Shown: positions 1 through 64,000 of the stretch, piece by piece
Layout: every line of letters starts with the position of its first letter
How positions within the stretch are numbered: position 1 is the stretch's first letter
Assembly: GCF_018417475.1 (NCBI RefSeq)
Contig: NZ_CP054856.1
Coordinates: 3,069,001-3,133,000, forward strand
Direction: 5' to 3'
Source: Novosphingobium decolorationis
GTDB taxonomy: Bacteria; Pseudomonadota; Alphaproteobacteria; Sphingomonadales; Sphingomonadaceae
Length of the DNA: 64,000 nucleotides
The notes under the pieces: generated by a model
Told to the model about the DNA's origin: nothing
What the model saw: the letters and a program-made list of their open reading frames with translations, nothing else
Databases searched by the model: none
Translations under genes and position numbers: made by a program

Positions 1-2376
1 CTGCGCGCCGAGGGCGTTCTGGACCCGAGCGAGGTGCGCGCGGGGCTGGTCAGGCGATTGCGGGATCTGGGCTGCAGCGATCCGCCGCTCGATGCGCGGG
101 CCGAGGCCCTGGAGGCGGCCGACGGGCGCGCGCAAGGCCTGTCGATGGTCGCGGCGCGCCCGGCCTACTTCTGCTCGGGCTGTCCGCACAACCGCAGCAC
201 CCAAGTTCCCGAGGGCAGTTCGGCGATGGGGGCGACCGGATGCCATGGCCTTGCCCACTACATGCCCGGTCGCCACACGATGCAGACGGTGGGTATGGGG
301 AGCGAGGGCACGCCCTGGATTGCTGCGCAGCATTTCGTCGACACGCCGCACTATTTCCAGAACCTGGGCGATGGCACTTATACCCATTCCGGGCTTCTGG
401 CGATCCGCGCCTCGGTCGCGGCGAAGAGCGCGGTCACCTACAAGATCCTCTACAACGATGCCGTCGCGATGACCGGGGGGCAGCCGATGGAAGGGGGGCT
501 TACCCCCCAGCAGATCGTCCGAGAACTGGTGACCGAGGGCGTCGATCCCGTTGTGGTCGTGAGCGAAGCACCCGAGATTTTCGCGCGCGAGGGTCTGCCC
601 GGCAAGGTGCGCGTCCTTCACCGCGACGAGCTGGAACGGGTGCAGCGTGACCTGCGCGAGGTGAAGGGCACCTCGGCGATCCTTTATGAGCAGACCTGCG
701 CCAACGAGAAGCGCCGCCGCCGCAAGCGCGGCCAGCTCGCCGATCCCGATAGACGCCTCTTCATCAACGCGGCGGTGTGCGAGGGCTGCGGCGATTGCTC
801 GGTTCAGTCCAACTGCCTCAGCATCGAGCCGGTCGACACCCAATGGGGCCGCAAGCGCCGCATCAACCAGTCGACCTGCAACAAGGACTTCAGCTGCATC
901 AAGGGCTTTTGCCCCTCCTTCGTGACCGTGGAGGGCGGACGCCCGGCGCGGCGCATGGCGGACCTCGCCGCGCTTGAGGGCGACCTTGCCGCCCTGCCCG
1001 AACCGGCGCGCGTGTCGTGCGCGCAGGGCTTCGACATGCTCGTGACCGGAATTGGCGGGACGGGGGTGCTTACTGTCGGCGCGGTGCTGGCGATGGCCGC
1101 GCAGATCGAGGGCAAGGCGGCGAGCCTGCTCGACATGACCGGCATGGCGCAAAAGGGCGGGGCGGTCGTCAGCCACCTGCGCATCGCGCCCGAGCCTGCG
1201 CAGATCCCCTGCGCCCGGGTCGGCACCGAGCAGGCCGACGTCATCCTCGCCTGTGATCTCGTCGTGGCGAGTGCGCCGGACGTGCGGCGCGCGCAAGGGC
1301 CCGGGACCACGCTGGTCGCCAACGAGGACGTCGCGCCCACGGCCGAATTCCAGACCAATTCCGGCCTCGATCTGTCGGCGGCGCGCTTCCTCTCCGCGCT
1401 GGGGCAGAGGGGCGACCCCGCGCGCGCCTTTGCGGTGCACGCGGGCGAACTGGCGAGCGCGCTCCTGGGCGATGCGATCTTCACCAATTTCCTCATGGTC
1501 GGCTATGCGGCGCAGAAGGGCCTCCTGCCTGTCTCCTTGGCCGCGATCGAGGAGGCGCTGGCCCTGAATGGTACGGCGGTTGCGGCCAATCACAAGGCGC
1601 TGGCGCTGGGCCGGTTGGCCGCGCATGATCCGGGCTGTCTGGAGCGTCTGGCCGGGCTGGCGGACACGGGCGGTGTCGAGCCGGAGACGCTGGAAGGCGT
1701 GCTCGACAGGAGCGCGGCGCATCTTGAGGACTATCAGGATGCGGCCTACGCGCGCGCCTATCGGGAGCAGATGGCGAACCTGCGCGCCGCGATTTCGCCG
1801 GAGGCCGGGGACGTCGGGGACAGGTTCCTGCGCACGGCCGCACGCCAGCTTGCCCGGCTCATGGCCTACAAGGACGAGTATGAGGTGGCGCGGCTTTACA
1901 CCCGGCCCGAATTTGCACGCTCTGTGAACACGGCGTTTGACGGGGACGTGCGCATTGCGCTCAACCTGGCGCCGCCCTTCCTGCCGCTGGGCCGTGACCG
2001 CAAGACCGGACGTCCGCGCAAGATCCGCTTCGGGGCCTGGATATTCCCGCCCCTGCGTCTGCTGGCGCGAGGCAAACGCCTGCGTGGTGGGCCTTTCGAT
2101 CCCTTCGGCTACAGCGCTGAGCGGCGAGCCGAACGCGCTCTGGTGCAGGAGTACGGGGCACTCCTGCACGAACTGGCGCAAGGGCTGAGCGCGCAGAATG
2201 CCGCGCGTGCCATCGAGATCGCGCAGAGCGTGAGCCAGGTGCGTGGCTACGGCCCGGTGAAGGAGGAGAGCATGGCCGCGTGGCGCGCGCTCGTCGCGCG
2301 TGAGCTGCCTGAGTTCAGGGATCGGGCGAGCGATGCTTGCGCTCCGGGCGAGGCCATTGGCGAGGTCATCGCCTAG
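1..2376 (+). CDS. Indolepyruvate-type ferredoxin oxidoreductase, C-terminal two thirds (5' truncated by window)
   Basis: Fused 2-oxoacid:ferredoxin oxidoreductase that would oxidatively decarboxylate an aryl-pyruvate or other 2-oxo acid to its acyl-CoA. The frame is open from base 1, so the start lies outside; 791 residues are visible against about 1,150 in the family. The thiamine-diphosphate half is seen in the FCSGCPHN and ATGCHG segments followed by a GGQPMEGG loop. A cysteine-rich segment (CEGCGDCSVQSNC, then CNKDFSCIKGFC) should hold iron-sulfur clusters. The gamma-type domain begins near the VTGIGGTGVLTVG motif. It sits 41 bases upstream of a Rieske oxygenase gene on the same strand. 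In Novosphingobium tardaugens a homologue (EdcC) is, as I recall, part of oestradiol catabolism, so a catabolic role on a ring-cleavage 2-oxo acid is plausible here. The true substrate is unknown. Confidence 0.9.
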   Translation: MRAEGVLDPSEVRAGLVRRLRDLGCSDPPLDARAEALEAADGRAQGLSMVAARPAYFCSGCPHNRSTQVPEGSSAMGATGCHGLAHYMPGRHTMQTVGMGSEGTPWIAAQHFVDTPHYFQNLGDGTYTHSGLLAIRASVAAKSAVTYKILYNDAVAMTGGQPMEGGLTPQQIVRELVTEGVDPVVVVSEAPEIFAREGLPGKVRVLHRDELERVQRDLREVKGTSAILYEQTCANEKRRRRKRGQLADPDRRLFINAAVCEGCGDCSVQSNCLSIEPVDTQWGRKRRINQSTCNKDFSCIKGFCPSFVTVEGGRPARRMADLAALEGDLAALPEPARVSCAQGFDMLVTGIGGTGVLTVGAVLAMAAQIEGKAASLLDMTGMAQKGGAVVSHLRIAPEPAQIPCARVGTEQADVILACDLVVASAPDVRRAQGPGTTLVANEDVAPTAEFQTNSGLDLSAARFLSALGQRGDPARAFAVHAGELASALLGDAIFTNFLMVGYAAQKGLLPVSLAAIEEALALNGTAVAANHKALALGRLAAHDPGCLERLAGLADTGGVEPETLEGVLDRSAAHLEDYQDAAYARAYREQMANLRAAISPEAGDVGDRFLRTAARQLARLMAYKDEYEVARLYTRPEFARSVNTAFDGDVRIALNLAPPFLPLGRDRKTGRPRKIRFGAWIFPPLRLLARGKRLRGGPFDPFGYSAERRAERALVQEYGALLHELAQGLSAQNAARAIEIAQSVSQVRGYGPVKEESMAAWRALVARELPEFRDRASDACAPGEAIGEVIA

Positions 2377-2417
2377 GTTCGGCATGGCCCGGAGACGAAA
2401 ACCGGAGAGGAATTGCG

Positions 2418-3755
2418 ATGAGCGTGCAGGCAAGCGTCGAGAAGCGGTTGATCGACCGCGCGGTCCGCATCGGGAACGAGGCCTATGTATCCCCCGACTA
2501 CGCGCGGGCCGAGGCCGAGCGGCTCTGGCCGCGGGTCTGGCAGATCGCCTGCCGCGAGGAGGAGATCGCGGCGCCCGGGGACTATGTCACCTATGATATC
2601 GCCGAGGATTCGGTGATCGTCGTGCGCGGGCAGGACGGGGAGGTCCGCGCCTTTCATAACCTGTGCCGCCACCGTGGGCGACGCCTGACCGAAGGTTGCG
2701 GGAACAGGAAGGGCTTTACCTGTCCCTCCCACGCCTGGAGCTGGGACCTGTCCGGCGCGTGCCTTGGCATGACGCGGGGCGAGGCGTGGGACGGGGCGCT
2801 CGGCAAGGAGGACGTGCCGCTGCTGAACGTGCGTGCGGCGACCTGGGGCGGGTGGGTCTTCGTGACGATGGACGAGGATGCGCCGCCGCTTGCCGATTAT
2901 CTGGGCGAGGTGGCGACCAATCTGGCTCCCTTCGAGTTTGGCAAGATGCGCTATCGCTGGCGCCAGTACCTCACCTTTCCCTGCAACTGGAAAGTCGCCA
3001 TCGAGGCCTTCAACGAGGGGTACCATGTCGCGGGCACCCACCCGCAACTGACCAAGTTCTCGGTCAAGCCGACCTGGAGCGATGCCTGGGGCCTGCACGG
3101 CGTGTTCGGCTCGGCTGCGCGGGAAGGCTCGGGCGGGGCGAGCAGCGGCGCGGCCGGCGCGGCGGACATGCGCGAGGGGCTCAAGCATTCGCTTAACCAG
3201 CTGTGGGAGGAAGTGAACGCGACGACCACGCAGACCATGGTCGATGTCGCCAATCTCCTGCCCAGCGAACTGCCCGAGGGTACACCGCCAGCCGAGGTGC
3301 AGATGCACCTCATGAAGCGCACGATCGAGGAGGACGCCAAGCGCGGCGTGCTCTGGCCCCAGATCGACCCGGCCCATTTCGCCAAGGTCGGCAATGTCCT
3401 GCACATCTTTCCCAACACGGTGATCGTGCACGGACCGGTCTTCGCGCTGTGCTACCGCGCGCGGCCCTGCGGCGAGGACCCCAACCGCTGCATCTTCGAG
3501 GTCTACACGCTCGAGAAGTTCCCCGAAGGCGCAGAGCCGCGGCCCGAGAATCTCTACCGCCCCGAGATGACCGAGGCGAACTGGCGCAAGGTCCTGTGCC
3601 AGGATTTCTCGAACATGGAGGCGGTCCAGCAGGGCCTGCGTTCGCGCGCCTTTGCAGGGATCTACCCCAGCCCCGTCGAGGAAAAGGCCATCGTCAACTT
3701 CCACCGCGTGCTCGCCGACTATGTCGGGCGCGGCGCTCCTGAACCCATCGATTGA
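2418..3755 (+). CDS. Rieske aromatic ring-hydroxylating oxygenase, alpha subunit (1)
   Basis: Terminal oxygenase alpha subunit, 445 aa. The Rieske [2Fe-2S] site is C83-x-H85 and C102-x2-H105 (CRHRG, CPSHAW). The mononuclear iron site shows in EAFNEGYHVAGTHPQ, with H203 and H208 as ligands. I chose the ATG at 2418 because GGAGAGG lies 7 bases upstream; the frame is open further upstream but has no better start. No beta subunit or reductase gene is adjacent, so the enzyme may be an alpha-only trimer fed by the Rieske ferredoxin at 6698-7012. It probably hydroxylates or dioxygenates a cyclic or aromatic intermediate; the substrate cannot be assigned. The next gene follows after 11 bases, so they are probably co-transcribed. 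Confidence 0.92.
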   Translation: MSVQASVEKRLIDRAVRIGNEAYVSPDYARAEAERLWPRVWQIACREEEIAAPGDYVTYDIAEDSVIVVRGQDGEVRAFHNLCRHRGRRLTEGCGNRKGFTCPSHAWSWDLSGACLGMTRGEAWDGALGKEDVPLLNVRAATWGGWVFVTMDEDAPPLADYLGEVATNLAPFEFGKMRYRWRQYLTFPCNWKVAIEAFNEGYHVAGTHPQLTKFSVKPTWSDAWGLHGVFGSAAREGSGGASSGAAGAADMREGLKHSLNQLWEEVNATTTQTMVDVANLLPSELPEGTPPAEVQMHLMKRTIEEDAKRGVLWPQIDPAHFAKVGNVLHIFPNTVIVHGPVFALCYRARPCGEDPNRCIFEVYTLEKFPEGAEPRPENLYRPEMTEANWRKVLCQDFSNMEAVQQGLRSRAFAGIYPSPVEEKAIVNFHRVLADYVGRGAPEPID

Positions 3756-3766
3756 AGGCACCGACC

Positions 3767-4963
3767 ATGGCGCAGACCAGCCCCGAGACCGACCTCATCC
3801 TCGATACCCGCGATGTCGACCGCTACGTCGGCAAGCAGGTCGTCTTCGCCGAGATGTGGGACCCTGCCAGCGCGACCGAGATCCGCCGCTGGGTCCAGGC
3901 GCTCGACTACGCGAACCCGCTCCATTACGACGAGGAAGCCGCGCGCGCCTCGCGCTTTGGCGAGATCATCGCCCCGCAGAGCTTCACCGTCGCGATGGAC
4001 TATGGCCACGGTTGCCATCCCTCGTGCATCGGCAACGTGCCGGGCACCCACCTCATCTTCGGGGGCGAGGAATGGTGGTTTTACGGCGGGCGCATCCGGC
4101 CCGGCGACTTCCTGCGCCAGGAGCGCTTCTTTGCCGGTTACAAGGTCACCGACACCAGCTTTGCCGGGCCGACCATGTTCTCGGACGGGGACACCTACCA
4201 CTACCGCGAGGACGGCACGCTCTTTGCGAAGGAACGCGCGACCTCGATCCGTTACTTGCGCGAGGAGGCCAACCGGCGCGGGGTCTATGGCAAGGAAAGC
4301 CGTGGCGTGAAAAGCTGGACCGCCGCCGAGATGGAGGAGATCGACCGCATCCGGCTCGACTGGATCCTCTCCAACCGTGAAGGCGCAACGCCCAACTGGC
4401 ATGCGGTGAAGGTCGGCGACACGCTTCCGCGCCGGGTGATCGGCCCGCACACGCCGCTCACCTTCGGCTTCGAGTACCGCGCGCACCGCCAGAACATCTG
4501 GGGCACCTGGCGTTGGAACCCGCCCGAAGGGTATCAGGATCCGGCCAAGGAGAACGCCGGGTTCGACAAGGACATGACCTACGATTTCGAGGCGCAGAAG
4601 ATCGATCCGCGCCAGAAGGACGGGCTCTACTATGGCCCCTCCAGCGGCCACCTGAACCCGGCCAAGGCCGAGAAGATCGGCATGGGCGGGACCTATGGTT
4701 ACGGCGCCTCGATGAACGCGTGGCATCTTGACTACGTGGCCTACTGGGCCGGGCACGGGGGCTATGTCTGGCATTCCAAGACGCAGTTTCGCAAACCCGC
4801 CTTCGAAGGCGACGTCACCTTCTTCGAGGGCGAGGTTGTCGACAAGTTCGAGACCAGCGAATTCGGCATGCCGACCGTGCGCATCAAGACCCGCCTGACC
4901 ACGCAGGACGGGGACACGATCCTGACCGGCAGCGCCGATGTCGCGCTGCCCCACGTGCGATGA
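3767..4963 (+). CDS. FAS1-like / MaoC-like double-hotdog acyl-CoA hydratase (dehydratase) family protein
   Basis: 398 aa with two hotdog-fold halves. The N-terminal half (about residues 20-160) has the hydratase-2-type motif LDYANPLHYDEEAA, in which D47, N50 and H53 fit the catalytic Asp/His pattern of (R)-specific enoyl-CoA hydratases; the C-terminal half (about 255-395) ends in a hotdog strand set. FAS1-like dehydratase domains of this kind hydrate or dehydrate CoA-bound intermediates, for example mesaconyl-CoA hydratase. ATG 3767 is preferred over TTG 3752 because GAAGG lies upstream at the right distance. Its stop overlaps the start of the acyl-CoA ligase gene by 4 bases, suggesting translational coupling and a joint role in CoA-ester metabolism. 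Confidence 0.85.
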   Translation: MAQTSPETDLILDTRDVDRYVGKQVVFAEMWDPASATEIRRWVQALDYANPLHYDEEAARASRFGEIIAPQSFTVAMDYGHGCHPSCIGNVPGTHLIFGGEEWWFYGGRIRPGDFLRQERFFAGYKVTDTSFAGPTMFSDGDTYHYREDGTLFAKERATSIRYLREEANRRGVYGKESRGVKSWTAAEMEEIDRIRLDWILSNREGATPNWHAVKVGDTLPRRVIGPHTPLTFGFEYRAHRQNIWGTWRWNPPEGYQDPAKENAGFDKDMTYDFEAQKIDPRQKDGLYYGPSSGHLNPAKAEKIGMGGTYGYGASMNAWHLDYVAYWAGHGGYVWHSKTQFRKPAFEGDVTFFEGEVVDKFETSEFGMPTVRIKTRLTTQDGDTILTGSADVALPHVR

Positions 4964-6675
4964 GCGTGCTCTCCGATCTGGTGCGCGAGGCGCCCGGTGA
5001 CAGCGGCCTCTCGCGCGTTGTCGCGATCCCGCTGGCCGAGGAGCCCGGCATTGGCGCGCGCACCATCGGGGGCTATCTGCGCGAGGTGACGGAGCGCTTT
5101 GGCCCGGCCGAAGCGCTCGTCTTCAACGAGGGGGGCGAGCGGCTTTCCTGGACCTATGACGCGCTCTGGGACGAGGCCAGGACAACGGCCCGCGCGCTCC
5201 TGGCGCAGGGGATGGAGCCGGGCGCGCGGATCGGCATCCTGATGACCAACCGGCCCGAATTCCTCTCGGCCTTCTTCGGCATCGCGCTCGCGGGCGGTGT
5301 CGCGGTGGCGCTCTCCACCTTTTCCACGCCGGAGGAACTGGCGCACCTGATCTCGGCGTCCGAAATCCGCACGCTGCTTCTCGAGGCGCGCGTCCTCAAG
5401 ACCGACTTCGTGGCCATGCTGGAGGACCTGGAGCCCGCGCTGGCGGCGACCTCGCCCGAAACCTTTGCCTCGGCCCGTTTCCCGGCCTTGCGCACGCTTG
5501 TGGCTCTTGGCGGGGCGCCGCGCGGGGCCATTCGCGACTGGGCGGCGTGGCGTGCGGGCGGGAAGGGTGTGTGCGCAGGGGACGTCGATGCGCGTCTTGC
5601 CCAGGTCACGCCGGAGGATCCGGGCGGGATCTTCTTCTCTTCGGGTACGACCAGCCTGCCCAAGGGTATCGCGCATAGCCAGCAGGCTTTCGCGATCCAA
5701 TGGTGGCGCTGGCCGCGCCTGTTCGGAATGACAGAGCCCGTGCGCGCCTGGACGGGTAACGGCTTCTTCTGGTCGGGCAATATCTCGATGGTGGTCGGCA
5801 CCGGCCTTTCGACCGGCGGCTGCGTGGTCCTCCAGCGCTATTTCGACGCGGACGAGGCGCTGCGTGTGATTGCGGCGGAGAAGGTCACGTTTGCCAATGG
5901 CCGCCCGCACCAGTGGGCGCGCCTTCAGGCTTCGCCGAACTGGGGCGGGGCGGACCTGTCCTCGCTGCGCCATGTGCCGCGCGGCGAACTGGTCTACGCC
6001 CATCCCACCTGTACGGCGGACTGGGAGGTGCCACAGACCTTCGGGACGACCGAGACCATGTCGCTGTGCACCTCGATCGGCCATCATGCCAGCGAAGAGG
6101 ACTACGCAGGCAGCTACGGCGTGCCCCTGCCCGGCAACGAACTCAAGATCGTCGATCCCGAGACGCGAGAGGTCGTGCCGGTAGGTGCGCATGGCGAGAT
6201 GTGCATCAAGGGCCCGACGCTGATGAGCGGGTACCTGGGCAAGCGACCCGAGGACTGCTTCGATGCCCAGGGCTTCTACTGCACCGGCGATGGCGGACGC
6301 GTCGATGCGCAGGGGCGCTTCTTCTGGGAGGGGCGCCTGACCGCGATGATCAAGACCGGCGGGGCCAACGTCGCGCCCGAGGAGATCGACGAGTTGGTCG
6401 CCAACTGGCCCGGCGTGAAGCGTGCGCAGACCGTGGGGGTGGCCGATCCGTTGCTGGGCGAGCGGGTGGTGACCTGCCTCGTGCCCATCGCGGGGGCCGT
6501 GATCGACGAGGACGCACTGATTACGCATCTCAAGGCAAGGCTTGCCAGCTTCAAGGTGCCCCGCCAGGTCCTGGTCTGCCGCGAGGAGGACTTTGCGATC
6601 ACGGGCAACGAGAAGGTGAAGCCCGCCGCGATCCGCACCCTTGCCGAGCGCCTTCTGGCGCAGGGCGCGGCCTAG
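4960..6675 (+). CDS. AMP-forming acyl/aryl-CoA ligase
   Basis: 571-aa member of the ANL superfamily that would activate a carboxylic acid to its CoA thioester through an acyl-adenylate. The P-loop-like A3 motif FFSSGTTSLPKG is near residue 227; the A5 motif FGTTETMS, the A7 motif YCTGDGG, the hinge and A8 region (GRLTAMIKTGGANVAPEEI) and the A10 lysine region (GNEKVKP) follow in order. The ATG overlaps the stop of the preceding hydratase gene (ATGA). The 3' end is convergent with a Rieske ferredoxin gene 22 bases away. Substrate choice cannot be read; the neighbours suggest a product of ring or side-chain oxidation. Confidence 0.92.
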   Translation: MSVLSDLVREAPGDSGLSRVVAIPLAEEPGIGARTIGGYLREVTERFGPAEALVFNEGGERLSWTYDALWDEARTTARALLAQGMEPGARIGILMTNRPEFLSAFFGIALAGGVAVALSTFSTPEELAHLISASEIRTLLLEARVLKTDFVAMLEDLEPALAATSPETFASARFPALRTLVALGGAPRGAIRDWAAWRAGGKGVCAGDVDARLAQVTPEDPGGIFFSSGTTSLPKGIAHSQQAFAIQWWRWPRLFGMTEPVRAWTGNGFFWSGNISMVVGTGLSTGGCVVLQRYFDADEALRVIAAEKVTFANGRPHQWARLQASPNWGGADLSSLRHVPRGELVYAHPTCTADWEVPQTFGTTETMSLCTSIGHHASEEDYAGSYGVPLPGNELKIVDPETREVVPVGAHGEMCIKGPTLMSGYLGKRPEDCFDAQGFYCTGDGGRVDAQGRFFWEGRLTAMIKTGGANVAPEEIDELVANWPGVKRAQTVGVADPLLGERVVTCLVPIAGAVIDEDALITHLKARLASFKVPRQVLVCREEDFAITGNEKVKPAAIRTLAERLLAQGAA

Positions 6676-6697
6676 GAAGCGGCTGCGTTCGGTGGGC

Positions 6698-7012
6698 TCA
6701 GATCTTCACCTCGATCATGCCTTCGACGACCCGCACCGGGAAAGTCTGGATCGGCTCGGTCGCGGGCGGGTTCATCGCCTCGCCGGTTTCGAGGCGGAAG
6801 CGCGCGCCGTGTGCGGGGCAGGCAATCCAGCCGCTGCGCATGCGCCCGCAGGCCAGTTCCTCGTCGGCGTGGCTGCACTTGTTGCGCACCGCGAAGACCT
6901 GTCCCTTGCTGCGGCACAGGAGGATCGAGATCCCGTCGATCTCAATCTTGGCAACGCCGCCTTCGGGCAGCGAATCGAGCGGGGCGGCGGCCGTGTAGCT
7001 GGTGTCGGTCAT
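6698..7012 (-). CDS. Rieske [2Fe-2S] ferredoxin component of a ring-hydroxylating oxygenase
   Basis: 104-aa soluble electron carrier. The cluster ligands are C46-x-H48 and C65-x2-H68 (KCSHADEE, ACPAHG), the BphA3/NdoA-type pattern, and the whole protein is one Rieske domain. It most likely passes electrons to one or both Rieske oxygenases in this region (2418-3755 and 12542-13966). The start is the ATG at 7012, which begins the normal short ferredoxin N-terminus; the frame runs on upstream without family similarity. It is transcribed opposite to the flanking genes and is divergent from the VOC-fold gene, across an intergenic region that carries a 15-bp tandem repeat. No ferredoxin reductase is encoded nearby. 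Confidence 0.9.
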   Translation of the reverse strand: MTDTSYTAAAPLDSLPEGGVAKIEIDGISILLCRSKGQVFAVRNKCSHADEELACGRMRSGWIACPAHGARFRLETGEAMNPPATEPIQTFPVRVVEGMIEVKI

Positions 7013-7041
7013 GCCTTTGGGCATGCCGCGCGAGGGGCCCG

Positions 7042-7071
7042 GCGCGCAATTCGCCCGCGCGCAATTCGCCC
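7042..7071. repeat. Two perfect 15-bp tandem repeats in a divergent intergenic region
   Basis: GCGCGCAATTCGCCC occurs at 7042-7056 and again at 7057-7071, and the next six bases start a third copy. Each unit contains the near-palindrome GCGCAATTCGC. It lies between the divergent Rieske ferredoxin and VOC-fold genes, so it may be an operator; no regulator gene is adjacent. Confidence 0.6.
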
Positions 7072-7165
7072 GCGCGATCAATGGCAACACGGCCGTGAAA
7101 CCGGCCGCGCACAGGTATTCAAACAGGGCGGCGGAACCGCCAGGCACGAACATCGGGAGAGAGCG

Positions 7166-7633
7166 ATGGCGCAGCAGGACTATTATCAATTCGCCTATGT
7201 CACGACCGACTGGCGGCGCGCGCTGGAGGAACTGGGCGCGCAGCACGATATCGCCACGTGGATGGAAATGCCCGAGGCCGAGTTCGATACAGGGCCCGGC
7301 ACGAAGGCGGTCTGCCACTTCGCGCTGGCCTTCAAGGGGGACCTGCAGTTCGAGGTGATCGAGCCGGTCGCAGGCGATTGCGCGGTCTACCGCGCCGGCC
7401 TTCCTGAAACGGGCTATGCCAAGCGCTTCCACCACCTGGGCCGCCACTTCGCGCAGCGCGCGGACTTCGACCGCCAGCTGGAGGCCGCAAAGGCGCGTTA
7501 CGCCAGGCCCGTCGCCGCCGAGACGATGGGCGGCGAATACGCCTACTTCGATGCGCGCGCGGAAACCGGCCATTTCCTCGAATACTTCATCTTCCCGCCC
7601 GGCTCGCACCTTGAGGGAGTGCCCCGCTCGTGA
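7166..7633 (+). CDS. VOC-fold (glyoxalase/dioxygenase superfamily) protein
   Basis: 155 aa, a single vicinal-oxygen-chelate module of the glyoxalase_4 type. The opening strand (YYQFAYVTTDWRRALEEL) and closing strand (HFLEYFIFPPG) are typical. The usual first metal ligand His at the end of strand 1 appears to be Gln8, while the candidate ligands E in LQFEVIEP, H in FHHLGRHF and E in HFLEYF remain. Function could be isomerase, lyase or non-metal binding. The start at 7166 has GGGAGAGAGC upstream. Its stop overlaps the GTG start of the next flavoprotein gene (GTGA), so both are probably translated together. Confidence 0.75.
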   Translation: MAQQDYYQFAYVTTDWRRALEELGAQHDIATWMEMPEAEFDTGPGTKAVCHFALAFKGDLQFEVIEPVAGDCAVYRAGLPETGYAKRFHHLGRHFAQRADFDRQLEAAKARYARPVAAETMGGEYAYFDARAETGHFLEYFIFPPGSHLEGVPRS

Positions 7634-9393
7634 GTGCTGAGGAGAGCTTCGATGTCGTCGTCGTGGGCTCTGGCGCGGCGGGCGCGATGGCGGCGCTGCG
7701 CGCGGCGGAGCGCGGCCTTTCGGTCCTCATCGTCGAGAAGGAGCGCAAGTTCGGCGGGACTTCGGCGGTCTCGGGCGGGGTCATGTGGGTCCCCAATCAC
7801 GGCCTTGATGGCGAGGTCGGCGACTCCCGCGAGGCGGCGCTCGAATATCTGCGCGCGATCATCACGGTGCCGGTGAACGCGGCGCGCCTCGAGGCTTACG
7901 TGGACATGGCGCCCGCGATGCTCTCGTTCCTGACCACCGTCGGGGTGCCCGTCGTCTCCGGCGTCTGGCCGGACTATTTTCCCGACCGGCCCGGCGCGCG
8001 CAGCGATCGCTCGCTTGTGGTGCCTACCTTTGACGGACGGCGGCTGGGCGACAGCGTCTACCCGGCGATGCGCGAGCAGTACAACCGCTTCAAGCTGTTC
8101 GGGCGCTACGCCATGGACCTCACCGAGACGTTCACGCTGATGATGCAGGCCAAGGGCTGGCGGCGCACCGTTACCCATATCCTGCGCCGCTACTGGCTCG
8201 ACCGGGAAACGCGCAAGGTGGGGCGGCGCGACCGGCGCTTCACGCAAGGCGCTGCGCTGATGGGCGAAATCTACGAAAAGGTGCTGGCGCGCGGGGTGGA
8301 GCTGCGCACCGAGACCGCGCTCGTCGAATTGCAGACCGATGCGCAAGGGCGGGTCTGCGCGCTGGAAGTCGACAATTATGGCCGCCGTTACACCATCGCC
8401 GCGCGCCATGGCGTGGTTCTGGCCGCGGGCGGGTTCGAGTGGAACCAGGAACTGCGCGAGCGTTTCTACCCCGTCCCCGGCCGCACTCGCCACAGCTCCA
8501 CCCCGGAGGACGCCAACCGCGGCGAGGCGCTGATCGCGGGCGAGAAGATCGGGGCGAGCACCGAGCACACCGAACAGGGCTGGTGGATTCCGACCATGCA
8601 GCTGCCGATGCCCCGGGCCTCCAACTTCCACGAGATCCACCAGGCCGCCTTCGATGTCGGGCGCCCGCATAGCCTGTGCGTCAACCGCAAGGGCGTGCGC
8701 TTCGTCAACGAGGCGACGGGCTACGACCGCTTCGGGCAGGCCATGGTCGCCGACCACCTGGCGACGGGCGCGAACTGCCCGTGCTGGCTCGTCTTCGATG
8801 CGACCTTCCGCGAGAAATTCAGCGCAGGCGGCCTCATGCCCAACGTGCTGATGCCCGACGCCAAGGTGCCCGGCGACTGGTGGGGACACTACCTTTTCCG
8901 CGCCGAGAGCCTGGCCGACCTTGCCCGCCAGATCCATGTGCCTGTCGACGCACTGGAGAAGAGCGTTGCCAGGATGAACGCCCACGCGGCGAGCGGGACC
9001 GATCCCGAGTTCGGGCGCGGGGGCAATGCCTATGACCGGATGTTCGGCGATCCTACCGTCGCGCCCAACCCGTGCCTTGGGGCCATTGCGAAGGCGCCCT
9101 TCTACGCGGTGCCGATCAACAATGGGGACCTGGGCACCAAGGGAGGGCTGCGCTGCGACGAACGTGCGCGCGTGCTCGATGGTGCAGGCGTTCCGATCGG
9201 CAACCTTTACGCGGCGGGCAACTGCGCGGGATCGCCCTTCGGGGACTGCTATCCGGGCGCCGGGGCCACCATCGGACCTGCGCTCACCTTCGGGTTCGTC
9301 GCGGCCAACGACATTGCCGAGCGGGCGGGGAACAGGGCGACCGCTCGCGGGGACGAAGAGCAATCGGCACATGAAGGGGAGATCGTGGCATGA
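7630..9393 (+). CDS. FAD-dependent dehydrogenase, 3-ketosteroid-delta1-dehydrogenase-like
   Basis: 587-aa flavoprotein of the fumarate reductase/KstD family. The dinucleotide-binding motif VVGSGAAGAMAAL is at the N-terminus, followed by the family FGGTSAVSGG segment. Near the C-terminus CYPGAGATIGPALTFG matches the KstD signature, in which the Tyr-x3-Gly pair (here Y-P-G-A-G) contributes to the active site. KstD enzymes desaturate the A ring of 3-keto steroids; a related desaturation of another cyclic ketone is equally possible. The start is GTG, overlapping the upstream stop by 4 bases, and its own stop overlaps the next ATG by 4 bases. Confidence 0.85.
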   Translation: MSAEESFDVVVVGSGAAGAMAALRAAERGLSVLIVEKERKFGGTSAVSGGVMWVPNHGLDGEVGDSREAALEYLRAIITVPVNAARLEAYVDMAPAMLSFLTTVGVPVVSGVWPDYFPDRPGARSDRSLVVPTFDGRRLGDSVYPAMREQYNRFKLFGRYAMDLTETFTLMMQAKGWRRTVTHILRRYWLDRETRKVGRRDRRFTQGAALMGEIYEKVLARGVELRTETALVELQTDAQGRVCALEVDNYGRRYTIAARHGVVLAAGGFEWNQELRERFYPVPGRTRHSSTPEDANRGEALIAGEKIGASTEHTEQGWWIPTMQLPMPRASNFHEIHQAAFDVGRPHSLCVNRKGVRFVNEATGYDRFGQAMVADHLATGANCPCWLVFDATFREKFSAGGLMPNVLMPDAKVPGDWWGHYLFRAESLADLARQIHVPVDALEKSVARMNAHAASGTDPEFGRGGNAYDRMFGDPTVAPNPCLGAIAKAPFYAVPINNGDLGTKGGLRCDERARVLDGAGVPIGNLYAAGNCAGSPFGDCYPGAGATIGPALTFGFVAANDIAERAGNRATARGDEEQSAHEGEIVA

Positions 9394-10175
9394 ACGCGCG
9401 CAAGGTGGCCATCGTGACGGGCGCGGCCGGTGGGATTGGCGAGGCAATCGCGCGGCGTTTCGGCGAAGAGGGCGTCGCGGTCCTGGGAACAGGGCGCACC
9501 GAGGCCGCACTCGCCGATCTCAAGGCGCGGCTTGAGGGCGAGATGGAGTTCGACTACGCGGTGGCCGATCTTGCCGCCGATGCGGGACCTGCCGCGGTGG
9601 TGGCCCGCGCCATGGAGCGCTTCGGCCGGATCGATTTTGTCGTCAACAACGCGGGCTCCTTCAACATCGGTCCGGTCGATGCGACCACCGATGCCATGCT
9701 TGACGAAGTGCTCGGCATTTCGCTGCGCGCCCCGTTCCGCCTGTGCCGCGAGGCGCTCGCACACATGGGAGCCGATGGCACGGGCGGGGCGGTGATCTTC
9801 ATCGGCTCGACCTGGGGGCTCTATGGCACGTGTGGGGGCGGGGCCTACAGCGCGGTCAAGGCCGGGCAGATCGGGCTCATGCAGACAATGGCGGCGGAAT
9901 ATGGCCCGCGCGGCATCCGCAGCAACTATGTCGCCCCGACCGTCGTGAAGACGGGGATGACGCAAGGTTTCTGGGAGGCCGACGCCTTCCGGCGGATCAA
10001 CCACGAGTTCACTCCGCTGACCCGCGACTGTACCGCGCAGGATATTGCCGAAATGGTGGTCTTCCTGTGCTCGGACCGGGCCGGGTTCGTCAACGGCCAG
10101 ACCATCGCGGTCGATGGCGGAATTTCTTCCACCCGCTACCTCGCGCCCGAGGCGCTGGGGGCGACGCGGCTGTGA
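9390..10175 (+). CDS. Short-chain dehydrogenase/reductase (SDR) 1
   Basis: 261-aa classical SDR. The cofactor motif is TGAAGGIGEAIA, NNAG follows near residue 87, and the catalytic Tyr-Lys pair is in YSAVKAG with an upstream serine in GSTWG. It would interconvert a hydroxyl and a keto group using NAD(P)H. It is translationally coupled to the KstD-like gene by ATGA. This pairing is common where a ring hydroxyl is oxidised and the ketone then desaturated. The gene ends 6 bases from the convergent CaiB gene. Confidence 0.88.
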   Translation: MNARKVAIVTGAAGGIGEAIARRFGEEGVAVLGTGRTEAALADLKARLEGEMEFDYAVADLAADAGPAAVVARAMERFGRIDFVVNNAGSFNIGPVDATTDAMLDEVLGISLRAPFRLCREALAHMGADGTGGAVIFIGSTWGLYGTCGGGAYSAVKAGQIGLMQTMAAEYGPRGIRSNYVAPTVVKTGMTQGFWEADAFRRINHEFTPLTRDCTAQDIAEMVVFLCSDRAGFVNGQTIAVDGGISSTRYLAPEALGATRL

Positions 10176-10181
10176 GGCGGC

Positions 10182-11390
10182 TTAGCTGATCGCGCCATTG
10201 GCCTTGAGGCGGTCGTACTCGGCCTCCTCAAGGCCGAGAAGCTCGCGGTAGACATAGTTGTCGTGCTGGCCGAGCGTCGGGGCGCCGTTGGCAATATCGG
10301 CTTCGTCCGGTGCCATGCGCCAGCTTGGTCCGACCACGGGGCGCGCATCGCCGTTGCCGTTGAGGACGGTGCGGTAGGTGCCGTTGCTCCAGAAGGTGTC
10401 GCTGGCCATGAGGTCGAGAGAGGAGGCGGCCGGATAGGCCGCGACCCCTGCCGCGCGAAGCCGCGCGCCAAGATTGCAGGCCTCGTGCGCAGCCGTCAAT
10501 GCGGCGAGTTCGGCCTCCAATTCGCGGCGATGGGTCCGACGCTGGGAGAGGCTTGCAAAGCGCGGGTCCCTGGCAAGGTCGATATTCTCGAGCAGTTCGC
10601 AAAGGGCCTGCCATTCGGGCTCCTCCTCGCAGGCAATCGAGATCCAGGCGTTCCGGGCGCAGGGAAAGAAGCCGTGCGGGGCGAGGGCATCGTGGGCGTT
10701 GCCCCTGTGGCGCGGGACGTCTCCGGTCAGGGCGTATTCCAGGAGACGGTCGCCGACGAGGCTCGACATCGTCTCGACGGCGGAGAGGTCGACCTGCTGG
10801 CCCTCGCCGGTGCGTTCGCGGTGGTGCAGCGCGGCGACGGTGGCAAAGGCGGCCGCCGCGCCCGCGCTGGTATCGCCGAAGCGGATGTTCATGCCTTCGG
10901 GCACGCGGTCCTCGTGTCCGACGAGCCCGGTGACACCGCCGATTGCGCCGAAACTGGGGGCATAGCCGGTCTGCGGCCCAAGCGGGCCTTCGCTTCCGTA
11001 CATCTTGATGGAAACGTGGATGATGTCGGGCCGGATCGCCTGCATCTCGGCAAACGAGAGACCAAGCTTGGCCATCGCGCCCGGGCGCAGGTTGTCGAGC
11101 ACGATATCACTGATCGCGATCATGTCCTTTAGCCGGGCGAGCCCTTCGGCGCTCTTCATGTTGACGCGCACGCTCAGCGCTTCGGTGTTCTGGCTGAGGA
11201 AATAGGGCGCGTGCTCGATGTCGAGCCCGCCATAGGCGCGCATCTCGTCGAGCGAGGAGGTGCTTTCCACCTTGAGCACTTCGGCGCCGAGCTGGGCGAG
11301 GAGCTTGGCGGTGTAGGGTCCGGCCCAGACCTTGGCGATGGCGAGCACCCGGATACCGGCGAGCGGCCCGCCGCGCGCATGTCCGCTCAT
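10182..11390 (-). CDS. CaiB/BaiF family CoA-transferase (1)
   Basis: 402-aa class III CoA-transferase. The N-terminal motif VWAGPYTAKLLAQLGAEVLKVE is typical, and the catalytic aspartate is D173 in RFGDTSAG. It moves CoA between two carboxylic acids and would provide ATP-free activation of a pathway acid. Its start overlaps the stop of a second CaiB/BaiF gene by 4 bases. Two adjacent members could form a heteromer, as for benzylsuccinate CoA-transferase BbsEF, or serve consecutive acids; this is inference. Confidence 0.88.
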   Translation of the reverse strand: MSGHARGGPLAGIRVLAIAKVWAGPYTAKLLAQLGAEVLKVESTSSLDEMRAYGGLDIEHAPYFLSQNTEALSVRVNMKSAEGLARLKDMIAISDIVLDNLRPGAMAKLGLSFAEMQAIRPDIIHVSIKMYGSEGPLGPQTGYAPSFGAIGGVTGLVGHEDRVPEGMNIRFGDTSAGAAAAFATVAALHHRERTGEGQQVDLSAVETMSSLVGDRLLEYALTGDVPRHRGNAHDALAPHGFFPCARNAWISIACEEEPEWQALCELLENIDLARDPRFASLSQRRTHRRELEAELAALTAAHEACNLGARLRAAGVAAYPAASSLDLMASDTFWSNGTYRTVLNGNGDARPVVGPSWRMAPDEADIANGAPTLGQHDNYVYRELLGLEEAEYDRLKANGAIS

Positions 11391-12517
11391 GCCGCGACCT
11401 CCCGGTCATCGGCGCCGGGTTCGGGCGCGGGACGGGTGAGGCGGGGCGGCGAGGCGGTCATGCGGTAGGGCGCGGCGGGAGTGTCGGTCCCCTCCAGTGC
11501 CTGGAAGAAGCCGCGATGGCGGTACTGCGGATTGGCGAAGAGATCGGGCGCCAGGTTGACGGGAGCGAGCATGACGCCGCGCCGGTGTGCCTCGTGCGTG
11601 ATCGCATCGCGCGGCTTGTCCGCGATCCAGCTTCGGAAATGCGTGCGAAAGGTTGCGACCCGATCCGGCGTGCAGTCGAATTCGAGCCAGTCTTCGGGGA
11701 ACTCCTGGCCCCAGGCGGGATCGTCCATCAGGCCAAGCAATCCGCGCCAGTGGCGCGCGGTGGTCATGATGAGATGGACGTACCCGTCCGCGCAGGCAAA
11801 GACGCGGCCCGGCCCGCCCATGTCGTAGCGGCGCCGCGATTGGCTGGGCTCGTCGTCTCCTGCGAGCACCCGGCCCAGCACCACGTCGGCGCGGCTCAGC
11901 TGCACGGCGACTTCGCTGAGGTCGATGGCCTGTCCTTCTCCGGTGCGGCGCTGGTGGAAAAGGCTTGCGGCAGTGGCCAGCGCGGCGTCGTAGCCGGTGT
12001 CGAAATCGGGCATGAAGGGGCTTGCGCCCATCAGCGGGGGATCACTGTCGCCGCTTTCGCTTGGCGTGTGCCAGGCCCAGCCGCCTGCAGCGGCGATGTT
12101 GATCGGAAAGGCACGGGCCATGTCCTTGGGCGCATCCTGCCCGAAGGGGGTGATGTGGCAATGGACGAGCCGGGGGAAGCGGGCCGAGAGGTCCTCGGGC
12201 GCGAGGGCCCGGCGTGCGCACCAGGCTGGGGTATGGTCATCGATCAGGGCATCGGCGCGCGCGAGCAGGCGTTCGAGTGCGGCGCGGCCTTCGGGCGTTT
12301 CCAGGTCGAGCACCACCGACTTCTTGCCGGTGTTGGCATAGGCAAAGACCGCGCAGGCCCCGTTGGCCACGGGCGGGCCGAAGCGGCGCGTGGGCGAGCC
12401 TCCCGGCCGCTCGACCTTGATGACCTCGGCGCCGAAATCGGCAAGCAGCCGGGCCGTCCATTCGCCGCACACGCGCTCGGCAGTCTCGATGATGGTGGTG
12501 CCGGAAAGCGCGGTCAT
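11387..12517 (-). CDS. CaiB/BaiF family CoA-transferase (2)
   Basis: 376-aa class III CoA-transferase, second of an overlapping pair. The N-terminal ADFGAEVIKVERPGG motif is seen, and the catalytic Asp is probably D171 in MPDFDTGYDAAL. It differs clearly from the first copy, so this is not a recent duplication. It follows the Rieske oxygenase gene by 24 bases in the same direction, suggesting an operon that runs amidohydrolase, oxygenase, CaiB-2, CaiB-1. A heteromeric enzyme made of the two copies is possible. Confidence 0.85.
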   Translation of the reverse strand: MTALSGTTIIETAERVCGEWTARLLADFGAEVIKVERPGGSPTRRFGPPVANGACAVFAYANTGKKSVVLDLETPEGRAALERLLARADALIDDHTPAWCARRALAPEDLSARFPRLVHCHITPFGQDAPKDMARAFPINIAAAGGWAWHTPSESGDSDPPLMGASPFMPDFDTGYDAALATAASLFHQRRTGEGQAIDLSEVAVQLSRADVVLGRVLAGDDEPSQSRRRYDMGGPGRVFACADGYVHLIMTTARHWRGLLGLMDDPAWGQEFPEDWLEFDCTPDRVATFRTHFRSWIADKPRDAITHEAHRRGVMLAPVNLAPDLFANPQYRHRGFFQALEGTDTPAAPYRMTASPPRLTRPAPEPGADDREVAA

Positions 12518-12541
12518 GGCCTGTGTCCGTCTGTTTTCATG

Positions 12542-13966
12542 TCAGGGCTGGAGGTCCTCGAGTTTTGCCGAGAAGGGGGGCATCGCCATGTAGCGATCGA
12601 CCGTCTGCTCGAAGTGGCGCACGCGGATTTCCTGGTAGTCGGCAAGGGTCAGGCCCGCCTTGGCGCTGGCTTCCAGCCCCTCCTGCTGGGCGTGGAGATT
12701 GTCGGTGTCCTGATCGAGAATACGGCCGAAACCCGGGTCCATGCCCTGTGCCTCGGCAAAGGACTGGTGGTCTTGCAGGACCTGGACCTCGGCGGTCTCG
12801 AAGTCGCCGCTGCGCGGCTTGGGGCGCATGAACATGACCTCGTAGATGGTGCGGCGATGGTCGCGCGCGTCGGGCCGGAAGCGGTAGATCATCGGCAGCG
12901 AGATGCCGGGGAAAAGGAACAGGTTGGGGAAGAAGGTGTAGCTGTAGGTGTCGAGCAGTTCGGTGTCCGAGACGTGCGAGAGATCGGTGTCGCTCGCGCT
13001 TTCGAACATTTCGCGGAACATGTCGGCCATGACCTGGCGGGCACGCTCGCCCTCCTTCAGTTCCGGCCGCGCGCCGCCCAGCGCCGAACTGTCGCCCAGC
13101 GTGAAGTTGGCGATGATGTCGGCCTCGCTGTAGCGCTCGCGCAGCTTGGGGCTGACCACGCCCAGGGTCGAGATGAAGCGGTCGACGTGCTCGCCATAGA
13201 CATCGTACTGCGAATTGACGTCGCCATTGGCGGGCGCGACCTGGGGGTGCGTGTCGCCCACGTGGTAGGCCTCCATGAAGGCCTCCATGGTGAGCTTCCA
13301 GTTGGCCGGATAGCTCTTCTGGACGTGGAGGTAGATGTAGCGGTCCTCCAGCTTCCAGGCCGTGAGATGGGCAAGGGCCTCGGGGCCGAGGTAGTCCTCG
13401 AGCGAGGGGGCGGCCGGGTCCATGTTGACCCACACGAAGCCGCCGAGCCGGGCGACGCGGGCCTGGGGCAGGCACATCCGGCGCGTCCTGGTATGGGCGA
13501 AATCCCACTTCTCCGGGATGTCGGCCAGCGTGCCGTCGAGATTCCAGGTCCAGCCGTGGAACGGGCACCTGAGGTTCATGGCAAAGCCCTCGGTTGCCGA
13601 GGGCTTGAGCTTGGTGCCGCGGTGGAGGCACGCGTTGTAGTGCGCCTTGATCTCGTCCTCGGCGCTGCGCACGACGATGAAGCTGTAGGAGCCGAGGTCA
13701 TAGACATAGTAGTCGCCCACTTCGGGAATGTGGTCCTCGCGGCAGGCCATCTGCCAGGTGCGCGGCCAGAGGCGCGCGAACTCGCCGTCTGCGAATTCGG
13801 CCCGGGTATAGCGCTCCTTCGAGACATCCTCGCTGCCCAGGTACGTGTAGCTGACATCGCGGGCCCATCCGGGCGCCGTGTTGCGGTCACGCGCGATGAT
13901 GTCCTGCGTGCTCTCGGCAGGGTGGCGGGCTTCGCCGGGGCGCAAGGGGCCGGTTTCGACGTTCAT
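12542..13966 (-). CDS. Rieske aromatic ring-hydroxylating oxygenase, alpha subunit (2)
   Basis: 474-aa terminal oxygenase alpha subunit. Rieske ligands are C113, H115, C134 and H137 (CLHRG, CPFHGW). Mononuclear iron ligands H235 and H240 are in MEAFMEAYHVGDTHPQ. It starts at ATG 13966, where GGAGACC lies upstream. It is only distantly similar to the first Rieske alpha subunit at 2418-3755. Electrons probably come from the Rieske ferredoxin at 6698-7012. The upstream neighbour is an amidohydrolase gene 25 bases away. Substrate unknown. Confidence 0.92.
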   Translation of the reverse strand: MNVETGPLRPGEARHPAESTQDIIARDRNTAPGWARDVSYTYLGSEDVSKERYTRAEFADGEFARLWPRTWQMACREDHIPEVGDYYVYDLGSYSFIVVRSAEDEIKAHYNACLHRGTKLKPSATEGFAMNLRCPFHGWTWNLDGTLADIPEKWDFAHTRTRRMCLPQARVARLGGFVWVNMDPAAPSLEDYLGPEALAHLTAWKLEDRYIYLHVQKSYPANWKLTMEAFMEAYHVGDTHPQVAPANGDVNSQYDVYGEHVDRFISTLGVVSPKLRERYSEADIIANFTLGDSSALGGARPELKEGERARQVMADMFREMFESASDTDLSHVSDTELLDTYSYTFFPNLFLFPGISLPMIYRFRPDARDHRRTIYEVMFMRPKPRSGDFETAEVQVLQDHQSFAEAQGMDPGFGRILDQDTDNLHAQQEGLEASAKAGLTLADYQEIRVRHFEQTVDRYMAMPPFSAKLEDLQP

Positions 13967-13991
13967 CGTGGGGGTCTCCTCAAGGGGAATG

Positions 13992-15278
13992 TCAGGGCGT
14001 CACCGCTTCGGGCGCGGTGCGCTGCCCGGCCGGGACGAGGGGAAGGGCGGTCTTGCACAGCGCCCCGTCCTTCATGACGAGGGCGATGTGGCCGGGGCCC
14101 TGCAGCAGGCGCGGATCGGCAAGCGGATCGCCGTCGACAAGAATGAGATCGGCAAGCTTGTCCGGTTGCAGGGTGCCCAGAGTGCCATCGCCCATCATCG
14201 CCAGGCCCCCGTTCGCCGTGGCGCAGACCAGCGCGCCTTGCGGGGAGTAGCCGTAGTAGTCGATGAAGAACTCGATATCGCGGCCTTGCGTGCCCTGCGG
14301 GCTCCAGCCGAAGCCGTAGTCGCCCCCGATCAGGTGGCGCACGCCGCGCTTGCGCAGTTCGGTGTGGGTGCGGCAGCTGTTTTCGAGCAACTCGGGGATG
14401 TTCATGTAGCCCCCGACCTCGGCCGAAAGGCCGTGGCCGGCCGCCTCGCCCGCCATGATCTGGTGGAACAGGCCGACCGTGGGGACGACGAAGATGCGGT
14501 CCTTCGCCTCTTCCATCAGGTCGAGCAGTTCCTCGTCGGCGTATTCGCAGTGGAACAGCGCATCGACGCCCGCCCGCACGCAGCGCTTGGAGCCTTCGAT
14601 CGAGCGGGTGTGGGCGTTGATCCGGCGTCCGTAGGCGTGGGCGGTCTCGGCCGCGACGCGCACTTCCTCGAAGGTCATGGGCGTCGTGTGCCCGGGCGTG
14701 CCGGGGTAGAACGGGTCGCCGGAGACGTCGATCTTGATGTTGTCGACGCCCTCACGGCAGTGCAGGCGCACCATCTTGCGCATTTCCTCGGCGCCATCGA
14801 CGATGCTGGAGGGGCCGATGCGCGGATCGTGCAGGCGCGCTTCGTCCCCCATCGCGCCGGTGACGCTGATCTCCAGACCCCCGGCGCGGATGCGGGGGCC
14901 GGGCAGGCGTCCGGCGTTGACTTCCTCGCGCACCGCAACGGCGAGACGCAGGCGCGCTTCGGACGCGCCGTAGGCGCTGGTAAAGCCGGCCTCCAGAAGG
15001 GCTGCAGCGCTGCGCGCGGTGGCAAAGCACTGGGCCTCGGGCGTGGGCTTGATGAGGTCTTCGGTCGCGCAGACGTTCTCGAACGAGAGGTGGGCGTGGC
15101 CCTCGACCATGCCGGGCATCAGGAAGCGCCCGCCCGCATCGATCACCGTGTCGCCTGCGTGTGGCTCGAGGGCGCCGATCTCGGCGATGCGGTTGCCCTC
15201 CACGCGCAGCGCGCCAGGAAAGGGGTTCGCGCCGCTGCCATCGAAGATGCGCGCGTTGCAGATCAGCGTTGCCGTCAT
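13992..15278 (-). CDS. Metal-dependent amidohydrolase (imidazolonepropionase/prolidase-like)
   Basis: 428-aa amidohydrolase-superfamily enzyme. The metal site is visible: HxH in EGHAHLSFEN, a candidate bridging lysine in NIKID, His in INAHTRS, His in LFHCEY, and Asp in GGDYGFG. It would hydrolyse a C-N, C-O or C-C bond in a cyclic or amide substrate. I take ATG 15278 as start because GGAAAGGA lies 9-16 bases upstream; an in-frame ATG at 15302 is weaker. No signal peptide is evident. It is the first gene of the minus-strand group and is divergent from the ferredoxin-P450 group. Confidence 0.85.
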   Translation of the reverse strand: MTATLICNARIFDGSGANPFPGALRVEGNRIAEIGALEPHAGDTVIDAGGRFLMPGMVEGHAHLSFENVCATEDLIKPTPEAQCFATARSAAALLEAGFTSAYGASEARLRLAVAVREEVNAGRLPGPRIRAGGLEISVTGAMGDEARLHDPRIGPSSIVDGAEEMRKMVRLHCREGVDNIKIDVSGDPFYPGTPGHTTPMTFEEVRVAAETAHAYGRRINAHTRSIEGSKRCVRAGVDALFHCEYADEELLDLMEEAKDRIFVVPTVGLFHQIMAGEAAGHGLSAEVGGYMNIPELLENSCRTHTELRKRGVRHLIGGDYGFGWSPQGTQGRDIEFFIDYYGYSPQGALVCATANGGLAMMGDGTLGTLQPDKLADLILVDGDPLADPRLLQGPGHIALVMKDGALCKTALPLVPAGQRTAPEAVTP

Positions 15279-15418
15279 GCCGTTTCGGTTCCTTTCCCGC
15301 ATGTTCGTGCCGCGCATCGCCGCGCGCGTCCTGAGGGCAGAGCCTAGACCTGCGCAGGGCTGGGCCGAATGACTGCAGCGGCAAGCCCACTTGGCCGCAG
15401 AGGCTGCCCCTTTGCGAA

Positions 15419-15540
15419 ATCTCGCGGAAAGGCGGGCCTGGCGGCAAATGCGAAGCGTACAATTCGGCCCGGCGATGTTCGCAGCGGGTGTGCTCTCGCG
15501 CCTTTCGCCAAGACCCGCCATGGGCTTATCTCGCGGAAAG
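15419..15540. promoter_or_regulatory. Pair of 13-bp direct repeats in the divergent amidohydrolase/ferredoxin promoter region
   Basis: ATCTCGCGGAAAG occurs at 15419-15431 and again at 15528-15540. The second copy is 21 bases upstream of the ferredoxin start codon. The 283-bp region separates two divergent gene groups, so the copies could be regulator-binding sites. No regulator is encoded alongside. Confidence 0.4.
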
Positions 15541-15561
15541 CCATTTGGGAGGGCGAACCGC

Positions 15562-15891
15562 ATGGGCGAGATTTGCGTCACGCTGACCGACATCGAGGGA
15601 TCGGTTGTAGAGATCAGGGACGGGGCCGAAGGGGAGACTCTGATGGAACTGGCCCGCCGCCACGACGTGAAGGGCATCATCGCCGAATGCGGCGGCGCAT
15701 GTTCGTGCGCGACCTGCCATGTCTACATCGATGCGGCGTGGAGCGCGGCGGTGGGGGCACCCGATCCGGTCGAGGAGGACATGCTCGACATGGTCGAGGA
15801 CATCCGCCGCCCGACGAGCCGCCTGTCCTGCCAGATCACACTGCATCCAGGGCTCGACGGTCTGGCCGTCGAGGTCGCGCCCGAACTTTGA
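15562..15891 (+). CDS. [2Fe-2S] ferredoxin, adrenodoxin/putidaredoxin type
   Basis: 109-aa electron carrier. Cluster ligands follow the C-x5-C-x2-C...C pattern at C43, C49, C52 and C90, with an extra cysteine at 47. Carriers of this type serve bacterial class I P450s, and a P450 gene starts 124 bases downstream on the same strand. ATG 15562 follows GGGAGGGCG; the frame is open upstream but without family similarity. No ferredoxin reductase gene is seen in the window, so the reductase must be supplied from elsewhere. Confidence 0.9.
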   Translation: MGEICVTLTDIEGSVVEIRDGAEGETLMELARRHDVKGIIAECGGACSCATCHVYIDAAWSAAVGAPDPVEEDMLDMVEDIRRPTSRLSCQITLHPGLDGLAVEVAPEL

Positions 15892-16015
15892 GCGTGGCGG
15901 CATTGCCCGCAGGGACAAGTGCGGGGCGGGCTGCAGGCATGGTGCAAGGGTACTCCTGGGCGCACTGTGCAAGGGCCAGCAATCCGAGAGTGAACACGAG
16001 GATTGGGGAGAGGAC

Positions 16016-17338
16016 ATGACTATCGTGCGAGACGCGGCGAACGACGACACGCAGGCCAGACCGGGCATGGAAGGGGAGGATGCGCGCCTGGTTGCAGAGG
16101 CGACCCTGCTCGACCCGGTTGTGCACAAGCAGCCTCGCCGTTTCTACGCGGCCATGCGCAAGCTCGATCCGGTGCATTACGACGCCGCGCTCGACATGTA
16201 TCTTGTCTCGCGCTGGGAGGATATCCAGACGGTGCAGCGCGATCCGCTCACCTTCTCGGTCAACAAGGGCTACCATACCCAGCAGGCCAAGGGCTTTGCC
16301 GAGGAATTCCAGCAGATCCTGCGCGAGAAGGGCGGGGGCTACTTTCCTGACGCGATCATGTCCGATCCGCCCTACCATACGCGCGTGCGCAAGCTCATGG
16401 AAAGTGCCTTCACCGCGCACCGCGTGAAGGACCTTGAGCCGCGCATCGAGGCGGTCGTCGACGGGCTTCTCGCGGAGCTGGCGGACAAGGGGTCGATGGA
16501 CGCCGTCACCGATTTCGCGCAGCCGCTGACGATCCGCATCATCTGCGAGCAATTGGGGCTCGACGGGTCGATCAAGGACAGGATCGCGCGCTGGTCGACG
16601 GCGGTTACTGCCCAGATCGGGCGCATGCAGGACCGTGAGGAAATGCTGGGGCACGCCGCGCAGATCTGTGATCTGCAGCAGTACCTTATCGCCAAGATGC
16701 GCGAGCGCGAGGCCGATCCGCGCGAAGACATGATCTCGGACATCGTCCATGCCCGTGATGGTGAGGGGGAAGGCTCGGTGCTGACTTTCGAGGAGGCGGT
16801 TTCGCTCATCCGTGCGCTTCTGATCGCGGGCAACGAGACCACCGCGACCGCGCTTTCCAACCTCGTCCTGATCCTTGCGACCGAGCCCGATGTGGCCGAG
16901 ATGCTGCGTGCTTCGGCCGATGACGACCGGCTGATGAACCGCTTCGTCGAGGAACTCCTGCGCATCGAGCCGCCCGTGCGCGGGCTCAGCCGGATGACGA
17001 CAAAGGAGGTCGAACTGGGCGGGCGCGTGCTGCCCGAAGGGGCGCACCTCCTTCTGCTCTACGCCTCGGCCAACGACGAGCCCGAGATCTTTCCCGAACC
17101 GCGCCGCTTCGACATGGAGCGCAAGAACATCATGAAGCACGTGAGCTTCGGGGGCGGGGTACACAAGTGCGTCGGGCTGGCGCTCGCGCGCATGGAAATC
17201 AAGGTCGCCGCGCGCCTGCTCGTGCGCAAGTTCGCCGACGTACGCCTGGCGATTGCCGAGGAGGACATCGCCTACCTGCCCACCGTGGCGACACGCTCGA
17301 TGGAGAGCCTGCCCGTCACCTTCACCTTGCGCGACTGA
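16016..17338 (+). CDS. Cytochrome P450 (1)
   Basis: 440-aa bacterial P450. The I-helix oxygen-activation motif is A271-G-N-E-T-T276; the K-helix ExxR is in EELLRIE; the haem loop is FGGGVHKC with C385 as the proximal ligand. It would hydroxylate an unactivated carbon of a hydrophobic substrate, taking electrons from the ferredoxin encoded just upstream. The start at 16016 follows GGGGAGAGGAC. The stop is 2 bases before the next SDR start. Family (CYP number) cannot be assigned by eye. Confidence 0.93.
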   Translation: MTIVRDAANDDTQARPGMEGEDARLVAEATLLDPVVHKQPRRFYAAMRKLDPVHYDAALDMYLVSRWEDIQTVQRDPLTFSVNKGYHTQQAKGFAEEFQQILREKGGGYFPDAIMSDPPYHTRVRKLMESAFTAHRVKDLEPRIEAVVDGLLAELADKGSMDAVTDFAQPLTIRIICEQLGLDGSIKDRIARWSTAVTAQIGRMQDREEMLGHAAQICDLQQYLIAKMREREADPREDMISDIVHARDGEGEGSVLTFEEAVSLIRALLIAGNETTATALSNLVLILATEPDVAEMLRASADDDRLMNRFVEELLRIEPPVRGLSRMTTKEVELGGRVLPEGAHLLLLYASANDEPEIFPEPRRFDMERKNIMKHVSFGGGVHKCVGLALARMEIKVAARLLVRKFADVRLAIAEEDIAYLPTVATRSMESLPVTFTLRD

Positions 17339-17340
17339 CC

Positions 17341-18180
17341 ATGGCTGGGGAACTGGACGGCAAGGTCGCCATCGTCACCGGCGGGGCGGGCGGGATCGGC
17401 AAGGCTACCGTCGACCTGTTCGTGGCCGAGGGCGCGCGGGTGGTTGTCGCCGATGTCGACACCGATGCGGGCGAGAGCCTGTGCGCGAAGCTGGGTTCGG
17501 CGGCGGTTTTCCGCCGGGTGGACATGGCGCAAAAGGGCGAGGTGGAGGCACTCGTCGACTTCGCGGTGGAGCGTTTCGGGCGGCTCGATGTCATGTTCAA
17601 CAACGCGGGGATCGCCTGCGGTGCCTTTCCCGATTTTCTCGACGACACGCTGGAGGACTTCGCCAAGGTCGTGGGCGTCAACCTGTTCGGGCCGATGGTC
17701 GGCACGCAGGCCGCCGCACGCGCGATGAAGCGGCAGGGAGGGGGCGGCGCGATCCTCAACAACGCCTCGATCGCGGGCGTACTGGCAGGGCAGGCGATGA
17801 TGACCTACCGCGCCTCGAAGGCGGGGCTCATCCATTTCAGCAAGTCGGCCGCGATCGACCTCGCGCGCCACGGCATCCGGGTGAACTGCCTGGTCCCGGG
17901 CCATATCCGCACACCGCTCAGTGCGTTCGAGGAAGGCTCCGGGGCGGACAATCTGGCGCAGCTGAGCCAGGAAATCGACGCGATCTACCTCTCGAACCAG
18001 CCGCTCAAGCGCCGCGGCTGCCCCGAGGACGTCGCGCAGGCCGCGCTGTTCCTCGCCAGTGACCGCGCCGCACAGATTACCGGCATCGCGCTTCCGGTCG
18101 AAGGCGGGGTCACCACCGGCGATCCGGTCAATCATCTCGCAGACATTCTGGAGGCCCGCAGCCGGGTTCTGGGCGCATGA
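17341..18180 (+). CDS. Short-chain dehydrogenase/reductase (SDR) 2
   Basis: 279-aa classical SDR. TGGAGGIGKATV is the nucleotide-binding motif, NNAG is near residue 85, and YRASKAG holds the catalytic Tyr and Lys. D in VVVADVD after strand 2 suggests NAD preference. It begins 2 bases after the first P450 gene and would oxidise a hydroxyl group, possibly the one that P450 introduces. The second P450 gene starts 28 bases downstream. Confidence 0.9.
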   Translation: MAGELDGKVAIVTGGAGGIGKATVDLFVAEGARVVVADVDTDAGESLCAKLGSAAVFRRVDMAQKGEVEALVDFAVERFGRLDVMFNNAGIACGAFPDFLDDTLEDFAKVVGVNLFGPMVGTQAAARAMKRQGGGGAILNNASIAGVLAGQAMMTYRASKAGLIHFSKSAAIDLARHGIRVNCLVPGHIRTPLSAFEEGSGADNLAQLSQEIDAIYLSNQPLKRRGCPEDVAQAALFLASDRAAQITGIALPVEGGVTTGDPVNHLADILEARSRVLGA

Positions 18181-18208
18181 GCGGGTTACGCGAAGGGAGA
18201 AGGTGGTG

Positions 18209-19363
18209 ATGGAAGCCCAAGTGGACGAGCGCAAGTCGGCGGCGCTGGCCGAGGCGAACCTGCGTGTCGAGGACGGCGCGCAGAAAGTGACGACCTTTGC
18301 CGCCGCGCGCGAGATGCTGCGCCACACGCAGGTCCTGCAGGACGGGGCCGGCGCGGACGAGGTGGACGTGGGCGATCCCGAACAGGTCCCGGTCTTCTAT
18401 CTCGACGGCAAGCCGCACAAGACCCGGCGCGCGGCCATTGCGCGCTTCTTTACCCCGCGCGCGATTTTCGAGCGCTATCAGGCGGTGATGGAAGCCACCA
18501 CCGACCGTCTTCTCGCGGATTTCCGGGCGCGGGGCGAGGCGCGGCTCGACGAGATCAGCTTCGAGCTGGCGGTCGCGGTCGCCTCCAAGATCGTCGGGCT
18601 CTCGCAAAGCGATCCGCACGACATGGCGCCGCGTATCGCGGTGCTGCTGCGCGCCTCGTTCACCAACGCCAAGGGGCTGGCGCGCTGGAAGAACCTGCTG
18701 CTGCGTTCGTGGTACGGGTACCGCTTCTACGTGAAGGACGTGCGTCCGGCCGTGCGGGTACGGCGTGAGGAACCGGGCGAGGACATCATCTCGCAGTGCC
18801 TCGCCAAGGGCTATTCCGACAAGGCGATCATGATCGAGTGCATGACTTACGCCACGGCCGGGATGGTCACCACGCGCGAGTTCATCGTGATGGTCGCCTG
18901 GTACATGTTCGAGCGCGACGAATTGCGCGCGGACTTCCTTGCTGCCGACGAGGAGAGGCAGTTCGCCATCCTGCTGGAGATCCTGCGCCTCGAACCGATT
19001 GCCGCGCTGCTCTATCGCCGTTCGGCGCAGGACCTTCCCGAGACCTGCCTGGGCGCCTTGCGCGAAGGGGCGCGCTTCGTGGTCGACATGCGCGCGGTCA
19101 ATGCGGACGAAGCGGCGGTCGGGGCCTGCCCCCATGCGCTCGATCCCGACCGTGCCAGGGGGCAGCAGGGCACCTTCATGAGCTTTGGCGACGGCGCGCA
19201 CCACTGTCCGGGATGGCAGGTGGCGCTCCACGAGACGCGCATCTTCATTGACCGCCTGCTGCGCGTACCCGGTGTCGCGATGGTGAAGCCGCCCGAAATG
19301 CTCTGGAACGCGCCCCTGATGAGTTACGAACTGCGCGACGCACAGGTGCGCTGCACACCCTGA
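18209..19363 (+). CDS. Cytochrome P450 (2), with altered I-helix motif
   Basis: 384-aa P450, short but complete. The haem loop FGDGAHHC gives C333 as the proximal ligand, and ExxR is in LEILRLEP. The I-helix reads TAGMVTTRE: the usual acidic residue before the conserved Thr is Val. This change alters the normal proton-relay pair and may mean a different reaction, such as peroxide use or C-C cleavage, or a compensating residue elsewhere. ATG 18209 has GAAGGGAGAAGG upstream; an adjacent GTG at 18206 is a weaker option. Confidence 0.9.
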   Translation: MEAQVDERKSAALAEANLRVEDGAQKVTTFAAAREMLRHTQVLQDGAGADEVDVGDPEQVPVFYLDGKPHKTRRAAIARFFTPRAIFERYQAVMEATTDRLLADFRARGEARLDEISFELAVAVASKIVGLSQSDPHDMAPRIAVLLRASFTNAKGLARWKNLLLRSWYGYRFYVKDVRPAVRVRREEPGEDIISQCLAKGYSDKAIMIECMTYATAGMVTTREFIVMVAWYMFERDELRADFLAADEERQFAILLEILRLEPIAALLYRRSAQDLPETCLGALREGARFVVDMRAVNADEAAVGACPHALDPDRARGQQGTFMSFGDGAHHCPGWQVALHETRIFIDRLLRVPGVAMVKPPEMLWNAPLMSYELRDAQVRCTP

Positions 19364-19420
19364 TCGACGGGCGATATCGGCGCTGCGATACGCCTTACGC
19401 TTGTTCCCGGCCCCCCGCCG

Positions 19421-19464
19421 TGGCTACCACGGGGGCAGACGTGGTGCGCCGTCCGGCGCCGGAC
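19421..19464. promoter_or_regulatory. Hairpin plus 14-bp perfect palindrome upstream of SDR 3
   Basis: A short stem CCGTGG-cta-CCACGG sits at 19428-19442 inside C-rich and G-rich flanks. It is followed by the perfect palindrome GTCCGGCGCCGGAC at 19451-19464. The palindrome ends 18 bases before the SDR start codon, next to its ribosome-binding site. It may be an operator or an end-of-transcript structure for the P450 gene; the sequence does not decide. Confidence 0.4.
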
Positions 19465-19482
19465 AGGCTGGGAGAAACGCAG

Positions 19483-20163
19483 ATGGCAGGCAGATATATC
19501 GTCACCGGCGGCTTCGGGGTGCTGGGCCGCGCCGTCTGTGCCCAGCTCCGCCGTGAAGGCCACCGCGTCGGCGTGATCGACATGGCACCCAGTCCGGATG
19601 GCTACGAAGGTCCCGCCGAGGGGGGCATCGACCTCTCCGATCCCACGCAGGTCGGGCCTGCCGTGGCGCGGCTGGTCGCGGATCTGGGCGGGCTTGATGG
19701 TCTCGTCAATGTTGCGGGCGGTTTCGTGTGGGAGCCGTTGGGGCCGGGTTCTCCGGCCACGTTCGAGCGGATGTACCGCACCAACCTGCACACCGCGACC
19801 ACGGCGTGCGAGGCGGTGCTGGATACGCTCGCGCCGGGTGGGGCCATCGTCAACATCGGCGCGGCGGCGGCCCGCGCTGCGGGCGAGGGCATGGGCGCCT
19901 ACGCGGCGTCCAAGGCCGGGGTCCTGGCGCTGACGCAGGCGCTTGCCGCGCAGCTGCGGCCCCGGGGAATCCGCGTGAACGCGGTCCTGCCCACCGTGCT
20001 TGATACCCCGACCAACCGCGCCGACATGCCCGATGCCGATCCTGGCGAATGGATTGCTCCTGCCGCCGCAGCGCAGGTCATCGCCTGGCTGCTTTCGCCT
20101 GCGGCATCTTGCGTGACCGGAGAGGGGATCGCGCTTTCGATGGGGCAGGGAAAAGACAATTGA
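19483..20163 (+). CDS. Short-chain dehydrogenase/reductase (SDR) 3
   Basis: 226-aa SDR. TGGFGVLGRAVC is the cofactor motif and YAASKAG the catalytic Tyr-Lys. NVAGGF replaces the usual NNAG. D in GVIDMAP suggests NAD preference. The start at 19483 is preceded by GGGAGAAACGC. It is the last plus-strand gene of the first catabolic block and is followed by a long inverted repeat. Confidence 0.85.
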   Translation: MAGRYIVTGGFGVLGRAVCAQLRREGHRVGVIDMAPSPDGYEGPAEGGIDLSDPTQVGPAVARLVADLGGLDGLVNVAGGFVWEPLGPGSPATFERMYRTNLHTATTACEAVLDTLAPGGAIVNIGAAAARAAGEGMGAYAASKAGVLALTQALAAQLRPRGIRVNAVLPTVLDTPTNRADMPDADPGEWIAPAAAAQVIAWLLSPAASCVTGEGIALSMGQGKDN

Positions 20164-20164
20164 A

Positions 20165-20298
20165 GAAGACCATCCAGGGGGCCATCGCCCTCGGGCTCCC
20201 CAAATGGGCGACCTCACCACTTCAAGCCAAGGTGGCGCGCGAAAGGTAAGGCGGCCCGTTTGGGGAGCCCGAGGGCGATGGCCCTCGGATATGTCTTC
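20165..20298. repeat. Paired inverted copies of a 45-nt REP-like element
   Basis: Arms at 20165-20209 and 20254-20298 are near-perfect reverse complements; a 25-bp core is exact (20180-20204 against 20259-20283). The spacer is 44 bases. Each arm also holds a small stem, GAGGGC-gatg-GCCCTC or a variant. The pair lies between convergent genes (SDR 3 and the histidine kinase), so it may act as a bidirectional terminator. A related single copy with its own hairpin occurs at 50698-50766, which suggests a dispersed extragenic element. Confidence 0.7.
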
Positions 20299-20308
20299 CT
20301 GAAACCCT

Positions 20309-21721
20309 TTAGCTCCCTTCGGGAAAGATGAGAGTGACGCACAGGCCAGGGTGCGCGTTGGCGACCGCGACCTGCGCCTCCATGCGCCGCGCGGCCGAGC
20401 GCACGATCGCAAAGCCCAGGCCACTGCCGCGCGTGCCCACGCTGCTCTCCAGCCGCACGAAGCGCGCGCCAAGCCGGGCAAGGTCGGTTTCCGAGAGGCC
20501 CGGGCCGGTGTCGCGCACCGAGATCGTGCCCGGCGCGGTGATCGCGACGGTGATCGTCCCGCTCCCATTCCGTGCGCCGTAGCGGATCGCGTTGTCGATC
20601 AGGTTGGCGAGGATCTCGAAGACGAGCGTACGGTAGCCGGATACGCACACCGCGCCCGCCTGCGGGGCTTCCAGCACGAGGTCGATGCCCGCATCGATGG
20701 CCTGGCCGATGTGGCGATTGACGACCGCAATGGCCACTTCGCGCAGGTTCACCCGTTCGCGCGCCGTGGGGACGCCCGCTTCCTCGGCCCGGGCCAGCAC
20801 CAGCAGCTGGGTCATCAGGTGTTCGAGCCGCTCGGTCGCATCGGCGATGGCGGCAAGGGCCCTGGCATCGCCGCGCCGGGCGAGTGCGACCTGGACTTTC
20901 AGTGCCGAGAGGGGCGTGCGCATCTGGTGCGAGGCATCGGCGGTGAAGCGCCGGATACCGGCCGTGGCCGTGTCGAGACGTGCAAGAAGGCTGTCGAAGG
21001 CTTCGGCAAGAGGGCGCAGCTCGCGCGGGAGAGGCCCGGCATCGAGAGGGGAGAGGTCGGGCGCGCCATGTGCCTTGCGCCGGGCGACGGCATCGCGAAG
21101 GCGCGCGAGCGGGCGCAGGCTCCAGCTGAGGGCAGGACGCAGGAGGAGGACGGCAAGGCCCACCAGCACGGCTTCGCCCAGGACCAGCGCGGCAATGAGA
21201 CGGTGGCGCAGGGCCTGGCGGTGTCCCAGCGTCTCACCCACCTGGACAAGGACCGGGGTGGAGAGGCCAGGGAGCGGACGGCGCATCTCGGCAAGGCGCA
21301 GGCGCAGGCCCTGATAGGTGACGTAGCGGAAGGCCGGTTCGCTGCGCGGCAGGGCGGCGATGTCCTCGGGAGCGGGCAGGTCGCGGCGCCCGGACAGCGT
21401 GCGCGCGCCCAGGGCAAGGCGGTAGTAGACGGTATCGCCCTGGGGCGTCTCCAGCATGGCCAGGGCGGCCGGGTGGAGGGGAAACAGGAGCAGCTTGCCA
21501 TGTTCGACCTGCACGCTTTCGGCAATTGCGGCGAGCGCGCCGCCCAGCACGCGGTCGTTGCCGGTGCGCACCACGCGCGTGACGATGACCGCGCCGATCA
21601 GGGCAAGAACGATGGCGACGCCCGCCATCGGGGCGATCATTGCGAGCAGCAGGCGGCTGCGCAAGGCAGGTGTTCGCGCGTCGGCAGGGGTGCCGGCTTC
21701 GCGGTGCAGTTCAGCGGGCAT
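20309..21721 (-). CDS. Sensor histidine kinase, TctE/QseC-like
   Basis: 470-aa membrane kinase. A first membrane segment is at about 26-50, a periplasmic sensor region follows to about 170, and a second segment is at about 174-195. The phosphoacceptor is H265 in ASHQMRTPLSALK; the ATP-binding N box is NLIDNAIRYG and the G box GTRGSGLGFAIV. It would phosphorylate the response regulator whose gene overlaps its start by 11 bases. TctE-type kinases respond to organic acids; here the divergent porin gene may be a target. Confidence 0.9.
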   Translation of the reverse strand: MPAELHREAGTPADARTPALRSRLLLAMIAPMAGVAIVLALIGAVIVTRVVRTGNDRVLGGALAAIAESVQVEHGKLLLFPLHPAALAMLETPQGDTVYYRLALGARTLSGRRDLPAPEDIAALPRSEPAFRYVTYQGLRLRLAEMRRPLPGLSTPVLVQVGETLGHRQALRHRLIAALVLGEAVLVGLAVLLLRPALSWSLRPLARLRDAVARRKAHGAPDLSPLDAGPLPRELRPLAEAFDSLLARLDTATAGIRRFTADASHQMRTPLSALKVQVALARRGDARALAAIADATERLEHLMTQLLVLARAEEAGVPTARERVNLREVAIAVVNRHIGQAIDAGIDLVLEAPQAGAVCVSGYRTLVFEILANLIDNAIRYGARNGSGTITVAITAPGTISVRDTGPGLSETDLARLGARFVRLESSVGTRGSGLGFAIVRSAARRMEAQVAVANAHPGLCVTLIFPEGS

Positions 21722-22376
21722 CGAGCATGTAGCCGATCCCGCGCACGGTGCGGATGCGCGGGCCTTCGGGCCCCAGCTTGGCGCGCAGGCGCGTGACGTA
21801 GACCTCCAGCGCGTTCTGCCCGACCGGTTCGTCGAAGCCGAAGACTTCGCCCTGCAGGATTTCGCGCACCACGATCTGCCCGGCCCGCGTGGCCAGGGCA
21901 TCGAGCACGGCGGCCTCGCGGCGGCGCAGGTCGAGCGGGCGCCCAGCGAGGCTCGCCTCGCCGGTGGAGCGGTTGACACGCAGCGTGCCGATGGTGACTT
22001 CGGGGGTCGGATCGCCGCCGCGCCGACGACCAAGAGCGCGCACGCGCGCCTCCAGTTCCTCGGGCGCGAAGGGCTTGCGCAGGTAGTCGTCGGCGCCCAG
22101 GTCGAGGCCGCGCACGCGGTCATCCAGCCCATCGCGCGCGGTCAACATCAGCACCGGCACGCGCGCGCCGCGGCGGCGGAGCGTGCGCAGCACCTCGAAG
22201 CCGTCGATGTCGGGCAGGCCTACATCAAGGATCAGCGCGGCGTAGGGCTCGTGGGTGACGAAGAGGAGCGCGTCCTCGCCGCAGGTGACATGATCGACGG
22301 CATGGCCAGCCCCGCGCAGCAGGTCGCACAGGCTGCGGGCGAGCAGATCATCGTCTTCGACCAGCATGATACGCAC
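21711..22376 (-). CDS. Response regulator, OmpR/TctD-like
   Basis: 221-aa transcription factor. The receiver domain has the acidic pocket EDDD at 7-10, phosphoacceptor D51 in LILDVGLPDIDG, and the conserved Lys in LRKPF. The C-terminal winged helix ends with VRGIGYMLDA. The start is GTG at 22376 with ACGGAAAG upstream, giving the usual MRIMLVEDD. Its stop lies within the start of the kinase gene. It is divergent from the porin gene at 22728, which it probably controls. Confidence 0.92.
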   Translation of the reverse strand: MRIMLVEDDDLLARSLCDLLRGAGHAVDHVTCGEDALLFVTHEPYAALILDVGLPDIDGFEVLRTLRRRGARVPVLMLTARDGLDDRVRGLDLGADDYLRKPFAPEELEARVRALGRRRGGDPTPEVTIGTLRVNRSTGEASLAGRPLDLRRREAAVLDALATRAGQIVVREILQGEVFGFDEPVGQNALEVYVTRLRAKLGPEGPRIRTVRGIGYMLDAR

Positions 22377-22727
22377 GCGGTGGGTTCTTTCCGTGAAAGG
22401 TTCGCGACAGGCTGGGGACTTAGCGCAAGCGGCTCTGGAGCCCGGCCCTTTTGGCGTGTGCGGGCGGGAGGAGTGTCAGCCTTGCGTCCATACCTGCGTC
22501 TGTTCCGGTCCTTGCGTCCTTCGCGGGAGGGCGCGCGCCCTTGCGCGCAAGTCCTCGACAGGCGCGCTCTTAGCGTGCGCCTGGCCGTGCACGAAGCGGA
22601 ATATCTCCCTGATTGCGCGGCCTTGCGTGCCTTTCCTGCAAGCGCGCGGATGCGCCTTGTCTCCCTCTTCCAGGCGCCCGCTGTGTCACCTGCGCGGCGC
22701 CGTTTCAGTCCAAGGAACCCTCTCCCC
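22377..22727. promoter_or_regulatory. Divergent regulator/porin intergenic region with CCTTGCGTCC direct repeats
   Basis: This 351-bp gap between the response regulator and porin starts has no convincing gene. CCTTGCGTCC occurs exactly at 22480-22489 and 22510-22519, a 30-bp period (about three helical turns), and a partial copy CCTTGCGT is at 22621-22628. Direct repeats at helical spacing are typical OmpR-family sites, so these are candidate response-regulator boxes. The porin ribosome-binding site AAGGAAC is near 22712. Confidence 0.45.
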
Positions 22728-24227
22728 ATGCGAATGCTGAAATGCGGTTGTGCGCTCGTTGCGATTGTGGCGGCGAGCCCGGTTCTCGCCCAGACTGGGC
22801 CCACGGCCCCCACCAACGAGACCCTGGCAGACCTCGTGCGGCGCCAGGCCGCCGAGATCGCCGATCTGCGCGCCCGGGTCGAGCAGCTGGAAGGTCATGG
22901 GGCTGCCAGTACTTCCGATGAAGCCCCGGATTCGGTCATTGTCGTGTCGGCCGAGGAGAAGGACAGCGGCCTGGGCGCGAACGCGCGCGTCGTGACGCTG
23001 CCCTATGCTCCCCAGCTCATCACGCCGACCCCGGTCGAGCGTGACATCGTGCGCGCGCAGGCGGCAAAGGATGCCGGTGTCACCACCGAATGGGGGGCGG
23101 GGCTTCCCGTGTTCCACTCGGCCGACGGGCAGTTCAGCTTCAAGCCGCGCGGGCGCATCCTCAGCGATGTCGGCACGACCTTCGGCTCGGACCACGATGC
23201 GCGCAACATCACCACCACGGGCATGCGCTCGCTGCGGCTGGGCTTCGAGGGCGGGGTGGGCACGCACCTGTTCTACCAGCTCGAAGCGGAGCTGGGGCAG
23301 AGCAAGGTGCAGATCATGGCCGCCTCGCTGGGCTGGCGCGACAACATCAGCGCGAAGACCAGCTTCGACGTGCAGGCGGGCAACCTCTTCAACGACCGGT
23401 CCTTCGATGGCTCGACCGGCTCGGATTCCACGCCCTTCATGGAGCGCAGCGTGGTTGCCGATGCGATCGCGCCGGAGCGGGGCTACTTCGGCATGGGCGC
23501 GATGGGGCGGCTGTACTTCCCGGCAGGCCACCTTGCGGTGACGGTGACGGGCGACACCGTCGATGCCGATCATACGCAGAGCGACAGCCGCACCGCGATG
23601 GCGCGCCTGCATCTCAATCCGCTGCATTCGGATCGGGGATTGCTGCACGTTGCGGCCTGGGGCTTCGACGAAGCGCTCAACGGTGCCTCGCGCACGCTCA
23701 CCCCGAGTACCTTCGTCGACACCCGCTTCAACGGGGCGCTACGCGTCCAGAGCGGCGCGCTGACAGGGGCGACGGGCACCACCGGCTACGGCTTTGAACT
23801 GGGCGGATATCAGGGGCCGGTCTGGTTCATGGCCGAAGGGGGCGAGCGGCGCGCGCGGCTCGACGATGGGCGGCCCGATTTCCGCACACGGGCCTACAGT
23901 CTCTCGGCCGGGTGGTTCGTGACGGGAGAACTGCCGCCCTACAACCCGCGCGTGGGCAGTTTCGGGCGCCCGCATGTCCTTTCGCCGGTCTTCGATGGCG
24001 GACCGGGCGCCATCGAGCTCACCACCCGCTACGAGCAGGTCTCCTTCCGCAACCTGCCCGACCCGGCCGACGGCTGGTCCGAGACGCTGGGCGCCAACTG
24101 GTACCTCAACAGCTTTACGCGCATCCAGCTCAACGCCGTCTACTGGAGCGTGACCGACGCGCTGCCGGCCTATGCCGGCACCGACAAGGGCGAGACACTT
24201 GCCGCGCGCTTTGGCGTTACATTCTGA
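22728..24227 (+). CDS. OprP/OprO-like outer-membrane porin
   Basis: 499-aa outer-membrane protein. It has a signal peptide ending near VLAQT, then a short predicted coiled coil at about 35-57 (LADLVRRQAAEIADLRARV) typical of trimeric OprP-like porins, then a beta-barrel ending in a terminal Phe (RFGVTF). The family takes up phosphate or other anions; in sphingomonads many members have unknown solutes. ATG 22728 is set by the signal peptide; the frame is open far upstream without similarity. Divergent from a TctDE-like system, which suggests regulated uptake of an organic anion. Confidence 0.85.
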   Translation: MRMLKCGCALVAIVAASPVLAQTGPTAPTNETLADLVRRQAAEIADLRARVEQLEGHGAASTSDEAPDSVIVVSAEEKDSGLGANARVVTLPYAPQLITPTPVERDIVRAQAAKDAGVTTEWGAGLPVFHSADGQFSFKPRGRILSDVGTTFGSDHDARNITTTGMRSLRLGFEGGVGTHLFYQLEAELGQSKVQIMAASLGWRDNISAKTSFDVQAGNLFNDRSFDGSTGSDSTPFMERSVVADAIAPERGYFGMGAMGRLYFPAGHLAVTVTGDTVDADHTQSDSRTAMARLHLNPLHSDRGLLHVAAWGFDEALNGASRTLTPSTFVDTRFNGALRVQSGALTGATGTTGYGFELGGYQGPVWFMAEGGERRARLDDGRPDFRTRAYSLSAGWFVTGELPPYNPRVGSFGRPHVLSPVFDGGPGAIELTTRYEQVSFRNLPDPADGWSETLGANWYLNSFTRIQLNAVYWSVTDALPAYAGTDKGETLAARFGVTF

Positions 24228-24278
24228 AACATGGCTATCGCCTGTTGAACACGCGTCTTTCAAGAAATTGACAGGCGA

Positions 24279-24319
24279 GGGGCCCTCTTGACCTAATCGC
24301 GTTCAGGTCAGGGAGCCCC
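24279..24319. terminator. Imperfect hairpin between convergent porin and MFS genes
   Basis: The stem pairs GGGGCCCTCTTGACCT with AGGTCAGGGAGCCCC around a 10-base loop, with a few mismatches. It lies 52 bases after the porin stop and 44 bases from the MFS stop, so it could end transcripts from both sides. No clear T-tract. Confidence 0.5.
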
Positions 24320-24362
24320 ACCCGTGTTTCGACGCCCACCTGCTCACGTCCGACTTTCCGCT

Positions 24363-25787
24363 TCAACCGGCTGCCGCGGTGGCCGTCCCCTCGCTGTCGA
24401 GGCCGACGTCCTGCGCGGCAAGCGGCGCTTCGGCGACGGTTTCGACAAGGTCGGGCTCGGTCAGGGTGTAGCCGCGCAGCAGGAAGATGCTGAGGAGCGG
24501 GGCAAGGGCGGGAATGATGGCAAAGCAGATGCGGATCGCAAAGACCGCGCTCGTGCTCTGGGCCTGCGCGGCGCCCGTGCTCGAGGCGGCGTAGCCCATG
24601 GCCGAAAGGGTCGCGCCCATGATCATCAGGCCGCCCGCGTTCGAGATCTTGTCGACGAAGCTCATGAAGCCCGAGAAGGCCCCCTCGCGCCGCTGGCCCG
24701 AACAGATGAAGTCGTAGCGCACGGCGTCGGTCAGCATCGAGGCGGCGAGCAGGACCACCCCGCTCATCGCCGCGCCGATCACGGTGGTGCGCAGGCCAAG
24801 CACGATCAGGCTCTCATGGGGACCGGCCAGCGCCCAGCTCAGCACCGCGAGGCCGTAGACGGCGAGCGCGGCGATATAGGCGTTCTTCTTGTCGAAGCGG
24901 CGCGAGATGCGCAGCCAGGCGGGCAGGGCGAGGATGTTGCCCGCCGTCAGGAAGACATAGAAAAGCCCCAACCAGGCATCGCTCCGCGCCAGCACATACC
25001 GGGTGAAATAGGCGTTCGAGACGCTGGCCGTCGCCACGCCCACCATGAAGACGATGTGGACGAAGACCATGATGCGAAAGGGCTGATTGGCCCAGGCAAT
25101 GCGCAGCTGGTCGGTGAAGCGGCCAGGATGGTTGGCTTCGGCATTGGTGGCCCGTGCGCGCAGGAGGAGCGGGATCGAGCCGAGCGCGAGCGCGCCGATG
25201 AGACCGGCCAGCACCCAGCCCATCGCGGCGTGCCCGGCGCGGCCCGCACCCCAGCTTTCAAGCAGCCAGGAGGGCACCGAGGAGCCCAGGATCTGGCCCG
25301 CAAAGCTGCCGTAGGTCTTCCAGGCAAGGATGCTGGAGCGGGCGTGGTAATCATCGCTCACCTCCACGATCATCGCCGTGCTGGGCACGGTGTAGAGCGA
25401 GAAGGCGGTGCCGTGGAGCGCCAGCATGACGCCGATCCAGAGCAGCAACAGGGGCTGGCTGTCCCAGGCTGGGGCGGCGAAGATGCCGACGATGGAGAGC
25501 GGCATCAGCAGCCCTGCAGCAAACAGGAAGGGCACGCGCCGTCCCCAGCGGGTGCGCGCGCGGTCGCTGGCGTACCCGGCAAGCGGATCGACGAAGCCGT
25601 CGTAGATCTTCACCAGCGCGAAGAGCGTGGCCGCGATCCCCGCCGAAATCGCCAGGTTGTCGGTCAGGAAGCGCAGCACCAGCACCGCGATGACCTGATT
25701 GGCCGCCATCATCGCGGCCCCGCCGATGGCAAAGCCCAATACGACCGAGCGCTGCGTTCCGGCCAGCTGGCCTCCTGCCTGTTTCAT
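24363..25787 (-). CDS. MFS transporter of the GPH (glycoside-pentoside-hexuronide:cation) family
   Basis: 474-aa inner-membrane symporter with about 12 hydrophobic segments. The loop 2-3 motif is DPLAGYASDRARTRWGRRVP, typical of MelB-like carriers. Sphingomonads have many copies with unknown substrates. The ATG at 25787 follows AAGGGGGAACGCG. It is divergent from a LysR-type regulator gene across an AT-rich stretch, so it is probably controlled by that regulator. Substrate unassigned. Confidence 0.88.
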   Translation of the reverse strand: MKQAGGQLAGTQRSVVLGFAIGGAAMMAANQVIAVLVLRFLTDNLAISAGIAATLFALVKIYDGFVDPLAGYASDRARTRWGRRVPFLFAAGLLMPLSIVGIFAAPAWDSQPLLLLWIGVMLALHGTAFSLYTVPSTAMIVEVSDDYHARSSILAWKTYGSFAGQILGSSVPSWLLESWGAGRAGHAAMGWVLAGLIGALALGSIPLLLRARATNAEANHPGRFTDQLRIAWANQPFRIMVFVHIVFMVGVATASVSNAYFTRYVLARSDAWLGLFYVFLTAGNILALPAWLRISRRFDKKNAYIAALAVYGLAVLSWALAGPHESLIVLGLRTTVIGAAMSGVVLLAASMLTDAVRYDFICSGQRREGAFSGFMSFVDKISNAGGLMIMGATLSAMGYAASSTGAAQAQSTSAVFAIRICFAIIPALAPLLSIFLLRGYTLTEPDLVETVAEAPLAAQDVGLDSEGTATAAAG

Positions 25788-26048
25788 CGCGTTCCCCCTT
25801 GCTGTGCGGGCGCGCGCGACAGGCCCCTGCAGGGGCGCTGCGGCCCTGCGCGCTCTCGGGGAAAAGGAAGCCACAGGAGGCCGGGGAATGCCACTGCGCC
25901 CGGATGCGCAGCAGGCTCTCCCAGGTGCGCTGCGGATTTGATAATTAAGTTTTAAAAACAATGATTTGAATGGGTGGTTCAACTTCGCAAGGCACGAAAT
26001 CGACGACAGTTACTAGCAGATATGCCGGCTCGGCATGAAGGGGGAAGA
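25788..26048. promoter_or_regulatory. Divergent MFS/LysR promoter region with an AT-rich island
   Basis: In otherwise GC-rich DNA, 25937-25972 is strongly AT-rich (TAATTAAGTTTTAAAAACAA). This is where promoters and the T-N11-A site of a LysR regulator would be expected. I could not fix individual boxes with confidence. Confidence 0.4.
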
Positions 26049-26975
26049 ATGGACACGCGCAAGTTCGATTACTTCATTTCCGTCGCGGAAACGGGCAGCT
26101 TTTCGCAAGCCGCTGTCAGTCTGCGCCTGTCACAACCCCTCCTCAGCCGCCAGGTGCGCAACCTTGAAGAGGAACTGGGCCTGCCGCTGTTCTACCGCAA
26201 CGGGCGCGGCGCGACCCTGACCGAGGCGGGGCGCTGCCTGCTCAAGAACGCACGCAACGTGCGCGAGGCGATCGATGCGACCTACAGCGAGCTCAGCCAG
26301 CTGCGCAATCTTCTGGCCGGGACCGCCGCGATCGGCATGCCCACCAGCGTGGGCCGGGCGCTCAGCGTTCCGCTCGCCCAGCATTTCAATTCCGAGCTGC
26401 CCCACGTGAAGCTGCACCTCGTCGAGGGGCTGTCCAGCGACATTGCCGAGCGCGTCCAGCAGGGGCGGCTGGACGTCGCGATCCTCTATTCGCCGATCCG
26501 CAGCCAGAACATGCTGTGCGATCCGGTGGTGGAAGAGCAGCTGGTGCTGGTCAGCAAGCGGGGCAGCGGCCCGGCGGGGCCTGTCTCCTTCGAGGATCTG
26601 ACCCAGCTTCCCCTCATCATGACAGGGCCCCATCAGCAGCTGCGCCGCGATCTGGAGAAGGCCGCTCGGGCGCGCGAAGCCGAGCTCCAGATCGCGGTCG
26701 AGATCGACGCGCTGGGATCGATTCTCGAACTGGTCGAGGAGGGGCTGGGCCATGCGATCCTGCCGCCGGCTGCACTTCTGCGTGACGAGGGTATGGAGCG
26801 CTTCGATGTCGTGCGCATCGACAGCGATCTTGTCCGCCGCACGCTTTACGTGGCGACGGGGCCGCAGCGTTCCGACGCGGTGCCCAGTCACAAGCTGGCG
26901 AGCCTGGTGAAGGAGAAGCTGCTGGGCCTCACCGGCCGCAACACCTGGCAGATCGTCGAGAGCCGCAGCGTGTAA
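26049..26975 (+). CDS. LysR-type transcriptional regulator
   Basis: 308 aa. The N-terminal winged helix-turn-helix reads TGSFSQAAVSLRLSQPLLSRQVRNLE, and a two-lobed effector domain follows with ligand unknown. ATG 26049 has GGGGGAAG upstream; an earlier in-frame ATG lacks this. It is divergent from the MFS symporter and probably controls that gene and itself. It ends 10 bases from the convergent molybdenum hydroxylase gene. Confidence 0.93.
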   Translation: MDTRKFDYFISVAETGSFSQAAVSLRLSQPLLSRQVRNLEEELGLPLFYRNGRGATLTEAGRCLLKNARNVREAIDATYSELSQLRNLLAGTAAIGMPTSVGRALSVPLAQHFNSELPHVKLHLVEGLSSDIAERVQQGRLDVAILYSPIRSQNMLCDPVVEEQLVLVSKRGSGPAGPVSFEDLTQLPLIMTGPHQQLRRDLEKAARAREAELQIAVEIDALGSILELVEEGLGHAILPPAALLRDEGMERFDVVRIDSDLVRRTLYVATGPQRSDAVPSHKLASLVKEKLLGLTGRNTWQIVESRSV

Positions 26976-26985
26976 CGCGGCGCTT

Positions 26986-29163
26986 TCAGGCAGAGGCAAA
27001 GACCGGGAAGTGGGTGACTGGCGCCGTGCCCATGCGTTCCAGGGCATTGATGACGGCGGGCGCCCCGGGCACCGAGCCGGGCTCGCCGATACCGGACGGC
27101 CGATCGGCGCTCTCGACCATGTGGACTTCGATGCGGCGGGGCATCTCGTTCATGCGCAAGAGGCGGTAGCCATCGAAATTGCCCTGCCGCGCGGCGCCGT
27201 GATCAAGGTTGATCTCGCCGTAGAGCGCGCTCGAAAGGCCAAATCCGGTGCCGCCTTCGACTTGCGCGCGCACGGTGTCGAGATTGACGGCAAGGCCGCA
27301 GTCGACCGCGCTGACGATCCGCTCGATGCGAAAGTCCTCCGGGCTGCCGCTGAGCTCCGCGACCTGCGCGACGCAGCTGCCTTCCGAGCGGTGGACCGCC
27401 ACGCCGCGGGTGATCCCATGCGGCGGCGGGGTATCCCAGCCTGCGGCCTTGGCCGCCACGCGCAGCACCTGCGCCTGGCGCGGTTCAGCACCCAGCAGGG
27501 CGAGGCGGAAGGCCACGGGGTCGGCCCCGGCGGCGCGCGCCAGCCGGTCGACGAAGATCTCCTTGGCAACGCCGGTGTGGTTGTTCGAGATCGAGCGGTA
27601 GGTGACGACAGGAACCTTCGCGCCTGCATGGAAGAAGCGCAGGCGCGAGTGGGGATGGTCGTAGAGGTCGTGAAAGTTGCCTTCCAGCACGGTGATGTCG
27701 CGGTAGGGGGCTTTGGGGTAGGGGCTGTTGCCGGTGACCGACTGGCCCGCAAGGCGCATGTCGAGCGCGAGCAGGCGTCCTTGCGCATCAAGGCCCCCTT
27801 CCATCGCGTAGACCATCAGCGGGCGGTAATGTCCCCCGCGCATGTCGTCCTCGCGCGTCCAGGTGAGCTTGATCGGGTAGGATGCACGCGCGGCCTTCAG
27901 GAGCTGGGCGAATTCGACTACCCAGTCGCCCGTGAACCCGGCGCGGCGCCCGAAGCTGCCGCCGGCGGGGACGGTCTCCAGTTCGACCGCCTCGGCCTCG
28001 ATCCCCAGGATCGCGGCGACCTGCGCGCGGTTGTCGGTCTGGGTTTGGAAGCCGCCGCGCAGTTTGCAGCGGGTTCCGTCGAAGCGGCCCAGCAGCGCCA
28101 GCGGTTCCATCGCGGCATGGGCGAGGTAGGGGAAGGTGAACTCGGCCTCCACGCGCGTGGCTGCGCGCGCCAGCATGGCGGCGGGATCGCCGCGCACGTC
28201 GTCCCAGCTGGGCGCCTGCCGGTCCATGGCGGCGCGATGGTCGCGCGCGATCTGAGCATCGCTGCGCGTCTCGCCCCCGTCGTCGGACCAGGTCAGGGTG
28301 AGCGCGTCGCGCGCACGCAGGGCATGCCAGGTCGTGCGCGCGATGACCGCGATGCCCGACGGGATTTCGACTACCGCTTCGACGCCGGACATGGCGCGGG
28401 CGGCGCGGGTGTCGGCATGGAGCAGGCGAGCCCCGAAGCGGGGGCTGCGCGCGACGACCGCGTGGCGCATGTCCTCCCAGGCCCCGTCGATCCCGTATTT
28501 CGTCTGGCCCGTGACCTTGCCCGGCATGTCGGTGCGGGGCGTGTCCTGGCCGAGCAGGCGCCAGGCCGAACGCGGCTTGAGCGCCACGTTTTCGGGGACG
28601 TCTTCGTCCGCCGCGTCCCTTGCGAAGTCCCCCAGCGAGGCGCGGCGCGCGCCGTGGGTCAGTACGCCATCGCGCAGGGAAATGGCCTCGACAGGGACGT
28701 CCCAGCTGCGCGCGGCGGCGGCAAGGACCATGGCGCGGGCAACCGCACCTGCGCGCCGCAGCTCATCCCAGCTGTTGGCGAGCGAGGTCGAGCCCCCGGT
28801 CGCCTGACGCTGGAACATGTGGTTGGCGTAGGCCGTGTCACTCACTGGCGCGCCGAGGACACGGACTTTCGTCCAGTCGGCGTCGAGTTCTTCGGCCACC
28901 AGCGAGGCGAGCCCGCTCCAGGTGCCCTGGCCCATGTCGAGATGCTTGGAAAAGACCGTGACCGCGCCATCTGGCGCGATTTCGAGGAAGCGGCGCACCA
29001 GTTCGTCGCCCGGCACCTGGTCGGCGCGGAACAGGCTGTCGCCGAAGGGATGGCCCTGGCGGTGGATTTCGCGGGCGCGTAGCGATTTTGGGACCAGTCC
29101 CAGAAGCAGGCCACTGCCCGCCATGACCACGAAAGCGCGCCGGGAGGTGGCCACGCCGGTCAT
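26986..29163 (-). CDS. Molybdenum hydroxylase large subunit, isoquinoline 1-oxidoreductase beta-like
   Basis: 725-aa xanthine-oxidase-family subunit that binds molybdopterin cytosine dinucleotide. A twin-arginine signal (TSRRAFVVMAGSGLLLG) at the N-terminus predicts export to the periplasm as a folded complex. The active-site region includes GGSFGRRAG and the C-terminal GIGEPGSVPGAPAVINA with the expected Glu. It would hydroxylate an N-heterocycle or oxidise an aldehyde using water. It overlaps the iron-sulfur subunit gene by 4 bases. No cytochrome subunit gene is adjacent. Confidence 0.9.
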   Translation of the reverse strand: MTGVATSRRAFVVMAGSGLLLGLVPKSLRAREIHRQGHPFGDSLFRADQVPGDELVRRFLEIAPDGAVTVFSKHLDMGQGTWSGLASLVAEELDADWTKVRVLGAPVSDTAYANHMFQRQATGGSTSLANSWDELRRAGAVARAMVLAAAARSWDVPVEAISLRDGVLTHGARRASLGDFARDAADEDVPENVALKPRSAWRLLGQDTPRTDMPGKVTGQTKYGIDGAWEDMRHAVVARSPRFGARLLHADTRAARAMSGVEAVVEIPSGIAVIARTTWHALRARDALTLTWSDDGGETRSDAQIARDHRAAMDRQAPSWDDVRGDPAAMLARAATRVEAEFTFPYLAHAAMEPLALLGRFDGTRCKLRGGFQTQTDNRAQVAAILGIEAEAVELETVPAGGSFGRRAGFTGDWVVEFAQLLKAARASYPIKLTWTREDDMRGGHYRPLMVYAMEGGLDAQGRLLALDMRLAGQSVTGNSPYPKAPYRDITVLEGNFHDLYDHPHSRLRFFHAGAKVPVVTYRSISNNHTGVAKEIFVDRLARAAGADPVAFRLALLGAEPRQAQVLRVAAKAAGWDTPPPHGITRGVAVHRSEGSCVAQVAELSGSPEDFRIERIVSAVDCGLAVNLDTVRAQVEGGTGFGLSSALYGEINLDHGAARQGNFDGYRLLRMNEMPRRIEVHMVESADRPSGIGEPGSVPGAPAVINALERMGTAPVTHFPVFASA

Positions 29164-29606
29164 ATGGCCGCGTCCAGCACGGCGGCACGGATGCGCAGGT
29201 ATGTGGCGCAGCGGCACAGATTGCCGCTCATTACCGCCTCGACTGTCTCGGCATCGCCGTAGCCGGCCTCCAGCAGCGCGATGGCGGTCATGATCTGGCC
29301 GGGCTGGCAGTACCCGCACTGGGCGACCTGGTGGCGCAGCCAGGCGTCCTGCACCTTGCTTGCAGTTGCGCCGGTGACGCCCTCGATGGTGACGATGGAG
29401 CGGCCCGCCGCTTCCTCCAGCGTCACGCTGCACGCGCGCGCGGCTTCGCCGTCCAGATGGACCGTGCAGGCGCCGCAGTGCCCCGCGCCGCAGCCGAACT
29501 TGGTGCCGGTAAGTCCGGCCAGATCGCGCAGCGCCCAGAGCAGAGGCATGTCGCCCTCGGCCTCGAGTGTGGTGGGCGTTCCGTTGATGGTGAGTGTGAT
29601 GGCCAT
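29160..29606 (-). CDS. Molybdenum hydroxylase [2Fe-2S] subunit, isoquinoline 1-oxidoreductase alpha-like
   Basis: 148-aa electron-transfer subunit with two [2Fe-2S] clusters: plant-type ligands C39, C44, C47 and C59, and the helical domain ligands C97, C100, C131 and C133 (CGYCQPG, CRCATY). It has no signal of its own and would be exported together with the Tat-bearing large subunit. ATG 29606 gives the normal N-terminus. It is the first gene of a two-gene operon, divergent from the flavin monooxygenase gene 138 bases away. Confidence 0.93.
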   Translation of the reverse strand: MAITLTINGTPTTLEAEGDMPLLWALRDLAGLTGTKFGCGAGHCGACTVHLDGEAARACSVTLEEAAGRSIVTIEGVTGATASKVQDAWLRHQVAQCGYCQPGQIMTAIALLEAGYGDAETVEAVMSGNLCRCATYLRIRAAVLDAAI

Positions 29607-29744
29607 GCTGGGAGCAGCATGCGGGGGGCAGGGCTGGCCGGTCAAACCGGGAATGGCGCCAGAAAAGGCATAACTGGAATGATTTGCCTTGCCGGGAGCA
29701 GGCTTACACCTTGGCGGCGTAACCAGGTCTTTCAGGGGGACAAC

Positions 29745-30950
29745 ATGGCAGCGAACGGGTCCGGGAGTGCAGGCGCGCAGGATGCCGACATCCTCATCAT
29801 CGGGGGCGGCATTGCGGGGCTGACGGCGGCGCTCGGCCTTATCCGGCAGGGCCGCAAGGTGCGCCTCTTCGAGCAGGCCGAGGCGTTCGGCGATGTCGGC
29901 GCGGGGATCACGCTCAGCCAGCCCGCCAGCCGGGGCCTGTTCTCGCTCGGCCTGCGCGAGGCCATCGAGGCGGCCGCCGACATTCCAGTGCGCGCAGGCG
30001 GTGCGGATTGGCGCACCGGCGAACGGCTGGGCGGCCCTGACCAGATGGCAATTGCGCGTGAGCGCGGCGACATCCCCTATTTCTACCAGCTCCACCGCGC
30101 CGACATGCACGCGATCCTGGCGGACGCGGTTGCGGCGGCCGATCCCGAGGCGATCACGCTCGGCGCGCAGATGACCCGTCTGGAGCAGGACGCGAACGGA
30201 GTTACCGCGCACTTTGCCGATGGTTCGTGCGTGCGCGCTCCGATCCTGGCGGGGGCGGACGGCATCAATTCGCGGGTGCGCGCCGAGCTTTTCGGTGAGG
30301 AGAACCCGCGCTTTACCGGGCAGGTGGCCTACCGTTTCCTCATTCCGTTCGAGGACGTCCACCACCACATGCACCTGGGCCCTTCGGTCAATTACCTCGG
30401 GCCCAACCGGCAGGTGCTGGTCTACCGCATCCGGCACGGTTCGGTGGTCAACGGGGTGGCCTTTGTAAAGACCGACAGCTGGACCGGCGAGGGCTGGTCG
30501 ACCCCGGCCGATGTCGAGGAACTGCTGGAGAAGTTCGAGGGCTGGAACGCGGACGTGCGCGGCCTCATCGCCAGCGCCCCGCGCGAGGGCACGCGCAAGT
30601 GGGCCCTGTTCGACCGCGATCCGCTGCCGCAATGGACGGTGGGCCGGGTGACCCTGATGGGCGATGCGGCGCACCCGATGCTGCCCTTCCTGGGGTTGGG
30701 CGCGGCGATGGGGATCGAGGATGCCGTGGTTTTCGCGCGCAGCCTGGGCGAAACGGCGGATCCGGTCGCCGCGCTCCAGCGCTACGAGGCGACGCGGCGT
30801 GAACGCGCGAACTGGGTGCTGCTCGCCTCGCGCAAGCAGGGCGAGATCAACCAGTCGGGCGACACCTCGCGGCGGGCCGCGCCCGACCCCCGCCACGAAA
30901 CACTGATGACCTACGATCCGGCCACGACCGAGATTGCCGCCTTCGCCTGA
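29745..30950 (+). CDS. FAD-dependent aromatic monooxygenase (salicylate hydroxylase-like)
   Basis: 401-aa group A flavoprotein monooxygenase. The FAD fingerprint IIGGGIAGLTAALGL is at the N-terminus, and the GD motif with substrate-domain signature GDAAHPMLPFLGLGAAMGIEDA is near residue 305. Enzymes of this group hydroxylate phenolic acids at the ortho or para position using NAD(P)H and O2. The start has CAGGGGGAC upstream. Divergent from the molybdenum hydroxylase operon, so they may act in one N-heterocycle or aromatic acid route. Confidence 0.88.
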   Translation: MAANGSGSAGAQDADILIIGGGIAGLTAALGLIRQGRKVRLFEQAEAFGDVGAGITLSQPASRGLFSLGLREAIEAAADIPVRAGGADWRTGERLGGPDQMAIARERGDIPYFYQLHRADMHAILADAVAAADPEAITLGAQMTRLEQDANGVTAHFADGSCVRAPILAGADGINSRVRAELFGEENPRFTGQVAYRFLIPFEDVHHHMHLGPSVNYLGPNRQVLVYRIRHGSVVNGVAFVKTDSWTGEGWSTPADVEELLEKFEGWNADVRGLIASAPREGTRKWALFDRDPLPQWTVGRVTLMGDAAHPMLPFLGLGAAMGIEDAVVFARSLGETADPVAALQRYEATRRERANWVLLASRKQGEINQSGDTSRRAAPDPRHETLMTYDPATTEIAAFA

Positions 30951-30974
30951 GACACGCGCGGCGGGAGGCGCAAC

Positions 30975-31781
30975 CTAGAGGCTCTGCACGAAGTCGGCGA
31001 CGGTCTGGGCCCAGGCTTCGGGCTGCTGGTCGACGATATCGACCCCGCCGCCGTCGAGCGCCACCCAGGCGAAATCGGGACGCAGTTCACGGGCCTTCAA
31101 GGCATGGTCGTGGATGATGTCGCCGGTGTTGGTGAGGATCAGCGCCGGGCAGGCGATGGCCGCCAACGTCTCTTCCTGACGGTACTGGAAGGCGGCGTGG
31201 TGGCCATGCCAGTAGGCGCCCTGACCCTGAAAGGCCATGACCACGTATTCGCTCACCCGCTCGGGTTCCACCGTGCCAGCAGCCAGACGCGTGCGCGCGG
31301 CGTGTACGGCGGCGAACTGGCCGCCGTCGGCCTGGGCGGTGATCGTGCGCTCGCGCGGATAGCCGTTGGCGAGGAACTCGGCGCGCTCCTCTTCGGTCAG
31401 CGGCATGGGTCCGTTGAGGACAAGCGCGCGCACCCGGTCCGGGAACTGAAGTGCGACTTCGGTGGCGACAAGAGCGCCGGTGTGGTGCCCCAGGATCGTG
31501 GCGGAGCCGTGGCCGAGCGCATCAAGGACAGGGGGCACGCAGGCCGCCCAGTCTTCCACGCGCGGAGTGCCCTCGACGGGATCGGACATGCCAAAGCCGG
31601 GCATGTCGATGGCTACGGCGTGAAAGCCGCGTCGCGCCAGTGGCTCCAGCACCCGGTCGTACTGGGCCGAGGTCATCGGCGCCTGGTGGAGGAGCACGAT
31701 GGGCAGGCCCTGACCTTCGTGGCGGTAGTGGATCTGGCCGTAGGGCCCGTCTGCATAGCCGCGCGCTGCCCAGCGCGTCAT
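30975..31781 (-). CDS. Alpha/beta-hydrolase-fold protein lacking the canonical Ser and His
   Basis: 268 aa with a clear alpha/beta-hydrolase fold: oxyanion strand IVLLHQAP at 28-35, DMPGFGMSD at 59-67, and the nucleophile elbow. The elbow reads G98-H-H-T-G102, so His100 replaces the catalytic Ser. D221 is a possible acid, but the usual catalytic His in the last loop is V247 (GGGVDIVDQQPE). It is therefore probably not a normal esterase; it could be a lyase, a cofactor-free oxygenase-like enzyme or a binding protein. It overlaps the flavoprotein gene upstream by 4 bases and is co-translated. Confidence 0.82.
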   Translation of the reverse strand: MTRWAARGYADGPYGQIHYRHEGQGLPIVLLHQAPMTSAQYDRVLEPLARRGFHAVAIDMPGFGMSDPVEGTPRVEDWAACVPPVLDALGHGSATILGHHTGALVATEVALQFPDRVRALVLNGPMPLTEEERAEFLANGYPRERTITAQADGGQFAAVHAARTRLAAGTVEPERVSEYVVMAFQGQGAYWHGHHAAFQYRQEETLAAIACPALILTNTGDIIHDHALKARELRPDFAWVALDGGGVDIVDQQPEAWAQTVADFVQSL

Positions 31782-33175
31782 GCCAGGACCTCACGGCCGA
31801 GCTTTCGCCCGAACGTGATCGCGGAGGAAACGATCGAGCCGCTGAGGAAACCATGGCCGAGGAACCCGATGCCGATCACCTCGCCCGCGGCGTAGAGCCC
31901 CTCGATGGGATCGCCGGTGGTCGAGACGACCTGCAGGTCCTTGTTGACCTGGACGCCGGGGTAGCAGCTGATCGAACAGCCGTAGTGGCGCACTGCGTAG
32001 AAGGGCCCGCGCGCGATGGGGGCGGGCAGGTGCTGACGGCGCCACATGTCGCTGCCGACGGCCTGGCCTGCGTTGTAGAGCGTGACCGTCTGCGTCAGCG
32101 TCTTTTCCGGGAGGCCGCAGAGCCGGGCGAGTTCACCGATGTTCTCAGCGACGACAAAGTCCTCGTTGTCGCCGCGCAGGAGCTCGTCGAGCTGTTCGTC
32201 GCTCCAGCGGAAGACGGGCGGGGCGTCCTCGCGGATGCGCTCGTCCCAGATCATCCAGAAGGCCCAGCCCGGCTGGGCCATGACCGCGCGTTCGCGCGCG
32301 TCGATGCTGGGCTCGTCCTCGGGCATGAAGCGCTCGCCGTGCGCGTTGACGTAGATCTCCCAGGGCGGGCGGCGCGAGGGCAGGATGTCGCTGTGGATCC
32401 AGGCCGAGGCCGGGCTGTCGAGACGCCGCGTGCCGCCAAAGGCGGGCAGGCAGTAGTCGGTGAACCACAGGCGTCCCCCGGCCGTGCGCACCGGGTCGAT
32501 GGCATCGCCGCGCACGGTCTCGACGTGGTAGCGCAAGGGGACGAGGCCGTGGAGTTCCTGCCAATGCCGTGCGCTGCCACTGAAGCCGCCGGTGGTGAGG
32601 ACGACGGCCTTTGCGGCGATTTCGCGCACCTCCTCGCCGCTCTTGGCCACGATCCCGCAGACCTGCCCATGGTCGAGCAGGAGCTCGCAAAAGCGCGTGC
32701 CGGTCATCACGGTGAGGTTGCCCTGCGCCACGGCCGTGTCGATCTGCGCCTGGTAGGCTTCGATCAGGGAAAAGCCCTGGTTCGTGCTGCGGTAGGTGCG
32801 CGGGCGGTCGTAGAGGTCGTGTTCAGGGGCGAGCACGGCTTCGCCCGGATCGCAGGTCCAGCCGATCGAGAGCAGCCATTCGAGCATGTCGCCGGCCTCG
32901 TCGACCCACAGGCGCAGAAGTTCGGGGTCGCCGGTGCCGTGGTTGATGCGCAGGCAATCGGCGAAGTGCGCATCGGGGCTGTCTTCCACGCCTGCGGCCT
33001 TCTGGAGCGAGGTGCCCGCCGCGCTGATCGAGGCGCTGGAGAGGTGAAGTGTGCCGCCGATCTCCTCGGCGGCTTCGACCAGCGCGACGCGCAGGCCCCG
33101 CGCGGCTGCACCAAGGGCGGCGGGCACGCCGGCGGTTCCGGCTCCCACCACGAGGACGTCGAATTCGTATGGCAT
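31778..33175 (-). CDS. FAD-dependent oxidoreductase, fumarate reductase/KstD flavoprotein family (a)
   Basis: 465 aa. FAD motif VVGAGTAGVPAALGA, then VEAAEEIGGTLHLSS, and a C-terminal GLYAAGEVIG followed by GHGFLSGSIVSSAITFGR. Flavoproteins of this type desaturate or reduce C-C bonds next to a carbonyl. It is clearly paralogous to the 483-aa protein at 37418-38869. It has a 4-base overlap with the alpha/beta-hydrolase gene downstream. Its product may act on the compound handled by the nearby TonB receptor. Confidence 0.88.
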   Translation of the reverse strand: MPYEFDVLVVGAGTAGVPAALGAAARGLRVALVEAAEEIGGTLHLSSASISAAGTSLQKAAGVEDSPDAHFADCLRINHGTGDPELLRLWVDEAGDMLEWLLSIGWTCDPGEAVLAPEHDLYDRPRTYRSTNQGFSLIEAYQAQIDTAVAQGNLTVMTGTRFCELLLDHGQVCGIVAKSGEEVREIAAKAVVLTTGGFSGSARHWQELHGLVPLRYHVETVRGDAIDPVRTAGGRLWFTDYCLPAFGGTRRLDSPASAWIHSDILPSRRPPWEIYVNAHGERFMPEDEPSIDARERAVMAQPGWAFWMIWDERIREDAPPVFRWSDEQLDELLRGDNEDFVVAENIGELARLCGLPEKTLTQTVTLYNAGQAVGSDMWRRQHLPAPIARGPFYAVRHYGCSISCYPGVQVNKDLQVVSTTGDPIEGLYAAGEVIGIGFLGHGFLSGSIVSSAITFGRKLGREVLA

Positions 33176-33232
33176 CTTGGGGGGCTCTCCCGGGTGTTCG
33201 CCGTGCGGGCTGGTGCTGCGCGGATGAGGGAC

Positions 33233-33266
33233 AGGCCCGGCGCTTCCTGTCGGGAGGACCGGGCCT
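33233..33266. terminator. GC-rich hairpin between the 122-aa protein gene and the flavoprotein gene
   Basis: AGGCCCGG at 33233-33240 pairs with CCGGGCCT at 33259-33266 across an 18-base loop. It lies just after the stop of the 122-aa protein gene on the minus strand. There is no U-tract, so it may only attenuate. Confidence 0.35.
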
Positions 33267-33272
33267 CTGCGC

Positions 33273-33641
33273 TCACATGTTCCTGGAGAAGTCCATCTGC
33301 TTCACGTTGGCGCCGCCGCGCCGTTCCAGCGCGCCGAAGGTGCGCTTGATGAAGATGTCGCGCTCCTGCGCCCAGGCGGCAAGGTCCTCGTCGCTGGGCT
33401 GGTACTGCTCGATGTCGGCGCTCGAGACGCCGACTTTCTCGAGCACCTTCTCGGTCACCATCAGGCGGCGGCGCATGGTCCACATCTCGGCGCCCAGCGC
33501 GACGACGACGTGCATCAGGTTGTCCACGACCTGCTCGGGAAACAGCGAGATGTTGTCCGAATCCGCGAAGATGAAGTCGTCCTCGGCGGAAACGAAGCCG
33601 GTCTCGGCGCCTGTATCGCGGGATGCCTCGGTTACACTCAT
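33273..33641 (-). CDS. Conserved-looking 122-aa protein of unknown function
   Basis: I do not recognise this protein. It is soluble and acidic at the N-terminus (EDDFIFADSDNISLFPE), then mainly helical with Met/Arg-rich helix MWTMRRRLMVTEKVLEK, and ends with a basic helix. No signal peptide, cysteine motif or metal motif is seen. It lies 25 bases downstream of the TonB receptor and upstream of the flavoprotein and hydrolase, all on one strand, which suggests it is part of the same catabolic unit, perhaps as a small subunit or chaperone. Confidence 0.7.
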   Translation of the reverse strand: MSVTEASRDTGAETGFVSAEDDFIFADSDNISLFPEQVVDNLMHVVVALGAEMWTMRRRLMVTEKVLEKVGVSSADIEQYQPSDEDLAAWAQERDIFIKRTFGALERRGGANVKQMDFSRNM

Positions 33642-33666
33642 GGCAGTTCTCTCTTCTTGAAGGGGA

Positions 33667-36146
33667 TCAGAATTCGTAGCTGAAGCGGATGCCCAGCCGG
33701 CGCTTTTCGGGAAGCGCGATGCGGATGTCGTTGGTCGCCAGCGTGACGAGGTCGGTGCCGCGAAAGCCGGTGAGGGTCTGTTCGTTGAACAGGTTGGTGG
33801 CGAAGGCCTCGAAGGAGAGGCCGTTGTCCTGGCGTGCGCCGATGCGCAGGTCGACCTTGTCGTCGTTGCGGCTCCAGGCCGCGTTGTAATAGTCGACGTA
33901 CTGGCGTCCGCGGTGGCGGTAGTCGATGCGGGCATAGCCCCACCAGTCCTCGGCAACCGGGTGCTCGTAGCTGGCGGACGCCGTCCAGGTCAGGCGCGGC
34001 ACGCCCGAGAGGCGGTTGCCGGTGGCATCGTCGGTCCCGGCGATGTTGAGGCACTCGGCGCACACGAAGCTCTTGATCTCGGATTCGGCGAGGCCGAACG
34101 AGCCGCTGAGGCTGAGGCCCTCTGTGGGCGAGACATCGCCTTCCAGCTCGATGCCCCACAGGTCCACCGCGCCGATGTTCTCGGTGACGTTCAGCAGGTT
34201 GATGGTGGGCGAGCCGTCCGGATAGTAGGTGTAGCTGTTCGCCACCTGGCCGCCCGGTACTTGTCGATGTAGATTGCCGCGCGCAGCGAGGCGCGCCCGT
34301 TCCAGAAAGCGGTCTTGATGCCCGCCTCGTAGTTGTCGAGCCGCTCTTCATCGTAGGTCGCGCCCGCCGAGGTGGCGATCTGGGCCTGCTCGGTGGGTGT
34401 GAGTGCGCTGTAGCCATCGTTGAAGCCGCCCGGACGGTACCCGCGCGAGAACAGGACGTAGGCGGTGCTGTCGGGCGCGAAGGCATAGTCCAGTGTGACG
34501 CGCGGCGAGAAGCTCTTGAAGGTGGCCCTGGAGACCAGCGCTTCGGGGTAGTAGACGCCCGAGCTGCTGGCGAGGATCGAGCTTTCGATCTTGTCCCACT
34601 GGTAGCGGCCTTCCGCGCCGATGGTCAGATCTTGCGTGATGTCGAAGTAGAGCGCGCCGAAGATCGCCGGAGTCTCGGGCTTCTGGTTGCGCAAGGTGCT
34701 CGAATTTCCGCTGCCAAAGACGTTGAGGCCGTAGATCGCGCCGTTGTCGTAGTTGGCGGTGAAGTAGCTCGCGCCCAGGGTCCAGCGCAGGCGGTTCGTC
34801 TGCGCCGAGGTCAGGCGGATTTCCTGGCTGAAGTCGCTGATGTCGGTCTGGTAGTTGAGCAGCCAGTGGTTGAACGAGGGCGCGCCCGGGATGATCCCGA
34901 AGTTGGGGTTGGGATAGCCGCTGGTGTCACGGAAGGTGAGGTCGAGCGCGGTCTGCGTGCGGTCGGTGTGGTAGGCCGTGATCGAGCTCAGGAGCATGCC
35001 ATTGCCCATCTCCCAGTCCATGCGCAGGTCCGCCTGCACCGTCCGGCGCTTGAGCCCGGAGCGCGGATTGAACGAGGGATCGAAGATCGTAGGGTAGCCA
35101 TCCACGTTGTCGATGAGGATGTCGTAGGCGGCCGCGTCGAGGTCGTAATTGCCCCCGATCAGCGCCTCGGGCATGCGGTTGGGCAGGGCCCCGCACCAGT
35201 AGCTGCCCGAGGTGCCACCCAGGTCGCAGTTGAATTCGGTATTCTTGAGCGCGGCCTGCGCCGGCGGGCCGTCGTGCATCTCGCCATAGGAGAAGAAGCC
35301 GGTGATCTTGAGGTTCGAGGCAGGCTCGAACAGCATCTGGGCGCTGACTGCATCGTTCTTGCGGTCGCCGAAGGTCTCGTTGGGATCGCCCGAGTTCGTG
35401 TACTGCCCGCCCTCGAAGACATGGCTGCCGCCTACGCGCAGGGCCAGGACCTGGTCGATGAGGGGAAACTCGACACTGCCCGAGACCTGGTTCGAGCCGT
35501 AGTTGCCGAACATCGCCTTGATCCGGCCGCCGAATTCATAGGAGGGGGCCTTGGTCACGAAGTTGACCGCGCCCGAGAAGGTCGAGCGCCCGAAGTAGGC
35601 CGCCTGCGGGCCTTTGAGGACCTCGACCCGGGCGACGTCGTCGATTGCGGGGACCGTGGAATTGATGACCGGCGCGCCGTCGATGAAGACGAGGCCGCCC
35701 TGCGAGATCGGCGTGACGTTGGCGAGGAACAGGCCGCGGAAGGTCAGGTTGTTGATCGAGCGGTCGTTGCGCCCCGAGCCGCCGCCCGCCTGGTTCTGGA
35801 ACTGGAAGCCGGGCGAATTGTCGGAGATGTCGTTGAGCGACTGGATGTCCTGCGCCTCGAGCGATTCCGAGGAGAAGGCGGTGATTGCGAGGGGGACCGA
35901 TTCGAGGCGTTCCTCGGTATGGCGCGCGGTGACCAGGATGGCCTCGCCGCGCGTGGCCTGGGCTGGTTGGGCGGCGGGTTGGGCGACGGGTTCGGCACTG
36001 GGGCCGGACTGCGCGAACGCCGTACCGGGCAGCAGCGCGGCGCCTGCGGCGAGCGCGGTGGCGAGTGCGGGAACGGCGGCGGCGGCGCGCAACGTGCGGC
36101 GGCGGTCGGCGCGGCGTTTTTCGGTTCGGGTCGTGGTGGACTTCAT
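33667..36146 (-). pseudogene. TonB-dependent outer-membrane receptor, interrupted by a 1-nt frameshift
   Basis: Would be 826 aa if one base were restored. Positions 36146 to about 34256 encode the signal peptide (ending TAFAQ), the plug domain (ILVTARHTEER, VEVLKGPQAAYFGR) and most of the barrel; this frame then stops at 34191. The remaining barrel, ending in the terminal Phe of RFSYEF, continues in the next frame to 33667. The break falls at a CCC run at 34253-34255 (plus strand), where one more C would give a natural IYIDKYRGGQVANSYTYY. Either the gene is inactivated or the base is an assembly error. It probably imported the bulky hydrophobic substrate of the surrounding cluster. Confidence 0.85.
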
Positions 36147-36275
36147 GGTTACGCTTACCCCCCTCTTGATCGTGTCTCTGGTCGTGCCTCGGTCGTGTCG
36201 CAGTGGCGCGTGGACGCACCGGTCCTGACGGGGCTGCGCAGCTGGCGGCCCTGGGCTCTGCGGGAATGCGGGAAA

Positions 36276-36304
36276 CCCGCCGGGGCCTGAACCGCCCCGG
36301 CGGG
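36276..36304. terminator. 11-bp perfect GC hairpin after the methyltransferase gene
   Basis: CCCGCCGGGGC at 36276-36286 pairs exactly with GCCCCGGCGGG at 36294-36304 around a 7-base loop. On the minus strand it follows the methyltransferase stop by 14 bases and is followed by GGGTTTCCC. It separates that gene from the TonB receptor. Confidence 0.65.
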
Positions 36305-36318
36305 TGGGATGTCGTGGT

Positions 36319-37389
36319 CTATTCGGGCTTGCGCGCGATGTAGCAGGCGATCCCCCAGTGCCGGTTCTCGCCCTTCTCGACCTCGAATCCGGCTTCGCGC
36401 AGGGTGTCGAGGAAGTCCTTCTGGCCGAACTGGTGCGACCAGCGCTCGGCGTTGTAGACATGGTCGATCCAGCCCATGAAGCGGCGGTAGGGATCGTTCG
36501 AGCGGGCGCGTCCGGTGTGGAAATCGGTCACGTCGAAGACGCCGCCCGGACGCAGGATGCGGAAGACCTCCTTGACGATGTCCTTCGCGCCCTGTTCGGA
36601 CACCTCGTGGAAGAGGATGTAGGCCGCGACGATGTCGACGCTGTTGTCCGCGAACTTGGTGTCTTCGGCGAGGCGCTGGGCGAAGTGGACCGGCGTGCCC
36701 AGCTCCACCGCGCGGCGGTGGGCATAGCGTACCAGCGGCCCGCCGACGTCGAGGCCCCAGACCTCGGCCTCGGGGAAGGTCTCGGCCAGCGCGACACTGA
36801 GCCGGCCAATGCCGCAGCCGATGTCGACGATGCGTTCGATCTTGCCGTCCCTGGGCTTGGCCAGCGTCTGGGCGATGCCGAACTGGAACTCGTCCTCGTT
36901 GTTCTGGCCCTTGTAGAAGGTGTTGGTGCCGTAGTGGTAGAGGGGCCCAGCAAAGTCGTTGCCGGTGTAGCCGCCCGGCTGGATGTGGATCTCGTGCTTG
37001 ACGTAGTCGGGCATCTCCATGCCGGTGTTGAGCTCCAGCGTGCCGGGGCCCTTGGCGTCCACGTCCTGCATGTCGGCGTGGTAGAAGTCCTTGTGCTGCT
37101 CGTAGTGGTCGAGCACGTTCTGCCACATCAGCTGCTGGCTGGAGAGCCAGGCGCGGATGCGCGTGGCGATGATCGGATCGTCGTGGAACTGGTCGCGGAA
37201 GGCATCGAGCGGGGCGTCTTCGGCGTTGATACGCAGGTCCGCCATGATCTCGTCGGCGCGTTCGCGCGCGGGCTTGTCGAGATCGTTGTAGGTCCAGTTG
37301 CGAAAACCCAGGACGAAGTCCGAGTAGCTTTCGACATCGAGGCTGCGCACGCGGCGGTTGCGCTTGGAAAATCCGCGGTCGGTCAGCAT
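36319..37389 (-). CDS. Class I SAM-dependent methyltransferase with a long N-terminal extension
   Basis: 356 aa. Motif I is VDIGCGIGRLSVAL near residue 185, acidic residue after strand 2 is in GLDVGG, and the post-motif region is VLRPGG-like (ILRPGGVFDVTD). The first 170 residues are not part of the Rossmann core and are rich in His, Asp and Tyr (LDHYEQHKDFYHAD), perhaps a substrate cap. It would transfer a methyl group to, or from a pathway view cap, a hydroxyl or carbon. ATG 37389 follows GGAGACC. It lies 28 bases downstream of the flavoprotein gene at 37418. Confidence 0.85.
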   Translation of the reverse strand: MLTDRGFSKRNRRVRSLDVESYSDFVLGFRNWTYNDLDKPARERADEIMADLRINAEDAPLDAFRDQFHDDPIIATRIRAWLSSQQLMWQNVLDHYEQHKDFYHADMQDVDAKGPGTLELNTGMEMPDYVKHEIHIQPGGYTGNDFAGPLYHYGTNTFYKGQNNEDEFQFGIAQTLAKPRDGKIERIVDIGCGIGRLSVALAETFPEAEVWGLDVGGPLVRYAHRRAVELGTPVHFAQRLAEDTKFADNSVDIVAAYILFHEVSEQGAKDIVKEVFRILRPGGVFDVTDFHTGRARSNDPYRRFMGWIDHVYNAERWSHQFGQKDFLDTLREAGFEVEKGENRHWGIACYIARKPE

Positions 37390-37417
37390 GGAGGGTCTCC
37401 TTGAAAGGCGCGTCCGG

Positions 37418-38869
37418 TCACGCCGGGCTCTGTGCGGCGATGTGGGTGTGCGATGGGGTGGCGGCCGCTGCGGAAAGGCGCTCGCCCAGCAGCCTGCCGA
37501 AGGTGAGGGCCGAGGACATCGTCGATCCGCCGAGGAACACCTGGCCAAAGACGCCCATGCCCAGCACTTCGCCCGCGGCGTAGAGGCCCGGGATCGGCGC
37601 GCCGTCTGCATCGATCACGCGAAGCTCGCCGTCGACGCTGACTCCGCCCCAGGTCACGACCGAGGTCGAGACATGGCGGACTGCGTAGAACGGCGCCTGG
37701 GCGATGGGACAGGGCATGTGTTCGCGCCCGAAGGCGTCTTCGCCGCTCTTCTGACCTTCGTTGTAGGCGGTGATGGTGGCTTCCAGCGTGGCCGTGTCGA
37801 GCCCGCATTTCTCGGCCAGTTCGGCAATGCTGGCGGCCACGACGAAATCGGGGCTCTGCGCGAAGGCGCGCGCGACCTTTTCCGGCTCCCAGCGGAACAA
37901 TGGCGGGGCCTCGGCCCGGATGTGCGCATCGTAGATCGTCCAGAAGGCCTGGCCCGGCTGCGCCCGCAGTGCGCGCTCGCGCCCGTCGGGGCTGGGCAGG
38001 TCCTCGCGCAGGAAGCGCTGGGCCTGCATGTTGACGTTGATCTCCCAGGGCGCGCGCATTGAGGGCGCGACCATCGAATGGATCCAGAAGGTGCCGGGGG
38101 CATCGATATCTTCCGAAGCGCCATAGGTGGGCAGGAAGTTCTGCGCATGGGCAAGGACCGCGCCCGCCGCTTCGGCGGCCAGGTGCCCATCGCCCCGGCA
38201 GGTGGGCCAGGCGTAGGTGCGATAGGGGGTGCCGGGGTGGAGCCGCTCCCACAGCGCGGCATTGGCACCGTAGCCCCCGCAGGCGAGCACCACGTTGTCG
38301 GCGCGAAGCGTGGTCTGCGATCCATCGGCTCCGCACACGTCCACACCGACGACGGCGCCCGTGGCATCGCAGGCCAGCGCGGTCATGCGCGTTGCCAGCC
38401 TGAGGTCGATGCGCCCTTGCGCGACCAGTTCGAGGACCTTGGGCACGAGCGTGTCGGCAAGGTCCTTGCCCCCGCGCGGCGGGGTGAAGGTGCGCGGCGC
38501 ATCATAAGCTTCGTGCGCGGCGCTGAAGGTGGGCATCTGTTCGCCGAACGGGACACCTTCGGTATAGAGCCAGTCGATGGTGGTGCCTGCATTGTCGGTC
38601 CACAGGCGCAGCACGTCGTCCTGGGCGCTGCCGCCGCCGATGGTGAGGCAATCGCGGTAGTGGCGCTCGGCGCTGTCCTCGATGCCCTTGGCCGCCTGCG
38701 CCTTCGTTCCGCCGCCGGCAATGCTGCCACCTGTCAGGTGCAATGTGCCGCCGAGCTCCTTGGCGGCCTCGACCAGGACCACCCGAGCCCCGCCGCGCGC
38801 GGCCGTGATCGCCGCGGGAAGTCCCGCCGTACCGCCGCCGATGATCGCGATGTCCCAATGCTCTGCCAT
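37418..38869 (-). CDS. FAD-dependent oxidoreductase, fumarate reductase/KstD flavoprotein family (b)
   Basis: 483 aa. FAD motif IIGGGTAGLPAAITA, VEAAKELGGTLHLTGG, and C-terminal GLYAAGEVLGMG with FLGGSTMSSALTFGR. It is a clear paralogue of the 465-aa protein at 31778-33175, conserved along its whole length, yet the two are well diverged. The two copies flank the TonB receptor and may catalyse two steps on one substrate. ATG 38869 is preceded by AGGGGGGCGACC. It is divergent from an MFS gene. Confidence 0.88.
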   Translation of the reverse strand: MAEHWDIAIIGGGTAGLPAAITAARGGARVVLVEAAKELGGTLHLTGGSIAGGGTKAQAAKGIEDSAERHYRDCLTIGGGSAQDDVLRLWTDNAGTTIDWLYTEGVPFGEQMPTFSAAHEAYDAPRTFTPPRGGKDLADTLVPKVLELVAQGRIDLRLATRMTALACDATGAVVGVDVCGADGSQTTLRADNVVLACGGYGANAALWERLHPGTPYRTYAWPTCRGDGHLAAEAAGAVLAHAQNFLPTYGASEDIDAPGTFWIHSMVAPSMRAPWEINVNMQAQRFLREDLPSPDGRERALRAQPGQAFWTIYDAHIRAEAPPLFRWEPEKVARAFAQSPDFVVAASIAELAEKCGLDTATLEATITAYNEGQKSGEDAFGREHMPCPIAQAPFYAVRHVSTSVVTWGGVSVDGELRVIDADGAPIPGLYAAGEVLGMGVFGQVFLGGSTMSSALTFGRLLGERLSAAAATPSHTHIAAQSPA

Positions 38870-39145
38870 GGTCGCCCCCCTGCAAGGCTGCACGTCGTGC
38901 CGCGCCGTTCGGACCGGGCCGGAAATCAACGGGCCAGTCCGGGTCAAATCCCCATGGCATGGAGCGTAAGTCGCAAGGCAAGGTTCGAACAATAGTCGAA
39001 ATAGGCATATCTAAAAGGCCCTCTGGACATGCCCAATTTAGTGGAAAGCGTCCCGCCTCTTCATATGCTTGAGCCCTGATTGGAGGGCTGGGTGGCCACC
39101 AGGCGTGCCCCTTTCTTCCTACCTTCAGCGCGAAAGGCACCGTCC

Positions 39146-40564
39146 ATGAACAGGCGCGATTCGTCCATCTCCTGTGAGCAGGCCGCCCCGGCACGGATCG
39201 GCCCGATTGTCCTGGCCCAGGGGGTCCCGGTGCGCGAGGTCTTCGTGTTCCTGTTCATCACCGGGATCGCGGTGATGGTCTCGGCCTTCATCAACCTGAT
39301 GCAGCCTTACGTCTTCTCCGAAATGATCGGCATCGCGCCCGAGCGGCAGGGGCGGCTCGCGGGCCAGCTGATGACCGTGCAGCAGGCGGTCGTGCTGGTC
39401 TGCGTCAGTTTTGCCGGCGCGCTCGCCGACAAGATCGGGCGCAAGGCGCTGCTGGTCTTCGCACTGGCCGGCTACAGCCTGGCCGCCGTTGCCTATCCTC
39501 TTGCGGGCGGCGTGGTCACGCTCTTCGTCATCCGCTTCTTCTTCGGCATTGCCTCGAGCACCCACACCGCAAGCGGACCGCCCAAGTTCTACGACTATGT
39601 CGACAACGGTTCGCGCGGGAAATTCATGGCGCTGGTGATGATCTTCTACGGGCTCATCAACATCCTCATGGTGGGCGTGATCGGGGGGGCGCTGCCCGGC
39701 TGGCTCAACGCGGCCGGATATGACGTGGCGCAGGCAGGCACCTTTGCGCTCTGGCTGTGCGGCGCCGTGGGCTTTGGTGCGGCCATCGTGACCGCGCTGT
39801 TCCTGCTGCCCGACCGGCCCGCGGGCCCACCGCCGGGCACCGTGCGCGCGCCGCTGATGGCGCGCGCGACAAGCGGCTTTCGTGACCTCACCCGCAACTT
39901 CGGGCGGATCCTGGGCTACACCCGCACCAACCGCCGTTTCGGCGTGCTGCTCCTGACCTCCTTCGTGGTGCGCACCGACGAGGCGGTGGTGGGCTCCTTC
40001 TTCGCGCTGTGGATCACGCTGCGCGGCGCCCAGGAGGGCGTCTCGACCACCGAGGCGCTGGCGATTGCGGGCACGGTTATGGCGCTGATGCGTGTCTCCT
40101 CCTTCGTCGTGCCCCCGATCCTGGGCCCGATCCTCGACAAGGTGGACCGCCTCTTCATCTATATCCTGAGCCTCGTGCTGGTGGGCGCGGCGTTCTTGGC
40201 TGCACCGCTGGTTGACAGCGTGACGGGCTGGGGGATCTTCCTCCTCGCCCTGTTCATCGGCCATGCCGAGAGCACCCAGACCATCGCCCAGCAGGCTCTC
40301 TTTGGCGAAGAGGCCCCCGCCGATTTGCGCGGCACAGCCTATGGCCTTCTGGCGTTCTTCGGGACGGTGAGCGTGGTCGTGGTCTCGTTCGTGGCGGGCT
40401 ACCTCTTCGACATCATCGGGCTGACCGCGCCCTTCGTGATGATCGGCGTCCTGCACATGATCTTCTCAGTGGTGGCGCTGGCCTACCTTGGCGTGTGCCG
40501 CCGGCGTGGCGGCGCGGATTCCCCGCTTGAAGATGGCGCGGCGTCTGTCGGAGTAAGCGGATGA
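39146..40564 (+). CDS. MFS transporter, 12-TM metabolite:H+ symporter type
   Basis: 472-aa inner-membrane carrier. The loop 2-3 motif is GALADKIGRKALL, and hydrophobic segments run regularly from about residue 33 to 455. Start ATG 39146 is preceded by GAAAGGC. Its stop overlaps the next MFS gene by 4 bases. The divergent partner is flavoprotein (b), across 276 bp that include the inverted pair TTCGA-N7-TCGAA near 38984. It may import the substrate of the catabolic block; substrate unassigned. Confidence 0.87.
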   Translation: MNRRDSSISCEQAAPARIGPIVLAQGVPVREVFVFLFITGIAVMVSAFINLMQPYVFSEMIGIAPERQGRLAGQLMTVQQAVVLVCVSFAGALADKIGRKALLVFALAGYSLAAVAYPLAGGVVTLFVIRFFFGIASSTHTASGPPKFYDYVDNGSRGKFMALVMIFYGLINILMVGVIGGALPGWLNAAGYDVAQAGTFALWLCGAVGFGAAIVTALFLLPDRPAGPPPGTVRAPLMARATSGFRDLTRNFGRILGYTRTNRRFGVLLLTSFVVRTDEAVVGSFFALWITLRGAQEGVSTTEALAIAGTVMALMRVSSFVVPPILGPILDKVDRLFIYILSLVLVGAAFLAAPLVDSVTGWGIFLLALFIGHAESTQTIAQQALFGEEAPADLRGTAYGLLAFFGTVSVVVVSFVAGYLFDIIGLTAPFVMIGVLHMIFSVVALAYLGVCRRRGGADSPLEDGAASVGVSG

Positions 40565-42123
40565 GCGCGGCGGATAGCGTCGAGCCGCCCGCGCAGGGCC
40601 GGCTGCGCTTCTGGGTAACGCTGGGGGGGCTCCTGATGACCACCGCGCTGGCCTCGCTCGACAATTTCATCATCAACCCCGCGCTGCCGCTCATCGTCAG
40701 CGAGTTCGGCGGGTTGGAGCGCCTGTCCTGGGTGATGACCGCCTTCATGCTCGCCTCGACGGTGACGATGCCGCTCTATGGCAAGTTCAGCGACATCCAC
40801 GGGCGGCGCGCGCTGTTCACGGTCTCGATCACGTTCTTCCTTTTGGGCTCGCTCCTGTGCGGCCTTGCCGGCTCGATGCTCCAGCTGATCCTCTTTCGCG
40901 CGGTCCAGGGGCTGGGCGCCGGGGGCGTGCAGGTGCTGGCGATGACGACGATGGGCGACATCGTCAGCCCGCGCGAGCGGCCGCGTTACCAGGGCCTCTT
41001 CAACCTCACCAACCTGCTGGCCGGGATTGCCGGGCCGGTCGTGGGGGGCGCGGTGACGCAAGTCTGGGGCTGGCGCTGGGTGTTCTACATCAACCTGCCG
41101 ATTGGCGCGCTGGCGCTGGCGGTCCTGTGGTTCGTCCTCCCGCGCCGTCTTGCCCATCGCCGCGAGCATGTGATCGACTTTCCCGGCATTGCCCTGCTGG
41201 TGGTGGGGACAGTCAGCTTCCTGTTGCTGCTGGGCGCGCTGGAGGGGACACGGGCGGCCTCTGTCTGGGAAATGGTGGTGATGACGCTGGCCTGCATCGG
41301 CGCCTTTGCGCTGCTGGTCTGGCAGGAGCGGCGTTCGGCGGAGCCCATCCTGGCGGTGGGTATGCTGGCCAATCCGGTGTTCGCGCGCACGGTCCTGTCG
41401 AGCGCGATGATCGGCCTCGCCTTCTTCGGCTCCTCGGTCTACCTGCCGCTGTTCTTCCAGATGGTGGGGGGGCTCTCCACCGCGCAGTCCGGGCTGATGC
41501 TGTTGCCTCACGTGATCGCGGGCACGGCCGTCTCGCTGATCGGGGGGCAGATCATCGCGCGCACGGGACGCTACAAGGCTCCCATCGTGGGCGGCATGGC
41601 GCTTCTGGCTTGCGGCTTCTTCTGCCTTGCCGCCGTGACACGGCTGGAACTGGGGCTGCCTGCCTGGATCGTGAGCTGCATGATGATGGGCGCGGGCGGC
41701 GGGCTGTGCATGCCCAACCTGATGGTCGCGCTCCAGAACACCGTCCCGCGCGAGGACCTGGGGCTGGGCACCTCCTCGATGCAGTTCTGCAACCAGTTGG
41801 CGGCCGTCGCTGGGGTGGGCATTGCCGGGCTGATCCTCTCGCAGCAGATCCGTGCGAACGCGCTTGCCTGGTTTCCCGCCGAGCGGGTCGAGGAGGTCGT
41901 CAGCCAGGGCGCGGTGCTGGCGCGCACGCTGGGCCCGGAAGGTCTCTCCCGCCTCGCGCAGGTCTACGAGAACGCCTTCCTTGTGAACTTCGCGATGGGC
42001 GGCGCGCTGACGGTGCTGGCCGCGCTGGTCGCCACGCGCATCCCCCAGATACGTCTGTCCGAGCGGATCGGGGGCGGCCCGGCGCCGGCCCGTACGCCCG
42101 AGGCTCCGGTCGCGGCACGCTGA
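40561..42123 (+). CDS. DHA2-family (14-TM) MFS drug/solute exporter
   Basis: 520 aa of the EmrB/QacA type. Motif A is GKFSDIHGRRALF, motif C region GIAGPVVGGAVT is present, and about 14 hydrophobic segments span residues 17-500. It is a proton-coupled exporter of amphipathic compounds. Translation is coupled to the upstream MFS gene by ATGA, an unusual import/export-looking pair. A strong hairpin terminator follows 25 bases after the stop. Confidence 0.9.
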   Translation: MSAADSVEPPAQGRLRFWVTLGGLLMTTALASLDNFIINPALPLIVSEFGGLERLSWVMTAFMLASTVTMPLYGKFSDIHGRRALFTVSITFFLLGSLLCGLAGSMLQLILFRAVQGLGAGGVQVLAMTTMGDIVSPRERPRYQGLFNLTNLLAGIAGPVVGGAVTQVWGWRWVFYINLPIGALALAVLWFVLPRRLAHRREHVIDFPGIALLVVGTVSFLLLLGALEGTRAASVWEMVVMTLACIGAFALLVWQERRSAEPILAVGMLANPVFARTVLSSAMIGLAFFGSSVYLPLFFQMVGGLSTAQSGLMLLPHVIAGTAVSLIGGQIIARTGRYKAPIVGGMALLACGFFCLAAVTRLELGLPAWIVSCMMMGAGGGLCMPNLMVALQNTVPREDLGLGTSSMQFCNQLAAVAGVGIAGLILSQQIRANALAWFPAERVEEVVSQGAVLARTLGPEGLSRLAQVYENAFLVNFAMGGALTVLAALVATRIPQIRLSERIGGGPAPARTPEAPVAAR

Positions 42124-42148
42124 TCCCCCATCCCCTTGCGCGCGCGAA

Positions 42149-42180
42149 AAAGCCCGGAAGGATCTCTCCTTCCGGGCTTT
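42149..42180. terminator. Strong bidirectional rho-independent terminator
   Basis: A perfect 14-bp stem, AAAGCCCGGAAGGA with TCCTTCCGGGCTTT, closes on a TCTC loop. A-run and T-run flanks make it work in both directions, between the convergent DHA2 exporter and mqo genes. Confidence 0.93.
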
Positions 42181-42205
42181 CCCGTGGGTGACTGGTGTTG
42201 GTGCC

Positions 42206-43894
42206 TTAGAGCGCCTGCATCTCGGAGTTGAGATTGCCCGAGGCGGGGGCGTTGTCGTTGGCCGGGGCCTTGGCGTCCCGGGCGCCCTTCAGGTCTTCCG
42301 GGACCGTGATGTAGGGCAGCTTGAGCGCGTCGCTGGTGGTCTTGCGGATGCGGTTCACCAGCGCGGGATCATCATTGAGGACCTTGTCCTGCGCGGGATA
42401 GATCGCGTCGAGCTTGCCCTTCCAGCGGCCTGCAACCTGGTCCGGGAAGACCTTCTTGAGGACGTTGTAGGCAATCGAGGGCGAGGTCGAGGCTCCGGGC
42501 GAGGCCCCCAGCAGTGCGGCGATCGAGGCGTCCTTGGCCGAGACGATCTCGGTGCCGAACTGCAGGATCGCGCCCTTCTCGGGATCGTTCTTGATGATCT
42601 GCACGCGCTGGCCCGCAGTAATCAGCTTCCAGTCCGAACGCTGGGCCTTGGGGAAGTACTGCGCGAGCTGCTTCTGGCGGTCCTCGTCGGTGAGGGCGGC
42701 CTGGTCGGCAAGGTAGGAGACCAGGTTGAAGTTGTCCGCGCCCACCTTGAGCATGGTGCCCACGTTGTTGTCGTAGACCGAGGAGAACAGGTCCCACCAC
42801 GAGCCGTTCTTGAGGAACTTGGTGCTCTGCAGCGCGAAAGGGCCGAACAGGACGTAGTTCTTGCCATCGATCCGGCGCGCATCGATGTGCGGGACCGACA
42901 TCGGCGGCGAGCCTTCGTCGGCCATACCGTAGGCCTTGACGTTGTGGCGGTCGGCGATCCTGGGATCGTCCATCACCAGGAACTGGCCGCCAACCGGGAA
43001 GCCGCCGTAGATCTTGCCCTCGGGGATGCCCGAAAGCTGCAGCAGCTTGAGCGCCGCGCCGCCGGCCCCGATGAAGACGAAGCGCGACTTGATCGTGTGG
43101 TCCTCGTTGGCGGCGAGGTCGTGCACGGTCACGTTCCACGTCTTGTCCGCGTTCTGGTGCAGGCCGCGGACCTCGTTGGAGAGGTGCATGTGGAAGCGCG
43201 GGTTGCGGCGCAGACCATCGGCGAGGCCGCGCGTGATCGCGCCGTAGTTGACGTCGGTGCCCAGCGGCATGAACGTCGCGCCGACCTTCTCGGCCGGGTC
43301 GCGCCCGTCCATCAGGATCGGGGCCCACTCGGCGATCTGCTTGGGGTCGGTGCTGAACTCCATGCCATAGAACATCGGGTTCGCGGTCAGCGCTTCCCAG
43401 CGCTTGCGCAGGAATTCGATGCGCTTCTCGCCGAAGACGACGGCCATGTGCGGCGTGGGGTTGATGAAGGTGGAGGGCTCGGGAAGGTTGCCCAGCTCCA
43501 CTTCATGCGCCCAGAACTGGCGCGAGTTCTCGAAGTCGCTGACCGTCTTGACGGCCTTGTCGATGTTGATCGAGCCGTCGGGCATCTCGGGGGTGTAGTT
43601 CATCTCGGCGTAGCCCGAGTGGCCGGTGCCTGCGTTGTTCCACCCGTTCGAGCTTTCCTCGGCGACCTGGTCGAGGCGTTCGTAGAGGTGCACGTCCCAG
43701 GTCGGTTCGAGCTCCTGCAGGTAGGTGGCGAGCGTCACGCTCATGATGCCCCCGCCGATCAGGACGACGTCGACCGGCTCTTCGTTCTCGGCCTCGGGGG
43801 TGCCGCCCCAGCTGACCGGGCGCAGCAGGAACACGGCTGCGGCCACAAGGCAGACGGCCACGACGCCGCCGACGATCTTGAGAGCTTTTTTCAT
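42206..43894 (-). CDS. mqo: Malate:quinone oxidoreductase with N-terminal membrane anchor
   Basis: 562-aa peripheral TCA-cycle flavoenzyme that oxidises malate to oxaloacetate and reduces quinone. FAD motif [19 protein letters not shown] is at about 43-61, and family segments [14 protein letters not shown] and [19 protein letters not shown] follow. Residues 5-25 form a hydrophobic helix ([18 protein letters not shown]) that many Mqo proteins lack, so this form is probably membrane-anchored. Monocistronic by layout; it ends at the terminator 42149-42180. The upstream 300-bp region is AT-rich. Confidence 0.94.
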
Positions 43895-44196
43895 GCGCGC
43901 CTCGCTGCGGGCTGTGCCCGCTTCGAGGAGGCGATGGGGGGCGTGGTGAACATCGTGTCTCTTCTCTGCTGACCCTGGGATGGGGAATGCCTGGTGCGCG
44001 GTGTGAGCGTCCCGGGACGTTCGCCGCGTGTGATGGCTGCCCTATCCCCATCGCGTTGAATGGGATCAAGCCGATTCGAGATTCAATCAAGTATATGAAA
44101 ATAGGTTATTTTATTCGATGCTTGGGACGTTGGTGTGCATATTTTGTGCGCAAACTTCCGCAGGTGCGTCAAAATTTGCACATGTGCGCCCCGGTG
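43895..44196. promoter_or_regulatory. mqo upstream region, AT-rich
   Basis: This 302-bp gap separates the mqo start from the ApbE gene stop. I see no gene. Bases 44070-44190 are much richer in A+T than the surroundings and hold the perfect palindrome GCACATGTGC at 44178-44187 and a TGTGCGCA motif near 44145. The mqo promoter should lie here, reading leftward; exact -35 and -10 boxes are not clear. Confidence 0.5.
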
Positions 44197-45204
44197 TCAT
44201 TCCATCATGCGGGCAAGGGCCGGGCTGATCCACTCGATGATTTCCTCGCGACGCCGAACGAGCGCGCGGACCGCGAGGGCTTCGTGCGTGGCGAGCGCCT
44301 CGATTTCGGGCAGGGGCAGGACGCCGAGCGCGGTAGCCCAGCCATCCGCGCGCATCGTCGTCGCGTCGATCACGCTAAGCGCAAGGACATGGTGGACGGG
44401 CTGGCCATCGCGCGGGTCGATCGTGTGGCACCCGCGCACGTAGTCGCCCGAGGTGGCGACGGCCTGTCCGCACAGCGCCAGCCGCAAGGGGGCGATGCCG
44501 TGCAAGAGGGCTGGCGGCGGGGTCTCGAGTTCGACCCACCAGGGGTCGCCATCGGGGCGCAGGCCGCGCCCGGCAAACTCGCCGCCGATCTCGACGAGGA
44601 AGTGGCGCAGGCCCGCCTCTTCCAGCGTCCGTGCAAGCGCATCGACGCCATACCCTTTGGCAATGCCTGAGAAGTCGAGGTGCAGCCCGCCGGGCTGGCG
44701 CAGCCGGGACGTCTGCGTGTCCCAGTCCAGCCGTGCCCAGCCCGAGATGGCGAGCGCGTCGGCTATGGCGTCCCGCGATGGCGGCTGGTGCGGGGCAGGA
44801 CGCGGCCCGAACCCGTGCAGGTTCACAAGCACCCCGATTGCGGGGTCGAAGGTGCCTTCGCTGCGCGCGGCAAGGTCCAGCGCGGTGGCCATGACCTGCG
44901 CGAAATCGGGTTCGAGGGTGTGCCAGCTTCCCGCCTCGGCGCGGTTGAAGCGGGTGATCGCGCTGTCGCGTTCCCAGTGGCTGAGCTGGTCGATGAGCGT
45001 GTCGAGCCGGGCGTGCAGAAGCGCGGCGATCGTCGCAGGCGCTACGCCTTCGGGCAGCAGGGCCTTCAGGCTCCAGCGCGTGCCCATGGTCTCGCCGTCC
45101 AGGGCATGGACCGGCGCGCCCTCGCGCCATCCGGTGAGGATGTCGGGCGAGATGTCGAGGGGGACGGCGGTACGCGCGCCGTCCTCCCCGGCGGTGTCGG
45201 TCAT
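44197..45204 (-). CDS. apbE: FAD:protein FMN transferase
   Basis: 335-aa ApbE-family enzyme that attaches FMN covalently to a Thr/Ser of target proteins. Typical segments are GETMGTRWSLKA near 38-49, DFSGIAKGYGVDAL, LVEIGGE, and the metal-binding ATSGDYVRGCHTIDPRDG followed by DATTMRADGWATAL. No clear signal peptide or lipobox is visible, unlike many periplasmic ApbE proteins. It ends a four-gene operon whose DUF2271 member carries an SGATRT acceptor-like motif, the probable target. Confidence 0.92.
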   Translation of the reverse strand: MTDTAGEDGARTAVPLDISPDILTGWREGAPVHALDGETMGTRWSLKALLPEGVAPATIAALLHARLDTLIDQLSHWERDSAITRFNRAEAGSWHTLEPDFAQVMATALDLAARSEGTFDPAIGVLVNLHGFGPRPAPHQPPSRDAIADALAISGWARLDWDTQTSRLRQPGGLHLDFSGIAKGYGVDALARTLEEAGLRHFLVEIGGEFAGRGLRPDGDPWWVELETPPPALLHGIAPLRLALCGQAVATSGDYVRGCHTIDPRDGQPVHHVLALSVIDATTMRADGWATALGVLPLPEIEALATHEALAVRALVRRREEIIEWISPALARMME

Positions 45205-45209
45205 GGCGC

Positions 45210-46067
45210 TCAGGGGGCGACCACTTCGGCGGTGAAGGTGTAGCCCATGCGGCGCTTGGTCGCGCGCGGCTCGGCCGGGTTGGCGTCCTCGGCCTGGGCG
45301 TCGATCCAGTACATGCCCGGCGTCGGCCAGGCGATCGTGGCGATGCCGTCCGCGCCGGTCTCGACCGTGGTCACCATCTCGCTTGAACGGTACTGCTTGG
45401 AGCCCGGAACTGCAGTGACCTTGACCCCGGCGGCGGGCTTGCCGTCGATGAGGAAGCGGAAGCGGCCCGGCTCGTTCGCAACAAGGTCATCGGGGTGCGT
45501 CAGCGGCTGGAGCTCAAGGCCCTTGCCCGTCGGCGTGAAGGCGTCGGTGTCGGGAATGCCCGAGGTCACGAAGGTGCCGTTGGTGCTGAGGTTCTCGGTC
45601 AGGTCGATATCGCTGGCGCCTTCGGGAATCGCGTCGACGCCGTCCACGCGCTTGTCGCCGGGCCGCGGACGCCCGCGTCCACCTACGCGCCATTCCTCAC
45701 CGTTCAGCTTGAACGAGCCGAAGTAGCCCTGGCGCGTGACGCCCACCCACCAGGTGCCCTCCTGGTCAATGGCGACATCGAAGGTGCTGCGGTGGCGCGC
45801 CTTGGCGGCGTTGAGCATCTCGCCCTGGCTGCCGTCGGGCTTGACGATGGTGAGGATCTCGAGCGGCATGGCCACGTGATCAGGGTTGAACAGGTCGTTC
45901 GAGATCGCCCCGTCGAAGGAGATCGTCTGGTCGGTGCCCGAAAGCGTCGTGGCCGAGGGCACCAGCCAGAAGCGGTGCGCCGAAGCCGGGCTGGTCGTCA
46001 GCGCGAGCGAGGCCAGCGACAGCCCCGAGGCGAGCGCGAGGCGCGAGAAGAGAGTGCGGGAGTTCAT
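45210..46067 (-). CDS. DUF4198-domain periplasmic protein
   Basis: 285 aa with a Sec signal peptide ending SPASA before HRFWLVPS, the usual start of a mature DUF4198 protein. The rest is predicted beta-sandwich, with a C-terminal carboxypeptidase-regulatory-like segment (DGIATIAWPTPGMYWIDA). The family occurs with metal-uptake genes and is thought to act in periplasmic metal handling; its reaction is not known. ATG 46067 has GAAAGG upstream. It lies 5 bases from apbE and 64 bases after the DUF2271 gene. Confidence 0.85.
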   Translation of the reverse strand: MNSRTLFSRLALASGLSLASLALTTSPASAHRFWLVPSATTLSGTDQTISFDGAISNDLFNPDHVAMPLEILTIVKPDGSQGEMLNAAKARHRSTFDVAIDQEGTWWVGVTRQGYFGSFKLNGEEWRVGGRGRPRPGDKRVDGVDAIPEGASDIDLTENLSTNGTFVTSGIPDTDAFTPTGKGLELQPLTHPDDLVANEPGRFRFLIDGKPAAGVKVTAVPGSKQYRSSEMVTTVETGADGIATIAWPTPGMYWIDAQAEDANPAEPRATKRRMGYTFTAEVVAP

Positions 46068-46131
46068 GGCAGAACCTTTCTGGGCCCTTTTTCCGGGCCG
46101 GTACATGACAGGAAATGGGAAGCGGACGACT

Positions 46132-46629
46132 TCAGCGGATGGTGACAGCGCCAAGCTCGGTCTTGCCTGAGGCCGTGCCCTTGGCGCCGGGTACGGTGAT
46201 CGGCAGCGAGACGATCTCGCGCCCCCCGGTCTCACGCGCCGCCTCGACCTTGAGGACGTAGGCGCCCTTGGGAAGATTGGCGGGCAGGGGAATGTCGTAG
46301 GAGCCGGGCGTACGGGTCGCACCGCTGACGCCGTCCGCCGGGAGCTTCAGGCGCCGACCGCCCTTGCGCCACCAGGTGCGCAGGTCGGTCAGCCACTTGG
46401 TGCCCGGTTCCGCGCCCTTCTTCTTGATGTCGTACCACACGAAGATCGTGCGCGCCGCGCCGCCCGCCTCGGGTTCGAGCCAGCCCGCGACATAGGGCGC
46501 GTGGTACTCGGCGACCTTGATGCGGGGAATGGTGACGCGGATCGTCTCGGCGTTCGCCGGGACGGCAAGGGCGCTGGCCGTGCCTGCGACAAGGGCGGTG
46601 GCGCCGGTGGTGGTTGCAAGCCGTGGCAT
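46132..46629 (-). CDS. DUF2271-domain periplasmic protein with ApbE-type flavinylation motif
   Basis: 165 aa with a signal peptide (cleavage near VPANA-E) and one DUF2271 domain. Residues 99-107 read DGVSGATRT, which fits the D-G-x-[ST]-G-A-[ST]-x-T acceptor motif seen in NqrC and RnfG, making Thr107 the predicted FMN attachment site. With ApbE in the same operon it is a likely flavinylated periplasmic electron carrier, perhaps for ferric reduction. It is 24 bases downstream of the PepSY gene. Confidence 0.88.
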   Translation of the reverse strand: MPRLATTTGATALVAGTASALAVPANAETIRVTIPRIKVAEYHAPYVAGWLEPEAGGAARTIFVWYDIKKKGAEPGTKWLTDLRTWWRKGGRRLKLPADGVSGATRTPGSYDIPLPANLPKGAYVLKVEAARETGGREIVSLPITVPGAKGTASGKTELGAVTIR

Positions 46630-46653
46630 CGTGCAGAAGACCTTTCGCTCGGA

Positions 46654-47340
46654 TCAGTGGATGAAGAGAAGCGCAACCGCGAGCGGGATCACGAGGCCCA
46701 GGCCGGTCAGCGGCCAGGTCAGCGGGCGGTTGCGCGCGTGGAGTTGCAGGAGGACGAGGCCGGTCAGGGTGAAGACCAGGCACGCGAGGGCGAAGAGGTC
46801 GATGAACCAGCCCCAGGCCGAGCCGGTGTTGCGGCCCTTGTGGAGATCGTTGAGGTAGGAGAGCCAGCCCCTGTCGGTGCGTTCGGCCAGGACCTCGCCG
46901 GTTTCGGTGTCGATGCTGACCCAGGCGTCGCTGCCGGGGCCGGGCATGGCAAGGTAGATCTCGCCCGGCGCGCTCCAGTCGGCTTCGATCCCGGCGGTGG
47001 CGAGGCCGGTGATGTCGCGCACGGCGGCTGCGACGGGCGGGGGCAGCGGGCGGGCCTGGGTGTCTTCGGTGTCCAGCAGGCGCAGCGTCTGGCTCGAGAG
47101 GGCGCCCTCCATTTCGGCGCGCACGGGCTCGGCCGGGATGTCGGCGGCGTGGTTGAGGGTAAAGCCGGTGACGGTGAAGAGCAGCATGCCCACGAGCGAG
47201 AGCGCGGCGCTGATCCAGTGCCAGGTGTGGAGCTGCTTCATCCAGAAGGCGCGGGCCTTGCGAGGGCGACGTGCCGTACCCGGGGTTGAGGCCGGAGCTG
47301 TGTGGCGCGTGCCTTTCGCCTCGCTGGTCCTTGCGTGCAT
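46654..47340 (-). CDS. PepSY-associated transmembrane protein
   Basis: 228-aa inner-membrane protein. A first helix at about 43-62 (ISAALSLVGMLLFTVTGF) is followed by a periplasmic PepSY-like region and two C-terminal helices at about 175-195 and 205-227. Histidines in QLHTWHW, TLNHA and NDLHKG are conserved-looking and could bind haem or metal. ATG 47340 follows GGAAGGAC. First gene of the PepSY-DUF2271-DUF4198-ApbE operon, 53 bases downstream of a Fur-box palindrome. Likely role: electron transfer from the membrane to a periplasmic flavoprotein for iron reduction. Confidence 0.85.
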   Translation of the reverse strand: MHARTSEAKGTRHTAPASTPGTARRPRKARAFWMKQLHTWHWISAALSLVGMLLFTVTGFTLNHAADIPAEPVRAEMEGALSSQTLRLLDTEDTQARPLPPPVAAAVRDITGLATAGIEADWSAPGEIYLAMPGPGSDAWVSIDTETGEVLAERTDRGWLSYLNDLHKGRNTGSAWGWFIDLFALACLVFTLTGLVLLQLHARNRPLTWPLTGLGLVIPLAVALLFIH

Positions 47341-47392
47341 GGGGGTCCTTCCGGTGCGGTGTGATGGTCCTGTCGGGGGAAGGACTATCATT

Positions 47393-47413
47393 TATTGCGA
47401 ATATTTCGCAATA
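47393..47413. promoter_or_regulatory. Fur-box-like palindrome upstream of the PepSY operon
   Basis: TATTGCGAA and TTCGCAATA form perfect 9-bp inverted arms around TAT. The centre resembles the TGCGAAT-N-ATTCGCA sites found upstream of the adjacent TonB receptor, which supports common iron control of both units. Confidence 0.75.
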
Positions 47414-47468
47414 GCGAGTGCAGCCGATGGGCATCGGGTGCAACCCTCAAGAATGAATACCCCGTATT

Positions 47469-47511
47469 CAGGGGGCGCATCCCGATCCGCGTGTCCCGGG
47501 ATACGCCCCTG
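47469..47511. terminator. Hairpin after the TonB receptor gene
   Basis: CAGGGGGCGCATCCCG pairs with CGGGATACGCCCCTG, with one bulge and one mismatch, just 8 bases beyond the receptor stop on the minus strand. It separates the receptor from the Fur-box promoter of the PepSY operon. Confidence 0.6.
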
Positions 47512-47518
47512 CGTGCTC

Positions 47519-49624
<2,106 letters not shown>

Positions 49625-49983
49625 GGGGCCCCCCTGGATACGAATGCGCCGCAAGGGCGCGTCACCCGGCAGGCCGCAGGTGCAGCCTCTTGGCGGATGG
49701 TCTTTGCGTAAGCGGGTGGACGCCCCTCGACGCCCACTCTGTGATATTGCGAATTATTCGCACCAGCTATCGCGAGTCATTCGCATGTGCAACAATCCAG
49801 GATGAATAGAGCAAATCCATTTTTGCACGAGGGGTGCCCGGTCTGCGGCGAGGGCGCGTGAAGCATCGGCCCGCACGGAGCCCAGCGGCTTGTACGGCAG
49901 CCGGGACAAATCAGCCCAGGCAAGGGGCGAGGTTGGAATGGATCGCGGAGCCGGCAGCCTTGGCCGCGCCGGCCTATGCGGTA
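49625..49983. promoter_or_regulatory. TonB receptor promoter region with two tandem Fur boxes
   Basis: This 359-bp gap has no gene I can support. TGCGAAT-T-ATTCGCA, a perfect 7-1-7 palindrome, is at 49748-49762, and CGCGAGT-C-ATTCGCA is at 49771-49785, 23 bases apart. These fit alphaproteobacterial Fur sites and imply iron repression of the receptor gene. The part from 49800 to 49983 shows nothing distinct. Confidence 0.8.
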
Positions 49984-50586
49984 TTACCGATAAGTGCGAT
50001 TGGCCTCGTAGGCTTCGACTTCAAGCGGCATCCTGGCATGGCCGTACTCGCGCAGTTCCTGCATGTAGCGCTGCACGTAGGCATCGAAACTCGCACTGCG
50101 TTCAATCTGGGCCACGTGCACCAGTTCGTGCGCCAGACTGGGCCGATCCAGCGTGAACCCGTCGCGCACCCAGATGGTATACCCGAAGGCCTGCGCGTTG
50201 TTGGTAATGCCGGGTCCGATGAAGCCGAGGCTTTCGCCCATCTTGCGCATGGCCTCGTCCTGCGTCGGGAAAGGCACGGCCTCGACAGGAACCAGACGGA
50301 CCTTTTCGGGGTGGGCAATGCCGACCTGCCGTGCAAGTTCGATCTGCTCGGCTGTCAGCGGTGTCCCGCGCGCCTGCCCCTCGGCTTCGATGCCTTTCGC
50401 CCATGCGGCGTACCTGCCGAGAAATTCAGCGAGGGCGACGGTCTGTTCGCCCGATACCTGCGCCTGGTCCTTCGTGTCTGCTGCAAAGGCGGGCGTAAGG
50501 GCCGCGCAAAGGAGACCTGCCGTGATCACGCCGCAGGCGGACGCCATCGTGCGCAGCGTGGCCGTGCGCATCTGACGAATGGACAT
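49984..50586 (-). CDS. Secreted putative zinc metallopeptidase (HExxH) of unknown family
   Basis: 200 aa with a signal peptide ending near PAFAAD. The motif H153-E-L-V-H157 (LAHELVHVAQIE) with E191 or E189 in PLEVEAYEAN as a possible third ligand gives the zincin pattern. I know no specific substrate. ATG 50586 is preceded by AGGATC; an in-frame ATG at 50571 is also possible. It stands alone between a Fur-controlled receptor and mreB. Confidence 0.7.
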   Translation of the reverse strand: MSIRQMRTATLRTMASACGVITAGLLCAALTPAFAADTKDQAQVSGEQTVALAEFLGRYAAWAKGIEAEGQARGTPLTAEQIELARQVGIAHPEKVRLVPVEAVPFPTQDEAMRKMGESLGFIGPGITNNAQAFGYTIWVRDGFTLDRPSLAHELVHVAQIERSASFDAYVQRYMQELREYGHARMPLEVEAYEANRTYR

Positions 50587-50697
50587 GATCCTGTGGCTCT
50601 TGCCAAGCGTCGTCACGGGCCAATTCCTCCTGCTGTCCTTGCGCCGAGCCCCCATCGGCGGGGCCGCACTTGGTAGCGCACAGGCGCAATTCCTCAA

Positions 50698-50766
50698 GCG
50701 ACCTGTCCGAAATTTCCAGACAGGTCGCGCAAGCACGAGGGCGATGGCCCCGGACGTATCCTTCTG
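50698..50766. repeat. Hairpin plus single copy of the REP-like element
   Basis: GCGACCTGTC (50698-50707) pairs exactly with GACAGGTCGC (50719-50728). It is followed by CGAGGGCGATGGCCC at 50736-50750 and a CGGA...TATCCTTCTGA tail, matching the arms of the paired element at 20165-20298. It lies between the HExxH protein gene and mreB. Confidence 0.6.
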
Positions 50767-50789
50767 ACTTCGCGTGCGTGCCAGCGCGC

Positions 50790-52085
<1,296 letters not shown>

Positions 52086-52099
52086 CTATCGCCCCGGCG

Positions 52100-53002
52100 A
52101 TGTCCAGTTCTGCGCTCCTGTCGTCCCAGACCGAATTCGAGCGGGCCGCCCGCTTTCTCGAGACGAGCCCCGACTACCGCGTCTTGCGCAAGCTGCAGAC
52201 CGTGCGGGGCTTTCACGCGCCCCGGCCCGGCGTGGAGACGCGCGTGGGCGTGGCGGTCGATGTCGAGACGACCGGCCTTGACCATGAGAGCGAGGTCATC
52301 ATCGAACTGGCCGTGCAGCGCTTCCGCTTCGATGCCGAGGGGCGCATCGTCCAGGTCGGGCAGCCGCGTGTCTGGCGCGAGGATCCGGGCCGCGCGCTCG
52401 ACCCGCGCATCACCCAGCTTACCGGGCTGACCAACGCGGTTCTCAAGGACGAGGCGATCGACGAGGAAACGGCGGTCGAGATCCTGGGCTCGGCGGACCT
52501 CATCGTCGCGCACAACGCCGCCTTCGACCGCCCCTTCGTCGACAAGCGCCTGCCCGCGCTGGCGGGCAAGGCCTGGGCCTGTTCGATGGCCGAGCCGGAC
52601 TGGCTGGAGCTGGGCTTCGATGGCCGCGCGCTGGCGCATCTCGTCTTCCAGTGCGGCTGGTTCTACGAAGGCCACCGCGCGGAGAACGACATCCTCGCGC
52701 TGATCTACCTCCTCGCGCACGATCTGCCCGAGGGACGCACTGTCCTTGCCGATCTGGTCGCGCGCTCCGAGGCGCCCAGCTACCGGGTCAACGCGGTGGA
52801 CGCGCCCTTCGAGTCCAAGGACAGGCTCAAGGCGCGCGGCTACCGCTGGAATGCGGTGCTGCGCTTCTGGTCGCGGGAAATTCCCGAGGCGGAGCGGGCC
52901 GAGGAGGAAGCCTGGCTGCGCGCCGAGGTCTACACCACCGGGCGCGGGAGCCCGGCCTTCTTCCCGGTCACCGCGAACGAGCGCTATACGCCCTCCAGCT
53001 GA
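52100..53002 (+). CDS. DEDDh 3'-5' exonuclease (DnaQ-like)
   Basis: 300 aa. ExoI motif VAVDVETTGLD (D54, E56), ExoII motif IVAHNAAFDRPF, and ExoIII motif HRAENDILA give the full DEDDh set. A C-terminal extension of about 100 residues contains a segment DRLKARGYRWNA often seen in stand-alone exonuclease proteins of this kind. It removes nucleotides from 3' ends in repair or RNA turnover. ATG 52100 is taken as start; an in-frame ATG at 52076 is an alternative. Confidence 0.88.
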   Translation: MSSSALLSSQTEFERAARFLETSPDYRVLRKLQTVRGFHAPRPGVETRVGVAVDVETTGLDHESEVIIELAVQRFRFDAEGRIVQVGQPRVWREDPGRALDPRITQLTGLTNAVLKDEAIDEETAVEILGSADLIVAHNAAFDRPFVDKRLPALAGKAWACSMAEPDWLELGFDGRALAHLVFQCGWFYEGHRAENDILALIYLLAHDLPEGRTVLADLVARSEAPSYRVNAVDAPFESKDRLKARGYRWNAVLRFWSREIPEAERAEEEAWLRAEVYTTGRGSPAFFPVTANERYTPSS

Positions 53003-53161
53003 CCCCGGCCTGCCGGATCAGCCTGTCGGTTTCGTGCCAATACCGGCTTTGCGCTTCGCCTTGCGCATAGTTCGCCCCGGGCCTTGCGGCCTAGCCTCGC
53101 TCCCTTGCGGCATGGGGCCGCGACAGGGCAGCGAGCGGGAGTGCGCGTGGGGCAGGACAGG

Positions 53162-55255
53162 GTGCGAAGCAGGGCGAAGGTATGGGGCAGCGGTCTGGCA
53201 GCAGGAGCGGCAGCATCGCTCCTTGCCGCGCTGGCCGGATGCAGCTTGCAGGGGCGCACGCCCGACTACGTGAACTGGGCCAGCCATGGGCTCAATGGGG
53301 GGGAGACCCGCTTCAGTCCGCTCGATGCCATCACCCCGGACAACATTGCAGACCTGGGCGTTGCCTGGTTCGCCGATTTCGACACGCGCACTTTGCGCGG
53401 GGTCGAGGGCACGCCGCTTGTCGTCGATGGCGTGATGTACGCGACGGGGGCGTGGAGCAAGGTGCTCGCGCTTGATGCGGTGACCGGGCGCAGGCTCTGG
53501 GAATACGATCCCGAGGTGCCCGGCAGCGCCGCGCGCGAGGGCTGCTGCGGTGTCGTCAACCGGGGCGTCGCCTACCACGAGGGGCGGATCTATCTGGGCA
53601 GCTTCGACGGACGGCTCATTGCACTGGACGCAGCAACCGGCGCCGTGGTCTGGCAGGTCGACACCACCGAGGAGGACAGGCCCTATACGATTACCGGCGC
53701 GCCGCGCGTGGTGAAAGGGCGCATCGTGATCGGCAATGGCGGCGCGGAATATGGCGTGCGCGGCTATGTCAGCGCCTACGATGCCGCGACGGGGGAGCGG
53801 GCCTGGCGCATCTACACCGTGCCCGGAGATCCGGCGAAGGGCTTTGAAAGCCCTGCCATGGAAATGGCCGCAAAGACCTGGAGCGGGGAATGGTGGAAAT
53901 ATGGCGGGGGCGGCACGGCCTGGGATTCGATGGTCTACGATCCCGAGCTCGACCTGCTTTACATCGGCGTGGGCAACGGCGGGCCGTGGAGCCGCAAGGT
54001 GCGCTCGCAAGGTGAGGGGGACAACCTCTTCGTCTCCTCGATCCTGGCGGTGCGGCCCGAGACCGGCGAATATGTCTGGCATTTCCAGGAAGTGCCCGGC
54101 GATGAGTGGGACTACACCGCGACCCAGCACATGATCCTTGCGGACATGGAATGGGAGGGACGCCCCCGCAAGGTCTTGATGCAGGCGCCCAAGAACGGCT
54201 TCTTCTACGTGCTCGACCGCGAGACCGGGGAGTTTCTTTCGGGGACGCCTTACGTTCCCGTTACCTGGACCAGGGGGCTCGATCCTGAAACGGGACGCCC
54301 GGACATCGTGCCCGCCGCGCGCTACAGCGAGGAAGGCGCGCCGTTCCTGGGCATGCCCTCGCCCGCGGGCGGGCACAGCTGGCAGCCGATGAGCTACAAT
54401 GCCGCGACCGGACTCGTCTATTTCCCGACCGCCGAGATCCCCTATGGCTATGTGGCCGGGGACGCGGGGGCTTTCAGGTTCGATCCGCACGGCTGGAACA
54501 CCGGGCAGGACGAGGCAAAGAGCTCCATGCCCGAGGACCCCGAGGTACGAAAGCAGATCGCCGCCATGATGAAGGGCGCGCTTGTCGCCTGGGATCCGGT
54601 CAAGGGCGAGCGGGCCTGGTCGGTGCCGATGGATACGCCCTGGAACGGGGGCGTCCTCTCCACGGCCGGCGGCCTTGTCTTCCAGGGCAATGCGAGCGGC
54701 GAATTCGTCGCCTACGCTGCGCAAGACGGGCGCAGGCTGTGGGCGCGCCAGATGGGCTCGGGCATCGTCGCGCCGCCGGTGACTTACGCGGTGGACGGCG
54801 TGCAGTACGTGTCGGTCGCGGTGGGCTGGGGCGGTATCCTGCCGCTCAACCTGGGCGTGGCGCTGAAGGACGCGATGCGCCCGCGGGTCAACCGGGTGGT
54901 GACCTTCCGGCTGGGCGGTGACGGGGACCTGCCGATCCCGGCACCCGCGCCCGAAGCCCCCATCGCGCGCATTGCATCGGACGCCAGCGAGGCGATGGTC
55001 GCGCAGGGACGCCAGCTCTACCACGTGCGCTGCTGGATGTGCCACGGCGACACCGTGGTCAATCGCGGCGGTATCCCGGACCTGCGCGCCTCGCCCGCAA
55101 TCACGGACGCAGGCGTCTTTGCGGCCTTCCTGCGCGAGGGCGTGGCCGAGCCGCGCGGCATGCCCGACTTCGGGAAGGAACTGGACGCGCAGGAGACCGA
55201 GGCGATCCGCACCTATGTCATCAAGCGTGCCAACGACCGTGCGGGCGCGCGCTGA
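53162..55255 (+). CDS. PQQ- and haem c-dependent dehydrogenase, predicted lipoprotein
   Basis: 697-aa quinohaemoprotein alcohol dehydrogenase. The signal ends in the lipobox LAGC, so it is probably anchored in the periplasm. The propeller domain has the vicinal disulfide C128-C129 (EGCCGVVNRG) and the catalytic-base segment GDEWDYTATQ. A C-terminal cytochrome c module has C624-W-M-C627-H628, with Met in RGMPDFG as the sixth ligand. It oxidises an alcohol, and electrons go to the respiratory chain. GTG 53162 with CAGGAC upstream gives the neatest signal peptide; GTG 53141 is also possible. Confidence 0.9.
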   Translation: MRSRAKVWGSGLAAGAAASLLAALAGCSLQGRTPDYVNWASHGLNGGETRFSPLDAITPDNIADLGVAWFADFDTRTLRGVEGTPLVVDGVMYATGAWSKVLALDAVTGRRLWEYDPEVPGSAAREGCCGVVNRGVAYHEGRIYLGSFDGRLIALDAATGAVVWQVDTTEEDRPYTITGAPRVVKGRIVIGNGGAEYGVRGYVSAYDAATGERAWRIYTVPGDPAKGFESPAMEMAAKTWSGEWWKYGGGGTAWDSMVYDPELDLLYIGVGNGGPWSRKVRSQGEGDNLFVSSILAVRPETGEYVWHFQEVPGDEWDYTATQHMILADMEWEGRPRKVLMQAPKNGFFYVLDRETGEFLSGTPYVPVTWTRGLDPETGRPDIVPAARYSEEGAPFLGMPSPAGGHSWQPMSYNAATGLVYFPTAEIPYGYVAGDAGAFRFDPHGWNTGQDEAKSSMPEDPEVRKQIAAMMKGALVAWDPVKGERAWSVPMDTPWNGGVLSTAGGLVFQGNASGEFVAYAAQDGRRLWARQMGSGIVAPPVTYAVDGVQYVSVAVGWGGILPLNLGVALKDAMRPRVNRVVTFRLGGDGDLPIPAPAPEAPIARIASDASEAMVAQGRQLYHVRCWMCHGDTVVNRGGIPDLRASPAITDAGVFAAFLREGVAEPRGMPDFGKELDAQETEAIRTYVIKRANDRAGAR

Positions 55256-55310
55256 AGCCGAACCATAACGCGCCCCCGACAGGGGCGAAACACACGAGGG
55301 GGACAGGGGC

Positions 55311-56636
55311 ATGGCAAGCATCGGCGAGGACGGCGCGCATTCGGCGGCGAGGGGACAACCGTCTCAGAACGGCTGGTACGTCGTGGGGATCTGCATGGTG
55401 GCCTATGTCCTCTCTTTTGTGGACCGGCAGATCCTGGCGCTGATGATCGGGCCGATCCAGGCGGACCTGGGCATCTCGGACACCCAGTTCGGCCTGCTCC
55501 ATGGCCTGGCCTTCGCGATCTTCTACGCGACCATGGGTATTCCGCTGGCCAGCCTTGCCGACCGCGTGTCGCGCCCTCTCGTCATATCGGTCGGGATCGC
55601 GGTGTGGAGCGCGGCGACGCTCATGTGCGGGCTGGCGCGCGGCTTCACCCAGCTGTTCATCGCGCGCATCTTCGTGGGCGCGGGCGAGGCGGGCCTTTCA
55701 CCTGCAACCTACTCGCTCATCAGTGACCTGTTTCCCAGGGAGCGGCTGGGGCGGGCCTATGCGGTCTATTCGATGGGCTCGTTCCTGGGGGCCGGGCTGG
55801 CCTTCCTGGCGGGCGGCGCGGTCATCGCGGCGGTCGGCGGGATCGGCGAGGTATCTCTGCTGGGCCATCCCCTGCGCGCCTGGCAGCTGGTCTTCCTGAT
55901 TGTCGGTGCGCCCGGGTTCCTCCTCGCCGCGATCATGGCGCTGAGCGTGCGCGATCCTGGCCGTTCGGGCGGGGCGGCACAGGTGCCCGGCCTGCTGCGG
56001 GTGCTTGGCCACATGGCCGCGCACCGTGCGATCTATATGCCCCATGTCGTGGGCTACACCTTTGCGGCGATGGCCCTGTTTGCGCTGCTCGGCTGGGCGC
56101 CCGCGCTGCTCATGCGCACGCAGCATCTGAGCCCGGGCGAGGCGGGCGGCTGGCTCGGCATGATCGCGCTTGTCTTCGGGGTGGGCGGTGTGCTCGCCAG
56201 CGGCTGGATCATGGACGCGCTGACCCGCAAGGGGCATCTCGCTTCGCCCTTCACGACCGGGATCGTGGGCGCGGTGGGCACGCTTCTCTTCGCCGCGCTC
56301 CTGCCGTTTGTCGATGGCTTTGCGGCGCTGATCGCGGCGCTGTGCGGGCTGATGTTCTTCGCCTCCTTTCCCATGCCGCCCTCCACCACGGTCATGCAGA
56401 TGGCCGCGCCCCCTGCGATGCGCTCGCGCGTCTCGGCGATCTTCCTGTGCAGCAATTCGCTGATAGGATCGACGCTGGGGGCGCTCTTCGTCGGCCTGCT
56501 CAATGACCGGGTGTTCGCGGGGCAGGGGGCTGGCGTGGCCGCCTCGCTTGGCTGCGTGACCGGCGGTGCGGCGCTGGTCTGCGCGCTTGTGCTGAGCCGT
56601 GGCTGCGCGCCTTTTGCCCGTCTTGTGCGCCGTTGA
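55311..56636 (+). CDS. MFS transporter, spinster-like
   Basis: 441-aa 12-TM carrier. The first helix carries YVLSFVDRQILALMIGPIQ, a hallmark of the spinster/hexuronate-type MFS group common in sphingomonads, and motif A is ASLADRVSRPLV. ATG 55311 follows GAGGGGGACAGGGG. It lies 55 bases after the PQQ dehydrogenase gene. Probably imports a substrate or product of the alcohol-oxidising pathway. Confidence 0.88.
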   Translation: MASIGEDGAHSAARGQPSQNGWYVVGICMVAYVLSFVDRQILALMIGPIQADLGISDTQFGLLHGLAFAIFYATMGIPLASLADRVSRPLVISVGIAVWSAATLMCGLARGFTQLFIARIFVGAGEAGLSPATYSLISDLFPRERLGRAYAVYSMGSFLGAGLAFLAGGAVIAAVGGIGEVSLLGHPLRAWQLVFLIVGAPGFLLAAIMALSVRDPGRSGGAAQVPGLLRVLGHMAAHRAIYMPHVVGYTFAAMALFALLGWAPALLMRTQHLSPGEAGGWLGMIALVFGVGGVLASGWIMDALTRKGHLASPFTTGIVGAVGTLLFAALLPFVDGFAALIAALCGLMFFASFPMPPSTTVMQMAAPPAMRSRVSAIFLCSNSLIGSTLGALFVGLLNDRVFAGQGAGVAASLGCVTGGAALVCALVLSRGCAPFARLVRR

Positions 56637-56756
56637 GAGAGCCCTTGCGCGACGCCCTTTGCTGCGGATTTCGCACCCCGCCTGCCGATAGCGAATAGAG
56701 CCCGCAAGGACCTTCGCCCAAGATCGCTCCTGTAAGCGATCAGGAAGGAAATACGA

Positions 56757-57848
56757 ATGCGCGTTGCCGTTCTGGGCGGGGGGCACGGGTGCTATGCCGC
56801 CGCCGTCGAAATGAGCGAAATGGGCCACGAGGTCTGGTTCTGGAGGCGCGATGCCGAGGCCTTCGGGCCGGTGCTGGAAACCGGCGCGATCAGGGTGAAG
56901 GACCACAAGGGCACGCGCGAGGTGGTCATCGCCCATCCCACCACCTCGCTCGAGGAGGCGATCAGCCAGGCCGAAGTGGTGATCATCCCGCTGCCCGCAA
57001 CGACCCACGAGAACCTCGCCGAGGCTTGCGCGCCCTACTGGAAGGACGGCCAGGTCGTGTTCCTGCCGCCCGGCACGCTGGGCTCTCTCGTCTTTGCCCA
57101 GGCCGCGCGCGCGGCGGGCAATCGGGCCGATGTCAGCTTTGCCGAGACCGGCACGCTGCCCTATCTCGTGCGCAAGCACGGGCCCGCCGAAATCGTCATC
57201 AGCGTTTACGCCACGCGTCTGCCGACAGGCGTGTTCCCCGCCCGCAACGCCGCGCGCGCCATTGCCCTGCTGCAACAGGTCTACCCGGCGGTCGAGCCGA
57301 TCGAGGATGCGCTTTCGGGCGGGTTGATGAATGCAGGGCCGATCATCCACCCCCCGCTGATCCTGATGAACGCGGGGCCGCTGGAGCATTTCCCGGCCTG
57401 GGACATCCACAACGAGGGAACCCAGCCCTCGATCCGCGCGGTGACGAGCGCGCTCGATGCCGAGCGCATGGCCCTGCGCGAGGCGCTGGGCTACGGCGCG
57501 CCGCACTTTCCGCTCGCCGACCATTACCACGCCGGGCCGCAGGACGGCGAGGAGTGGATGTACGGCTATGCCGCGCATGAGAAACTGACCGACAGCGGTG
57601 ACTGGCGCGAGAAGATCGACCTGCAGAGCCACCGCTACATGGTCGAGGACACGCGTCTTGGCCTCAGCATGATCACCTCGATCGCGCGCTGGGCCGGACA
57701 CGAGGCGCCGCTTGCTTCCGGCCTTCTGGCGATGGCGAGCGCGATCACGGGCCGCGATCTCTACGCCGAAGGGCGTACCCTGGAGCGCCTGGGCATCGCC
57801 CAGCTCGACCGCGCGGCGATGACCGCCTACCTGCGCGAGGGGATCTGA
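56757..57848 (+). CDS. NAD(P)-dependent opine (octopine/nopaline) dehydrogenase family protein
   Basis: 363 aa. Rossmann motif VLGGGHGCYAAAVEM at the N-terminus and an all-helical C-terminal domain with PLILMNAGPLEHF and the HNEGTQPS segment of the family. Members reduce the imine of a 2-oxo acid and an amino acid, or run in reverse to cleave an N-substituted amino acid. In this catabolic operon the reverse direction, or a related hydroxy-acid oxidation, is more likely. AGGAAGGAA precedes the ATG. The next gene starts 1 base after its stop. Confidence 0.85.
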   Translation: MRVAVLGGGHGCYAAAVEMSEMGHEVWFWRRDAEAFGPVLETGAIRVKDHKGTREVVIAHPTTSLEEAISQAEVVIIPLPATTHENLAEACAPYWKDGQVVFLPPGTLGSLVFAQAARAAGNRADVSFAETGTLPYLVRKHGPAEIVISVYATRLPTGVFPARNAARAIALLQQVYPAVEPIEDALSGGLMNAGPIIHPPLILMNAGPLEHFPAWDIHNEGTQPSIRAVTSALDAERMALREALGYGAPHFPLADHYHAGPQDGEEWMYGYAAHEKLTDSGDWREKIDLQSHRYMVEDTRLGLSMITSIARWAGHEAPLASGLLAMASAITGRDLYAEGRTLERLGIAQLDRAAMTAYLREGI

Positions 57849-57849
57849 C

Positions 57850-58878
57850 ATGGCAGGCGAGCACAGCGCCCCGCTTTCTCCGGTCACCATCGGGCCCGTT
57901 GCCGCAGTCGGAGCCGGGCGCATGGGGCGGGGCATCGCCATCGCCTTTGCCGCCATCGGCGTGCCGGTGACGCTGGTCGATGCCAAGCCCCGCGCCGCCG
58001 AAGCCCTCGACACCCTGCGTACAGCGGCGATGGCCGAGATCGAGGCGGACCTTGCGTTCCTGGTCGTGCTGGGCCTCATCGACCGGGCGGGCGCGGAAGG
58101 CGCGCTGGAGCGCATCGCCTTTGCCGGGCGCGACGCGGCGGCCGAGGCCCTGTCGGGCGCGTCCATCGTCTTTGAGGGCGTGCCCGAGACGCTGGAGGCC
58201 AAGCGCGAGGGCTTCGCCTTCATCTGCGCGCATGCAGCGCCCGACTGCATCATCGCCTCGACCACATCGACCATCGATCCCGAGGATCTGGTCGGCATGG
58301 TCGAGGGGCCGGGGCGCTTCCTCAACGCGCACTGGCTCAACCCGGCCTATCTCATGCCGCTGGTTGAACTTGCGCCGTCCTCGGTCACCGATCCGGATGT
58401 GGTTGCGCGCCTGAAAGCCGTGCTCAGCGCGGCGGGCAAGGTGCCCATCGTCTGCCGCAACGCGCCGGGCTACATCGTCCCGCGCATCCAGGCCTTGGCG
58501 ATGAACGAGGCGGCGCGCATCGTCGAGGAAGGCATCGCCAGTGCCGAGGACGTGGACCTGGCCGTGCGCACGGGCTTTGGCCTGCGCTTTGCGGTGCTGG
58601 GCCTCCTCGAATTCATTGACTGCGGCGGGGGCGACATCCTGTTCCACGCCAGCAACTACCTCTCCGAAAAGGTCGACGCGCAGCGCTTTGCCGCCCCCGA
58701 GATCGTTTCGCGCAACATGGCCGAGGAACGCCGAGGCTTGCGCGATGGGGCAGGCTTCTACGACTACGCGGGCGTGAACGCGCAGGCCTACCGCGCCGGG
58801 CGGCTGGGCGATTTTGCTGCGCTCCTGCGCCTGCGCGGGCTGGTGCCGCCCTTCGTGCACGGAACCTTGCCCGCATGA
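57850..58878 (+). CDS. 3-Hydroxyacyl-CoA dehydrogenase family NAD-dependent oxidoreductase
   Basis: 342 aa. NAD motif AAVGAGRMGRGIAIAFA with D in LVDAKP after strand 2, STTSTID, the catalytic-His region AHWLNPAYLMPLVEL, and C-terminal NAPGYIVPRIQALAMNEA. The His and the substrate region depart a little from standard HADs (HFFNP), so the substrate may be a free hydroxy acid, as in L-gulonate or carnitine dehydrogenases, rather than a CoA ester. It overlaps the next gene by 4 bases. Confidence 0.87.
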   Translation: MAGEHSAPLSPVTIGPVAAVGAGRMGRGIAIAFAAIGVPVTLVDAKPRAAEALDTLRTAAMAEIEADLAFLVVLGLIDRAGAEGALERIAFAGRDAAAEALSGASIVFEGVPETLEAKREGFAFICAHAAPDCIIASTTSTIDPEDLVGMVEGPGRFLNAHWLNPAYLMPLVELAPSSVTDPDVVARLKAVLSAAGKVPIVCRNAPGYIVPRIQALAMNEAARIVEEGIASAEDVDLAVRTGFGLRFAVLGLLEFIDCGGGDILFHASNYLSEKVDAQRFAAPEIVSRNMAEERRGLRDGAGFYDYAGVNAQAYRAGRLGDFAALLRLRGLVPPFVHGTLPA

Positions 58879-60248
58879 TCCTGGCAGCCCTCCGCGCGGC
58901 GCTGGGCGAAGCTCAGGTGCTGGGCCCGGACGCCATTGCCCCGCGCTATTTCGATGATGAGACGGGCGGCACACATGGCGCGCCGGTGGGGCTGGTCCGT
59001 CCCGGCTCCACCCAGGAGGTGTCCGAGGTCCTGCGGCTGTGCCTCGCGGCGGGGCAGGCTGTGGTGGTGCAGGGGGGGCGCACCGGGCTGACCCGTGCGG
59101 CGCTGCCGCGAACGGGCGAACTGGTGCTCTCGCTCGAACGGTTGAACCGGATCGAGGACGTGGATGCGACAAGCGGCACGATGACGCTGGGCGCAGGCAC
59201 CGTGCTGCAGGTGGCGCAGGATGCGGCGGCAGAGGCTGGCTGGCGCCTTGCGGTCGATATCGGCGCGCGCGGCAGCTGCACCATCGGCGGGATGATCGCG
59301 ACCAATGCGGGCGGGCACCAGGTATTTCGCCACGGCATGATGCGCGCCCACGTGCTCGGCCTGGAGGCGGTCCTGGCCGACGGCAGCGTGGTCAGCGCCA
59401 TGCAGCCCATGCTCAAGAACAACACCGGCTACGACTGGAAGCATCTCCTGATCGGGGCGGAGGGTACGCTGGGCGTGGTGACGCGCGCGCTCCTGCGTCT
59501 GCAACCGGGCGTTGCGGGCCATGAGACCGCGCTTTGCGCGCTTCCCGATTACACAGCGCTGGTACGCCTTCTGGCGCTGCTGCAGGCGCGTCTGGGCCCG
59601 CGTCTCGCCTCGTTCGAGGCGATGTGGGATGACTTTCTGTCGCAGGCCGTTGCCGTCTCGGACCTGCGCGCGCCTTTTGAACAGGCTTGGCCCTGCTGCG
59701 TCCTGGTCGAGACCGAGGGGCCCGAGGACGGCGCGCTGGGCGCCGCGCTCGAAGAGGCATGGGCACAGGGCCTCCTGGGCGATGCCCTGCTGGCGCAGTC
59801 CGGTCCCGAGCGCGCCCGGTTCTGGGCCTATCGCGACGCCATCGGCGAGATCACCCGCGGCATGGCGCTGTTTGAGCCGTTCGATGTCGGCGCGCCGACC
59901 GCGCAGATCGGCGCGCTGGTGGAGGCGATCCGGGCGCGGTTGGCGCAGGAACTGGGCCTTACGCGCATGGTCTGCTTCGGCCATGTCGCCGATGGCAATC
60001 TGCACATTGCGCTCGAACTGGCGTGCGAGGACCAGCGCCACGCCGCCGAGGCCGTGATCTATGCCGCTGTGCGCGCGGCCGGAGGAACCGTCTCGGCCGA
60101 GCACGGCATTGGCCTCCTCAAGCGCGGCTGGCTGGGGCACACGCGCAGCGCCGACGAGATCGCGCTGATGCGGCGCCTGCGCGGCGCGCTCGACCCGCAC
60201 GCCATTCTCAATCCCGGACGTATTTTCGACATGGAGACCCCGCGATGA
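58875..60248 (+). CDS. FAD-binding oxidoreductase, GlcD/D-2-hydroxyacid dehydrogenase type
   Basis: 457-aa VAO-fold flavoprotein. The PCMH FAD-binding domain shows VVQGGRTGLTRAALP and IGARGSCTIGGMIATNAGG; the C-terminal domain has CFGHVADGNLHIAL and EHGIGLLKRGWL. It would oxidise a 2-hydroxy acid to the 2-oxo acid. Its stop lies inside the start of a cytochrome c gene, so that cytochrome is probably its electron acceptor, giving a flavocytochrome-like pair. Coupled to the HAD gene by ATGA. Confidence 0.9.
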   Translation: MILAALRAALGEAQVLGPDAIAPRYFDDETGGTHGAPVGLVRPGSTQEVSEVLRLCLAAGQAVVVQGGRTGLTRAALPRTGELVLSLERLNRIEDVDATSGTMTLGAGTVLQVAQDAAAEAGWRLAVDIGARGSCTIGGMIATNAGGHQVFRHGMMRAHVLGLEAVLADGSVVSAMQPMLKNNTGYDWKHLLIGAEGTLGVVTRALLRLQPGVAGHETALCALPDYTALVRLLALLQARLGPRLASFEAMWDDFLSQAVAVSDLRAPFEQAWPCCVLVETEGPEDGALGAALEEAWAQGLLGDALLAQSGPERARFWAYRDAIGEITRGMALFEPFDVGAPTAQIGALVEAIRARLAQELGLTRMVCFGHVADGNLHIALELACEDQRHAAEAVIYAAVRAAGGTVSAEHGIGLLKRGWLGHTRSADEIALMRRLRGALDPHAILNPGRIFDMETPR

Positions 60249-60658
60249 TGAAGCCCTCCCTTTCGTCTCTACCCCGCCGTGCGCCTGCTTTCGGCCTTGC
60301 GTTCGCGGCGTTGTGGCTGTCCGCCGCTCCGGCCCAGGCGGATGAGGATACCCTGGCGGCGGGCAAGGCGCTGTTCGGCGCGCGCGCCTGTTCGGCCTGC
60401 CACTCGCTTGAAGCGGGGCGCAATCTCAATGGGCCTTCGCTTGCTGGTGTTGTCGGGCGTCCGGTCGGCTCGGTGGAGGGCTACCGCTATTCACCGGGCC
60501 TGGCCGAGGCCAAGGGTGCCTGGGACAAGGCGCGCCTGGATGCCTGGCTTGCCGATCCGCGCGCGATGGTGCCGGGCACCCGCATGGCGGTGAAGGTCCC
60601 TTCGCCCCAGGAACGCGCGAAGATCATCGCTTACCTCGCGGCGGCCACAGGGCGCTGA
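60245..60658 (+). CDS. Class I cytochrome c
   Basis: 137-aa periplasmic haem protein. A signal peptide ends near AAPAQA-D. Haem attaches at C49-S-A-C52-H53, and M114 in PGTRMAVKV is the probable sixth ligand. The size and the YSPGLAE segment match mitochondrial-type cytochrome c. The start ATGATG at 60245 overlaps the flavoprotein stop. It probably passes electrons from that flavoprotein, or from the PQQ dehydrogenase, to the terminal oxidase. The flavoprotein has no export signal, which needs explaining. Confidence 0.9.
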   Translation: MMKPSLSSLPRRAPAFGLAFAALWLSAAPAQADEDTLAAGKALFGARACSACHSLEAGRNLNGPSLAGVVGRPVGSVEGYRYSPGLAEAKGAWDKARLDAWLADPRAMVPGTRMAVKVPSPQERAKIIAYLAAATGR

Positions 60659-60709
60659 GCGCAAGGTCAGGTCGGTCCGGCACGAACACGGACCGACCTG
60701 ACCTTGCGC
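60659..60709. terminator. Perfect 21-bp inverted repeat between convergent genes
   Basis: Left arm 60659-60679 begins GCGCAAGGTCAGG and is the exact reverse complement of 60689-60709; the loop is 9 bases. It lies right after the cytochrome c stop and 7 bases from the AraC gene stop. With no T-tract it may act as a bidirectional terminator or transcript stabiliser. Confidence 0.75.
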
Positions 60710-60716
60710 ACAATCC

Positions 60717-61706
60717 TCAGACGCGGTGGTTGCGCAGCGTTTCGGAGGGGCTGCATCCGTACTGCTGGCGGTAGTACTGGGCATAGCGCCCGAAATTGAC
60801 GATGCCGCAGTCGAGCATCATCTCGGTCACGCTGCCTTTCGGATGGCCGGTGGCGAGTGTCGCGTGCAGCTTTTCCAGCCGGTGGCGGCGCACATATTCG
60901 ACCGGGGTCTGGCCCAGAAACTGGCGAAATCCGGTCTGGAGGCTGCGCACGCTGACCCCGACCTGGATGGCGAGGTCGGCGACCGAGATCGTCTCCTCGA
61001 TCGAATCGTGGATGATTTCGCGCGCGCGGCGCACGTGCCAGGGCGCGACGTCGTTGCCGTGCAGCGCAATCTGGTCGGAATAGGTGTTGCAGTAGTGGTT
61101 GAGCAGCATCTCCACCATCAGCATCGCGTACTGGCGCTGGGTGTGCCGCACCGACATCAGCCCGGGGGCGAGCTCCATCTGCAGGATCAGATGCTGCAGC
61201 AGGTTGCGCCAGACCTGGGGCAGTTCGCGGCCTTTCTGGTTTCCGGGATGGAACAGCACCGGACGGTTGACCGGAATGTGCAGGCACTTGGTGAGGTAGT
61301 CCTCGAAGGCGCTGGCCGCGATGCGCACGGTCAGGTTGCGCGATTCCTCGGTCATGTGGATGCGCGTCGTGTGCCCGGGGCAGGTGATGTAGAGGTTGTC
61401 GGGCTGGATGATGCCATGGACGCCTTCGGACCAGACCGAGGTGTGGCCCTGAATCGCGGCGTGAATCAGGAAATGGGAATCGAGATCGATCGGGTCGATC
61501 ACGACTTCGGACCCGTACTGGATGTCGACCAGCTGCGTCTCGGCCACGTTCATGCAGCGAAGCCGCACGTTCATGGCGCCCGGATTGCTGATGTCCAGGT
61601 CGTGCGGCGCCAGTCTTTTTCCTACGAAGTCAATAATCTCGTCTTTGTCTTTGGATCTGAAGTCGCGCATCGCGGCGCGCTCCGAAATGCCAGTCGAACT
61701 TAGCAT
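60717..61706 (-). CDS. AraC-family transcriptional regulator
   Basis: 329 aa. The N-terminal half is an AraC-binding-like sensor domain; the C-terminal domain has two helix-turn-helix units, ISVADLAIQVGVSVRSLQTGF and the second ending in NFGRYAQYYRQQYG. It is divergent from the aldehyde dehydrogenase gene across 238 bp and is convergent with the cytochrome operon. It is the likely activator of the aldehyde dehydrogenase-amidase unit and possibly of the PQQ operon. Effector unknown. Confidence 0.92.
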   Translation of the reverse strand: MLSSTGISERAAMRDFRSKDKDEIIDFVGKRLAPHDLDISNPGAMNVRLRCMNVAETQLVDIQYGSEVVIDPIDLDSHFLIHAAIQGHTSVWSEGVHGIIQPDNLYITCPGHTTRIHMTEESRNLTVRIAASAFEDYLTKCLHIPVNRPVLFHPGNQKGRELPQVWRNLLQHLILQMELAPGLMSVRHTQRQYAMLMVEMLLNHYCNTYSDQIALHGNDVAPWHVRRAREIIHDSIEETISVADLAIQVGVSVRSLQTGFRQFLGQTPVEYVRRHRLEKLHATLATGHPKGSVTEMMLDCGIVNFGRYAQYYRQQYGCSPSETLRNHRV

Positions 61707-61944
61707 GACTCCTCCCTGCCGCCCTTCCGGGCAGTCAAATCATTGAGACAGTACTATTTCTGATTCCCCACTTATGGCTTCAGGATGTTGGAATAAATTG
61801 AAAAGTCAAGTGTTCTGCCTTGGCACCTTTCGCGCGACTTCGCTGCCAATTCCGGTTCCTACCTGCGCGATCTGAATAGCGGCCGGGGGACTTCGCGGCC
61901 TAGCTCGGGACATCACGTTTCTTCGAGTTTGTTGCGGAGTCCAT

Positions 61945-63447
61945 ATGAGCAAGATGATCGACCAGAAGACCCTTCTGTCCGAGGCCACCCGTGCCTTCGT
62001 CTCGGCCCCCAAGGGCATGCTGATCGACGGGGAATGGTGCGCGGCGCAGTCGGGCCGCACCATCTCAGTGAGCGATCCGGCGACGGGGCTGGAGATCACC
62101 AGCGTGCCCGCCGGCGGCGCGGCGGACGTCGACAAGGCCGTGGCCGCCGCGCGGCGCGCCTTCGAAGGGGACTGGGCCAAGGTGCGCCCGGTGCAGCGCG
62201 AGCGCCTGCTGCTCAAGCTCGCCGACATGCTGGAAGCGCGGGCCGACGAGTTTGCTGAACTGGAGACGCTCGACAACGGCAAGATCCTGATGATGTCGCG
62301 CCACGCCGACCTCAACCTCGCCATCGATTCGCTGCGCTACATGGCGGGCTGGGCCACCAAGATCGAGGGCACCACGATCTCGCCCTCCTTCGCCTACGTG
62401 CCCGATGTCCAGTTCACCTCCTACACCTTGCGTGAGCCAGTGGGCGTGGTCGGCCAGATCATTCCCTGGAACTTCCCGCTGGTCATGGCGATCTGGAAGA
62501 TTGCTCCGGCGCTCGCGGCGGGATGTACGGTCGTGCTCAAGCCCGCCGAGGACACGCCGCTCAGTGCGCTGCGGCTAGGCGAGCTGATCTGCGAGGCGGG
62601 CTTTCCTGCGGGCGTCGTCAACATCGTCACCGGCGATGCCGAGCCCGGCCAGGCGCTGGTCGACCATCCCGATGTCGACAAGATCGCCTTCACCGGCTCG
62701 ACCGAAGTGGGCAAGATCATCCAGCAGCGCGCGGCGGGCACGATGAAGCGGCTGTCGCTTGAACTGGGTGGCAAGTCGCCGGTCGTGATCCTCAAGGACG
62801 CGGACGTCGAGATGGCCGTACAGGGCGCGGCGCAGGCGGTCTTCTTCAATCACGGGCAGGTCTGCACCGCCGGCTCGCGTCTCTTTGTCGAACGCCCGCT
62901 CTACGAGGCCGTGATCGAGGGGCTGGCCCAGGCCGCCGACAGCTTCACCGTCGGTTCGGGTTTCGACCCCAACTCGCAGATGGGCCCGTTGATCTCGGCC
63001 ACGCAGCGCGCCCGTGTACAGTCCTATCTCGACAAGGGCAGCGCCGAGGGCGGACGCCTCGTCACCGGCGGCGAGGCGATCGACGGACCCGGCCACTTCC
63101 TGCGCCCGGCCGTCTTTGCCGATGTGCGCCCGGACATGACGATCTACCGCGAGGAGATCTTCGGTCCGGTGCTGGCAGCAACGCCCTTCGATGACCTCGA
63201 CGAGGTGACGCGCATGGCCAACGACAGTGCCTATGGCCTGGGGGCGAGCGTGTGGACCGGCAACCTGCAGTTGGCCAACCGCTTCGTGCGCACGCTCAAG
63301 GCGGGCAATGTCTGGGTCAACGCGCACAACCTGCTCGATCCGGCCGTGCCCTTCGGGGGCTACAAGATGTCGGGCTATGGCCGCGAATTGGGCCATGCGG
63401 TGCAGAACCTCTACACCGAATCAAAGTCGGTCACGATGCCGCTGTGA
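61945..63447 (+). CDS. NAD(P)-dependent aldehyde dehydrogenase
   Basis: 500-aa ALDH-superfamily enzyme. Catalytic Cys307 is in GQVCTAGSR and the general base Glu273 in LELGGKSP; the cofactor loop is FTGSTEVGK, and PWNFP holds the oxyanion Asn. It would oxidise an aldehyde to an acid, a natural next step after the PQQ alcohol dehydrogenase. It overlaps the amidase gene by 4 bases (GTGA) and is divergent from the AraC regulator. Confidence 0.94.
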   Translation: MSKMIDQKTLLSEATRAFVSAPKGMLIDGEWCAAQSGRTISVSDPATGLEITSVPAGGAADVDKAVAAARRAFEGDWAKVRPVQRERLLLKLADMLEARADEFAELETLDNGKILMMSRHADLNLAIDSLRYMAGWATKIEGTTISPSFAYVPDVQFTSYTLREPVGVVGQIIPWNFPLVMAIWKIAPALAAGCTVVLKPAEDTPLSALRLGELICEAGFPAGVVNIVTGDAEPGQALVDHPDVDKIAFTGSTEVGKIIQQRAAGTMKRLSLELGGKSPVVILKDADVEMAVQGAAQAVFFNHGQVCTAGSRLFVERPLYEAVIEGLAQAADSFTVGSGFDPNSQMGPLISATQRARVQSYLDKGSAEGGRLVTGGEAIDGPGHFLRPAVFADVRPDMTIYREEIFGPVLAATPFDDLDEVTRMANDSAYGLGASVWTGNLQLANRFVRTLKAGNVWVNAHNLLDPAVPFGGYKMSGYGRELGHAVQNLYTESKSVTMPL

Positions 63448-64000
63448 GCAGGGCGGGCGAAGACACCGCGTGGCGGCTTGCGGCCGCGCGCGGGCTCAAC
63501 GCCATAGCCGCGCACGATGCGCGGGAGGGCGCGCTTTCGCAAGAGAGCGCGCCCGTCGTCCTGGTGAAGGACAACATTGCGGTGCGCGGCCAGTCCTGGA
63601 CGGCGGGGAGCCCGCTCTTTGCCGGGTGCCGTGCGGACCGCGATGCGGGCGCGGTGCAGCGTTTGCGCGAGGCTGGCGCGTGCTTTCCCGTTCGCACCAC
63701 GCTGCACGAACTGGCCTTCGGCGTGACCGGGGCCAACGCCTGGAGCGGGGACATTGCCAATCCCCACGATCCGGGCCGGATCGCAGGTGGATCGAGCGGA
63801 GGCGCAGGCGCAGCGCTGGCGCTGGGCCTGGGCGATCTGGCACTTGTCACCGACACCGGTGGATCGGCGCGCATTCCGGCCGCGCTGTGCGGGGTGATCG
63901 GCTTTCGCCCCTCGACCGGGCGCTACCCGGGTGATGGCCTCATCGGCCTCTCGCCCAGCCGCGACACGCTGGGCCTGATGGCGCGCTCGCTCGCGCCGAT
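63444..64000 (+). CDS. Amidase signature-family enzyme, N-terminal part (3' truncated by window)
   Basis: 185 residues visible, open at the window end. The Ser-cisSer-Lys triad is present: K42 in LVKDNIA, S117 in GGSSGGAGAA, and nucleophile S141 in DTGGSARIPA. It would hydrolyse an amide to acid and ammonia or amine. The start is GTG at 63444, overlapping the aldehyde dehydrogenase stop. With the upstream opine-type dehydrogenase it hints at a nitrogen-containing substrate. Confidence 0.9.
   Translation, partial: MSRAGEDTAWRLAAARGLNAIAAHDAREGALSQESAPVVLVKDNIAVRGQSWTAGSPLFAGCRADRDAGAVQRLREAGACFPVRTTLHELAFGVTGANAWSGDIANPHDPGRIAGGSSGGAGAALALGLGDLALVTDTGGSARIPAALCGVIGFRPSTGRYPGDGLIGLSPSRDTLGLMARSLAP

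Follow-up and report, generated by a model that had tools for sequence, protein, structure and literature searches.

The first 20 kb of a 64,000-nucleotide stretch of Novosphingobium decolorationis DNA (the window; contig NZ_CP054856.1, positions 3,069,001 to 3,133,000) carry a dense set of catabolic genes, listed in Table 1 with coordinates counted from the first base of the window. An earlier note, made from the sequence alone, had named two Rieske oxygenase alpha subunits, two cytochromes P450, a KstD-like flavoprotein, a hotdog hydratase, an acyl-CoA ligase, two CaiB transferases, three SDRs, an amidohydrolase and a 2-oxoacid oxidoreductase within positions 1-20163, and all of these families were confirmed by Pfam. 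The two ferredoxins and the small VOC-type protein had been overlooked. Gene starts are those of our own caller and may differ from those of the earlier note; this caller missed the Rieske ferredoxin, and in some relatives it overlooks genes or cuts them short. Homology cut-offs were the analyst's choice.

Table 1. Genes of the catabolic set at the left end of the window.
Feature	Position	Strand	Basis
Indolepyruvate/2-oxoacid:ferredoxin oxidoreductase (IOR type); window holds 3' two thirds	-1178..2376	+	Pfam, NF009589
Rieske oxygenase alpha subunit 1, no beta subunit seen	2418-3755	+	Pfam, motifs
FAS1-DH/MaoC-type hotdog hydratase/dehydratase	3767-4963	+	Pfam
AMP-binding acyl-CoA ligase	4960-6675	+	Pfam, NCBIfam
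Rieske-type [2Fe-2S] ferredoxin, 104 aa	6698-7012	-	
Small VOC-type protein (tentative)	7166-7633	+	Glyoxalase_4 E 0.0014, below cut-off
KstD-like 3-keto-delta1-dehydrogenase, FAD protein	7630-9393	+	Pfam, NCBIfam, alignment
SDR 1	9390-10175	+	Pfam
CaiB/class III CoA transferase 1	10182-11390	-	Pfam
CaiB/class III CoA transferase 2	11387-12517	-	Pfam
Rieske oxygenase alpha subunit 2	12542-13966	-	Pfam, motifs
Amidohydrolase, paired with Rieske 2	13992-15317	-	Pfam, metal-ligand pattern
[2Fe-2S] ferredoxin adjoining P450a	15562-15891	+	
Cytochrome P450 a	16016-17338	+	Pfam, heme motif
SDR 2	17341-18180	+	Pfam
Cytochrome P450 b	18203-19363	+	Pfam, heme motif
SDR 3	19420-20163	+	Pfam

These genes can best be explained, tentatively and jointly with the pathway proposed below, as the right-hand part of a single catabolic island of about 78 kb, extending from about -58.3 to +20.2 kb. 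By Pfam, the upstream continuation to about -58 kb encodes thiolases, acyl-CoA dehydrogenase (ACAD) pairs, crotonases, HyuAB and further Rieske proteins. The left edge is less certain than the right one near 20.2 kb, which looks real since the next two genes were present in none of 71 related loci; a PADLOC scan of two small downstream proteins was empty. Between -58.3 and 20.2 kb our caller gave 65 genes, and the Pfam scan covered all but four open reading frames of 95, 114, 200 and 327 aa, 61 in total. Among the 61 it found no extradiol or intradiol dioxygenase, no ring-hydroxylating beta subunit and no TetR regulator, and the genome's 14 PF00903 matches include none within positions 3,009,001-3,153,000. 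The statement in the earlier note that ring-cleavage dioxygenases are missing thus holds for the scanned genes. Its companion argument, the absence of a thiolase, does not hold, as the window begins partway through the island: thiolases lie at -19901..-18741 and -50337..-49081. The genome has PF01144 pairs, possible IpdAB-type CoA hydrolases, at three places, all outside the island.

The KstD-like protein retains all four catalytic residues of KstD, Y116, Y365, Y541 and G545, which align with Y119, Y318, Y487 and G491 of KstD1. The Y-x3-G signature noticed earlier is the pair Y541/G545. The best solved relative is a 3-oxosteroid 1-dehydrogenase (421 bits). With the curated KstD model NF009478 the score is 477 bits against a cut-off of 789, so the protein is filed as KstD-like only; cyclohexanecarboxylate dehydrogenase models score 310-362 bits on it, which counts against a steroid reading. 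The gene is found at 52% identity or more in 71 of the 80 loci kept.

Both Rieske oxygenases of the window have the CxH/CxxH motifs. Four Rieske proteins of the island, the only region considered for this KshA-type question, carry PF00848 catalytic domains by Pfam. Rieske 1 was found at 70-71% in the Sphingomonas cavernae and Sphingomonas LaA6.9 regions only, among the mapped related regions. When Rieske 2 served as a protein query, 7998 sequences were scored and 4794 of them were relatives at E <= 1e-60; the names of the best 120 were generic. The predicted structure of Rieske 2 is too poor for use (mean pLDDT 44.8). The amidohydrolase has an intact metal-ligand pattern (HxH, Lys, His, His, Asp set), and it adjoins Rieske 2 in all 10 mapped regions that show both. 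The [2Fe-2S] ferredoxin next to P450a occurs at 50-57% in 8 related regions.

The left part of the island holds a third P450 (-47026..-45857), to which P450b is 61% identical. P450b was found in one of 71 named loci, that of N. profundi. The predicted structure of P450a is good (mean pLDDT 84.1). Its 50 best PDB neighbours are a mixture of CREJ, CYP109, P450BioI, CYP199A4 and EryF with sterol and steroid P450s, the latter including CYP125MRCA (rank 6), CYP142 and CYP109B4, and they do not point to a substrate. SDR 3 has counterparts at 48-58% in the DEHP117, RAC03 and S. fluminis regions.

The IOR protein matches NF009589 with 959 bits and is 52-68% identical in the 9 mapped related regions showing it. 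When window positions 1-12000 were searched against plasmid DNA, 10 records matched, every one of them solely within IOR; nine are 60-80% identical, and the tenth matches over 39 bases at 97%. The hotdog protein is found at 65-68% in 5 related regions and at 43% in RAC03, the ligase at 55-63% in 7, and the VOC-type protein at 65-73% in 4. The two CaiB transferases are likely a pair, since their reading frames share 4 bases. Further left, ACAD genes lie in adjacent pairs and there is a run of NMO, thiolase, SDR, ACAD and crotonase genes, which resembles the genes for HIP degradation. An AraC-type gene is found upstream of IOR, and two MarR-type genes are present in the island.

A gene-neighbourhood comparison across relatives showed 14 of the 16 called window genes within 60 kb in both S. 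cavernae and LaA6.9, and 12 in a third genome (G352). In 397 family genomes, an even draw from the larger family in which scoring was confined to the top 3 or 4 first-look candidates of each genome, KstD (at least 70%), Rieske 2 (at least 64%) and P450a (at least 61%) occurred in the same 6. Family-sample genomes with KstD at 58-60% have no close Rieske 2 or P450a. Rieske 2 was present in 10 of 10 KstD-bearing genomes tested, which were chosen by hand, 9 of them on account of loci where further genes of the island had been seen before. For the mapped-region comparison, the figure of 1.9e-13 disregards the kinship of the genomes. A compact core of the set is also conserved in Gammaproteobacteria. 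Because the same six genomes hold the three genes and the core is conserved in this second class, the set behaves as one pathway.

A hotspot of several unrelated catabolic operons is unlikely, though it is the best placed of the alternatives. In its favour, plasmid pBSY17_1 of Sphingobium sp. RAC03 carries the left module alone, at 52-84% (ACAD pairs, 2 Rieske, CaiB, HpcH lyase, AcCoA hydrolase, crotonase, TauD); its KstD match is just 36%, and IOR, P450a and Rieske 2 were not found in the 49.9-kb stretch. The modules occupy two sites in IC081, and P450b is unmatched in the 15 mapped related regions. Against the single pathway, many Novosphingobium loci have the KstD/ACAD module alone within 10 kb of KstD (the one checked, L047, has the rest elsewhere), and in G328 the hotdog gene is located away from KstD. 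Against independent operons stand the compact gammaproteobacterial core and the joint presence of the three genes in six genomes even where KstD is not beside the others: it is 173 kb from Rieske 2 and P450a in one of the six, and on a different contig in another. On the complete IC081 chromosome the separation is 0.39 Mb.

The canonical 9,10-seco route (tes/hsa) with HIP degradation shares with the island a KstD-like enzyme, ACAD pairs and the HIP-like run. In contrast, the island adds IOR, HyuAB and CaiB, and its Rieske proteins carry PF00848 catalytic domains. With HsaA and HsaC queries identified by pNL2 annotation and neighbourhood rather than by experiment, the host genome showed no close HsaA/TesA2-type monooxygenase (best match 26%, E 2.2e-28) and no HsaC/TesB-type extradiol dioxygenase match at 1e-20. 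The canonical pathway was dismissed on this ground. HsaA- and HsaC-like genes were found in 7 of 7 gammaproteobacterial carriers examined, whereas among 11 KstD-bearing alphaproteobacterial genomes a single one has both at 43% or more. Since the host has no close enzymes of this kind, the gammaproteobacterial association with steroids may be ecological.

Other described clusters also differ. In the abietane (dit) cluster, DitA2 is presumably a beta subunit beside DitA1. As far as the available parts of PMC10710418 and PMC13063091 go, that cluster has the ring-hydroxylating dioxygenase DitA and a putative ring-cleavage enzyme, DitC; a P450, a Rieske oxygenase, an SDR and a CoA ligase are common to both, but neither a beta subunit nor an extradiol gene was found among the scanned island genes, and dit was rejected. 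The estrogen (edc) cluster of the sphingomonad Caenibius (Novosphingobium) tardaugens is described in the available part of PMC7793797 as including the extradiol dioxygenase EdcB, a putative TetR regulator and EdcC, an IOR with an adjoining VOC gene that is thought to act on a ring-cleavage product of estrogens; the pyridine adduct of a 2-oxo acid is reported there for an edcC mutant. By that description the island resembles it in its P450, IOR-type protein, tentative VOC-type gene, CoA/beta-oxidation genes and sphingomonad host. Features of the island that set it apart from edc are KstD, the CaiB pair, HyuAB, Rieske proteins of the alpha-only kind and the AraC-type gene, and an extradiol enzyme is missing from its scanned genes; edc was ruled out as no PF00903 gene lies in 3,009,001-3,153,000. 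The bile-salt side-chain clusters bsd I of C. tardaugens and Nov2c221-230 of Chol11, in the excerpts available of PMC12882949 and PMC8399759, have an ACAD pair, a monooxygenase, an amidohydrolase or amidase and a CoA ligase as the island does, within a different gene set. Riboflavin/lumichrome catabolism (P450, amidases and Rieske) was dropped, "CoA" being absent from the available text of PMC12746152. Nothing in the literature searched was recognised as this cluster. The view of the earlier note that this is an uncharacterised island and not a textbook cluster is supported by a set conserved as a unit and by these differences, as described, from edc, bile-salt and dit clusters; its interpretation as a whole stands in part, the thiolase argument having failed.

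From the gene families, active-site motifs, conservation and co-inheritance described above, we infer that the island encodes an uncharacterised aerobic route for degrading a ketone of polycyclic, steroid-like structure, most probably a terpenoid, and give this reading a little short of an even chance. Its steroid-like character is drawn from the KstD residues, the solved relative, the ACAD pairs, the HIP-like run and the gammaproteobacterial HsaA/HsaC-like genes. The earlier suggestion of a possibly steroid-like substrate is plausible on the KstD-like active site, the solved relative and the gammaproteobacterial carriers, although the score below the curated KstD cut-off and a host without close HsaA and HsaC speak against it. 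Hydroxylation of the skeleton would fall to P450a, served by its ferredoxin, and to the alpha-only Rieske oxygenases, served by the Rieske ferredoxin; the SDRs would produce ring ketones. The KstD-like enzyme would then introduce the 3-keto-delta1 system. The amidohydrolase and crotonase-type proteins could hydrolyse the activated ring open to a 2-oxo acid, replacing extradiol cleavage, and IOR, perhaps with the VOC protein, would convert this acid to an acyl-CoA by oxidative decarboxylation. The lack of an extradiol gene among those scanned and the role proposed for EdcC count in favour of the pathway. The ligase and CaiB transferases would attach CoA to further acids, with the ring remnants passing to beta-oxidation by the ACAD pairs, crotonases, hotdog hydratase, NMO-type protein, SDR, thiolase and HpcH-type lyase.

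Two other readings are each slightly less probable than the hotspot. In one, the island is the pathway, yet to be described, by which Sphingomonadaceae degrade the side chain of bile salts, or some other accessory to the canonical 9,10-seco route. Chol11-type side-chain enzymes are described as unknown in the available part of PMC8399759, the locus titled 'Novosphingobium sp. Chol11' (L048) holds a large part of the set, and the HsaA/HsaC-like genes of the gammaproteobacterial carriers would fit; their near absence from the host and from the alphaproteobacterial genomes would not, nor would the composition of the side-chain clusters in PMC12882949, as far as its excerpts go. N. aromaticivorans is listed as a bile-salt degrader in the available text of PMC12175502, and on its plasmid pNL2, the only replicon searched, the best matches are 40% (KstD) and 46% (Rieske 2).

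In the other, the island acts on an alicyclic nitrogen compound resembling an alkaloid or a lactam, where alpha-only Rieske enzymes would N-dealkylate or hydroxylate next to nitrogen, and the amidohydrolase and HyuAB would hydrolyse an amide or lactam. HyuA and HyuB are nearest to caprolactamase CapA/CapB (581 and 232 bits; cut-off 1000), a match that may hint at a substrate containing nitrogen, but HyuA also matches acetophenone carboxylase (297 bits). In NCBIfam, the two Rieske proteins of the window both score highest with glycine betaine monooxygenase (124 and 96 bits; cut-off 670), whereas among solved structures aromatic dioxygenases come first and carnitine monooxygenase stands lower on the list. 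A Glu at the bridging position of Rieske 2, three residues ahead of the first iron-ligand His, presumably parallels CntA, and the constant pairing of amidohydrolase and Rieske 2 agrees with this chemistry. On the other hand, the amidohydrolase fold is not nitrogen-specific, CoA and KstD chemistry makes up the bulk of the island, and no amine dehydrogenase was noticed when the 61 genes were scanned with Pfam. An aromatic pathway (PAH or lignin-dimer) is very improbable: the N-terminal half of the Rieske alpha subunits resembles ring-hydroxylating dioxygenases, but neither a beta subunit nor a ring-cleavage dioxygenase is among the scanned genes, and the KstD active site is intact.

The pathway for a steroid-like ketone has a wider and more doubtful extension, a second, hitherto undescribed aerobic strategy for polycyclic steroid-like skeletons. 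KstD, P450 and Rieske enzymes would prepare the ring, hydrolysis would give a 2-oxo acid and IOR an acyl-CoA, making the extradiol dioxygenase dispensable; Alpha- and Gammaproteobacteria share the package, including genomes without close HsaA/HsaC-like genes. Among the carriers are Hydrocarboniphaga, Novosphingobium and Sphingomonas, for which the available part of PMC4810484 reports predicted steroid degraders. A package conserved across two proteobacterial classes provides candidate genes for degrading steroid-like pollutants or plant terpenoids, and, if the non-extradiol reading is true, bacteria would have another means of opening polycyclic rings aerobically.

The window occupies positions 3,069,001-3,133,000 of a 4.64-Mb contig and cuts through the island. 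The start of the IOR gene is called at -1178, outside the window (negative coordinates count bases upstream of its first base). With our own gene caller, 65 genes were predicted from -58.3 to 20.2 kb, and 61 of them were scanned. The left island edge is an estimate; some genes of -58 to -49 kb adjoin the module in the related genome G352 and in the Sphingobium sp. RAC03 plasmid region. The earlier note had seen neither a thiolase nor a ring-cleavage dioxygenase. The first absence was an edge effect, since the island continues upstream of the window, where thiolases are found; the second held for the 61 of 65 genes scanned in this interval.

Selected island genes upstream of the window, and two genes downstream of the island
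Feature	Position	Strand
E1 alpha/beta of 2-oxoacid dehydrogenase	-39808..-37794	
Two acyl-CoA dehydrogenase pairs	-37677..-33361	
Two further Rieske alphas	-30960, -25886 (upstream)	
CaiB, crotonase, ACAD, SDR, thiolase, NMO-type, CaiB (seven genes)	-14569 down to -21981	-
TauD and ligase	upstream of window	
ACAD, HpcH lyase, AcCoA hydrolase, crotonase, HyuB, HyuA, crotonase-like gene, AraC-type regulator	upstream	
Ligase, two CaiB, thiolase, second amidohydrolase, third P450	further left	
Another FAD_binding_2 flavoprotein	31778-33175 (downstream)	
ApbE-type gene	44197-45204 (downstream)	

Every gene family that had been named from the sequence of 1-20163 was confirmed by Pfam and NCBIfam scans, and the proteins of the 0-19 kb genes are 92-99% identical to those of a close relative, N. 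profundi EaN21-2. The P450 heme Cys motifs and the Rieske CxH and CxxH motifs are intact, as is the amidohydrolase motif (HxH, K195, H236, H256 and D333), whose residues we take to be metal ligands. All four Rieske alpha subunits checked (two in the window, two upstream) have a Glu 3 residues ahead of the first iron-ligand His, the position of the bridging Asp in dioxygenases; this presumably parallels carnitine monooxygenase. An aldehyde dehydrogenase at -23642..-22143 (locus L005) appears as two ORFs (200 and 291 aa) and is possibly broken; it is one 497-aa gene in IC081b. Two P450 paralogues lie about 64 kb apart, at 18203-19363 (right part) and -47026..-45857 (left).

The neighbourhood comparison that had been proposed shows the gene set to be conserved as a unit across related loci. 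Named bacterial genomes were scanned and 80 loci retained; in 71 of them the KstD match reached 52% or more. The other genes were counted as matched at 45% identity or more over half of the query, within fetched flanks of up to 10 kb. Near KstD in these 71 loci were found SDR1 (37), ACAD beta (36), CaiB1 (28), P450a and SDR2 (25 each), ligase (20), AraC (19), IOR (16), Rieske 2 and HyuA (15 each), amidohydrolase (12), hotdog (5) and Rieske 1 (2). The histidine kinase and porin genes, the next two past the right edge, were found at none of the 71, and genes #66-71, right of 20.2 kb, had no match in 15 mapped regions. The nine loci with KstD below 52% matched none of the 29 queries. In wider stretches, S. 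cavernae and Sphingomonas LaA6.9 each hold 14 of the 16 called window-part genes and G352 holds 12. A compact core occurs in Nevskia and Solimonas fluminis, comprising KstD, ferredoxin, ligase, hotdog, Rieske 2, amidohydrolase, a VOC-type gene, IOR, SDR2, P450a, AraC, two CaiB, HyuA, HyuB and a crotonase-like gene; that of Stenotrophobium is less complete, as called by our own gene caller. Rieske 2 was present at 63-83% in 10 of 10 named KstD-bearing genomes searched whole, nine of which were picked from loci already showing other island genes, the tenth being IC081, a related genome with a complete chromosome.

L172 (Cupriavidus necator N-1 pBB1, 397-439 kb) is a more distant betaproteobacterial version. 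Its KstD is at 53% and its IOR at 54%; CaiB, SDR, thiolase and ACAD have relatives there at 48-55%. A conjugative plasmid of Sphingobium sp. WTD-1 (L123, 80-100 kb) has relatives of the Rieske and amidohydrolase genes close to IS256 transposases; at 963 bases, one of these Rieske genes is short in the annotation, possibly through truncation. A separate cluster on pNL2 of N. aromaticivorans (L212, 150-166 kb) has four Rieske alphas, a P450, VOC, an FAD-dependent oxidoreductase and SDRs.

KstD, Rieske 2 and P450a were also searched for in 397 genomes drawn evenly from the family, with 3-4 candidates scored in each. Matches reaching 70% (KstD), 64% (Rieske 2) and 61% (P450a) were confined to one common set of six genomes, the host included, which span three genera by database labels. 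The best values elsewhere in the sample were 60, 50 and 56%, respectively. The hotdog gene reaches at least 66% in five of the six. A random draw would give the same six genomes with a chance of 1.9e-13, kinship of the genomes being ignored. KstD lies 173 kb from Rieske 2 and P450a in one genome (G212) and on a different contig in another (G328). Several observations were counted against the proposed reading of the island as one aerobic pathway for a polycyclic steroid-like ketone. Near KstD, many Novosphingobium loci show the KstD/ACAD module alone; in the 397-genome sample, genomes with KstD at 58-60% had no close Rieske 2 or P450a; the modules of IC081 stand at two sites, with Rieske 2 0.39 Mb from KstD; and P450b is rare (one of 71 loci) and a 61% paralogue of the left-part P450.

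The best solved relative of the KstD-like protein is a 3-oxosteroid 1-dehydrogenase (7p18, 421 bits). The KstD-like protein itself scores under the curated KstD cut-offs and, in the alignment, keeps 4 of 4 residues that we take to be catalytic in KstD1. The host genome gave no second KstD-like match stronger than E 5.9e-18. A second and distinct KstD-like flavoprotein, 33-36% identical to that of the window, is found in related islands (L167:3592-5271, L029:11-1705, L188:11245-12912, L194:16592-18262). HyuAB is closest to the caprolactamase CapAB, followed by acetophenone carboxylase; the island substrate may contain nitrogen, a further point against the steroid-like reading. The island IOR belongs to the same family as EdcC of the estrogen cluster; according to PMC7793797, EdcC adjoins a VOC gene and has been proposed to act on the estrogen ring-cleavage product by decarboxylation and loading with CoA. 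A gene of 155-160 aa adjoins IOR in Nevskia, S. fluminis and Stenotrophobium; that of Nevskia encodes a Glyoxalase-family protein, and the window's own small protein has a weak Glyoxalase_4 match. No assignment of the gene set to a substrate was found in the accessible literature, which included few subscription papers and no supplements (accessible parts of PMC7793797, PMC8540908, PMC8399759, PMC12882949, PMC12175502, PMC4810484, PMC10710418, PMC13063091 and PMC12746152).

The relation to the 9,10-seco steroid route was examined in 18 genomes with HsaC- and HsaA-like queries from pNL2 (276,255-278,407, N. aromaticivorans), so labelled from annotation and neighbourhood. The host genome had no HsaC-like match and an HsaA-like match of only 26%. 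Among 11 alphaproteobacterial KstD carriers, one (S. cavernae) had both at 43% or more; two others had an HsaA-like match of 46%, one of them with a 36% HsaC-like match, and the remainder reached at most 36% (HsaA) and 38% (HsaC). Both queries were matched in 7 of 7 Gammaproteobacteria (HsaA-like 47-59%, HsaC-like 44-55%), and these carriers are probably steroid degraders. From these results we infer that the island is not an accessory dependent on the 9,10-seco route.
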